Below are positions 1-54,749 of a stretch of 54,749 nucleotides of DNA, piece by piece. Below the pieces are notes generated by a model. That model made no database searches, had not been told where the DNA came from, and saw nothing but the letters and a program-made list of their open reading frames with translations. The position numbers were made by a program, and so were the translations under genes. The first letter of the stretch is position 1; each line of letters opens with the position of its first letter. The DNA is from Heterotrichella gracilis (taxonomy: Eukaryota; Sar; Xanthophyceae; Tribonematales; Xanthonemataceae), in contig JAULBX010025842.1 of NCBI GenBank assembly GCA_032358255.1, forward strand, positions 1-54,749, written 5' to 3'.

Positions 1-102
1 GCAGCGCAGGGGCAGCGCCCCTCCCTCAAGCAGCAGCAGCAGCAGCGCCAGGCAGCGCAGGGGCAGCGCCCCGCCCTTGGGCAGCAGCAGCAGCAGCGCC
101 AT
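1..102. repeat. 51-bp direct repeat, two copies
   Basis: Two adjacent units start at 1 and 52. Each has a GGGGCAGCGCCCC-like palindromic core followed by a (CAG)n run. The units differ at only a few bases. On the minus strand this lies in the intron downstream of the third F-box exon, so it is probably intronic low-complexity sequence. Confidence 0.8.
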
Positions 103-486
103 CCGTTGATGCGAATAGTCTAGGCAGGGAATAGCTTAGTATGTGTACTTGAGGGATGACACCCCATGTGGGTGAGCTTGGGATTGCCAATTTATATTTT
201 TTATTTGTTTGCTGCTCTTGCTGAGTGTTGCAAGGACTTTGATTTATTCAGCCTAACTGGGAAGGCTAGTTAGTGCTCAAAACACCCCTTAAATGTTAAA
301 AACATGTAAAAAGGGGGGTGGGTGGGTCAAATGACAGGGGGTCCAAAGAAATGTAGGATGGTGTCTGAATTTTTTTTTTCTCCTGCCCCCTGGAATAATC
401 GATAAAAAAACTGGTAAATTTACGACAAAATTGGCAGCGGCGCTGAGATGCCATTTTTCCAGGTAGGTTAGGTAGTTATGGCATAC

Positions 487-1671
487 CGGCTGCAGTGTGG
501 CCAGGGTGAGCGACTGAAGGGTGGCTGATGTGCGGATGCATGCGGTGGCCAGTTTGAATGTCCGGCGTGGGAGCAGTGTCCTTGTGCCTGGGCTTCCCAG
601 AGTCAAGCTGGTTGCGCAGCTGAGGTGAGGGGTGATCCACACCCGGGCGCCAGTGAGCCGTGAATTCGGCGTGGTCTGTAAGCTGCCTGCAGCGGCCTGC
701 GGTGCCGTCAAGGGATCCAGGAAGCACTTGAGGGATGGGTAGGTTGGGTGTTACTCAATATGCATGCACCCTACTAACCCTACCCAGCACACCTTAGATC
801 TTATATGTGCAAATAGAATATGAAGTGTGCTGGGTGGGGTGATGCATATTGAAATGGCTGCTGGGGGTTGTAAGGGAATATTTTGAGCATGTAATTTATG
901 CCATTTCCCTCCCTCCAAGCATACAGTGTACCCTACCTGCCTGCTTGGTCCGGTGAGGGTGGCAGTGTCAGTCAGCTCCAGGTTGTGCCACATGGGGGAT
1001 GGTCCGACCGACGCCATGTGCCAGGTGCGGCACACCAGCGGCACCACCTGCATGCGCTCGTCAAAGGGGAGGTGCGATAGCACGCACTGCAGGAGCTCCA
1101 AGGGGAGGTGGTGGATGCTCGGCTCTGATTGCGGTACTTGCGGTTGTTCCTGGACGACATCAGCATCATGCTGTGGCATGGCAGCAAGCATCGTAGAATC
1201 CAGTGGGTGCAGAATTGCTGAAGCGCTGCATGTAGGGGGAAGAGGAATACAAGGTAAACACATTTTGATACATTCTGAACAAACCAACCAAAACAAACAT
1301 TAAATTACAAATGAAATAGGGTACATAGGCCCAAAACATGACAAGGGGCTGCCGGATAATAAGGGGAGGGAATAGGAGAAATGTATATGTATCAAGATAA
1401 TAAAGGAGGAGCTTGTAGGGGAATATCGGAACGCAGAGAGTGCTTTGTACGTTGTGACAAACATAACAACCATTCACAGCCTGTACTGTTTGTGCTGATG
1501 ACACCCTCAGCTAAACGCATGTGCTACATGTGTGGGTACAGGTGCAACCCACTAATCCCACTAATCTCACCTGGAAAAGGGAGTGCTGCTGTCTTGAGCT
1601 GCTGCTGCACGCTGTGCTGTGCCTTCTGTACTGCAAATTTGACCGTTGTTGGTGCGTCTGCGGCGCGGCAT
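487..1671 (-). CDS. F-box/LRR-type protein, 5' part (continues beyond left edge)
   Basis: Exons on the minus strand are 1671-1571, 1225-937 and 696-487 (101, 289 and 210 nt). Phases join cleanly (2, 0, 0), and every donor is GT and acceptor AG. The N-terminus is basic (MPRRRR). Residues about 71-118 form an F-box of the HLPLELLQCVLSHLPF type, followed by VCRTWHMASVGPSPMWHNLEL, so the likely role is an SCF ubiquitin-ligase substrate adaptor that binds SKP1 through this segment. The third exon starts the repeat region (ATLQSLTLATLQP, LRR-like). The next exon is not within the remaining 486 bases and presumably lies past the left edge. The gene is a paralogue of the broken gene at 3591-6503, which shows what the missing LRR part should look like. 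No lesion is visible in this copy. F-box identity is firm; the substrate is unknown. Confidence 0.75.
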
Positions 1672-1949
1672 GGTCTACAACCACTGCAACACCTGGCTGC
1701 CCCACAGCAGAGCTGAATACGCTAAATACGCTAAAGGAAAATAGTAAAAACAGGCGGAGCACTCGTCACACAAGCGCAAGAACTCCACACAGCACAAGGG
1801 TGCGGAGGCGTGCTCTGTGAGTTACTCTAGTTATTCCGCAGTAGGAGTAGTAGGAGTGGTGTGCTGGTCTGGAGTAGAGTCCCGGAAGGTGCGCCGTTGT
1901 GCCACGGTCCAATTGGCGGGAGAGGGCCCTCACACCACCTTCAGCTGCA

Positions 1950-2027
1950 CTTGAGCTGCTGCCCTGGAGCTGCTTGCGGGGCTCCTTTCAGGACGAAGTG
2001 CTGGCGTCTGTGGCGGCGCGGCGTGAA
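1950..2027 (-). repeat. degenerate copy of F-box exon 1
   Basis: The stretch aligns with exon 1 at 1592-1671: the CTTGAGCTGCTGC start and the GTCTGYGGCGCGGC end match, with the middle diverged. It lies upstream of the start codon, so it is probably a decayed 5' duplicate and not a working exon. Confidence 0.5.
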
Positions 2028-2099
2028 GATGCTCTTTGAAAGTGGAAAGTGGCTGCACGAGTGTAATCCCTGCAGCGAGAGGGTTGGAACCTACGTCTA

Positions 2100-3590
2100 C
2101 TAAATATAGTAGCTACCAATATCGTGGACTGTGCGTGCATAGGAGTGCCTACCCAGGTGCATATCGCTCAAGGCAGCCTGGTTTACAACTTTATCGAACA
2201 ACGCACTCGAGAAGCACTTGTGTGCGACAAATTGGGGCAAATAGGACAAAGCAGTCGCCTTTTGGTGGGCGTGGACACATGCATGCATGCATCAACCATG
2301 ACTTCTCGAGAGGAAAACGTGAGGTAAGGGTACTGGGCAACACAGAAATACAAAACAAGGACGCATAGGAGTCAGTGAGTGAGTTTGCAACAATTGCTGA
2401 GGTCCCGGCTGACAAGTTGCGCGGTATACCTTACATAACTTAAGGTAAGCTCACTCGCCATGGCCAGTAGCGGTCAAAGTAGTCAAAGCAAGCTAGACGT
2501 CTTGCGGCAAGCGGCGCATGTCCAGAGTCGGCAACGTGCTTGGTTATTACTGGACTCAACCAACTATAACGATACCAAACCCGTCCCTTTTGGCTAAACG
2601 AGAAAGCGCCAATCAATGGTCCCAAGGGGTGAGTATCATAAACTTTCACGGGATTGCATAAGCATATATATTAAAAATATAGTACCTTTTACTTAAATCT
2701 TAAATGTATATACTTATTTTGTACTTAGTCTATTTACAAATTTAGGCTTGTAACCAATTCACGAGAATCCATATGGTCAATGGTAGAACACGTGTGGCAC
2801 CAGCCAATGGCATGCCAACTCAAACACTCAACAAAGTTTGGAGATTAAGACCGTATTAAAGAAGTAAAACGACATCCAAGATTTAGTAGTTGTATTGCGT
2901 ATTATTAAAAGTTGTTAACTACTCCATTCTTTCCATGAATGACTGTCATTGCCATACAGTCCTTAGGAGGGAAGCAATCATGGTTGGTACAAGCTTAAGT
3001 AACCCGCACCCAAGACTCATTACATACCCTTCCAAAATCAAACGTCATCAGACACGAGATCAAGCGTTAGTGGTGATCACCGATGTATGTTAACAAACAA
3101 CAAGCCATGCGTGCACGGTGCGCACAAAATGCGTACAACATCACCCTACACTCTGTAATTTCCCACTCCAGAGCTGAGGACCATGGCCCCAATTATTGAC
3201 GACTCGTTGACATGATTTTAAGTTTGAAACGCGTTACCACAAAGGTAACTCCACTAACACTTTATCCTTGCCTTCTAACAAAAAAATGTATTTAGACGTC
3301 ACTCTGTTCGTATTGCCCGCCGACTTTGGGATGACGTTGCCTGGTTTTCTCTGGAATGATTTTGTGATAAAAATATGGCCATGATCCGCATTCTTGACAT
3401 CATTAAGTCAATTAAGACGCATGTGTTGACTTCAAATATGTATTCAAAAAGTGTGTCTGACTCGTTGAAGTAGTTGAAGGGCCTAAATCGCATGGTCCTT
3501 GCCTTACCCAGATTTGGCGCAAGTGCCACCACTACGCTACATTAGAGTGGAAAAAAAGCAGCACCTTTGGAAAACACTACCCGATGTGTT
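2100..3590. other. intergenic, AT-rich, no gene recognised
   Basis: This is the spacer between the two F-box copies and upstream of the intact one. Only short stop-riddled frames occur, none with exon-like codon bias or splice-flanked structure. Runs such as 2650-2720 are AT-rich. It presumably holds the promoter of the left F-box gene, but no convincing core element could be assigned. Confidence 0.5.
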
Positions 3591-6503
3591 CTATCTCCTC
3601 CACGCCACCTTGATTACATTGGGGTCTCCAAGAGACCTAGCGCACGCAGCCAATCGCCAGGAGACTTGCTCCCCAATGGCCTTGGAAAGCGCCTTGAACT
3701 CCTTGCCACCGCAGGGGCGTGCTGGGCCCCGGATGCATGGGCACGGGACCCTGAAGCGCGTATCCAGAGCCGTACTCCTAGCCACCAGTGTTGGCAGCCA
3801 GGGATGCACATCCACATCAACATGGCCGCTGCAGTGCAACCACCCGTGCAGGCACTGTAGGGCGCGGCGGAGCAAGTCCCAATCCGCTCCCCCTGCCTTC
3901 CATGGCAACTGGCTGTCAAGCTGGACAAAAAACCCGTTGGACGCATACACTGTCGCCACCTCCGTGGTCAAGGCCCACATTTTTCCATTGCCTTGCTCCA
4001 AATGAACCTCTTGGAGGCGGCCGTGCGTGTGGATGTCCTAGGGGAGGTACTTGCACCCCTGCCACTGCCCAGACAGGGAAAGATATGTGAGGGACTTGAG
4101 AGCTGACAGTTTCCTCATGATCAGGTTTGTGTCCCTGTCAATGTCCTCCACACATTCCAGGTGGCGAAGGTTGGTCAAACACTGCAGATCATAAATCAGG
4201 TTGCGGGATGGCCAGTCCTTCCGGCAGTGGGTTTGCAGCTTGGTGAGGAGCTGCAATGCGGCTAAGGGATACATCTGAGGGAATTCAGAAAGGAGGAATC
4301 CCCCAAGCTCCAGGCTGCGCAGCTGTGGCAGGCGATTGCACTCGCCAAAGTTGACCCTGCCATTCTCTTGGCTGGCACGCAGGCTCAGGTGGAGGAGGGA
4401 GGTGCTGTGCGGCGCCGGGATATGGTCCGGCACAGCCAGCGCCCTTGTGGATGTCCCGTCCAGGGTAATGTTTCAGGCTGGTGAGGCGCGTGAGATCTGG
4501 CATGTGCAATGGGCATGGCAGGCCCTGTAGCTGAAGGCGCTGCAGCCCTGTGAGGCCCTCTAGGGGTTGCGCAATGGTTTGGTAGGCGCTCCAATTATTC
4601 ACAGCTGCAGCTGATGTGTTCCTGACTGGAGTACATATCAGGCTGAGGTCTGCCAGGTGGCGCAAGCTGGTGAACCCCGCCACACCTGCCTGTTGAAAGA
4701 AAATAGAAATAATAAATATATGGGAATTGAAATTGATAAATTAAAAAAAGTGTAAAGCACACAACACGTCCTTTATATGAATAACAGGAATTTTACAGGA
4801 ATTCTGAGACAGTCAATGACAAACATGCAGCTTGGTTTAAATCATGTACATTGGATAAGAAGAGGACATACTAGACATAGCCAACAGCATTCCTCACTAT
4901 ACTCACCCGAGACACTTCCACCACGGCTTCATCGACATTCGGGGCATTGGGCAGGTCCACCCCCAGGTGCAGCTTGGTGAGGTGGTGTGCTTGGTGGAGG
5001 ATGGCCTGGCTCGCCTGAATAAGTAAATAAGTAATCAGAAGATGGATACATGAAACATATTGGTAAAAGGACCAGATTACTCAATCATGGAGTGTAGCTG
5101 CCAATGGAACAATAGACATCTACGTACATGCACTGTATAAAAAACGGGTAGTGGTCAACCATGTTAAACTGGTCTTATTACAATGGCTCCTTTTGTTTTC
5201 AAAAAGAGAAAGTCATAATATCAATAGAAAATCTGCGGGTAGCAATAGAAAATCTGCAGGTAGCAGGTTTTACAGGTACTCACCGGCTGCACCTTGGCGA
5301 GGGTGAGCGACTGGAGGGTGGCTGATGTGCGGATGCAGGTGGCGGCCAGGTCTGTGTCCGGCGCGCAAGCAGTGCGCTGGTGCCTGGGCATCCCAGGGTC
5401 ACACTGTCCGCGCAGCTGATGAGGGGGGTGACCCAAGACTGGAAGTCATTCCTCTTGGACCCCTTCCTGGTGCACACCCTGCTTGATATTGGCTGCAGGC
5501 AAGGGGGTCCTATGAGCGTTGATGAGAGTGTGCCGGATTAGCCGGATGGGAAGGGGGTTGTGGAGGTCGGCAGGGTGGGGTAGCTGGGGGTATGTGGCGG
5601 TACAATTGCATGTGGCGGTACAATTGCATGCGTATGTAAAGCCAACAGCTGGCGCCTGTGCAATGCACTGGCATTAAATGTGTGTCACTAGTGTCACTAA
5701 ACATTATAGTACTTTTACTACTTGTTCTAAACCGATTAATAATAATATTTGTTGAAGATTTTAACCTGAGGAGTACATGGTGAAGCTTGTCACAATAGTC
5801 ACGAGAGGCTTTGCCTTTTCTTAAGCAGGAGTCCTCAGTCAAAGACTAGTTACCTAACTTTGCAGTTGTAATTAGTGTAGCATGCCTGCATCTGCCTGAT
5901 GCAAAGGCAGCCAAGGGTGTTTCATCAGCCCTATGCATACCACGTATACCATGGGGCTTATGCACAGTGGCTTCGATGCGGTTCAGCTACGCAATGTGCT
6001 AAATGTGCCACATAGCGTATGGCCCTATCAATCATTCGCTATGTCTGATAAGTACAGGGTTGCACCCGCCAGTGCGACACCCTAGCAGCAAGCACGGTGA
6101 ATGGAGGAGGGGGCCTAAACACAGTGGGTGCCCAGACTACCCCCTTTGCATTTCCCTGCTCGTGTTTAACAACGTGTACAACGTGCTGGACACCCACCTG
6201 GCTGCTTGTTGCAATGCGCGCCTCAGCTAGGACAGCGTGGTTCAGATCCAGATTGTGCCACATGGGGGATGGTCCGGCTGAAGCCAGGTACCAGGTGCGG
6301 CACACCGGTGCGCGAAGGGGACGTACGATAGCACACACTGAAGCACATCCAAAGGAAGCTGGTTGATGCGCATCACCGGCTGAGGTCGTGTAGGTCGTGC
6401 AGGCGTGGCTGCGGGCACTGCGGTTGCAATAGCTACTGCGGCCTTGCCCGCCGTGGCACCACGAGTTGCGGGACGGTGCAAGGAACCCACCGCTGCATTA
6501 TAA
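3591..6503 (-). pseudogene. F-box/LRR pseudogene with four lesions
   Basis: Recognisable exons on the minus strand are 6503-6198 (F-box, LPLDVLQCVLSYVPF then VCRTWYLASAGPSPMWHNLDL), 5492-5284, 5014-4907 and 4689 to about 3591 (leucine-rich repeats such as LTGLQRLQLQGL, LPQLRSLELGGF and LSALKSLTYLSLSG, then a C-terminal domain). Compared with the open paralogue at 487-1671, there is a 19-nt deletion near 6307-6315 inside the F-box. A 1-nt deletion near 5357-5362 makes the exon 209 nt against 210. A frame change near 4465-4468 sits inside an LRR (LTSLKH and LTLDG lie in different frames). An in-frame TAG at 4040-4038 is followed by exon-like sequence in the same frame. Allowing for the indels, all exon phases fit. 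An equivalent of the first exon was not found upstream. Assembly error could explain one lesion but hardly four, since no comparable break appears in the long genes to the right. Confidence 0.8.
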
Positions 6504-9281
6504 CTGCGAGGGAAGGAAATAGTAAGAATCGGGAGTTCACCTTTGTGGGTCCATGGCAACTCCCTGAAATCTGACTGTCCAATATACCTTGTAAATGCTG
6601 TAGAACATGTTGGGATATATGAGAAATGTACACTTAGCATTGAACATTTATTCACAAAACTGTGAAGAACATACTATGGCAATAAGCCCGTGACAAGGAC
6701 GATTGCACCACGCAGAAGATGGTTTGGCTTTCTTTTGGCAGTGCCACTGCCTGCTGGTGCCTTGCCTACCTAGTCTCCCTTGTCTGCACAGAGTGCGCTG
6801 ATACCACCCATAGCCAGCCACATTAGCCACAGACCTATAGGGCTATGCACATGTGCCTGCGCCACCCACCTGCTGGTGTTGCCCTCCTGACGTCCTGTAG
6901 GTCGTGCGCCCTGCACTGCCCGTTGCTCCCTAGAAGATCGGCCGCTCTTGTTGCGTTGCATGGCTCCTTTTGTCAGCAGCCACAGCAGCAGAGGTAGAAA
7001 CAGGGGGTTTTACCCGGAGCAGTACTGGTGGGAACAGGTGAATTGCCCGGGGCCCGCAGCAGTGAAAGGGAGGAGTGCGTCGGCGATATCTCCGCAGCGG
7101 TTGATGGGAGTAGGGTGTTGCACAATTGTGCCCTGGAGGCTGGGCCGCCGTTGCTGCGTGCACGGTCCCTTTGCCTGGAGCACTCCACCTCAGCACTGTG
7201 TGCGTGCGTGCCTCACTTGCAATTGCGCTGCTGCTTATGCTGCTTTTGGGGCTTTTTCCAAAGCGAAGCGCTAGCCCCCGAGGCGACATGGCACGAGGGA
7301 AGATTTGGAGGGTATAGGAGACAGTGGCGGGCTATCATACAACCCCTGCAGCGAAGGAGGGTGGTGACTTATCACTCCCAAGTATCCCAAGGTGGGCACT
7401 GTAACGGGTGTGCACGCAGGGAGCAGACAGCTTTGAGACAGCGACAAACACATATACATCAGAGCTTAAAGAACATGTAAACAACCAAGGACGCGACAGG
7501 TCGTAGGCAAACACGATGTGTCTAGTCTGTCACAGAAACAAGGGATACCAAATGCATGCATGCATAAAACGCACCTTTTGAGACTAGGCTGCGGGTTTCT
7601 CGAGAGGCGTCAGTAAGTAGCAGCGTCAAAGTTGCAGCGTCTGAATTTCAACCTAAGAAGTTGCTCTAGCGACTCTAGCTTCAAGAGCATGACGGAGGGC
7701 AGATAAACGTGGGCTCCGGAAAAGAAAAAGTTTGAACTTGTTCAAAAAAAGCTTTAAAAAAGAGACCACCACCTGATACCGGTAGACGCATAGAGGACGC
7801 GTTAATCCAGGGGTGCTTTGTGAAAACAAACGCTGTACGACAGGTCAAGTGCTGGATATTACACACTCTGTGGTTAGTTGTGCGCGCACGCTTAAGCCTG
7901 TCCGGCTGCATGCATCTATCTGCTACTGATTGCCAACACAGGCCCTGTGACAGGGGTACCTGTGAAAGCACAGTCTGGTAAAGCACCCAGAGCTCATTAC
8001 ATGAGTTGCCGTGCATACTAAGTCTGCCGTAGGATAGCAGCTCGTCCCGGGACACAGGTTGTGTTAGCCGGTAATGCCCCACAGTTCTGCTCCTGCCAGG
8101 TGACTTGTGGTCGATCGACCATACCGTATGGCCCCCCGTCTGAGACCACGCACCCCACACTGTGGCAGACCCACACACGTTGAGGCAAGGCAATTTCTTC
8201 GCTGCAGGTTTGAAGGTTTGTAATTGGACCCAAAGATCTTACAGCATCTTTTTAAATCTGTCATGGTTTCTGTTCAAGTTACCATGGACTCTCAGCACAC
8301 TCCTGAGCAGACCGTGGCACAAGCTGTAGTAGCTGGTTGTAAATGAGCTATTTATAAACTCTCTGCCCCCGTACATAAGGGAAGTCCACGCCATGGGATT
8401 AAAGATGTTGATTTTTGTCTGCAAGGGAATGCGCTAGGCATGCCCTAGGACGCCCCTTACACCCGCACCGTCCGTCAGACGGCCACTGCGCCGCACCAGC
8501 CCAGCTTAGTCAGCGCGGAAAGGACACTGCAGTGTTATCATTGGTAAAACTACTGCCAAGAAAGGTAATTATATCTACCACTCTCAACAGCGGTGACCTG
8601 CCCATTTAGCGGTAACAAATGTAGCCCTAATCAGCCAGGAGCCTTGCTAACCACACTAATTTGTCTTTAAGACGCTGGCATTCATTCCTCACATGAAAAA
8701 AATACCAAAAAATGCTTGCATTCAGTGGCAAGTTGCCAGCCCTTGCAACTGCTGACCAAGGAAAAATTCGATCTTTGCACACAACATCCACATCAGCATC
8801 AGCAAGTCATTCTCTTGTCATTATGGCTTTGCAGCCACCCGCTGTTTAGGACTTGTAAACATAGAGAGACTATTCAAGAGGCTGTAAACAAAAATAATAA
8901 TATAAAACATTAAAGATTCAAACAAAATTATTTAAAAAAGTATAAAAACGGAAAGTAAGGCAGCAAAGTGCGACAATTGCTATGCAAACCGTTTCAAGGC
9001 GCTAGGCTATTATGCAGGCAAAGCTGCCAATAAGCCAATAAACTGATGGTCAACAAACAAATGGTAATTTCTGTAAACAAACATGGGGACATGGACAAAG
9101 CATTATCACGACAAATCCACGATGCAAATAGCATGACAACTACTACTCAGCAGCCAAACTAGAAATTGTCAAGTTGCAACCTAAAATAACCAGTGCTTGC
9201 AAAACATATAGTGATCATTCTCAATGCAACAATTCCAACCACCGTGGAACATTGTACAATTGGGGTCGTTATGCACTGTTT
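6504..9281. other. intergenic, no gene recognised
   Basis: No exon chain could be built. The longest open stretch (8193-7681, minus, 170 codons) resembles no family and lacks coding-type third-position bias. An open stretch at 7289-6930 (minus, starting MSPRGLALRFG) could be a decayed first exon of the F-box pseudogene, but it does not align convincingly with MPRRRR. Bases 8870-9180 are AT-rich. The region separates two genes that are both on the minus strand. Confidence 0.45.
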
Positions 9282-9458
9282 GCCGTCCCCGCTGACAGGG
9301 GCTACAGGGGCGTGAAAGCCCACCTGTAGGTAGCGCCGCCTCTTACCCCCTGTGTGTGCTCTAGAAACCCCTTCGACCCTAGCACCACAGCTGTCAATCG
9401 CCTGGCGCCAGGGTGTAGCCTGTGCCACATTGGTGCTCTACATTGTGGTTGGTAGGGT
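9282..9458 (-). repeat. degenerate copy of the last xylanase exon
   Basis: This stretch aligns with 9512-9680, the 3' part of the terminal GH10 exon (shared: CCCCGCTGRCAGGGG, TGTAGGT, ATAGAAACCCCT-like, GCCAAGGGCAGG-like). It lies beyond the stop codon, so a tandem duplication has occurred at a gene end as well as at splice junctions. Confidence 0.6.
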
Positions 9459-9479
9459 TTCCCAATCCACTACTCACCC

Positions 9480-12400
9480 TTACACTGGCAGCAGGATATC
9501 CACCCTTTGCTTGCCTCCCCCGCTGGCAGGGGCGCTGAACTGCCCCTTGTAGGTGACCCCGCCAACCACCACGATCCACCGGTATGTCCCATAGAAACCC
9601 CTAAAGCTTACCCTACCGCTGCCAAGGGCAGGTGCTGCACGCGCCACTTTCGTGCTCCAAGTGGTCGTCAGTAGGGTTTTTAGGGCCTTGGCTGCCAGTT
9701 TGGGCTTCCTGTCGGCTCCGATGATGCCCCCATTTTGCACCCAGTGCACCGGGTCGTAGAATCCCCAGAACCAAATCCCCTTTATGCTGGGATAGCTGAA
9801 CCACCAGCGCAGGTACCGGACCATATCTTCCGCCTGGGATGGGGACCAGTGGGGATTGCTCAGTGAACAGCTGGGGATAGAAATCACGGGCATGATCCTG
9901 GATACCCGCTGAACCACCAGCGCAGGTACCAGACCACCTTTTCCGCCTGGGGTGTGGAGCAATGGGGATTGCTCAGTAAACAGCTGTTGATAGGAAAAAT
10001 GGCAACATATCTTCGAATCCTCATACATATCCTAAATATGCCTTCTGAGGAATACAATAGATGATCTCTTAGAGTGTTTTGTAATTCCCTGTTGATGCCA
10101 GGGTGTGTGCACATTGTGAGCTGACCTGGATTAATGCGACAGACAAACCAGCAGTGCACGTGAAGCACTAAAATGCATGCGAGGCACCTTTTGTTGCTGC
10201 CTGGGATTGCTGACAACCACACAAAGTCACTGGGACGGTCCAAAATGTTTGCCAATGTGGGCACATCATGACCTACACATTGGGTTCTGGACTGGGTTGC
10301 AGATGGAGGGTTTTTGGTATCATTAAGTATGATCTCCATTTTCTTCCAGCGCCACCATGCCCAGAGCAGGTAGCATCTTGTCATGGGGGGTCATTAGGGT
10401 TTAGGAACCCGCACGCATGCATGCCTTCTGCTAGATCCGTTTGATGGGGGTCCACTAGGGTTAGGGTTTGCGGATGGGGACGGAGTGTGCTGGCCAGCTA
10501 GGGTACATTGTGCAGTATGGGGAACTCAGTGCTCGTCCTTATCGCTGCCCTTTTGGATGACTACTTTCCCTTGCCAATGCAACTGTGCATTAAAAGGTAG
10601 CAACGACCCTCTCATACTTTGGGGGTTGCCCTCTCACGCACCTGCGCTTGCTCCGTCAGCTCGTTGACTGGAAAGGAGCCTGCTGGCCAGGTGGTGTGCA
10701 GGTCAAACTCTGTGATGTACAGGTCCAATCCCAGGGCCGCAAGCTTGTTGAGCCTGCGGGGATGTAAAACAAAACTTGGGTGTGCAAACAAAACTCTGTG
10801 ATGTACATGTCCAATCCCAGGGAGGCAAGGTTTTTCTTGTCCCCACCTGTACAGCATCACGTCCCATCGTATCCACTTTGGCGCCGCCAGGTGCGCCTCT
10901 ATCCCCACGCAGGTGATGGGCACGTTGTCTTTCTGGAGGTCCCGCACTCGGCTGACCATGCCTTGCCATGCGGAGCCTGCAAAGCGGCAGGGATTTATGG
11001 TTCAGGGTTTAAAATTAGGGTTTAGAGCCTGCAAGGAGGTCATGCACTCGGCTGACCATGCCTTGCCATGCGGAGCCTGCAAGGCGGCAGAGGTTTAGGG
11101 TTTAGGGTTTAGGGTTTAGAGCCTGCAAGGGGGGCATTGGGTGGGAGAGGCGTGCATGTGGCTTTGTGCCCAAGTGTATCAGGGAGGTTGATCAGAAAGT
11201 GTATCAGAAGGCGGCCCATGACCCGCCAAGGGGACCCTTCATGTGGGGTGAGTGTGGGGGGTGGGTAGGTGGCACATGGTCGGACTGGAGGTCACGCACC
11301 AGGGGAACCATGCCCCGCTAGGAGGAGCCTTACGGTGTCCCATATATCATGTTTTTATTATTTAAATTCGAATAATTGAAAATAGAGTTTCTGATACAAG
11401 ATCACAAGATTGCAAAATTGCAAGATTACAACATAGTATAATTGTATACATGTATTATGCCCACAATTGCGGCCACCACCCACCCTCGATCAGGTCATAG
11501 TCGTTGAGGCACAGTTGCGCGGTGGGGTCCGCCTGCCTGGCCCATCTGAATGCATCCTTGAAGGTGGTGTCCCACAGATCGCAGCTGTTGAGGAGGTAGT
11601 TCTCGTGCAGAACCTCATTCCACACGTCGTACTGCTGGAAGTTGCCTACAGGGTTGCATTTGCTTGAAACAAAGATACTTAGATTAAAATGATAATAATC
11701 CAGACAGATTCGTACCCATGTATTTGTAAGTAAGAACTGGCCTGCAAATTAATTTGTTAACATATGCCCAAAAGATACGAACTCATGCATTCTAGTTCTC
11801 GCCTATTTTTTTTTAGTATCAAAAATATATGTGGTAAGGTGTGGAAAGTATGAGAAAAAAAATACGTATTTTAATTTTAGGGAAACGATTGGGTGGCCGC
11901 CCCAACCTCCATGCGACAGGGAATACATGCCAAGTATGTTTTTTCTGCAACTCTGCCCTACGGTGCGTTTCCAACTTCCGACCTGCGTAGTACGCCACAT
12001 CTCGCTGTATGTGCTTCTTGAGTGCTGCTGAGTAGTCCGCGCATGGCAGCAAGCGGGGCCAGTGCCGGCCGCGGCCGTTATCCTGGGACAGGGAGTTAGG
12101 CTTTAGGGTGAAGGGTGAAGGGTTCAGGGTGGTGCATGGCAGCAGGCGTGGCCAGTGCAGGCCGCAACCGTTATCCTAGGACAGGAGGTTCAGGGTTGAG
12201 GGTTCAGGGGGATGTAATCCATACCAGATACGAGCCTGAAAGCAGGGACAGGGAGGTTGAAGTACATACAAATTCTAGGCTTAGTTTTACCACCGGCATA
12301 ATACCCTAGGACCCACCACCGGCATGCACCATGGGGTATCAGGGTTTCAGGGTTTGGGGTTTCAACATGTGGGCTTGCTTCCCACGCACCCTGGTGAGCC

Positions 12401-15400
12401 ACTCCAGCGCGTGTCCCCGCACAGGCGCCAGGTGCTTACGCCTGGCCACGTCCATCATCTCATCCACAGCCGCCCTGCCGCTCACGTTCCCCGGCCTGGG
12501 CTCAAATTGCGTCCACTTGAAGGCGTTCTCGGGCACAATGGCGTTGAAATACTCCGCTGCAGGGTTGATGGATATATGAATACATATTATGGGATAAATA
12601 ACGATTTCAGACATCCGGAGTTTATTTAATATAGTTGCATTTCAGATGTCAGTTTAACAGAAGTACTAAATACTGAGCAGAAATGTGGATTCAAAGCAAG
12701 CACCTGAAGGTACAAATCAACAGCATGGTTACAAATGAGGAGCTGACAATAGATTGACGTGAGCTGTGGCAGAATGCGACCTTGAAAGGGGCCAGGGCAA
12801 GGGAACGAAGGGGTTTGGCAACGTGAATGAGAGGGGCATTGCCCTTCCATCTCTTGCGACCCTACCTGTGGCGCCGGTGTCCCAAATCCTGAACCCTAAA
12901 CCCTAACCCCCGAACCCAAAACGTACCCGTGGCGCCTATGTACCAGGGCCGGGTGGCGGCAGGGATCTTGCGCTGGTTGAACGCAGTCCCAAAGGGGAAA
13001 TCGTGGCGAATGAGCCTGACAGATGCTGACGTGGCAGTGGTGATGACTGCCTTGGATGATGCGCGGCGCAGGGTGATTGTTATGTCCCCCTTGCGGTGCC
13101 GCTCGATGCGGGAGTCGATGTTGTCTAACCAGGAGGGGTCTGAGGGGAGGTCCTCGTAGGTGATCTTGATGTTGTCCAGGGATACGGTGCCCTTGCACAA
13201 TCCCAAGGAAAACCTGCAAAAATGACAGTTGTTTGAACCGTCTCGATATTTCATGCGGGATGCAGTTGCAGACGAGGACCTCAGGTTGCGTGGGATCAAC
13301 AGGGGGTTCAAACAGTGCCAGGAAAGATCTCCGTGGCGCCGCATGTGCAAGGCTAATGCTGATTTGGCTGTATTGCTGGACTGCATGTAACTAATTAACC
13401 AACTAAACTATATCAACGGGGTCTGAGGAAGGTAATCCAGTGGAACAGCTGCCAGGTGGCACCCAGGTAGACGACCCGACATTAAAGTCGCATTACAATC
13501 AAAACCCAATCCATATCATTAAGTTTCATTAAACCAAAATAATAAAATAGAACCCACACCAATTCCCCACATCTAGACCGTGAGTTTGAAGTCGCGGAAG
13601 GCCCCCACCCCCCTAAACCCTAACCCTAAACCCCAAACCCTACACCCAACTGTACTGCAGCATCTTGTCAAAGTTGGTGATGAAGGTGGCCGAGGTGAAC
13701 AGCTGCCAGGTGGCACCCAGGGAGACTCCACACCAAACCCCCATTACATTGGGAGAATCCCGCCATTTGTTCATCCCCACTACAGTGGAAAACCACCGTT
13801 TCACTTCCCACCATGTTTTCCATCCCCAGGCCGATTGCTGGGCGTCAGGGCAGAACCCTCCCACCCCACCCTACCCGCAACCCACCTGTACTGCAGCGTC
13901 TTGTTGAAGTTGGTGATGAAGGTGGCTGAGGTGAAGAGCTGCCAGGTGGCAGTCAGGGAGAAGCTCTGGTTGCCAGCGTAGCGCTTGCTGGCGGCATCAT
14001 GCAGGGATAGGCCCACAGCGCAGGGTGTGCTGCTCTTGGCAGAAAACCGGGCAGTGTAGACCTGCGCCAGGGGGGAACGGGAGGGCTTTAGGGTTTCGAA
14101 GGATAGTTCAGACCCTAGGGGCGCATGTGCGAGGTATTGAAGTTAAGGGTACATCGCTCGTTGTTTGAGTGTCAGATGGGCGGGTAGGGTATATCGCGCG
14201 TTCCGAAAGGGTTGAATGCAGAGTGTAAATCGGCTGGCGAGCTCGGGGCCTACACAGATCCCCGCACATGTATTTTTCGCATGATGGGCGGTACTTGTGC
14301 GGGGATCCCCGTGACACAACCCATCACCCATGCACATGTTCAGCCACACAGCTTTTGCACCACATACCAGCCACCAACCACCCTATGGCACCCCACCCCA
14401 CAAGCAGTGACCCAAAGCCTGCACCACCTACATCACTTCCACCCATGCGTCACCGTGCTGCATGTCGGACCCCCATTTGGAATCAATGCTTTGACAAGCC
14501 TCGGCACGTCCAATTGGTGCCAGGCATACCCCTCAGTACTGTCCCCCTGGCTTGTTCAGCTGGGACAACCACTGTTACCAAATTTTGGTAAAAAATATTT
14601 TATTATCATTACACAAGATTTGTTCACTCACTATTCGTCATTCGCACTCAGAGAGACACCCCGGGCGCACAATACAGAATACAGAATACTTCCATTTCAA
14701 TAAAAATAATCACTCCCCAAGTTTGTGGATTTTCAGGATAAAAACCCCTAAACCCTATACTTCCAGGCTTACCCGTAAGCTGCTCATGGGCATGAAGGGC
14801 AGCGCCAGCTGCACGCTAGTGCTGTCGGTGCGTCCGCGTGTAGAGGTGGTGCTGGCTGCGTAGGGGGGGGAGCGGGCGGGGGTGGCGGTGGTGGTGGCGG
14901 TGGCTGTGGTGGGGTCCTGGAGGTATGTGGTGGTGCCCGCCCCACAGGCGGGGGAGGTGCATGTGGGCCGGTCGAAGTTTTGGTCGATCAGGACACCTGC
15001 GATTACAACCACGGCAACTGCATGGAAAGGTTTGTTTTGGGGAAAGGTGGGTTGGTATTTTACGGCATGTGTTCCACCTAGATAGCCACTTTTGGGTGAT
15101 TTGCGGTGGACATGTGCTGGGCGGGGGTGGGGGAGTGTGGTGCTGCCGTCCCTCCCTGTACCCTAAACAGTGGGTAGGAGGGAGGCATGTGTGTGCAGGA
15201 AGGGTCCTCAAAAGTTTGGGCCGATCAAGGTGCCTACATGCATTGGCCATGGGTTGAGGGGGAGTGAGGGTTTAGGGTTCAGGGTAGTGAGGGTTTACAA
15301 TAGTGAAGGTATAGAGTTCAGGTAGGGTTCAGGTGGGGTAGGCTTCAGCTTAACCTACCTGCACCCTAAACCCTAAACCCACCTTATACCTGACCCTACA

Positions 15401-18400
15401 CCCTACACCCACCTGGCCGCGTCACAAACGCCACAGGCGCCACCCTGGCAAGGCGCACATCATCCACGTACCAGAACCCTATACCCACAACCCACAACCC
15501 ACAACCCACAACCCACCTGGCCGCGTCACAAATGCCACAGGCGCCACCCTTGTCAGGCGCACATCATCCACGTAACTGAACCCTAAACCCTAAATCAGAA
15601 ACCCACCTGGTCGTGCCGCAAACGCCACATGCGCAATCCTTGCCAGGCGCACATCATCCACGAACACCGCCCCTGTGCACCCCCACACCTCCACCGCCAC
15701 GCGCGCCCAGAGGTGGGTGGCGGGGGTGTAGCCGGCGGCTGTGGCTGCCTTCCAGCGGGTGGTGGTGGGTATGGTGGTGGTGGCCAGGTACTGGGTGGTG
15801 CCTGGGACTGCGGCGTCCTGCCGTGGGTGCGGGGTGTGGGGTGTGGGGAGGGAGGGATACAAGGGGAGGTGAGTCGTGAAAATAATCAGTTTTCTCATAT
15901 TTTATATGCTCACATATATTTAAACGTTCATGTATTAACCCCCAAGCATATATCCAAGCATTTTAATTTTAAAACATATTCTTATGAAAGCAGATGCTCT
16001 GATTATTTTGGCAGTGATTTATGGTAAAAAATATATGAACGCATAAAGTAAATGCAGGCATGCTGCATCATTTTGCACCCACCTGCAGCGTGAGATACAC
16101 CATGCACCCTGGCTGCCCCCCCTTGACATACGCCTTAATGGCATATGTTGTGCCAGGTGTCAGCCCCACAGGGCCGCTGAGCAGCCTCACCCGGCCCTGG
16201 GGGGTTGGGGGGCCGGAGGTGGAGGGGGTGGCTGAGGCACCATAGCGCCCGCTGCGCGCCGCTGCTGGGTCAGCCACAGATGTGCGCGCTGCATATTATA
16301 TTATATTTTATTAAAGAGCATATTCTGTGTCAGTTAAGACTTAGAACACATGAGAGCAATCGATTGTGTTGCGAGAAAGAAATGAGGCATGTGGCGCTGT
16401 GCACCCAGCTTGCACTGAAGTGAGTTCCACCTGGTTTGGTCAAGAAAAGCTATCGTAGATTACTATTACACACCTTTCACCCCGTTTACACGCCACGTCA
16501 TTGGGATGGTGTCACAATAGTCGAAGAGCGCCTGGAAGGTGGTGGTGGGGGGCAAGGGCTTGCAGGGGGCGGGTGGGGGGTGGGGTGGCGGTGGCTTGGG
16601 CGGTGGCGGGTGTGGTGGGTGCGGTAGTGGGCGGGGTGGTGGGCGGCGTGGTGGTGGTGGGCGTCGGCGGGGTGGTGGTGGCGGGGGTCGGCGGTGTGGT
16701 GGTGGTGGCGGTGGGGTGGTGACACTCAGCGCCACCTCATCAAGATAAAATGTGCCTGCGCACCAATGCATGCATGTGTGAACACGACATGGGCACTATT
16801 ATTAATACCTGGTATCAGGGTTACCAACACCCCAATTGGTAAACAGTAATCAGAGTGCTAACAAAATACATTGATGTATGAAACGGTAATCAACTTAGTA
16901 TACCCTGGGTAATGTACATGAGATTAGTTGCCAGGCACATTACTAGGTGGGTCAGATTTGTGCCATGCCAGCATGGGCATACTGGCGCAAGGCAAAAAGG
17001 ACTGACAGCTCATCTTGCAGTGTCGCTGGAACGCTTGAAGTAAGCACGCAAGCAAAAAAAAATTTCTTCTTTTCTAACGGTGGTTTCCAATACCACTTTA
17101 CTAAAGTGGCATTGAAAACCACCGTAAAGACCACCTTTGCGCCCTGCATTGACAAAAAACCTTTGATAGTGACACATGGTCCTACCTTTTCTTGCCACTC
17201 CCATGTTCCATTGGTACTCAAATGTCCCCCCCACAGCTGCCATCCAAGTGAGGTTGAAAGTCCGCCATACGGTGGTGAGGGAGGGGTGTATGGATGCTTG
17301 TGGGGATGCGGTTGTTGTAGGTGGGGATAGCGCAACTTCGAAGCACTTTGGGCACTTTTGAGCCGCTTTGGCAGCAAAGGTGAGGGTGTATATGCGGCCT
17401 GGAGGGGAGGGCGCAGACTTGTCAGTTCCCGTTGGTTCACAGTTTCAGTGCAAGGCATGGCAACGGAAGATTTCTGAACCCTAAAGCCCAACCATACACA
17501 GCCTCAGCATGACAATTTGGCGCAGCATCAGGAGGGCCTTAGCAGCAAAGGTGAGCGTGCATATGCAGCGAGAACGGTAGGAAATTGAGAGGGTGAGGTC
17601 GTCAGGCTGTGCACTATAATACAATGCTATACGTCGCAATATGTGCAAAACCCTGAACCCCGAACACTGGCCCCTGCCCCTTGGACCCTGACGCAATGCA
17701 GTCCTTTGAATGTAATTGTGAGCTTTCTATGCAATGCCATTTCACCACGCTACCCGCCCACGCCAGGAGGATGTGAGAGACCCCGGGCTAGAGTTCAACC
17801 ACTCGACTAGCTGCTCATGTGAAAACCTTTGGAGCCCTGTGCGCACAGCAAGTACATAGGGTACGCAGCCAGAAGGTATAGGTGTTTTATGCTTTAGGGT
17901 CTGGGCTTTGCAGCCAGGTTACGGTTTAGGGTTTTGTAGTCTAGGGTCTGGGGTTTGCCACCAAGCAGTGAGAAAAACAGCCTGCGTCACATTACACAGC
18001 TACCTAGGGCGCACCTAGGGTAATTTTGGTGGGTTTTGTGCGCAGCTGCACCTGGCTGCTGGCAATCCCTGGGACCTCGATGGTCACCGAAAGCCCTCGG
18101 GACCCTCGTAGGGCACAACCGCTGGTGTAGTTAAAGGAGGCGCTGGCTGGCGTGTGCACGAGACTCGACAGCCCACCTGCACATGCCATGTATATCTTGT
18201 GTGTTCTGGGTTGCTGGGGGCTGTCCACAGGGTAGAAAGGGCAGCAGCCAACGTGCACCCGTGAGGTGGGCCCTATGGTCTATGGGAGGGACCTTTTTCA
18301 CCTGCACAGGCTGTATGGGCAGTGTCTCACCAATACAGTCTCACAGCAGAGCCAAGCACTCAATAAATTAATTTGAGCCTGTCCTGAGTGGTCCACCCCA

Positions 18401-18623
18401 GACCTGGAACTCCCTTCAAGCAGGATCCCGACCCAGATCTTGATAATGGTGGACTTGGTTGGCAGGGACCATATCCCACCCTTCAGCGGCGTATGGTTAT
18501 ATCATCAGCCACAAGCAACCCACCTGTGTCTTGTGGATCCTCAAAGCCTGCCCGCCACAGCAGGGCGCAGCTGCACACCTGGGCGCACAGCAGCACCCAT
18601 GCCAGGACCATGCCTCCACCCAT
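9480..18623 (-). CDS. Secreted GH10 endo-xylanase with three CBM22-like modules
   Basis: Fifteen exons: 18623-18524, 18176-18015, 17398-17186, 16755-16474, 16288-16083, 15817-15607, 14996-14773, 14061-13886, 13213-12927, 12556-12390, 12082-11983, 11645-11484, 10976-10847, 10753-10642, 9833-9480. They total 2886 nt (961 aa) with matching phases throughout. Residues 1-20 form a signal peptide (MVLAWVLLCAQVCSC core). CBM22-like modules span about 20-172, 231-385 and 392-540. A Pro/Arg/His linker of about 58 residues separates modules 1 and 2. The GH10 domain (about 555-900) contains RHDFPFGTAFN, VPENAFKWTQFEPRPG, the acid/base Glu720 in DVWNEVLH, the nucleophile Glu822 in YITEFDL, and GIWFWGFYDPVHW. 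A plant-type tail (FRGFYGTYRW) ends it. Predicted role: retaining hydrolysis or remodelling of beta-1,4-xylan outside the cell. Several introns hold partial exon copies. Start choice: the first ATG giving a signal peptide, spliced in phase. Confidence 0.9.
9911..9992 (-). repeat. copy of xylanase exon 15 start plus acceptor
   Basis: About 82 nt repeat 9798-9881 with a spacing of 113 bp. The copy keeps the CAG acceptor and a reading like AEKVVWYLRWWF (real exon: AEDMVRYLRWWF). It lies inside intron 14. Confidence 0.85.
10790..10830 (-). repeat. copy of part of xylanase exon 14
   Basis: This repeats 10704-10744 (CTCTGTGATGTACAKGTCCAATCCCAGGG, plus strand) with a spacing of 86 bp. It sits in the intron upstream (in sense) of exon 14. 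Confidence 0.85.
10946..11140 (-). repeat. 100-bp tandem unit: exon 13 start + acceptor + telomere-like run
   Basis: Unit 1 starts at 10946 and unit 2 at 11046, exactly 100 bp apart. Each contains the 5' end of exon 13, its TTGCAG acceptor and telomere-like motifs. Unit 2 has a clean TTTAGGG run of about four repeats at 11093-11120 (CCCTAAA in the sense strand). A third, very diverged piece lies near 11291-11328. Only unit 1 joins an open exon. Confidence 0.9.
12134..12186 (-). repeat. copy of xylanase exon 11 start plus acceptor
   Basis: This repeats 12041-12091 with a spacing of 93 bp, including the CCTAGGATAAC/CCCAGGATAAC acceptor in sense. GGGTTCAGGG / TTTAGGG-like tracts lie between and after the two copies. 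Confidence 0.85.
13432..13722 (-). repeat. two degenerate copies of xylanase exon 8 end
   Basis: The copy at 13647-13722 matches 13884-13960 (spacing 236), but its donor GTGGGT has become TTGGGT. A shorter copy lies at 13432-13470 (254 bp further). The sequence 13612-13650, at the edge of the first copy, is a run of CCCTAAA/CCCTAAC. Confidence 0.85.
15199..15237 (-). repeat. degenerate copy of xylanase exon 7 start
   Basis: In sense this reads TGATCGGCCCAAACTTTTGAGG, against TGATCGACCAAAACTTCGACC in the real exon near 14985. The spacing is about 237 bp. It lies just upstream (in sense) of exon 7. Confidence 0.55.
15410..15665 (-). repeat. three-fold tandem of xylanase exon 6 end plus donor
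   Basis: The shared element AGGCGCACATCATCCACG (plus strand) occurs at 15451, 15555 and 15645, with spacings of 104 and 90 bp. Each copy ends with a CAG|GTGGGT donor, and CCCTAAACCCTAAA runs separate the copies (15362-15380, 15581-15595). The unit nearest the exon (15607-15665) is the functional one. Confidence 0.9.
16528..16725 (-). repeat. low-complexity tract coding the Pro-rich linker of the xylanase
   Basis: This GGTGGT/GGGCGG-rich stretch on the plus strand encodes the Pro/His/Arg linker after CBM module 1. The Gly-rich open frames on the plus strand are antisense shadows of it. Confidence 0.8.
17534..17570 (-). repeat. degenerate copy of xylanase exon 3 start
   Basis: In sense it reads CATATGCACGCTCACCTTTGCTGCTAAGG, against CATATACACCCTCACCTTTGCTGCCAAAG at the start of exon 3. 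The spacing is about 171 bp and it lies upstream of exon 3 in intron 2. Confidence 0.7.
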
Positions 18624-20472
18624 TGCTCCACAGCCACCAGCCCTAGATGGGTCAGTTGACTAGCGCAGATTGAACTCAAATGCGCTCATAGGACGCAGCG
18701 GCTACTGCACGGGTGCGAGTGGAATGGCGGCGGGCACAAGGAGAGAGCGAACTGTTGCGGGAATATAGGCACATGTGGGGGGGTCAAGGGGCCGGTCAAG
18801 CGGGGGTGGGTCCTGGCAGGTTCGAGGTCGCGCAGGGCCTCCGAACACCGGCTATGGAACTAAGGCTGATTACAGGTGCACCGACTCTGCTGAGCGGCTC
18901 CTTGTTGAGGGTGTAGTGGCAGGGTGGGGCGTTGGCTAGTGTTTGAAAAGGGCATGAGAGGGGCTTGCCAGCTGGCTCTTAATTAGCCTGGAGTACAACG
19001 CACCACGCCCCAAACACAGGCAGGTGGTATGCACGTACCAAGCTGGATATCTGTGCAGCCTGGGGCTCAAAGGGTCGATGCTAGCTCGAGGGATCTAGGG
19101 TTTCTTGCCAGCACGTGGGTGGCGTCTGTGACTCACGTGCCGCCGAACGAATCTTTTTTATTATTGGTTTTGGAAACTGACTTTGGATGTGAAATGGGTG
19201 CGAGTAAGCCGGGTGAAGTGCAATAAGCAAAAGCTGCGCGCATAGCAGCCATAAGACGAGCAGTTTTAATAGAAACTCTCTTTCTGTGTGTGTTGGCCAC
19301 TGACTGTTGTACAGTCCACGTTAATGGCTGCATGCATGCATGTGCTTGACTGCACAGAACCCGTGCAGCGCTGTAAAAGCACTGTCTGGTGTGGCATCTA
19401 AGGCCAGTTATAATACCCAGGTGCTCGCGTTGATTGTGATAGGGACTAGGGTTTAGCACGCCATCCTGCGGAACACAGAGATTGTGCACAGAGGGTGTGC
19501 ATGTCGTGGCACCATACCTGACAGTAGGAAATCTCCCTTTCCACATGGCTTGACAGCGGCCAAGGTAGTAAGAGCGAAGCACTTTGCTGGCGTAGGGTGT
19601 GGGCGTAGAAAGGTGAGTTGCATTGAAGTTGCTGCCTGTGGCTTGCCACCCCCACCTTGCTGGCGTGCAGTGCAAGCTTCATCTGTTAACAGGTGTTGCC
19701 ATCCACAAGCCCGTGACCTGCTCTGACAAGAATGCACTCTTGTCGTAGACGGGATTGGCTTCACTGCATATCTAGCACAATAGTCCTGACCTCGTCAGTG
19801 GAAAGCCAGTGGACCCCATCAAGCCAACTTGCACCCCCAACTTGCACTCCCGCAGATCCTTAAGCCGTTGTTATATAAAGACCATATTATAATAAACAGT
19901 ATTCGCCAGGCACCGCTTACCCGCGTGGAAGTACATGCGCTTGGCAGAATTTGCACGAGCCGTGGGAAGCCACTGAAGCCCTCCTTAACTCCCATCCGCA
20001 GTATGGTACACATCCTACCATTTAGCCACTGGTCGGTCATAGCACTCGCCTAAGGCAAACCCACTTCCACAGCACCACCGGTACTGAAGAGCAACCCCCT
20101 TCAAGTGTCACCCCTCGCACTTCACAAGTGGTGTAAACCCTAAAGCGGTTGTGGTTGCGCACTAACCATCACACAAACTTCTGGAACGCCATGTGTGCAG
20201 CACAGCGATGACCTGGAGCCAAGGATAGCCATCGGGACACCTCCTCCAGCCCACGCAAGCAGCCAGACTCATACATGAGGCACCTCCTGCCCCTGCACCG
20301 TTATTATCCCAGAGCACTCCCCTTGGGCAGCCAGTCCCCACTACTCTCCTGCGCGGGTACCAGAACGGGTAATCACTTACACCCCGTTGGTATCCAACCC
20401 TCACTACTCGCCAGGGCGGGTACCGGCGCGGGCCATCATTTCCACCCCTTGTTTCACACCGCAGTGACTCCC
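18624..20472. other. divergent intergenic region, no gene assigned
   Basis: This lies between the start of the xylanase (minus) and the small Cys-motif gene (plus), so it should hold both promoters. A CCTATATTC sequence on the minus strand near 18762-18770, about 140 bases before the xylanase ATG, is the only TATA-like candidate. The open frame at 19675-19133 (minus) resembles no family. A CACACCGCAG sequence ending near 20463 looks like a splice acceptor, so the plus-strand gene may have an additional upstream exon here. Confidence 0.4.
20337..20448 (+). repeat. about 61-bp imperfect direct repeat
   Basis: Two units share CACTACTCKCCWGSGCGGGTACC and a TAATCACTTACACCCC / CCATCATTTCCACCCC tail, offset by about 61 bp. 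They lie just before the first recognised exon of the Cys-motif gene. Confidence 0.65.
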
Positions 20473-21961
20473 ATGGTGCCTGTGGCCCGGCAAGGGGAGA
20501 GCGGTGACGCTAGGGCAGAGAGGAAGGCGCGCAAGAGGGAGGCCAAGGCGCTGCAGCGAGCCAAGCGGGAGGGCACTGCGGACGCCTCCACTGGGCAGAA
20601 GCAGTGCGACCTGTGCCAGGGATCCAAGGACCTGTTAATTCGGTGGGTGGCGATGTACTTGTTAAGGGTTAGGGCTTTAGGGTTTAGGGGTTGTGGGTAG
20701 AAATAGGAAGGGCAGAATGCAAGAGGGAGGCTCCAATAAAGAAGCCAATCGAGAGGGCACTGCGGAAGCCTGCACGGGCCAGAAGCAGTGCAACCAGGGT
20801 TTCAAAGACCTGCTCATACGGTGAGTGGGGAGGTGGTAACGTGGGGTTGCCATGTTGAGGGCTTAGGGGGAGAAGCAGGGTGGGTACGGCACGGTAAAAG
20901 GGAAGGCTCTCAAGGAAGGCTATCAACCCACGTATGTAACGGTAGAACGGAAGGCTCTCAAGGTTGACCCTAATACTTAAACCCTAAACAGGCGCTGCAG
21001 CGTGCCAACAGATCGGACATCATGAATTCATGGACCACCTGGTACGGGGGTTCAGGAACCCCCTTACAAGCAGTAGCACACATACCTGTGGGCGGATGGG
21101 CGACGCAGCACATGTGCATGCGCATGCTGGGTGTGCAGTGGTACGCATTGGTGAATGGTACCAACCCAGATATGCATTGGCGAGGATCAGTGCCCCAGGG
21201 TGTCTTCCATCTCAGGGATCAGGGGATACAGTGCGCATGTGTGTGGTGCGAAATTCGGTGCCACGGGGAACATGTAGACCAGGAAAAAACTTCTGCTGGA
21301 TGGCAAGTATGCATGGGATTGAGCTGTTATTGGCGGGGGGTGAGCATACTAATAAATTAGTATGAAATTAAATCCCTGGCTGTTGCATGAAGGTGCCAGG
21401 TGGACGCCAGCGCTAGGTGGCACATGGTGTGTGGCTCCTGCTGGCGGGGGGTGAGCGGTGGAGTGGCAGACGGGGATGCTGCGCATCCCCACTACAGGTA
21501 GGCAGCGCCCACATCAGTACGTTATGTTGGGTTTTCTTGAAATACTTTCTATTTCAATATAGAATAGTACAAAATAGTTTGTTGTGGGCATTTAGCAATA
21601 TGTTTGTGGACCATGCTTTTGGACTTGGTGGTACTGTGTGTGTGCCATTTGCTGAACCTTTGCGAAGGGTACTAAGCATGCCATTTTGGCTGAGGTGCCC
21701 TCGTGAGAGCCTTTTTGCTTGCAATTGTATCCCTGGCTGTGCATCGCGCTTCCCACCCGTTTTCTGGAAGAATGGAGCACTTTGCCATGGTCTCATAGCG
21801 TGGGCATATGTTGCAGGTATGGAGGCCTGTGGAAGAACCTCAACCGCCAGCTGCCACATGCCGCAACCACAGGTTATTCCGGCAACGCAGGCGCAGCAGC
21901 CAGTGACGCGCAGTGGGTGCCTGCTGACCTGGCGCCAGGCAGCGCTGACCCAACTTCGTGA
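20473..21961 (+). CDS. Small conserved green-lineage protein with CX2C motifs
   Basis: Exons are 20473-20642, 21393-21497 and 21817-21961 (420 nt, 139 aa) with phases 2, 2 and end. Residues 10-34 are a highly charged Arg/Lys/Ala helix (ERKARKREAKALQRAKREG). Next come CDLC (45-48), Cys58 and CGSC (70-73), a pattern able to hold a metal, then WHMVCGSCW, DGDAAHPHYRYGGLWKNL and a short variable tail. I recall this arrangement (helix, CX2C, YGGLWKN) from uncharacterised plant and algal proteins; no function is established to my knowledge. The start at 20473 is the first in-frame ATG, but an acceptor-like CAG just upstream means the true N-terminus may be longer. Intron 1 contains partial copies of exons 1 and 2. 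Confidence 0.75.
20706..20827 (+). repeat. degenerate copy of exon 1 end plus donor
   Basis: This aligns with 20530-20650: GAGGGCACTGCGGA, GGCCAGAAGCAGTGC and AAAGACCTGCTCATACGGTGAGTGG are recognisable. The spacing is about 184 bp. It contains deletions and is out of frame. A further fragment, GCGCTGCAGCGTGCCAA, lies near 20992. Confidence 0.8.
21258..21350 (+). repeat. degenerate copy of exon 2
   Basis: GTGCCA, TGGATGGCA and GGCGGGGGGTGAGC match exon 2 and flanks at 21393-21460, offset by about 111 bp. The copy lies upstream of exon 2 in intron 1. Confidence 0.65.
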
Positions 21962-22915
21962 TAGGGAAGCCACTCCTGATGTCAAGGGGTCTCGGGTGGC
22001 CTTGCTGACTTGGCAGCGTGCGCATATGCCTGGTTGGCACAGACAGTTGGCAGTGATGGCATGGGGATGGGGATGGGGAGCACGGGGGCAGGTGGCTGGA
22101 TGACTGGACGTGCTTCTTGGTTTTCGGCTGTTGTCATGGTCCCAGGCGCTGTCAACGCACGCGATTGCTGCCATGCGCATGTACAGCATGGCTGCATGGA
22201 GGCTTTTGATGGGATGTGCCTGTGGCTGCTGACCTTGAAGCAAGCAGCACAACCCTCAGGTGCAATTATTTTCAATGAGGGGGTCAGTCGCACACAGCCA
22301 GAGCCACAGCCACAGCCACAGCCACAGCCACAGCCACAGCCACAGCCTCAGCCACAGCCTGTGCAGTGATGGGCAGGATATCCTTCGGCACGAGTGCCAT
22401 ACCGCCCACAAGCACATAAGAATTCAATCAGCAGCAAAAATTGATTAACAAGAACATGGATAAAATTTTGTATACAGTAACTTTTTGAATTGCCAAGTAA
22501 TGTGTCACCCAACCGCCGGCGAGCCAGATAGGTTGGATGGTGTAACACAGCTGGTGGAACAGGTTTTCTTTAGTAATTGTTTTCATGCTCAGTGACACGC
22601 AGCTCTTGGTAGCACAGCCATGATCGCGGCGGCCCCCGTCTGAGACACTGTGCTCTCGGTACTGTGTACGGAATAATGTTTTGCATCATGATTACCAGCT
22701 GTTGATGCGCCACATGCGTCACAAGCATCACATTTGCACATTTAATGCTGTTGGACATGCTGGCGTCGAATCGAACCGGCGACCTGTCGGTCGCGAACTC
22801 GCGGACACTACCAACCACGTTTATAGCCCGCCGGCTCGGCTGGGGAAAAAACATTTCCATTGGAATAGAAGGGGAACCATGACACAAGTCATTTATTCAT
22901 TACAATTTAAATCAA
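21962..22915. other. 3' flank with microsatellite and tRNA-like sequence, no gene
   Basis: This is the 3' flank of the Cys-motif gene and the region downstream of the minus-strand membrane-protein gene. Long frames here are antisense to real exons or run through the microsatellite. A sequence with a pol III B-box (GGTTCGATTCG, minus strand, near 22765-22776) occurs at about 22755-22835, but it does not fold into a proper tRNA. Confidence 0.45.
22296..22360. repeat. (CAGCCA)n microsatellite
   Basis: About ten hexamer units with two interruptions (CAGAGC, CAGCCT). It is not in a recognised gene. Confidence 0.9.
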
Positions 22916-23190
22916 TTATTCAATGAGATTGCACCCAGGTGTGTGGCAGCTTTCGCCAAAAATGACACACACACACCCGACATCAGTCACTATCACAGAG
23001 AGCATGACGCTGCGCACCAACTTTGCCAGCATACACATATGACTTGCAAGCATGAGCAGCCAAAAATATATTGTACAAGAAACAACAGGCACAATACATG
23101 CACAGCTTTCGCCGAGCAAAAAGGGCCAGAACTGGCCAACACCATCAACGGCGTCCACAACATGGGCGCCACATAGGGCCCAAGTCACAC

Positions 23191-25587
23191 ATCCCATTTG
23201 CCCCTCCTGTCGTTGGCATTTGCAGTCCCCTCCCTCTCTATGTGTGCATTCCCCACCACCACGTCACCCCTGGGAACCCAGTGGTGCAGCCAAAACAGCG
23301 CGCTGATCAACACTGGGACCCATCCACCGCCTTTCACTGGTGTGCAGACCTTGCAGCGTCTAGGATTCAGGATTTTGTCTGTTCACTGGCGTACAGCAGG
23401 ATGCAGCCCTTTTGCCACGCCCGCAGCACGCTTGCGCCCTCCAGCTCTATCCCGCAGGGGGTGTCCTCCGCCTCCGCATCCCCCCCTGGCCACTTTGGAT
23501 ATAAGGCAGAGGAAAATGTGAAGTATTAGAAGTATAATCAAGTGGACAAGGAGTACTATTAAGGAAGAATGAGTGATAGTAAGAGTAGGATTATGAGACA
23601 ACTGTTACCATGTGGGTAAGAATAAGGATGACCATATGGTTCACAGCAAGACTATGCATGCGGATACTCATGCGTACCTGACGCAGCCCTTACAGAACAC
23701 ACGCAACAAACCGAGACAGGGGCAGCATCTCCGCAGGAAACTTGTGATGCCAGCATGCGAAAGAAAAACATCCAACAATAAACATAGATTTACCTGGGAT
23801 TCTGATGTCAGTGGCAATTTCAGGGGTGCGGGAGATTGCAGCCCCTGTCCCTTGTGCGCCGCCGATGGCCATAGCCTAGCATGGCGACGGTCCCAGGCAC
23901 AGCTCCAACAGCTGCATGACCTCCCCAGGAAACACAATGCCCCCCTTGGCACCCAATTCAGGGTGAGGCGCGTAGGCCAGACGAGGCGGGAGGTACCTGG
24001 TGCCTCATGCCATGCGGCATTGGGACTAGGATGTAACCCTGTACCCTAAATCCTCAATCTTACCCTAAACTCCTATTGTAGTCCCCCTGCCACATGCACA
24101 CCCTAACGGGAGGGAGTTGATCCTAAAGCAAAAACCTAGCAGCTCAGAATTGCTTCTCTAAAATCGTGGTATAGCGGTAACTAAGCATTAAAAATGGCGA
24201 CCATCCTCAATTTGCCTCACTAGGAGAGCATCCACTGTACTTCACCTCTGTCTAAACCATGCCAGGCTCTGTGCATTGCCTTGGACAGTGGAAAACAGCC
24301 AAAAAACTGCTGTTCACCAACCCACAGGTGAACATACCCAATGGGACTTAATGGTGAGCACACCACTATTTTGAGGTCTTTGGCCACTGAACCACATCAT
24401 CCACACGAGGCAGCAGTCCACGCACTGCGCATTCCATGAGCTGTTGGGAAAACTGGCCCACGAGCAGCAAGGGTGGCCTCACTGCCATGGCGCCTGGGGC
24501 ACAGGAGCAGGGGTGGATGACCAGGGGTGGAAAGCGGGATGAGTGGGTGAAACAAGCAAACCAGCTCGAAGCACGCTGCATCCACAGAGTGCAAGCAGTT
24601 GACAAGGCCCTTCCTCACCCCCTGATTACCTTCCAGTAGAGAGTAATGTACATAAGGGACAGGTAGATGAATGCCATGAACCCGAACGAACAAAGAAGGA
24701 GGACGAAGTCCTGAGCCCAGTTGGGCAGGCCCTTATATGCTGCCTCCAGACGGGAAGTTTAAACAGCATCCTTCTCCTGGGCAGGGGCCTTCACCTCAAG
24801 ACAGTTTTAGCTTCAGCAACTCAGCCGGGCTTTTACTTGCGCATAGACAATGTGCTTTACGAGGATTCTGCTCAATGCAGTACCTATCTCCGTAAGCAAC
24901 ATGCACAGCGCTGAGGCAAAAAGGGTTTTGTACGCTTAGGAGCAGAGCACTTTGCCTGGGGTGGGTGAGCAGCATGATTCAACTGCGAGCTCTGTTTATA
25001 TTTTGTAAGTGAATAACACTTTGATCTCTATGCAGCTCTGTCGCGCGGTGCAACAAGAGGTGTTCGTATGTGAGGGGTGAGTCTGAGTGCCAGCTTGCTG
25101 TTGGCAACAATAGAACATCCCCTGTTGAAACCCAGGGCATGGCCAAGGGAATTTGGTACCTTGGTGCTTGGTAAATGAGGTCAACAGGGCAAGGCCATGG
25201 GGTTTTGACAATTGGTAGTCCTGGTGACTGGTATTAGCGGTGACCAAGGCATGGCCAGGTGACTTTGGTAAACTGCCCAAGCATGCGTGCATATGGGGCC
25301 AACTGGTAACTTGGTGACCTAAGGAACTAGAAAAGAGCAACGGGACCTTCACACGCTCCCCCGTTGTCACATCCAGCTGTTGTTTGTACCTTGCGAGGAA
25401 CCTTCCCAGTTGGCTTCTGCCATGCTTCTACTCTCACACCACGGGAACTGGCTGGCTTGGACGCCCTGGATATTGTGTATCGTTTCTGTCCTTTGATGCC
25501 TGCTCCCAGAAAGTGACGGCGGCCAGCGAGTGCACCGCCCACGAGCTTGGGAGCTTGGGGCTGTACGAGGCGTAGCGTGGCTGGCAT
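23191..25587 (-). CDS. Unrecognised membrane protein with transit-like N-terminus and in-frame TAG
   Basis: A chain of minus-strand exons fits in phase: 25587-25390, 24743-24619, 23996-23794, 23485-23387, 23312-23191. A last hydrophobic piece, 23131-22916, is uncertain. Exon 1 (66 aa) is rich in Ala, Ser, Arg and Lys and lacks acidic residues until the end, like a plastid transit peptide. The second exon gives a clear membrane helix (FVLLLCSFGFMAFIYLSLMY). A second helix is built across exons 4 and 5 (CILLYAMLISALFWLHHW). Between them lie AYAPHPELGAKGG and MAIGGAQGTGAAISRTPEIA. A TAG at 23878-23876 interrupts exon 3, although both flanks are exon-like in the same frame, so this is a pseudogene, an assembly error or a wrong model. 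I do not recognise the family. The gene is divergent from the DsbA-like gene. Confidence 0.45.
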
Positions 25588-26167
25588 CTTGCTGGGTACT
25601 TTTGGATGCTTGCACAAACGACTTGGTCTGCGCGTCAAGAGGAACGTGGTACAAGCAACACCTACTTTTTTTGTCCTATTTGTCACCCTTGAGCTGTGGT
25701 TCCCACGAGAAAAGCAAGATATCTGCCCAGGTTGCAACTTTTTTATTGTTGAGTATGCTCTGACATGAACGTGTATATCTTCCCAAGGGCGTTGTTTGCC
25801 AAAAGGCTGGTACAGAGCACACGGTGGAAACCAGCGACGTACACTTGCTTCCAGTAACACCGTGTCTTGCAGCTTGCCGGCTCCTCGACACGGATGCATA
25901 TGTATGCATGCATCTGCGCCCAACTCAAATCCTGGGCATATAAAAGCTTGCAAGATATCCGCCGTTGCAACTTGTTTATAACGTTGAATATTTTCAGCGT
26001 TCTAGAAAGAGCCACAGAGAGCCTGCAATACACACAGTTGAGCACCCGTTTGATGCCGTTCCTGTAAGGCAGTGTGTGTGGGCCTTGAGCACGGCATGCG
26101 CTGCCCATCAGTTGTCACAGCCAGCCTCGGACCCTGCTACCCGCCCCTCCTGCGCCGCCCCACAGTC
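25588..26167. promoter_or_regulatory. shared divergent upstream region
   Basis: About 580 bases separate two proposed start codons on opposite strands (25587 minus, 26168 plus). A palindromic ATGCATATGTATGCATGCAT-like stretch lies near 25894-25912. No core promoter element could be assigned with confidence; the regulatory role is inferred from position only. Confidence 0.35.
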
Positions 26168-28778
26168 ATGCCGCCGCCACTACCACCGAGGGAGCTGGGA
26201 TTTGCGCTTGGCCCGCGCAGCGCCAATGTGTCCCTGAGCGTCTACCTAGACTTTGTGGTGGGTGCATGTGCATGTATTCTACATGCCGTGGCGGTTTTCA
26301 GCAGCAATGCATAACCTTAACACCTTTAAAATAAAAAATTATACGCATTTGTCATCAAGTAGTAAGAACCCGGCTGTATGCACTGGTCCCAGGATGCAGT
26401 AATGCATGCATATGCTGAGGGGGGTGGCAGCAGCATTCAGGAGCCTCCGGCACTGCTACACTGTGTGCAGCCAACGGGTTTAGTTGGGGTTCAGTAAACA
26501 TATACTGAGATTGTTGGGATCCGTCTATGCCAGCTAGTCAACGCCGGGCCATCACGCATGGTCCTTGCCCCGCTGCTGGTCACCTGCGTACCTCTGGCTG
26601 TGGACAAGGCGATATTTTATGCAAGGGTCTGTGTCACAGGCAATACCATGATGTCCACCTTGTGGAGGGGTTTATCTCGCAGTAACTGAACGCATGGTTC
26701 TGCAAACATACAGTAGTGTATCAGATAGCCAACGGCGTCTGATATATTCAATACCGTCCGTTGGCATGTTGTAACAGCGCACACTCCCCTTGAGTCTCCC
26801 CACATAAATACCTCTCCCCCTTGCAGTGCCCCTACAGTCGCAAGATGTACACCACCCTGCGCAGGGAGGTGCAGCCGCGCTATGCCGACGCCAGCTTCAG
26901 AATGGTGTTCCACAATGTACCTCAACCGTGCGTCGCCCCCCTTGCACCCCACCCTCCACACCCCATCTCTTGCACTGCACACCCTCACTCAGTCACCTAC
27001 ACCCCACCTGTTATGGAGAAGTCCCGCCTTGATAGGCATGTTTCCCCACCCTCGCCCCTACCACCTCCACCACCACCCTTGGTGCCCGGCCAGGTGGATG
27101 GCAGCGCCCAATACCCACCGCCTGACCGTGCGTGGGGCGGCGTGGGGGGGGGATGGTGAAATTAAGTATTTTCGTGGCAGGAAGGGAATTAGTGGAATTT
27201 AAATTTGACAATTGATCATTTTTTTGTGGAGAAACACTGTGCCACATGGCATGGGGAGATGGGGAGAAAGTGTTAAAAATGGATTCAATAGCAACAATGA
27301 GTACCCTGAGGTAGCCAGAGAATGAAATGAGTCAAAGGGGCGTCAATCGCAATCAATGGCTTCCACTTTGCACTACGGTGAAGCGGGGCGCCAGGGGCAC
27401 CAACACAGCTACTGGCCGACAAAATTTCTTACACCCTCACGTTGCTCTCCGCCCTTGACAATACACCCTACATCCTAAACCCTACACTCGCCTGCTGGAG
27501 GTATCGCCCACCCCTCCAGCACCCCTCCACCCCGCCACCCGACTCCACTGGACCCCTTTCCTGCCAGGTGGCACCCCCAGAGCGGCCAGGTACACGAAGC
27601 AGCCCTGGCAGTTGCACGGCTTGCGGGGCCAGGTGCATTCTGGAGCTTTGCGGACGTGCTCTTCGAGAACCAGGAGGTGAGTGGTTGAACCCTCGTTAAA
27701 ATCTAGCTAAGGTCTTCGGGGCGTGGGTAAACCCTAGGCCATTGCTTCTAGGTGTTTTGAGGCGCAGGAGGTGAGGGGTTGAACCATGACAAAAACCTAT
27801 CGAGGGTGTTTGGGCGTGGGTTGTCCCTAGGCCATCCTTTAGGTGTTTTTTTAAAGGCGCAGGAGGTGAGGTGTTGAACCCTGGCTGAACCCTAGCTAGA
27901 TTGTTTGCGGCGTTGGTTGACCCTAGGCCATCCTCTAGGTATTTTGAGCGCAGGGTGGAAGTTGTTGACCCTCTAGGCCACACCCTAGGATTGTTTGCTG
28001 CATGGAGTGGGTGGGGGACGCCAGCTGGAGCTTGGCTGGCGTGCCATTTGAGGTGCAGGAGGTGGGGATTACAACCCTAGACAAAACCCTAGGATGGGTG
28101 GAACCCTAGACCACACAATGGGCTTCTTTAATGCACCCTAGCCTAAACCGTTACACCGTACGGTGGCCAGGGACCAGGAAAATCTGCGGGCTTGTTTGCA
28201 GCAAGTATTCGATTTGCGTATCCTAGGATTGACTGACTCTGCACTTGTGTGCATCGCAGGATTTCACGGACGTCCCCACGTTTGATAAATCGCGTGCGCA
28301 AATCTACGCTGACTTGGCTGATCTGGCTGTGTCATCTGCCATTGCGCCAAGTGTCACCCGGGAGGCCATGCTGGGTCTGCTGGCACTGCAGCAAGGGTTG
28401 GGGACAAACAACCCCGGGACGTACATGGAGCAGGTATGAAGCATCACTGGTTCAGGGTTTAGGGTTCAGGGTTTCCCTTCACCAACCTGATCTGCTCATA
28501 TCACCACCCTCCCATGGTAGACTGCAAAGCACCACTGCAGCCTGGGTGCACACCCCCCCCCCCTCCCCCCACACCATTGGTTGCACTGCCCACCCCACCC
28601 ACACACCATTCACCACCCCCCACCCCCCCAGGACCTCAAGTGGGCTGTGAAGCACCACCGCAGCCTGGGCGTGCACGTCACCCCCTCCACCTCACTCAAC
28701 GGCATCCTGTTTGAGAGCAGCAGCGGGTGGGGGGTGCAGCAATGGGAAGAGGTGCTAGGACCGCTATTGGAGGAGTGA
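26168..28778 (+). CDS. DsbA-like thioredoxin-fold protein
   Basis: Exons are 26168-26257, 26827-26927, 27568-27676, 28260-28433 and 28632-28778 (621 nt, 206 aa), all in phase. Residues 15-35 give the typical start GPRSANVSLSVYLDFVCPYS with the active-site motif C31-P-Y-S. FHNVPQPWHPQ follows, then a helical insert (VHEAALAVARL, AFWSFADVLFENQ). The cis-proline loop GVHVTPS (Pro176) precedes the last strand and helix. This matches the DsbA/2-hydroxychromene-isomerase-like branch found in plants and algae. The second cysteine of CPHC is Ser here, so a dithiol oxidase cycle is unlikely; a monothiol, glutathione-dependent or scaffold role is possible (inference). There is no signal or clear transit peptide, so it is probably cytosolic. 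Intron 3 is built from a tandem array of its own donor region. Confidence 0.88.
27671..28066 (+). repeat. tandem array of exon 3 donor units in DsbA-like intron 3
   Basis: CAGGAGGTGAG, the exon 3 end plus donor, recurs at 27671, 27765, 27860, 27951 (CAGGGTGGAAG) and 28056, with steps of 94, 95, 91 and 105 bp. The body of each unit carries CCCTAGGCCA and AACCCTAG-like telomere-related text. The last copy also keeps a diverged stretch of exon 3 (GGAGCTTGGCTGGCGTGCC). Confidence 0.92.
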
Positions 28779-30624
28779 GGAGGGGTGGTGGGGACTTGGA
28801 GGGGTTGTGGTGGCGGTAAGGTACTGGAGTGGCAATGAAGAGTGCAGCAAGGTTCAGGGTTCATTGTTTAGAGTTTAGGGTGGGGGGAGCAGCAGTTGGG
28901 GGAGGTGCTGGGGCCACTGATGGGGAGTGACGAGGAATGGCGGGATGTTGGTGGCGGTGAGGGTTGGAATGATATTGGAAGGGGAAGATTGCAGTGGTGA
29001 GGGTTTAGGGTTCAAGATTGGGGCGCTGCTGGGTGAGTGTGGAGGGCGGCTACCCATGGGGTTATTTTCTGTGTACGTGAAGTGATGGTGAGTTTTTTTG
29101 GAACAATTGTGAGATGAGAGTCTGGAGCAGCTGCTGTGCGAGTGAGATGAGGAGGTTTGTGTGTGGAGCCACCTATTGCGAGACGACGATAGACAAATTT
29201 TGAAGCTAAAAGTGTGCAAGTTTGATGCTTGATCAAATCGGGTGTGGGTGGTAAGTTAAGGACAATTGGGGGGCTTGGTGGATAGTCAGTAGCGTAATAA
29301 CCAGTTTTGGCCAGTTTTTGTGAGCGCTTGCTTTGTATTAGAAGTAAGGGACACTAGAGAGTATGGGATACCATGGTTAAACGTTTAGGGTGACCAGGTG
29401 CTGGGGCCATTAATGGACGAGTTAGTGAGGGGGAAAGGGTGGCTGGGGGTCGGTTCGGGACTGCTATTGAAGGTTCTGAGCAGGTGGGCGTGGTACTTGC
29501 GGGTGGGTCTGGCAGGTGGGGTCTAGGAGCATTCTGGTGGGGTGGGGTGTGGTGGTGGTGGGCGGTGGGGATGGAAAGTGACATATCAAGAGGATGAAGT
29601 GGGCAACACTTGCTGGATTTTGGGGTGGGAATGGTGGCGTGAGCAGCAGTGGGGGAAATGCAGGGGTTTCCTCCCCCCTGTGACCGTTAGCAGCATATGC
29701 ATGCATGCATATGATTGTGTCAGCACCAACAACAGTTCGAATACCAGGAGACTCTCGAGTAGTTGACACACTGTGTGACTTTTGATAAGATCATTTTTTT
29801 CAATCCGGTGGCCTGCAGCAAGTTGCAACGCTGGGCAACAACACGCCAAGTGCCCAGCAAAGCACATGCATATGCCACCTGTAGCCACTGCCATTGCAAT
29901 CCTCTAGACGTCTGCACTGCTGAACAACGCTTTCAAGGCCTGCCGTTAAGCTGTTATCACGCCAACCCAACCGCAGTAGTTGTAGGTTTTTGGAACCTAT
30001 TTTGGGACACCCACCTGCATCGGACCTTCGCCCTGGCCCCTGCCGGTACGTAAAGGTACTTCAAACCACGACGTGTTCTTTCCTCGAAGAGATTGTGTGG
30101 CCGTACTTGAAGGTTGTTAAGCAATGGTTCTAGAGCAACAAAACTACGCTGTTGAGAGTACAAGCTGGCAGAAGCACAAGCTGGGGCGCGTTTTGCTTGG
30201 TACTGTGTTGCACAAACCCACATAAATTGTTGGAATAAATTGTAAGCGTGCTGCTCCAAGGCTATCTGCAACACAAAATTCCTGTGCGTCGCCAACAAGA
30301 GGCTCAAACATAGCGTCTAACATCCATTGGTCGTGTGCTGACACGCGTAAAGGTATCGCGCTAGGGTGTTGACCGCTTTGCTGCCCTAGGGCCTAGCTAC
30401 ATGCCGGAGATGCCGAGTATAGCCTAATGCCTAGCACTGCGCGTGGGCATGAGCAACAGCTCGTGGCCCTGAACAACGCGTGCGTGAACACCAAGCGCCC
30501 ATTCCACCCCTGTGATACAAACATACTGCCTCATAGTCATCCAAGATAACTGCTAATTGGTTAGTACAACAGTCTGAAAATTTCTGCCCATCTGCAGCGG
30601 GGGTGACCGCCACCCACTGCCACC
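28779..30624. other. intergenic with 3'-exon copies, no gene
   Basis: Degenerate copies of the last DsbA-like exon lie beyond its stop codon at 28879-28932, 29394-29430 and about 29450-29480 (motif GAGGTGCTRGGRCC...ATTGG). The rest, up to the PDR start, has only short frames with no exon-like chain. It presumably contains the PDR promoter. ATGCATGCATAT-type palindromes occur near 29695-29711. Confidence 0.55.
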
Positions 30625-33600
30625 ATGGCTGGTCCTCTCACCGGCGGTGGCCTGGGAAACCCTTGGTTTGAGGCTTCTCATGGCGGGCAACGGCGGTGGG
30701 ACGATACCGATGCCGGCATCACAGGTAGGCCAGGTTCTAGGGTTACAATGTGTTTCTGCCTGCATGCCTCTGTTCCAGCCCTGATGTAGTGCTTGCCTCC
30801 CCTCTTTGTGTTCTTTTCCCTGTGTTTCACCAATTACTGGTCACCTGGCCTCCTTTTTGTTGTTCCTACTGTGCACAGGCTCGCCTACTTGCTCCTCGCT
30901 CCTGTGGGTTACCCCCTGTACCCCCCGCCATTATCCCTGCTATTGCTTTATCGCACGTGCATCTGCATCTTTCCATTGCACAAACAACAACCTGTGAAAA
31001 ATTCTATTAATTTCCAGGCGAGCGGCGGAATGTGTTCCGCACCTCCTTTACGCAAGGGAGGGAAGATAGGGATGAGGATGAATGGGAGCTGCAGCGGGCT
31101 GCGCTGAACAGGCTGCGGAGGGAGCGCATCTCACACACAGTGCTGGTGCCGGATGGTGCTGGAGGTAGGGGATGCCACGTGCATGATGCCTTGTCATTGA
31201 CAAGTGATCAAGTGGCTGAGACCCACGATCTGGGCGCATGCATCATGCCTGGGTGGTGGGGATGGTGGTGGCGACGGAATTGGTGTATACGAAGGGGGTT
31301 TGGGGGAAGGTGCATGGGGTGGCCGTGGAGTGGTGACGCTGGATTGATGAAGCTTGAACTTCATCCTCCACATGCGCGCGCAGAATGTTTTGCAAACTTA
31401 GCAGTGATCTCATACTGCAATATACTGTGAATCGCTGTGTAGTCAAACAAATGGATTAATGAAGCAATGGAGTGGTTTTGTTGCAGACGTGGAGAGTGGC
31501 GTGGGCGAGGTTCTTGATGTGCGCCACCTGACCACCACTCAGAAGCAGCGGCTGGTGGAACGGGCACTGGAGGACAGCGGCATGGACAACGAGAAGCTGC
31601 TGGCCAAGATGAAGGCGCGCATGGATGCGTGAGTACTCCTCCTTCATCGTTTGGTTGTTAGGGTGTAAATTCGTGAACCTCAAATCCATGACAATGAGAA
31701 GCTGCTCACCAAGATGTAGGCGCCTGAGTCTCTTCTTGGTAGCTGCTTGGGGTTTTTCTGGCACCCAAGGTTGTCAAATTAGGACCCCTGCATCCTGCAC
31801 ACTGCATTATGTTTCATCGTCTGCGAAATTTTGAACGAGTGTACCTCATAGGTTCCAGTGGATCTCTACGGAAATTATTTAATGGGTCATAACTTAAAAC
31901 CCTACTCCCTACACGTAACAGTGCAAGGTGCCAAGGTGCTCTTGCAGACATGCCATATAATATCTCGCGCAAGAGCTAATTGCCCATGCAAACATTTGCG
32001 CAGGGTTGGCATCCAGGTCAGCCAGGTGGAGGTTCGCTTCAGCCACCTGAGTGTTGGGGTGGATGTGCACGTGGGGGGGCGCGCGCTGCCCACCATCACC
32101 AACACGATCAGGAATGTGGCAGAGGTGGGTGGGGCAGGGGGCGGGCTTGCAGGTGTGGTATTACAATGAGAAATTGCAAGTGTGTGGTTGTGGTTGAAAT
32201 GTGGTGGATGTGGGGCATGTGGGGTGTGGTGCAGTTTTCAATATTTTGTTTTTACCTTATTTTATGTAAGAAAGAAAGCATTTAAAGCATTTATAGAGTG
32301 TGTGTAGCGTTAGCGCAGCAGCAGCAGTCATTGTCCTGGCATGAGGGCAGGAAGGAAGGGCAGGGCGTATTTTTGGGTGCGCTTGATCCTGATGCAGATG
32401 GCCTTGATGCACTGTTGGCCATGCTACAGCGGCTGGGGCAGGGGTGACCTTGCAGAGCTGCTGCAGCGTGTCACACACAGCGTCACGGGCGCCAGCATCT
32501 GGATGAAGCGCACGTACAAGTACATCCTGCCCTTCTGCCTGCCATCATGACAGGACAGGAGCGTACTGCTGTTGCATGCTCACGTTAATGTGCACGCATG
32601 GCTACCAGCCTTGGAACTGCTGTTGTGAGGATAGAACTGGCACTGGTGTTGTATGAAAGCACGGCATTTTTAACGCATAAACATCCCCACATCTTAAAAC
32701 AGGTTTTGCACAAACTACACAGCTACAGGGTCTAGATCACTACTGAAGGGGAGTTGACGATCCTAATCAAGGGGACTAGAGGAGTCCCCTTGAACCTAGC
32801 ATACCCTTCCTGAATCTATCAACATTTCTCTTCCTCCCCTTGTGGGGGTGGAGGTGGCTGGCGACGCATACAGGCACGCCCCTTCAGAAGGGGGGGGGGG
32901 GGGAATATGACTTGCATCTCCCGCCGTTTTGACGGGCCCGACACGTTACCGTAAGGCAATTGTTCGTGCTCATGCTTTGCCTGACTGATGATTAGCATTT
33001 CCTCCCCTCCTCTGCAGGCCTGGACGCCCCTTGGCCGCTTGAGTGGCGCCAGCAAGCGCCACTTCACAATCCTGGATGACGTGGGGGGGGTGCTCAAGCC
33101 GGTGGGTGCTGGATGGGGTTAGGGCTTAGGGCTTAGGGGTTAGGGTTTTGGGGCATTGCCATGTTGAAGCTGGTGGGTGCTGCATGCGGGCTGGGGTGGT
33201 GGGTGGGAGGTGTGGGGCTGTGCAACTGCCTGGCATTGGTTGCGGGTGGTGGTGGGGCTGGTGAGTGAGAGTTGCATCTGTTGGTTTTCCAGTACCAGAG
33301 GGTTATCACATGCTAGCACGGGTCAACCTAGCGTCATGGCATTAGATGCAATTTTTATACGGTGACGTACATGGGTGCTCGAATAACCATATTCTCAGCT
33401 TTGCAATGGGTCGTTGCTCAGAATCCGGCAGTTGTTGTAGATTTGACAATAATTGCCGGGTTACATCAACGCATTCCAAGCTTAGAGTATGGTTATTGGA
33501 GCAATTTAATTATTATCAAATTGACAACAATTAAATTGACAGGATCACCTGCTGGATAGCCAGGACCCTGGATCGCCTGGTGCCGTAACCTGTATTTTTT

Positions 33601-36600
33601 TGGAAATACGGAAATATGGAAATCCTTGCTTGCTGCAATACATGCATAAAGCCAATGCATCTTGTCCACTCACTAAGTAAGTCACTAATTAGTGAGTAGA
33701 AAATAAACTAGTATTAATTAGTCAACTAAGTAACATCCATTTCCCAGGGTGTGTTCACGCTTCTTCTGGGATCCCCGGGTGCTGGCAAGACCACGCTGCT
33801 CAAAGCATTGGCAGGCAAACTGAGGGGCAGGGGGGAAGGGAAGTATCTGCAGGTGAGGGGGGAATTTTGGGGGGTGGAGGGAGGGGGACCCTCAAAGAGT
33901 GGGTGGGTATGGCCAGCTGTGCAGGTGGTTGGGTGAGGGTATCTGCACTGGCAACTCTCTAAGGGGCAGAGGGTTACCACCTCCACCCTTGTCCAAGAGG
34001 GAATCCATGTTTCTCTGCCCCATGATATGAGTGAAAAATGCAATCCCTTGTCTCTAGGTTTGTGGCTTCGTCTGTTACTATGGCAAGAGCTTGAACATGT
34101 TTATTCCTGAACGCACCGCATCATGTTTGATCCACAACCCGAGGATACCCTGGTTACAAAGGTTCCCACCTCAACCATAACCTTGGATTTCCCCCTCCTG
34201 GCTTTTTGGCAAGGGATCTTGAAGTTGGAACTACGGTATTAAAAAACGGCAAATGAAACATGGCCCTCAATGCCCCCAATGTGTAGGTATCTGGCGACAT
34301 TTGCTACAATGGCAAGAACTTCCACGAGTTCATCCCCGAGCGCACCGCAGCCTATGTGGCCCAGGAGGACACCCACATAGCCGCACTGACTGTGCGGGAG
34401 ACACTGGACTTTGCGGCGCTGTGTCAGGGACCGGGCCACAAAGCAGGTGAGACCTTGTGAGACCTTGCACTAGATAACTTTTGCCTAAGGAGAAACCTAA
34501 GCAGTTGCAAGCTGCGCACACTGTCATTGAGACGGTGGATGCTCTACCTTGGCAAAGCGTGCACTAGAAAAAATATCATAAAAGTTGAAGAATTGTGCCT
34601 ATGTATACCTTTTGGGAGACCTTGGACTTTGCAGCGCTGTGTCAGGGACCGGGGCACAAAGCAGGTGAGGTGTCAGCCCCATACCTGGAGAAAACCCTAA
34701 GAACTGCAAGCTGCATTCAATACAAGGGTAGTGGTAGGTGTTTCAGGGGCTAATAGCAAAAATGCAGTAAATCCCCATACTACGATTTTCTCTCCAAAGC
34801 GGCACTCGCCCACACACCCATTCTTAAAGACTTGAAAGAACTTAATACCATGGCAAAGTTGCCTATGCAGCGTTTGTGATTGTGAGGAAACAGATGTCAA
34901 TTGAATAAGCTTAATATGGGTGAATTGTACCACCCTTTTGGCCTCCATCATTAGCACATACCCTCGCCAATCCTAGTAGACTATGGTCATGGTCTGCCTA
35001 TTACTCTATCCCAAAGAAACCCTAGACAAACCCTAACGGGAACCCTGCAACCCCACAGACGAGCTCAAGCTGCTACGCGCACGCGAGCGGGAGCGCGGCA
35101 TCACCCCCGACCCCGCTGTGGATGCCCTAATGAAGGGTTCCGCCTCCCCCAACAACCCCGCCAGCGTCTCTACTGAGCTTATCCTGAGGCTGCTTGGCCT
35201 GGACGTGTGCGCTGACACCGTGGTGGGGGATGAGATGCTGCGGGGGGTGAGCGGGGGGCAGCGCAAGAGGGTCACCACGGGTGAGTGCTGTGTTCTCTTA
35301 TATTTTAGAGAGTATATGTGCCGTGTTGAGGAGAGGTTCGGGTTTTAAAACATGAGGTAAGGCTTTTACATAATTCTCACCTGTAGGTTGAGGCTAATTG
35401 AGGTTGTATGCCCTGGGCTTGTGCATGACTAGACTATGCAAGTTCTTTTCTTATGTTTGCATACCTTGTCCTCCTTATCTGAGTTACGCAAACCTTTCTT
35501 GAATTCATTTGTTTGGGTGGTTTACAAATGACCCTTAAAATTGGCATGACGTATATATTTGGCCCATTTGAGGGCCCATGCATTGACGAGTAGTGCATCA
35601 AGGAGGCATGCATTAAGGGCCCAGAGATTCAGTCCATGAATTTGGCTCAGTGCAACACCTTCTTCGTTCTCCTGCAGGTGAGCAGATTGTTGGCCCCAAG
35701 AAGACGCTGTTCCTGGATGAAATCAGCACAGGCCTGGACAGCTCAACCACATACACCATAGTCAGGTCGCTGAGGAACTTCTGCCACCTGAGACAGGTAA
35801 GAAATCAACTGAATATAACTAAAAATGTCGTTTTTTGGAGTATCCTTTTTTGAGATCCTTATCAAGATTTGTACATGTTTAATATGATGAGACGCAGCAT
35901 TGGCTGGACAGCTGAAAATCCAGCCAAATGCTCTACGAAAGGCGTACCCGGTGGTTGGTTACAGACAACCCACAAATCTAATAACATACCTCAACTGACT
36001 CTCAGTTTGGAACCCCTACAGCCCAAAACACCACCGTCTCTTTTAACCCTTCTCTTCCCCCCTTGTCCAGGCCACCATCTTGGTTGCCCTGCTACAGCCC
36101 TCCCCCGAGGTCATTGGCCTGTTTGATGACATCATGCTGATGTCAGAGGGGCACGTGGTGTACCACGGCCCACGCGACCGCATCCTAGGGTTCTTCCAGG
36201 GCCTAGGGTTCACCAAGCCCGAGCGCAAGGGTGTGGGGGACTTCCTGCTGGAGGTCACCTCGCGCAAGGACCAGCCGGTAGGGTTTTGGGAAACCCTAAG
36301 ACATTAAAAAGGGTTTCTCTGTTGTGGGTGTGGAACCAGTCGGTGGGGTTTTGAAAAAAACTATAACCCATAAGGGTTTTGTATGTTAAGAGTGCCGGGG
36401 ACCGCCTGCTGGAGGTCATCTTGCGCAGGGACCAGTCGGTAGGGATTTGGAAAACCCTAATACCATAGAAAGGGTTTCCCTGTTAGGGTGTAGGGGACTT
36501 CCAGCTGGTGGTCACCTCGCGCAAGGACCAGCCGGTAGGGCTTTGGGATAGTTTACACCCACGCCTCCCAGCGCAGCGTTTATGTGCTCCCTGCACGCAC

Positions 36601-39600
36601 ACACCACCACCCCGTGCTGCTCCCCACCCACCCCCGCCCCTCGACCCCCTGCCTGCAGCAATACTGGTCGCACCCCAGCCGCCCCTACACCTTCGTCCCC
36701 ATCACCTCATTCGTGGCAGCGCACCGGGCCGCACCAGAGGGTGCCCAAGTGCGCGCATTTCTGGACACCCCATTTGACCCCCGCGGCGTTATTGTGGATC
36801 CTCTGGTGTACAAAAAGTATGCACTCACGCACTGGCAGGCGTTCCTGGCCAACATGCGGCGGGAGTGGCTGCTCATGCACAGGGAGAGCTTCCTGTACAT
36901 TTTCAGGACATGCCAGGTGAGGTGAAGGAGGGTTTGCACCGTGGATTGAAACCCATGCCAGGGTTTTGGCTTATGATTTAACACCATAGCAGCTAGGGTT
37001 TTGGTAACAAACACTTACATTTATTCGAACAATCATCCCATCAACCAATCCAGCACAATATTCCCACACATTCTTCTCGATGATGGTCGAACTGATCAGA
37101 TTTCACACTTCAAACTGCTCACCCTTCCCAGATACGCTTACTAAGGAACATGGGGACTCCCATTGGGAAGGGCTACGGGTATCGTCAACACATGACTCCC
37201 TCTCTCACTCTTGCAGGTTATGTTCCTCGCCTTTGTGACTGGCACCCTGTTCTGGCAAACGGGCTCCTCCACCTCCCAGGATGGACAGCTGGTGCTGGGG
37301 GTGACCTTCTTCTCGCTGCTGCACATGATCTTCAACGGGTTCAGCGAGCTGTCGATGACAATCGCGCAGCTCAAAGTGCGTGCCACACAAACCCTACACC
37401 CTACACCCTATACCCTGTACACTCAACAGCAAGTCTTGATATTGTGAGGAATGTGCACAAACTCCAGATGGGGTGCATGCACAGCCATTAGGAGTGACCT
37501 AGTATCTTAGTTCTCAATGTATATTCATTTGAGCAAGTTTTATGCTCGCCTGAGCGTCGCCTCCACAGTGCTCCATCTCGACTCTGCCTCCTACTACTAC
37601 TTGCTATTGCTGTGAAATGCCAGTTCACTACATATAGGGTCCAATCCATACCCTCTGATATGCAGCATCAGCCCCCATCCCACCCCCTCACATACCCACC
37701 CACCCACCTCATCACCCACAGGTGTTTTACAAGCAGCGTGACGCGCGCTTCTTCCCCGCCTGGTCCTACGCCCTTCCCGGCAGCGTGTCACGCCTCCCCT
37801 TCTCAGTGGTGGAGGCTGTGCTGTGGTCAAGCATCTGCTACTGGGCAGCGGGCCTGGCGCCATCGGCAAGCAGGTGTGGGAAAGCACTTGTGGAATACAA
37901 TGACGAGGGCAAGCCCAACAAAACCCTGGGCGTAAATGGGTTAAGCAGTGCAATCTAATCCAAAGTCTGATATCAGTTCATCCTGGAATATAGGGTCAGT
38001 AGTGGAGGGGGTCCAACATTCCTTTAATTTCTATAACGCCTCGGCACTTGGCATGCAATGCATTGCAATGCCAAAAACAAGTCACGGCGAAAATAGCATG
38101 AGGAGGAAGGGCCTCATTCATAGAATTAGCAATTTTTGCAGAACCGTTCTGTGCCAGAACCGTTCTGTGCCAGCACCTTTCTTTGACCAATCTTTGTTTG
38201 AACCGCTCGTGCTATTATGTGCAGACCCATGTTGCCCACAACGTCGACGATGATCAGGCATCATTATAACAGCACTGAGAATGCTGTCGTGACTATTTTG
38301 CATGGCACTGTGCGCCTGCCTGTACCTCCAGTATGTGGTTTCATAAGATATGCACATTGTGTTTGTCATACTAGCTTTGCTCCAGTGGCACGAAGGCTGT
38401 CTTGAAGGATCGGAACAGGTTGGCAAAGGCCTGTGGCACAGTTGTGGCCCCCAGGTTTCTCGACAGGCTGTTCACTCCCTTTAAGGCAGCTTTCCATTCA
38501 TTGGAGCAATGTAATTACGACAAACTCTGTGCAGACTACGATGCCTTATAGTGGAGGTACAGGGAAGCGCTCCATGTCTAGCCTGAAAAGCTACGGCGTT
38601 AAGACAGGGCTTAAAGAACTCCGCATTCCTGAGTAGTGGTTTTGTGAGTACTTCATCACCATAGGCTTGGGATGGAAATCTGTATCCCTGAATATATGAA
38701 TGGACCTCCCACGGCACGCCCCTCCGTGCTCTTGCGGAGCAGGCCATCATCACATTGTTTCCTCCCCCGCAGGTCCTCCATCTCCATCTATCCCCTCGTC
38801 CTGCTTGTGGTGCACCAGATTGATTGGAAGTCCGTTTATTAGTCACGAAGTTATCCGATATGGCGCCCATTTAACCCTGTTTCCCCCTCCGGCAGGTTCT
38901 TCATCTACACCCTCATCCTGTTTGTGATGCACCAGATGAGCATCAGCCTGTTCAGGTTCCTGGGGGCAGCAGGCAGGGACATGGTGGTGGCTAACAGCTT
39001 TGGGTCATTCGGCCTGCTCATCGTGTTTGTCACGGGAGGCTTCACCATCGTCAAGGGGGCGATACCAGGATGGTACGTGGGCTTGACCCTCAGGAGGATA
39101 GTGCAAACCCTGATAACTGATGTAGAAACCCTATGATTAGCTGCAGCTTGGACAGATCCCTTGGCCAGGGATCTGACCAACAATGATTTGATCTGACCCG
39201 TGGGTGCAGACGGGGGTGGTGGTAGGTACTGTAAAACGAAGAATCGTTTTACAAGATTTCCAAAACTATGTTTCTTGGGGCAATGGAGTGTTAGGGTTGA
39301 GGGGTTATTGTGGTGCCGGCTAACAACAACAAATCCTGTAGAATCTTGTAATTGCAGGTGGCTCTGGATGCCAGTTGCGTAGTTGCATACTGCCTACCGC
39401 ACTGCACACCGCACTGCGTCCAATAGCAGGAAACAATGAGCACAAAAAACCTGACCAAAACCCTTGACCCTGCGCAGGTGGATCTGGGCCTACTAGGCCT
39501 CCCCGTTCAACTACTCACTTTGCGCAGTATCGGTAGTAACTGGCACATAAACCCTACTAAAAGCCCAATCATAGCCATGCCTGCAAAAGCACAGCCTGCA

Positions 39601-42600
39601 AAAGTATTTCAGAAGCTTTAAAAATCCCTACCCTGCGCAGGTGGATCTGGGCCTACTGGGCATCCCCGCTCAACTACGCGATACGCGCAATATCGGTGAA
39701 CGAGTTCTCAGACTCGCGGTGGAGCAACCCCCCCACAGACTCCCCCGGCAGCACCACCCCTCTTGGGGTCCTCACCCTGCAGGCGCATGGCCTGCCCATC
39801 GACCACAATTGGGTGTGGATTGGCATTGCGGTGCTTGTGGGGTACTACGTGCTGTTCAATGTGGGGACCATGGCGGTGATGTCCTTCCTGAATCGTGAGT
39901 GATTGGGTGGTGGGCGGGCGGGTGGGGGGAGGGGAGGGAGTGCGGCGTGATGTGTAACCTGCACATGTACTGCACTCTGTGTACTTTTGTCAATGGGGGG
40001 TGATTGAAGTACGTTTCAATTCAATTCGTTTTTAATGCGTTTTATTTTTAAAAGCTGTGTAGGCATGTAGATACTTTTGTATGGCATTCAAATGTATGAA
40101 TTGAGATAGATTATTTCTAAATTGCAATTTAATGGTTAACCTTTGTTTACCTCTTCCTCCAGCGCTTGGCGGCGGCAGTTCCACAGTGCCTGAGGAGCTG
40201 CTTAAGGACATCGAGGAAAACAGAAAGGGGAGGGAAGGGGAGGCAGCAAACCACCTGGAGCTGCAAATCAGGGACCAGGAGGCGGCCACAGAGAATCCCA
40301 GTGATGAGAACGGTGCCAGAGCCAGTCCCCGGAATGTGACTGTGGACAGGGACAGTCCCAGGGATTCTGCGCACAGCGGGGATGGGGAGGGCAGCATCGG
40401 GGTTTCCAGGAGGCAGCTGTCAGTTGCGTCTGCAGGGGGGCATGGCGTGGACATTGAGCGGGGGAGGAGTGGGGGGGTGAGTGTCTGCATCCAAATGCGG
40501 CCTGGGTGCCAACGAAGTCTTGCTGACAATGGTGTTGTTGGCAGGCAAGGTTGCAGGGTTGCAGTAAAGTATCCTCTTTGGTTGCTATTAGGTACTCCCC
40601 TTGATGCTGGTGCCTTGGTGGCCCGGGTGATCATCCAGGGTGGCTCCCAAGATATGTGTATGGTGTATGTAGACTTTGAAGTTGGATGGGATTTATTTCA
40701 TGCCATGTACCTCTGGAGGAAGTTGTCGTGAAAGCCCATGCAACTGTCAATGTCCCTTGTTACCGTACAAGTCTCCTGGCCAACGTGGATGATCCTGAGT
40801 GAAGAAGCCAGGCCCCAAACCCTGTCATGGTGACTTCAGTCATTCAAATTTGAATTCAAATGCCTTTTGTGCCTTCTCACCATTTAGGTCCCAGGGGGAG
40901 ATATCACGCTCAAGCCTCGCGAGTCCCAGAGTGGGAACACCGCGCTGCCCTTTGAGCCCACCACCATGACCTTCAAGGATGTGTGGTACTCGGTGGATAT
41001 GCCGGGAGCAAAGGGGGTGCGCTGAGAAACCCTAACAAAACCCTGACAGCACCCTAGTCTTCCATCGTCACTGCCAGCACCATGACAACATGCATTCCTA
41101 CACTCTGCGCTGCACTCCCAGCCTTGCAGAGTGATCTGCACCCTAACATAGGGTTCTGGCACACGAAGGGCCAACCTCGATGCCATCAGCGAGCCAACAC
41201 AAAGACCCAACCCCAATTTCAAGCCCTGACCTAGGGTGCTGTAATCTTTTGCATGGCCCCCAAGCTTGAATGCTTCACGGCATCAGTGAACCAACATAAT
41301 ACACTGTCCCCTAAACCCTCCTCAAAACCCTGATATAGGGCTAACACCTGCCGCAGGACCCTCAGCTGGACCTGCTGCGCGGCATCAGTGAAAATAATAC
41401 ACTGCACCTCCAAACACCGCCAAACCCTAACCCAGGGTTTCAATTTCCTGCAGGGACCCCAGCTGGACCTGCTGCGCGGCATCAGCGGCGCCTTCCGGCC
41501 GCGTGTGCTGACCGCCCTCATGGGGGTGAGTGGGGCAGGCAAGACAACGCTCATGGACGTACTGGCGGGGCGCAAAACTGGTGCGTTGGGGGTGGGGTTG
41601 ATGTCTTGAATGTGCTGGCAGGGCACAAGACTGGTGGGTACATGCGGAAAGGTGCAATGGCGTGTACTACTTTGTATGCCGCTGACCTGCTGCAGTGCAT
41701 TGGAGAGGGTCCCTCGCATGGATGACTGGCCAAGGGGCGGGCGCCAGAGGAAAATAAATCAGATTTACGGGGTTCTACTTATTGGTGTAGTAGATTTATT
41801 ACATTAATTTACTACCTGATAATGGAATGCGTTATCTTACTACCAGTTTCAACTCACGACACCACTTGCGGCCTGTCCTGCACAATAAAAACCCCAACCC
41901 CACCCCTGCAGAACCCTCACCTCCCCTTCTGGCTGATTCCCAGGCGGCACCATCAAGGGGGACATGCGCCTCAGTGATTCAATGCTTATTAAACCCTTTC
42001 AAATCCTTGCAAAACCTTAACCTACCCTTTTGGCTGATTCTCAGGGGGCACCATCAAGGGGGACATGCGCCTCAACGGCCACCCCTTCGCCACATCATCC
42101 TTTGCGCGTGTGAGCGGGTATGTGGAACAGACAGACGTGCACGCGCCGCGCACCACCGTGGTCGAGGCGCTGCGCTTCAGTGCGATGCTGAGGCTGCCTG
42201 CGGGGGTGGGGCCCAAGGAGCGGGAGGCGTTTGTGCAGGAGGTGGGTATAGTGGGGGGGTGGGGGCTGGGGGTTCAGTGGATGACATCGATTGATCAATT
42301 GAGCATCACCGGGCAGTGGAGGCGCTGGTGGTGTTCATCGTTCATGTGCGGACCCATCATCCAACTAAATATAAAGTTGCGACCCTTACTTATACGGGTA
42401 CAGGGGCTCAATTTATCAATATCATCTCGTATTGTGTATATGTAGGACACAATATCCTGTACTCACCCTCGTGTTTTCCCTCCCCTGCAGATCATGTCCC
42501 TGGTTGAGCTCACCCCCCTGCGCACGGCCCTTGTGGGTCTGCCAGGTGGCACCGGCCTAAGTGTGGAGCAGCGCAAGCGCCTGACCATTGCAGTGGAGCT

Positions 42601-45600
42601 GGTGGCAAACCCTAGCGTGGTGTTCATGGACGAGCCAACATCAGGTGAAAACCCTAGACTAGATTTGGGGGCAGATGATAAGGGTCGCCGATCACTGGGA
42701 TGGCGGTGGTGGCAAACCCGAGCAGGGTTCTGATGGATGGGTCAACAGTAATTGGTGGCAAAGGTTACATATGCTAATAAAAATCAGTGAAATTTCTAGG
42801 TGTGGTGTGCAGGTGCCCTTAGCTCACCAGGCCGCGGTAGCTGCACACCTTGTAGCACAATATCCCATGAGCCCCCCCCAAAAATAAACTTCAGACCCCT
42901 TTGTGTGCAGGCCTGGATGCGCGTGCCGCTGCCATTGTGATGCGCGCTGTGCGCAACATTGCCAACAGCAACCGCACCCTGGTGGCCACTATTCACCAGC
43001 CGTCCATCGACATATTCGAGGTAGGTATCGTATCATGTGCCGCCACTGTAGGAGTGAATTATCTAGTCGTCCACTGGTTGCAAATAAGGTCACTTACCTT
43101 TCCTCAACCAGTCTTTTTTCAAACAGCTGCTGCTTACATGGAGGAGGCGTGGTGTACTGCAGCCCCCCCTGGGGTAAACTCACAGTCCAAAAATGACAAA
43201 TTCTTGATAATTTAAATATACTTCCTTTGGGCAGACATTTGTTCCTCCCCTTTTACTCGCCTGACCACTCGCCTTCCCTCCCTTGCAGTCCTTCGACGAG
43301 CTCCTTCTCCTTCAGAGGGGAGGCACCGTGATCTACAGCGGCCCCCTGGGGGTGGATTCCCAGTCCATGATTGAGTACTTTGAGTCCATCCCGCGGATTG
43401 CACGCATCAAGGATGGGGAGAACCCTGCTGCCTGGATGCTGGACGTGACGTCCCCGGCTCAGGAGGCCAAGGGGGGGATGAGCTTTGCAGACATCTACCG
43501 GGAGAGCAAGCTGGCAAAGTGCGTGGAGGAACCCTAAATCCTCCTGTAACCCTTTACAAGCCCTGCCCTGGTTGATTATCAAGGGGGAATCTGCAAGATG
43601 GCACAATTTGAAAAAATAAAAAACTAATTGACCCAATTTATGATGCGCTGGATCTACCCAAATCTAATGCAGAATCCTACACTCTGATCAATTGTTAATA
43701 AGGCACAGTTTCTTTTCAGATTTTCTGATTGCACACTTCCAATCCCAGGGACCAAGCCCAGCAGGTGGACCATTTCTCCCAGCCCGCCCCTGGCACCTCC
43801 CCCCCCACCTTCCCCACCCGCCACGCGCGCACCGTGGTTGACCAGTACCGCGCGCTGCTGTCCCGCAACTGGGCCACCTACTGGCGCTCCCCCCACTACA
43901 CCCTGGTGCGGGCGGTGTACACTACTGTGGTGGGGCTGGTGTTTGGCAGCCTGTACTGGGACAAGGGCATGCAGAGGTGAGAGAACACCCTTAAATCTAC
44001 TTTCCACTGTGACGCCATGGCATGCTGGTATGTTGTAAAGTTGTATCCAGCAAGTTGGTATTTGGGAGCCTGCATTGAGACAAGGGCATGCAGAGGTGAG
44101 GGGTTGAAGGAACGTTCCAAGCAGGACCTGTATACGGCCACACAAATTTCAGCCCAGGATATTGCACCCTGGACTCTGGTGCAAGCAGTCTTGACACCAT
44201 AGTGGTGGGGTGGGGTATTCGGGATGTCTGAAACTGGGACAAGGGCCGAGGGGAAGAGACTAGTGAACTATTGGGTTGTTGGCCATTACTTTTATGTTGT
44301 GGGCGTGCACAAGGTTATAATACAATCCAGTTGGCTCTAATTCAATTGGCAACACCACCCCTACCTGAAGCTTACCTATGTGACCACCCCTGGAGCACAG
44401 CTAGAACTGATTACAGTCCTAAGCCATTACTACACCTACTTACGGCGTATTATCAAGTTACGTACGTTGATTACAAGCACTAGTGCTGATAACTTGCATT
44501 GCCATATAGCTACTCCAGGTCAGTCATGCTCTGGAGTACGGGATGCCCTGTTGCACAATACCGTATGCTGTCACAAGTTGCCATGTCATGCTACCCTGAT
44601 TGCCCCTGCTGTCTAGAAGCCTGTCTCCGATTTGGCTCAGTCTTCTCAAATCCAGTCAACATCGAATCCCTGGTCCCCAACCTCCATCCCCGCACCATGC
44701 TTGCTTAGAAATGGTGAACAAACCTCACACTTGAAACCACTACAAGTCTACCCAGGTGGAGGCCAACCTCGTGTGCCTGTACTGCCCAGCAGGCTGGGTA
44801 GTACTCAGGTTGTCGTGGTAGGACTGCCTGTGCATACTGTTGGCATGTTGTCGACATGATGTCCAGACAGTTGTTTCACTACAACTTGAGCTCCACCTTG
44901 ACCAATGGGCGGTACAGGCAACTTTGGCTAGAACCTGGTGAAACTGTTTACCGCGATAAAGCAAATGTGCTTGACAGATGAGCCAACTTCAAGTGCACTA
45001 CCTGTGGCTGCAGGGAACTCCAGTCCAATCAAATCAATCCATTCCAATCCAGTCTGTACGTAATTTCCCAAGAAATGGCCCTTTCCCTGCAGGTCCATCC
45101 AGGCTGGCCAATTGACTATTCCAATCCGCATACAAATCAATGCAATTCAATTCAATCCAATACAGTCTAATACAATCCAATCTGTATGTAATGACGTGAG
45201 CATCATCATTTGAAACTTGGGCCTATCCTATAAAACCCTAAACCCTACACTGCAGGTCCACCCAGGCCGACCTGCCCAACCTGATGGGCGCCCTCTACGC
45301 CACCACGCTCTTCTTGTTGAATCCTAAACCCTCGACCCTTAGCCTATACCCTAACCCGCAGGTCCACCCAGGCCGACCTGCTCAACCTCATGGGTGCCCT
45401 CTACGCCACCACCCTCTTCCTGGGCATATCAAACTCATCCACCGTGCAGCCCCTGGTGGGGCTGGAGCGCTCGGTGATGTACCGCGAAAGGGGTGCGGGC
45501 ATGTACGGTGCAGGCGCCTACGCCCTTGCGCAGCAGACTGTTGAGATCCCCTACCTGCTGGTGCAGAGCCTGCTGTACAGCGGGATCACCTACTCCATGA

Positions 45601-46635
45601 TCCAGTTTGAGTGGACCGCAGGTGGGTATGGGGGTGGGTTGGGATTGGCTTGGGAACTCTGTAATGCAAAGGTAGTGGTTTGGGGGGTAATGTGTCCTTG
45701 CACAGTGTATCAGCTCACCCACCGTGGGGTGACTTCCCTTCTCCTTTTCCCTGTCTTACCATCCCTCCAGGCATAGCCACTTGATGCGCCCAAAACCTGA
45801 CCAATCAAGCTTGTTGCCCACTGCCATTGTGAAATTACTTGCAGGTCAAATTCTGTAAAATGTCTTTTATCATGTCCACATTTAAGTTCTGGGTATCTGA
45901 CCACATTTCTACCCCTTGCCCGCAGCCAAGTTCTTCTGGTACCTGTGCTACCTGTTCCTCACCCTGGCCTATTTCACATACTACGGCATGGCGGCGGTGG
46001 CGCTGTCGCCATCAGTGCAGCTGGCAGCGGTGCTCAGCTCCGGGTTTTACGGACTGTGGAACCTGTTCTCGGGATTCCTCATCCCGCGCCCGGTACGTGG
46101 CCAAAACCTTAGACCCGAAACACACCCTACACCCTATTTCCTAGACTTTAATCTGGCTCCAGGGTTCGGTCACGTACGGACCCTGAAATCGCTCCCCTGG
46201 GTACCTTGGGACAATGGTAATTTCCATACCTCACAGGCGCTACGTGCGCATGTTGAACCTTGTGTACTGAGGGTTACCCCGGGATTGCACTGCCAGGCAT
46301 CCACGCTCCCAAGCCAATGGCCTCAACCTTACAACCTATCTTAACACCCCTTGCCCCCCTTGCAGGCTATGCCAGGCTGGTGGGTATGGTACTATTACCT
46401 CAACCCGGTGGCATGGACCCTGTACGGCCTCATCTCCTCTCAGCTGGGTGACGTGACCACAGCACTGACTACCACAGCAGGGACTACCACCACAGTCAAG
46501 GAGTTCTTGCAGTCTTACTTTGGTTTTGAGTATCGCTACCGCATCTTCTCTGCCGTGATTCTGCTAGGGTTTGTCATCACGTTTAGGGTTGTGGCGGCGC
46601 TGGGGCTCAAGTACCTCAACTTCCAGAAGAGGTAG
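30625..46635 (+). CDS. Full-size PDR-type ABC transporter (ABCG subfamily)
   Basis: Exons are 30625-30724, 31018-31164, 31487-31628, 32004-32124, 33018-33101, 33748-33852, 34287-34446, 35059-35280, 35678-35796, 36071-36277, 36659-36916, 37217-37375, 37722-37873, 38896-39072, 39641-39894, 40163-40476, 40888-41016, 41454-41580, 42045-42241, 42491-42644, 42911-43020, 43289-43518, 43749-43976, 45362-45621, 45926-46092 and 46366-46635: 4593 nt, 1530 aa, all phases matching. NBD1 has Walker [10 protein letters not shown] (Lys212), signature VSGGQRKR (350-357) and Walker B TLFLDE (Asp374). TMD1 follows ([30 protein letters not shown]). An acidic linker spans 803-905. NBD2 has GVSGAGKTT (Lys980), a degenerate signature LSVEQ (1081-1085) and [10 protein letters not shown]2 ends LKYLNFQKR. 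The reverse NBD-TMD order is that of plant and fungal PDR pumps, which export lipophilic compounds or hormones across the plasma membrane. The substrate is not predictable. Confidence 0.95.
31686..31728 (+). repeat. copy of PDR exon 3 end
   Basis: GACAATGAGAAGCTGCTCACCAAGATG repeats the exon 3 text near 31585-31611 at a spacing of 105 bp. It lies downstream of the donor. The copy carries a TAG directly after AAGATG. Confidence 0.85.
33117..33147 (+). repeat. telomere-like G-strand run after PDR exon 5 donor
   Basis: GGTTAGGGCTTAGGGCTTAGGGGTTAGGG starts 15 bases after the GTGGGT donor, in the same strand as the gene. Confidence 0.85.
34060..34667 (+). repeat. two partial copies flanking PDR exon 7
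   Basis: The stretch 34060-34135 resembles the exon 7 start (TACTATGGCAAGAGCTTGAAC against TACAATGGCAAGAACTTCCAC; spacing 229). The stretch 34612-34667 resembles its end plus the GTGAG donor (GGGAGACCTTGGACTTTGCAGC; spacing 218). The real exon, 34287-34446, lies between them. Confidence 0.8.
36229..36546 (+). repeat. four tandem units of PDR exon 10 end plus donor
   Basis: The ACCAGYCGGTRGGG junction occurs at 36271, 36336, 36432 and 36528, with steps of 65, 96 and 96 bp. Units 1, 3 and 4 keep CTGGTGGTCACCTCGCGCAAGG-like exon text. All carry AAACCCTAA or GGGTTT motifs. The last copy still has an apparently usable GTAGGG donor. Confidence 0.92.
37385..37412 (+). repeat. telomere-like C-strand run after PDR exon 12
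   Basis: AAACCCTACACCCTACACCC lies about 10 bases after the GTGCGT donor. This is an exception to the G-strand-after-donor trend. Confidence 0.75.
38769..38823 (+). repeat. copy of PDR exon 14 start plus acceptor
   Basis: GCAGGTCCTCCATCTCCATC through GTGGTGCACCAGATTG mirrors 38892-38940 (GCAGGTTCTTCATCTACACC through GTGATGCACCAGATG) at a spacing of 123 bp. Confidence 0.88.
39465..39535 (+). repeat. copy of PDR exon 15 start plus acceptor
   Basis: TGCGCAGGTGGATCTGGGCC, TCCCCGTTCAACTAC and GCAGTATCGGT match 39634-39705. The spacing is 163 bp and it lies upstream of the real acceptor. Confidence 0.88.
41250..41391 (+). repeat. two copies of PDR exon 18 start
   Basis: CCGCAGGACCCTCAGCTGGA with CTGCTGCGCGGCATCAGTG at 41350-41391 repeats 41451-41490 at about 97 bp. 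A more decayed version (CCCCAAGCTTGAATGCTTCACGGCATCAGTG) lies about 100 bp earlier at 41250-41295. Confidence 0.85.
41912..41974 (+). repeat. copy of PDR exon 19 start plus acceptor
   Basis: CTTCTGGCTGATTCCCAGGC and GGCACCATCAAGGGGGACATGCGCCTCA match 42025-42075 almost exactly at a spacing of 101 bp. Both the intron side and the exon side are duplicated. Confidence 0.92.
44057..44255 (+). repeat. two copies of PDR exon 23 end plus donor
   Basis: ACAAGGGCATGCAGAGGTGAG recurs at 44080 (original 43961, step 119). A weaker CTGGGACAAGGGCC copy occurs at about 44235 (step about 159). Both lie downstream of the real donor. Confidence 0.85.
45256..45313 (+). repeat. near-perfect 58-bp copy of PDR exon 24 start with intact acceptor
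   Basis: CAGGTCCACCCAGGCCGACC through GCCACCACGCTCTTC matches 45362-45419 with only a few changes and a 106-bp offset. The copy is preceded by AAAACCCTAAACCCTACACTGCAG, a usable acceptor. Joining here would shift frame before exon 24. Confidence 0.92.
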
Positions 46636-47961
46636 AGGGATGGGGATGGTCGAGCAGCAATGCGTTTGGGTGGATGCATGATGGCTGAATGCGTCTTGTG
46701 TGTGAGCTTTTAATAACCTGAACTAAATCTTTGGAGCATGGATGGTGATGATGGGCTTTTGGAGGATTGGTGGAGTTCTGCAGCAATGGGTATGTGCGAG
46801 AGATCAGCGTTGGTGGTGCTGATGTGTGGGAGCAGCGACAGTGGACGCGTGTGTGGGGAGCTGAGTGGTGGCATTGGGGAAAGAAAAGGGGGCTGGAGGT
46901 GGTTTCCGGGGCAAGGCCAACGGTGGTGGTGGCTGTATGGAGGGTGGGGAGCACTTGCCTTGAGGTGCAGATGGTGGTGTAGGGGGCGGTGGGAAAGGGG
47001 AGGCAGGCTGGTGATAAGCGGCAAGGACAACATCTTTCCTTGATGATTACCAGACAGTCTGCGCTGTGAACCTTATTAATTAATAGAACAGTGTGTGGAG
47101 GGCCTGCGTGTGCTGCGCTGCTATACCGGTACCTAGCTCAGTAGATTCCTTTGGCGTCCAGCATTGGGTAGCTGCAAGTTCTGTTTTTGTGACAGTGGTT
47201 CCACAGTTGGGTGCACCAGTGTGCGTACTGTCATGCATATGTGCAAGCAAATCCAGGAAGACAATATGGCCCTAGCTAGGATCTCCTGGTGCCTGTCGCT
47301 GCAAACCCTGTTTACTCCATGTATGCAGTGTCTATCATGTGACTGTCAAGTTAGCGGCGACCAGTACTGTCATTTTCTCTGACAAAGCAAACACTTCCAT
47401 GTTGGTCACTGTCCAGGCATTAAGTATTATGAGGCAACAGCAGCTTGTTGGCTGAGCGCAATACCTCGTTGAACGTTGATTTGTTAGTTGTGGATTTCTT
47501 TTGTGGACTGCAAACGCCTTGCCCTAGTGAACTATTACAGCAATGGAAAGTGTGGCTCAAATCAAGTGTGTGTAGCCATGAAATTGTAAACTCTGAATGT
47601 TGCATCGCTTACGCAGTGGGAAGGACTCCAGTGCACACGTCAGGGGTTGACTCAATTAACGGCGAGGGTACACTCTAGGGTTTACCCCACCCAAAGGCAA
47701 AACCTACTCACTGCACGGTGCCGTCTGCACCTCGGGGAAAGTTTCCGTGCCCTTTCAAGGAAGCCAACGTTGCAAAGTTGTTGTAATTGTCCCACTCAAA
47801 AAGTGCCGCACCTGCGTAGGGTCGCTGCACTCAGCTTGCCATGCGGCATGTTCACCGGAGCTGGCCATGGCAGCAGCCGTTCCTTGTACACTGGCGAACT
47901 GGGCAGTAGCACACCTATGACACAGGGACTGTACACTAAATCGAATGCCAAGGGCTGTGCT
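46636..47961. other. intergenic between PDR and Pro-rich glycoprotein genes, no gene
   Basis: This contains the PDR 3' UTR, a G-rich stretch (46740-47000) whose open frames have no family resemblance, and the presumed promoter of the next gene. No clear poly(A) signal or core promoter element is assigned. Confidence 0.45.
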
Positions 47962-49842
47962 ATGGAGGCGGCGGGAAGGAGGCGGCGGCGGAGGCTGAAC
48001 CTGCTGCTGCTGGTGTGGGTGCTGGTTGGGGGGTGGTGCTATCATGCTCCCGAAGCACCTGTCGGGGCAGGCCAGTACGAGCTTCGACCTCAAGAGCTCT
48101 CAGGTAAGAAAATGCTGCTCCTTGTAGCAACCATCGTCTAACTGGCACAGTAGCACACTCGATCGTAGCGGTGCAAAGTTGGCCTTGGGAAGTGGCTGTG
48201 CATGCACGGGAATATGCTTGGACGCTTGGTGAAGAGGCATCTTGGTGCCCAGCACTGGTTGGTCGATAGCGCCCTATACTCACAGCTTGTTTAATCTAAT
48301 ATTTGGTAAAATTCACAAAATTGCTGAGTTCGCTGGTCCTATGTCTGGGGAGCGTCGCCGACGTTTCAGATATCTTCGATGTTGGGGTTGACATGGCTCC
48401 GCGCCACATGCATCCATTCCGCACTTGAGTTGGCAGCGTGCAGGCCTTTCTGCCACTGGTTGGTACGACGTGATCGATTTTGTACATTTCAAAAGGCATC
48501 CCTGGACAGTTGTACAACACAGGAGGGTCCTCACGAGATTTTCTGCGACATATGCAAGCATGTGACTGCTATCGATTGCTACTCACCATCTCTAGCCTGG
48601 CTCAACTGTCCCCTGTCAAAACGCATATACCCGAAAGTTTTTTTTTTTCTTACTTCAAACTGCACGATAATCGCCTGGAACCTCTGCCTCAATGCCCACG
48701 CCCTCAGTTGGTGGCATTTATGGTTAGGGTTTTGGGCTTATGGCAATGAAACCCTAAAGTATTTGTTCACAAAGTAGGCTGCAACCCCTGCTAACTCCCT
48801 CCTTTGCCACTTGCGTGTTGCAGAAGCTTACTCCCGCAGGCTACTGCTGGCAGCCTCACCTCACCAGGCTCCAACACCCACCAAACACATCATTCAAACC
48901 AACAACAAGCCACCCGCCCGCACGCGCCCGCCACCCCCCTCTGCGCATCTCACCCCCAGCCCGTCACCCCCCTGGCACCACCCCCCACCCCCCACCAGGC
49001 CACCACCCCGTGCCAAGTCCCTCAAACCGCCACCACCACCACCCATCAAAGCGAGCCAAGGCCCTCCCCCCCGCAAGCCCCCCCAGGCCTACATACCTCC
49101 TCCGCCCTTGCTACTCACTTCAATCCCAAAGATTCAGCCCCCCTCCGTGACCATAATTCGGAAGTCCCCACCACCTAGGAAATCCCCATCAGTCCCCCCT
49201 CCACCCCGCCCCCGCCCCCCGCCATCACCCAAGCCTCCACCTCGCCTCACCCCCCACCCACCACCACATCTACCGGCTCCCACACCGGCACCAACACCCC
49301 TCCCAGCACCACTGCCGGCACCCACACCAGCTCCCGTACCGACACCTACACCCCTGCCGGCACCCATACCAGCACCCACACCAGCACCAATCCCAACGCC
49401 AATCCCAGAGCCAACCCCACTGCCGGTACCCCTACCAGCACCCACACCAGCACCCACCCCACTGCCAGCACCAGCACCAGCACCAGCAGACACCCCACTG
49501 CTGGCACCAGCACCAGCGCCAACCATCGAGCCCTCACCCTCCCCACCCACTTGTCCCCCACCAAAGCCGGTGTCACCCACCCCACCACCAAGACCCCCAC
49601 CCACCCCACGGCGCTCCCCACCACCACCCAAACCACCATCAGGGCCACCGCCACCTCCATCACCACCACCACACCCCTTGCGTTCCCCACCACCTCCCAA
49701 GCCACCACCACTCCCAGAGCGCCCCCCATCACCGCCGCGCCTACCACCCTTCCCCCACCCACCGCTGCACCCTCCACAACCGCCAGCACATACCCCACCC
49801 CCACCGCCGTCCCCTCTTCGGCTCCCACCGTCATCATCATAG
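47962..49842 (+). CDS. Secreted Pro-rich (hydroxyproline-rich-type) cell-wall glycoprotein
   Basis: Two exons, 47962-48103 and 48824-49842 (1161 nt, 386 aa), join in phase 1. The N-terminus has six arginines and then a hydrophobic core (LNLLLLVWVLVGG), a signal peptide or signal anchor. The rest is dominated by proline: (PPPP)-type blocks with Ser, Lys and Arg at both ends, and a central stretch of strict Pro-X dipeptides (PAPTPAPTPLPAPLP type). In plants and green algae the Pro-X and Ser-Pro patterns are typical hydroxylation and O-glycosylation sites (arabinogalactan/extensin-like; Chlamydomonas wall and pherophorin-type proteins). No globular domain with a recognisable fold is present, so the protein is probably a structural rod. 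Glycine-rich and Thr/Ala-rich open frames on the other frames are shadows of its repeats. Confidence 0.82.
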
Positions 49843-50844
49843 CCGTGGCCACCACCACCACAGGAGCTCCCAGTCTAGACTCTTCTGGCATGGCGATGTC
49901 TGGGTCCCATATGGACCCTATGTAGGAATTAGGCAAAGCAGGCGCCTGGCTATGTTGTAATACTGCAGTGGCTGGCTGGCTATGTTATAATACTGCGCCT
50001 ACCTATGTTATAAAACTGCAAGTTGGTTGCAATTAGTTCCATTTGGTTGTGGGCAGTGCGTTTCAGCTAGGCAGGCAGGCAGACAACAGGTATTGTTTTG
50101 TTGGGTAGCATGCCAGATCCCTATTTTTCACAGTGTTTAGACGACTCTTTTTCCTTGTGAGTACGCGGCTTTTTTGAATTGATTCAATTAAATTCAGTTA
50201 AATTTCATTATTTTGATCCATGAATTTACCCATGACCAACCCCATCGAGGTACTCGTATGAACACCCAGCAGTGACCTTCCATCTTACCTCTTACCTAGG
50301 CAATGAGGCAATATTTATACCAGTTCCGTCCCCTTTTGAGATGCACCGTGGCAGAAGCCACCCTCTCCAAGTATTGAGACGCCCCGTCCCATTCTGTTCA
50401 AATTTAGGCACCCCCACCACTGTGCCACATATCTCAACCAGCTTTTAGTTATATTGACTTTGGTATGGAAGGCTTGAACGTCCACAACATTTTACTCATT
50501 GCCACACCATGTGCAAGGGTTCATCCTAGGGTTTTCGCCCACTGCCAGTGACTGACATGTAGCCATGGCTGCATCTTTTCCTTTGATGCCTTCCTAGTAT
50601 ACTAGACGGAAGCTTTGCTACAGAAAGGTCAGTTCTGGCACTATGAGTGTCCATCCTTGTGCATACAGGCGATCCTCACCGACGGATTGGGTGCCCCCCG
50701 GGACCACCATCAAAGTGGCAGGTGCAGTGAAGCTGCACGCAAACCTTGCAAGAAACACTCGGGCTCACTGAGAACGCTTTAGCTCCATCCCAACACCAGC
50801 TTCAGCTCTTTTCACCCAAGCTTTTACCGTCTGAACTGTGCACC
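49843..50844. other. intergenic, no gene
   Basis: This contains a short tandem duplication (GGCTATGTTRTAATACTGC repeated around 49949-50015) and AT-rich sequence near 50165-50215. It is presumably the glycoprotein 3' end and the sugar-kinase promoter. No exon-like open frame is present. Confidence 0.5.
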
Positions 50845-53800
50845 ATGTCAGCAACATTGACCGCACGCCAGGCGGGGCATGGTGCCCTCGGCATCCAGCC
50901 GCATCGGCCAGTCAGGTTGGGGCATAGCCATGAGTGCGTGCGGCCATCAAAGCGAGGAGTTCAGCTACAGATCCGCGCATCAGGGTCTGTACCCAGCAGT
51001 GGGTCGTACGTAGTCAGCATCGGGGAAGCCCTGTTCGGTAGGTGGCAGCATGTGGCACAGTTTGCATGCATGCACATGGCTTGTTGCTTGTCTGTGCACT
51101 CTGCTTTTCACCTGCTCGCTAGGACACCAGATCAGCCTTATCCATGAGGTTAGGTTGGACTTTATAAGGCAGCCCCGCGCTGCCTGATCAGCAGTAACCA
51201 CACGCATGCATATACACATGCCGTGCTTTGTGCCACACGTCAGGTTTTGCATGCCAAGTCTCTGCTCACAGTTGTACATACCTCAACTTGCACAGCCTTG
51301 GATTCAAATTCAAAACGAATCACAATCTTACATGGCTCTTCCCTGGTTTCCTTGCAGATTGCTTGGCAGACCAGAAGGGGTTGCCCAAAGAAGAGGTGCA
51401 GTCTTGGTACGTAGGGCATATGTTGGAGTGCACATTGATTACCCCCCCTCCACGGGACCTATTTCGTACCCCTGCCAGTGTACGCATGATTATGAAAAAC
51501 ATGATCACATCTGACCCGTCATGGACCACCATGTTGCGCACCCCCCACCTTCCTTCCGCATCTCCACTGAAGGGAAAAAGTAGCATACATGCAAGCACAC
51601 CGCTCCCTCGCACCCACTCACCACTACCACCTCCACCACCGTAGGACCCCCTACCCCGGCGGCGCCCCCGCCAACGTCGCCAGCGCACTGGCCAAGCTTG
51701 GCACCCGCAGCGTGCTGGTGACTGCACTGGGTACAGACAGCCTAGGGGACCAAATGACGGAGCTGCTGGAAGGTAAAATTGTACCCCTCCCTCCCGTCCC
51801 CCCTCCGTCATGTCAGAAGAAGGAGAATAAGCACAGACATAATAAAGTACAGGACTTGCCGGTAGTTAGGTAGGTCCAGGCATTTAGGGAGCTAGGCATC
51901 CGCAGCCTGCTGGTGGGTGCACTGGGCACAGACAGCCTAGGGGGATCAAATGACGGAGCTGAAATAGAAATAGAATAATAATGTACCCGTCGCGGCTCAG
52001 AAAGCCATGGACTACACGCTGGGACAGGGGCAGCATCCCTGCAGCGGAGGTGTGCAGAGCAATGTGTGCTCACATGCAAAAAAACAGTTCTCAAGAAACG
52101 AAAATGATCCCGGAAAAAAGAGTGTACCCCCCCCCCCCCCCCGCCAGTAAAACCCTAGGAGCAAAACCCTATTCAATTCCCAGTAAAACCCTAAAAACAA
52201 CCCCCCAACTTTTAGCAACCTCAAAACTCTCCCAACACCCAAACTGCACAATAAAAATTCCAGTAGAGGAGACCAACCAGAGGGCTGCAAGAAAACCAGT
52301 TTGCAAAAAAAGAGGATAATTCCAGAAAACATATGCTAAAACCCCAGTAAAACCCTAAGACAAAAATATTATAAAACCCCAACAAGTTAAAACTCTCCCA
52401 AACCCCAGAGTGCACACTGAAATGCCTACTACTGGAGACCAGCCAGAACGCTGCTTAACCAGAAGCATTAAGCCACGGAGCTGCTGCAAGGTGAGAAACG
52501 GGCCAGCCCCGGGGAAAAGATGAATACATTACACTGTGTAATACATGGATAATTTATGAACAATAAATTAGGGTTAAACACTAGATTTCATCCATATTCA
52601 TCTTGGATGTGCGCATGAGGCCAGCCCCTGTGGTGACTTCCTTTTCTTCTTTCTTCCTGAGCAAATTTTACGATGAGGGCGGGGTCCGGAATTGGAGTTG
52701 AGAACCTCAGGAAAATCTGTTAACCTGTCATCTTTAGCCTTGGGCATTGCAACTGAAAAGATTTCCTTGGCAGCAGGCACGGGAGTTGATTTGTCGCACC
52801 TGCAGCGCCTGCCCCGCCCCACCCGTGACGTGCTAGTGACGCGCTCCCTTGAGGGGGACAGGGAGTTCTCGGGATTTGGCGCAGCGCAGTCACATGAGTA
52901 TGCGGACTGCTTCATAGATGCTGCGCGCGTGCCGCAGGATGTGGTCAAGGTGGGTGGCTGGTGGTGGGTGGGTGGTGGTGGGTGGTGGTCATGGGAGTGG
53001 ATGGTGTGCATGGGGTGGCCAAGGCTGATAATGGTGGGTGGTGACGGATGCAACATAGGTTTCTTGTTTGGGTTTGGTGCCGCGCATTCTAGGTTTGTTT
53101 GAGCTGGCTTTAAGGTGGTTAGGTGACTAGGTACAGGTGGCAGGTTTGCCGATACCATCTAACGCATCCCCATCCCTGTATTGGGAAATGTGCGCCTCCA
53201 TGACAGGTGGTTACCCTAAGGGTTGCCCGTCGCAAACCTGCATGGTAACAAACAACAGAGCAATGGTGAACAGCTTGGCGCGCTGTGTTAGAACCATTGG
53301 TAACTGCTAATTTTCTTCTCCTTTTTCTCCGCAGTCCGCTGCGGCCCTTGTGACCGGCACCCTAGGGTTGGCATGCCCTGAAACCGCCAAGGCCCTGCGA
53401 ACAGCGGTGGAGGCTGCGCAAGGGGGGAGCTGCGCGGTGAGTGTGGATAGGGAAGGGGGTGAGAGGAGGGCCAGTGGGTGGGAATAAGATGGGAACGGAA
53501 TGCACAGGTGCTCAGGAGCAGCTGCGGAGGCATTAAACGGGGCCAGCTGCGCGGTGGTTGGGGCAGGGTCGGATGGAATGGTCGGAGCAGGGTGTGCGAG
53601 TCGGAGCCACATGCCTTTCTTAGAGGCACCACAAGGGCCACTGCACCAAACCCCAATTCCCAACCCAAAACAAAACCCTTGTACCACCCCACCAGCTCCA
53701 CCCGTCCCTTGCATTTACCTCATTCCCCTTTAAGACAACGCCCCTCACTTCCTTACCCGAACGCTTCCTGCAGCCAATCTAAGCTCCACCCCAGGATCAC

Positions 53801-54599
53801 CCAACCCTAGCCCTGACAATGCCATGTCCCTGCTATCGCAGTTCCTGTGCGATGTCAACTGGCGCCCGGTGTTTTGGCCTGACCCTTCGGCCGCACTGGA
53901 TGTGATCCGGCCCTATGCCCTCCAGGCAGCCATCCTGAAAGTGACAGATGAGGAGGCGGAGTGGATGGTGGGGGTGGCGGCAGGGGAGGCGCTGGGGCAC
54001 CCGGAAAAGGTAGGAGGAATTGTAGATATTGAATGAGGGTAAAGGAATATTACAGGTTTACAAAATGCACACTGAGTCTGACTGATGAGGAGGCGGAGTG
54101 GATGGTGGGGGTGGGGGCAGCAAAGGCGCTGTAGAACCCGGAAAGACAGGAGGAATCTAGGTATTGAAAAATGCACACTGCATGTGAGTGTTGAGGAGGC
54201 AGAGTGGATGGTTTGCATTGTTCATTTGTCGTGCAATGTTATTCGTTATATATATATTCATTGTAAATGTAACTTCTGTAATTTCATGGGCAGATGCAGG
54301 CGTTAAAGCATTGGTAAAGCATTGGGTTTTTTGAATCGAAGTAGGGTTCCAACATTAAGTGTAATGCCTTTTTAGTCTTTTGGTCCTTGGTGCAGGTACT
54401 TGCCCTGTGCCCCAATACCAGGGGGGTGTTGGTGTCTGCGGGGGAGAAGGGGTCAGCCTACGCCTTCAAGGGGGCGGATGGAAAGGTGATGACGGGGAAT
54501 GTGCCTGTGCTGGATGTGGGTGTGGTGGACACAACCGGCGCGGGCGATGCCTACCTGGCAGGGTTCCTGCACCGTATGGTGGAGGCGGGCGGGCTGGAG
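50845..54599 (+). CDS. pfkB-family carbohydrate kinase, plastid-type leader (continues beyond right edge)
   Basis: Exons are 50845-51037, 51358-51406, 51645-51772, 52777-52949, 53335-53436, 53842-54009 and 54396-54599 (1017 nt, 339 codons, all in phase). The C-terminal exon or exons are off the window. Residues 1-45 are Ser/Arg/Ala/Gln-rich and lack acidic residues apart from one Glu, like a transit peptide. Then come VVSIGEALFDCLAD, the first pfkB signature TPYPGGAPANVASALAKLG (82-100), DVNWRPVFWPDP, and the second signature DTTGAGDAYLAGF with catalytic Asp322. This fits plant and cyanobacterial fructokinase-like ribokinase-fold enzymes that phosphorylate a sugar from ATP; the exact substrate is not decided. 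Exon 4 has a NAGNAG acceptor. Introns 3, 5 and 6 contain partial exon copies. Confidence 0.9.
51885..51962 (+). repeat. copy of pfkB exon 3 end
   Basis: AGCTAGGCATCCGCAGCCTG through GACAGCCTAGGGGGATCAAATGACGGAGCTG matches 51690-51768 at a spacing of 194 bp, with a 1-nt insertion. A shorter echo (CGGAGCTGCTGCAAGGTGAG) lies near 52476. Confidence 0.88.
53527..53567 (+). repeat. degenerate copy of pfkB exon 5 end plus donor
   Basis: GAGGCATTAAACGGGGCCAGCTGCGCGGTGG resembles GAGGCTGCGCAAGGGGGGAGCTGCGCGGTGA at 53410-53440, about 116 bp upstream. Confidence 0.7.
54074..54215 (+). repeat. two copies of pfkB exon 6 end
   Basis: GATGAGGAGGCGGAGTGGATGG occurs in exon 6 at 53947, in copy 1 at 54084 (step 137) and, diverged, in copy 2 at about 54189 (step 105). 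Copy 1 carries an in-frame TAG and a lost donor. Confidence 0.9.
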
Positions 54600-54652
54600 G
54601 TAAGGGATTGGCTAGGGTTTGGCCTTGGGTTTGACTAGGGTACCAGTGCTTG

Positions 54653-54725
54653 CAGCGCATGCCTGACTGGTGAGGTGTGGACTCCCAAGGGTTCCGCAGC
54701 GCATACCTGAGGCAAGAGTGGACTC
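54653..54725 (+). repeat. short tandem of an acceptor-like element at the right edge
   Basis: GCAGCGCATRCCTGA ... GTGGACTC occurs twice, offset by 44 bp (CAGCGCAT at 54653 and 54697). This may be the acceptor region of the next pfkB exon; the window ends before it can be tested. Confidence 0.5.
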
Positions 54726-54749
54726 TAGGAAATGATTATATCGGGGGGG

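Follow-up and report, generated by a model that had tools for sequence, protein, structure and literature searches.

In plants, paired nicks reportedly lead to small tandem duplications. In mouse and human cells small tandem duplications arise by fill-in of staggered breaks with CST and Pol alpha-primase, according to the available part of that report (PMC8355091). Local duplication provides splice sites in the vertebrate ATP2A1 and potato RdRp cases, and the accessible text on the potato gene describes a duplicate that crosses an intron-exon boundary (PMC4974935). Introner elements are presented as a means by which many introns arise in diverse eukaryotes (PMC12730881). Among loci with interstitial telomeric sequences (ITSs), a target-site duplication accompanies 6 of 130 in rodents and 4 of 25 in primates (PMC2246262), and in the horse 3 of 66 together with 2 complex ones (PMC7215372), as given in the available portions of these studies.

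Here we describe copies of exon edges in the introns of Heterotrichella gracilis, centred on a contig of 54,749 nucleotides (JAULBX010025842.1, hereafter the window). As in the ATP2A1 and RdRp cases, to judge from the parts of those accounts available, local duplication provides splice sites. Those cases are single new introns, whereas here many junctions of one genome are involved, mostly existing introns are lengthened, and filler and telomeric repeats are present. Introners form dispersed families, whereas the copies here match their own neighbour. The CST/Pol alpha-primase duplications are likewise direct; they occur at breaks with overhangs, and their fill-in machinery is also used at telomeres. 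The accessible part of that report links them neither to exon-intron junctions nor to telomeric filler (PMC8355091), both of which are features of the present copies. Mammalian ITSs, as described in the available excerpts, are telomere words that entered the genome at breaks, and a minority of them carry a target-site duplication; the words found here would resemble them. Human ITSs lie in introns at a roughly random rate (31%), whereas the words here occur preferentially by sequence resembling splice sites and go together with intron growth. The open-licence papers searched yielded no account of junction-linked intron duplications that carry telomeric filler.

Local direct copies of exon edges

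Self-comparison of the window by blastn (same-strand matches, E<=1e-3) gave 32 same-strand repeats, 30 of which lie less than 2 kb apart at offsets of 63-257 bp; the other 2 are distant. A wider sample comprised 25 stretches of 10 kb, hand-spread over the larger contigs. Bacterial-looking loci (GC 0.33-0.38) were left out, L009-L011 before counting and L029 and L030 after. In the 22 loci of this count and the window, each compared with itself, 80 direct matches were near (less than 700 bp apart) and 11 of the 91 were far. The 21 opposite-strand matches consisted of 17 self-palindromes, one match at 696 bp and three far ones, and no matches of either orientation appeared in three dinucleotide-preserving shuffles of the same loci and window. 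The copies are real and their layout is local and direct, as in small tandem duplications from break repair. The copies are almost purely direct, and inverted or cDNA-type insertions were rejected. After removal of 6 matches in L030 and 18 of low complexity, 56 near matches were retained, 28 in the window and the rest across 10 of 20 other nuclear loci. Most copy pairs are held apart by filler rather than abutting, and many copies retain an intact-looking splice site.

Three genes of the window were modelled by spliced alignment to homologues. A PDR-type ABCG transporter gene (31062-46632, plus strand; profile of 24 homologues) has 25 exons and 24 introns of 230-1385 bp, and its large introns also contain foldback elements. 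A GH10 xylanase gene region (9700-14061, minus strand) contributes 8 exons and 7 introns, with two weak upstream exons dropped and the last exon's end placed manually. A pfkB-family kinase gene (50992-54596, plus strand) has 7 exons and 6 introns. The sequence-only reading had reported copies of exon edges together with their splice sites inside introns, and self-blastn, the shuffles and spliced alignment confirm them.

In the GH10 gene, self-comparison shows an acceptor-side duplication at 9795-9996 (copies 9795-9883 and 9908-9996, offset 113, 86.5%). Further acceptor-side duplications lie at 10935-11137 (10935-11043 and 11035-11137, offset 100), with TTTAGGG-like repeats within the units, and at 12041-12212 (12041-12118 and 12134-12212, offset 93), with telomere-like filler. 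Donor-side copies at 13424-13961 (13644-13725 and 13880-13961, offset 236) are accompanied by a third partial copy at 13424-13497. The region 10693-10846 holds, by spliced alignment, a 93-bp intron (10754-10846) and the start of the downstream exon; 57 bp of the intron (10779-10835) copy that exon start (10693-10749) at an offset of 86.

The PDR gene carries acceptor-side duplications at 34055-34349 (offset 229, exon 34287-34446), 38756-38937 (offset 122, exon 38896-39072), 39457-39697 (offset 165, exon 39641-39894; the copy contains a stop codon), 41271-41485 (offset 102, exon 41454-41580), 41904-42074 (offset 101, exon 42045-42241) and 45237-45422 (offset 106, exon 45362-45621), the last with telomere-like filler at 45317-45342. 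On the donor side are duplications at 31585-31723 (offset 105, exon 31487-31628; stop codon in the copy), 34396-34669 (offset 218, 93%) and 43937-44100 (offset 119, exon 43749-43976; stop codon in the copy). In the last two the match stops at GTGAG in both copies. A donor-side triplicate occupies 36227-36548 (offsets 161, 257 and 96, exon 36071-36277). The pfkB gene has donor-side duplications at 51695-51961 (offset 195, exon 51645-51772) and at 53942-54212 (53942-54033 and 54079-54168, offset 137, exon 53842-54009), the latter with a third partial copy reaching 54212.

Similar units occur in the window in genes without a homology model. Three tandem donor-type copies at 15369-15665 (minus strand, offsets 106 and 194) each have a telomere-like repeat on the intron side, with a donor and (TTTAGGG)2 at 15364-15384. 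Copies at 20559-20834 (20559-20656 and 20743-20834, plus strand) each end in a donor-like site and have telomere-like filler. At 27671-28001 (plus strand) lie tandem units of about 95 bp starting CAGGAGGTGAG, which we read as exon end plus donor.

Offsets between copies

BLAST offsets (n=56) comprised 4 below 80 bp, 23 at 80-125, 26 at 126-260 and 3 above 260. Offsets up to 50 bp escape BLAST self-comparison, which recovered 0 of 180 planted 30-50 bp repeats, and we therefore ran a gapless scan along all diagonals from 12 to 600 bp. This yielded 53 pairs, with 5 offsets at 12-59, 6 at 60-79, 18 at 80-119, 21 at 120-259 and 3 above. Small tandem duplications from break repair span tens to a few hundred bp, and here 53 of the 56 BLAST offsets fall at 63-257 and 50 of the 53 gapless ones at 12-259. 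The initial reading had placed more than half of the offsets at 86-106; just 16 of 56 lie there. Of its preferred unit of about 100 bp, a favoured range of 80-119 is real, but a sharp 100-bp unit is absent and a long tail extends to 257. Its idea that longer offsets are two units with the middle one lost is supported at 36.2-36.5 kb, where part of a middle copy is still present, but not in general.

Neutral decay of the inner copies

Exon parts of the copies differ at 108 of 905 bp and intron parts at 74 of 432 bp, a ratio of 1.44; by our own expectation, one event of one age would give about 1.6. In a codon test, 43 of the 108 exon-part differences were synonymous, against 44.4 expected with a free intron copy and a constrained exon and 28.0 if all were random. 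Stops account for 3 of the 108 differences in inner copies, in which no protein constraint is seen. The intron copies decay neutrally.

Placement at exon-intron junctions

In the three modelled genes 18 of the 21 retained matches have one copy on an exon edge, the remaining 3 being third copies within units of this kind. Counted as independent events above threshold (37 introns), 17 of 17 pair an exon edge with a copy in the intron next to it. With the threshold lowered, 15 of 19 near matches in the PDR gene touch an exon. Wholly intronic in the three genes were a low-complexity pair excluded from the count (52223-52454, 76%) and a repeat of 16-bp period (38139-38182).

Junction placement could reflect survival alone: duplications would arise everywhere, exonic ones would be purged and those at junctions or in introns would persist, with slower decay of the exon copy easing detection at junctions. 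This accounts for the absence of duplications inside exons and for the neutral decay of the inner copy. However, a null in which random duplications survive wherever harmless, slower exon decay being allowed, predicts 30-50% at junctions, against the 17 of 17 retained events there (P 1.6e-9 to 7.4e-6; in the worst case 1.3e-3, for 17 of 20 with third copies counted against). It is a stricter replacement of a simpler null, under which 27-45 pure-intron matches were expected per 18. Survival alone also leaves unexplained why telomeric words follow donor-like sites at 3.7 times baseline (see below).

Outside these genes we used ab initio models trained on the PDR, GH10 and pfkB genes, which recovered exactly 19 of 25, 5 of 8 and 3 of 7 exons, respectively. 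Here 26 of 35 duplications lay at junctions against 21.2 expected, a weak enrichment over random placement that fits survival alone; by an overlap criterion 16 of 41 did, a count still including the 6 matches in L030, against 12.6. The other 9 of 35 are away from predicted junctions, e.g. L021 8901-9325 and L033 4683-5535. Taken together, we regard survival alone as an unlikely explanation. The junction specificity proposed in the sequence-only reading thus stands for the three modelled genes and is weak elsewhere.

Copies are carried by 16 of the 37 introns, which supports the proposal that tandem duplication acting locally across splice junctions makes introns longer. In the three genes inserted sequence accounts for about 2.5 kb of the 17.0 kb of intron. 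Existing introns are extended by most events; candidate intron gains are the 93-bp intron 10754-10846 and L004 1883-2263, and for L004 no family or structure match was found.

Telomeric repeats near splice-site-like words and copies

The telomere repeat of this genome is TTTAGGG, as arrays at the start of two contigs (C70 and C140) show, and the inserted words equal it. Genome-wide (TTTAGGG)2 occurs 5,629 times, against 5 for the reversed word. Donor-like AGGTRNG lies within 12 bp upstream of the G-strand word at 297 places against about 81 expected (3.7-fold) and upstream of the C-strand word at 183 against about 81; a scrambled donor gave 49 against 34, itself 1.4 times baseline. TGCAGG lies within 12 bp downstream of the C-strand word at 137 places against about 74 expected, and after the G-strand word it is below baseline (50 against 74). 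A weak by-eye count of AGGTRNG before the G-strand word found a spacer of 0-2 bp at 28 of 100 places among the matches listed.

CCCTAAA/TTTAGGG stretches are also linked to the copies, a link that the initial reading had missed. Telomeric stretches occur in 13 of 47 duplication clusters against 5.9 at random places (P 0.004), and telomeric 7-mers reach 14.7 per kb in duplication-bearing introns against 3.7 (P 0.0024 within length strata). In several units (L002, L016, L031 and L039) the filler that separates the copies consists of telomeric repeat. No 5'/3' bias was seen for C-strand clusters in the three genes (18 and 18). Filler orientation was not used as a test, because single-end extension can yield either orientation.

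The telomeric repeats might have come first. Interstitial TTTAGGG or G-rich runs by splice sites would then be fragile or quadruplex-forming, and the resulting breaks would give duplications with no need for telomerase at each event. The fourfold enrichment of telomeric words in duplication-bearing introns and the G runs that follow several donors speak for this order, as does the break-prone nature of interstitial telomeric sequences described in the available part of PMC11626172. Against it, 34 of the 47 clusters lack an exact telomeric stretch, the source of the 5,629 words is left open, and in the units named above the repeat lies between copies as filler. We consider this order of events rather improbable.

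Selection on splicing is a still less likely cause. On this view telomere-like words would provide a G-rich context for donors or act as branch point and pyrimidine tract, and the copies would be retained as alternative sites; G-strand words do prefer donors (297 against 183), C-strand words prefer acceptors (137 against 50), and many copies keep an intact-looking splice site. A need for G- or C-rich context should not, however, favour the exact over the reversed word by 5,629 to 5, and the inner copies, with stops among their differences, lack protein constraint.

A reading of the copies as alternative exons, transposons of the introner type or errors of assembly is highly improbable: tandem repeats of such size can trouble assemblers and foldback elements are present in the large PDR introns, but the window copies match their own neighbour in one orientation (2 of 32 distant), which makes dispersed transposons unlikely as their source, and assembly artefacts and live alternative exons were rejected because the copies diverge as free sequence would, some with stops.

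Repair of staggered breaks as a probable source of intron sequence

Repair of staggered breaks at or near exon-intron junctions is the probable origin of the small tandem duplications that lengthen these introns. The end-repair origin raised in the sequence-only reading fits, because the orientation is direct only, filler separates many copies and telomeric repeats are found at some. Staggered breaks would occur preferentially at junctions, with nicked ends overlapping by about 30-110 bp. Each end would be filled in and then joined, often with filler, so that the exon edge and its splice site are doubled. The outermost site would still be spliced in the RNA, leaving the protein unchanged, and the inner copy would be free to decay. 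Some 3' ends would gain TTTAGGG repeats before joining, and these additions suggest that telomerase acts at the breaks. By analogy with the duplications in mouse and human cells, CST-primase fill-in machinery may act there as well. Repeated rounds would build introns of several hundred bp, and a unit holding AG|GT may create a new intron.

More tentatively, junction breaks, telomerase-added repeats and fill-in could be what chiefly drives intron growth in this alga, besides giving rise to new introns, and the alga's introns would then be largely scars of junction-targeted break repair. The origin and growth of intron sequence is an old open question with few cases caught in the act. The decaying exon-edge copies described here lend themselves to dating and counting at a sizeable fraction of junctions (16 of 37 introns across the three genes), and some of the scars bear telomeric words. 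One small genome thereby allows measurement of how fast, where and by what machinery introns grow. If true, this reading would also connect telomerase activity to gene structure.

Direct copies in the assembly

The assembly carrying the window comprises 68.5 Mb in 903 contigs. The nuclear-looking loci that we measured have a GC content of 0.50–0.60, and their CpG frequency is roughly one half to two thirds of that expected. Stretches of the contigs C1 (894 kb), C222 and C331 (loci L009–L011, L029 and L030) show a GC content of 0.33–0.38, undepleted CpG (0.83–1.20) and long open frames; these contigs look bacterial and perhaps stem from symbionts or contaminants. Homologues of the PDR (ABCG-type) transporter in the window were found in land plants, streptophyte algae, Myrmecia and Coccomyxa, those of the GH10 xylanase (11 matches) include one MMETSP transcript and two volvocine algae, and those of the pfkB kinase come from Parachlorella, Chlorella, others and many cyanobacteria. 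Homology of the three genes points to a green-algal affinity. Low-complexity Pro/Thr/His-rich repeats with periods of 36–69 bp lie under long open frames at 48829–49876.

Self-comparison of the window by blastn gave 32 same-strand matches, 30 of them less than 2 kb apart at offsets of 63–257. For the window together with 22 other loci, 80 near and 11 far direct matches were detected, with a single non-palindromic near inverted match, while three shuffles of the same sequences gave no self-matches. The intron copies described in the sequence-only reading are therefore real. After removal of two bacterial-like loci (6 matches) and of 18 low-complexity matches, 56 near direct matches were kept in 254,749 bp, present in the window and in 10 of 20 loci. 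Their offsets were below 80 bp in 4 cases, 80–125 bp in 23, 126–260 in 26 and above 260 in 3. Because the BLAST self-comparison is blind at offsets of up to 50 bp (0 of 180 planted repeats recovered), we also ran a gapless diagonal scan over all offsets of 12–600 bp. It detected 53 pairs (12–59: 5; 60–79: 6; 80–119: 18; 120–259: 21; beyond: 3) and none in one shuffle. A favoured size exists, but with a broad spread and only 16 of 56 offsets at 86–106 the unit length of about 100 bp proposed earlier was too sharp. At L033:4683–5535 copies of 91–93% identity lie 368–396 bp apart with apparent inverted segments between them, as judged by eye; this is probably a repeat element unrelated to the junction copies.

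Copies at exon edges

Exons were fixed by a purpose-written spliced protein-to-DNA aligner (PDR 25 exons, pfkB kinase 7, GH10 8 used; in the GH10 model two weak upstream exons were dropped and the end of the last exon was set by hand). Of the 21 kept matches in these genes, 18 link an exon edge to its counterpart in the neighbouring intron, 10 on the acceptor and 8 on the donor side, and each of the other three adds a third copy to such a unit. With one triplicate counted once, 17 events remain, spread over 16 of the 37 introns. A 16-bp-period repeat at 38139 in PDR is intronic. The four longest PDR introns contain imperfect palindromes of 128–259 bp (32332–32557, 33376–33503, 38312–38570 and 44774–44920), which look like foldback or MITE-type elements and add a second source of intron length.

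The exon-covered part of the 18 pairs contains 108 differences: 43 synonymous, 62 non-synonymous and 3 stops. Random changes throughout would give 28.0 synonymous differences, a free intron copy next to a constrained exon 44.4. The agreement with the latter rejects inner copies as spare exons, and the substitution pattern also rejects them as assembly errors. Substitutions amount to 74 in 432 bp of intron parts and 108 in 905 bp of exon parts with gap columns excluded, a ratio of 1.44; a single event that copied both parts should give about 1.6. Judged by these substitutions, the inner copies behave like non-functional sequence.

Survival alone could also leave duplications at junctions if they arose at any position, were lost from exons and diverged more quickly where both copies lie within introns. 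With units of 60–120 bp, such a model expects 30–50% of events there. All 17 events in the three genes lie at junctions (P 1.6e-9 to 7.4e-6), and 17 of 20 would still give P 1.3e-3 at worst; these values leave out an intronic pair, 52223–52454 (76%), set aside as low complexity. Outside the three genes, 26 of 35 duplications lie at junctions of ab initio models versus 21.2 expected, an excess too weak to establish genome-wide targeting. The proposed junction location thus stands in the three genes but is weak elsewhere.

Telomere repeats at introns and duplications

Since the contigs C70 and C140 start with perfect CCCTAAA arrays, TTTAGGG is the telomere repeat. The 14-base word (TTTAGGG)2 occurs 5,629 times, counting overlaps and terminal arrays, and the reversed word 5 times; all 100 listed places are more than 800 bp from the start of their contig. 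Donor-like AGGTRNG is found within 12 bp upstream of 297 G-strand (TTTAGGG sense) and 183 C-strand words with ~81 expected, and TGCAGG within 12 bp downstream of 137 C-strand and 50 G-strand words with ~74 expected, both baselines being taken from randomly chosen noncoding positions of the sample. For the scrambled control GAGTRNG, 49 were counted versus 34 expected.

Telomeric 7-mers number 167 in the introns of the three genes, compared with 21 after shuffling and with 37 occurrences of the reversed motif. Of the G-strand clusters, 13 of 17 lie in the 5' half of the intron; C-strand clusters are split evenly (18 of 36). Ab initio classification places 89 of 94 telomeric stretches of at least 10 bp in predicted introns, which hold 68% of bases; of the remaining five, two lie in exons and three outside both classes. 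Complete predicted introns contain 51 of these stretches. The first 40 bp after the donor include the start of 20 of them and the last 40 bp before the acceptor the end of 10, with 7.5 expected in each case. At C23:72995–73249 and C308:5571–5691 donor- or acceptor-like words recur with telomeric repeats at 112-bp and 95-bp spacing, perhaps as further tandem splice-site units.

The repeat also accompanies the duplications: 13 of 47 duplication clusters contain a telomeric stretch, where random placement within these loci gives 5.9 (P 0.004). In the three genes telomeric 7-mers reach 14.7 per kb in introns with duplications and 3.7 in the others (P 0.0024 within length strata), and at least one is present in 14 of 16 and 10 of 21 introns, respectively. 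The repeat lies between two copies at L016, L031 and L033 of the sample spread by hand over larger contigs, and at L002, L037 and L039, which came from pattern searches and do not represent a random sample. For L039 a raffinose synthase is supported by Pfam. L016 matches a class II tRNA synthetase core below the Pfam cut-off (26 vs 29.3 bits), and we take its duplicated exon to be part of a seryl-tRNA synthetase.

Proposed break repair and possible intron creation

Repair of staggered breaks would fit the filler that separates direct copies, the unit lengths from tens of bp to ~110 bp and the telomere repeat at some scars. Small tandem duplications have been described in mouse and human cells from CST/primase fill-in of 3' overhangs (PMC8355091), and mammalian breaks have been reported to receive telomeric repeats, with target duplication in a minority (PMC2246262, PMC7215372). 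Here staggered-break fill-in and telomeric insertion would both meet at exon-intron junctions. One reason may be that, at intron ends, the strand that would present its 3' end to the break is rich in G and could prime telomerase. The orientation counts of the telomeric words agree with such priming, but selection for splicing would yield an equal orientation bias.

The nearest precedent is a potato intron described as arising from a duplicate that crosses an intron-exon boundary (PMC4974935), and a review names seven routes of intron gain including tandem duplication and break repair (PMC3443670). The term "telomer-" is absent from the available parts of this review and of a second one (PMC3488318), and in the open-licence literature we found nothing joining duplication, telomeric filler and splice junctions. 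The 93-bp GH10 intron at 10754–10846, of which 61% (57 bp) is a copy of the start of the downstream exon, is a candidate gained intron. At L004:1883–2263 a unit with CAG|GTG inside it is repeated several times, with CCCTAAA-type telomeric filler between the repeats, which makes this locus a candidate for the birth of an intron through duplication at a proto-splice site.
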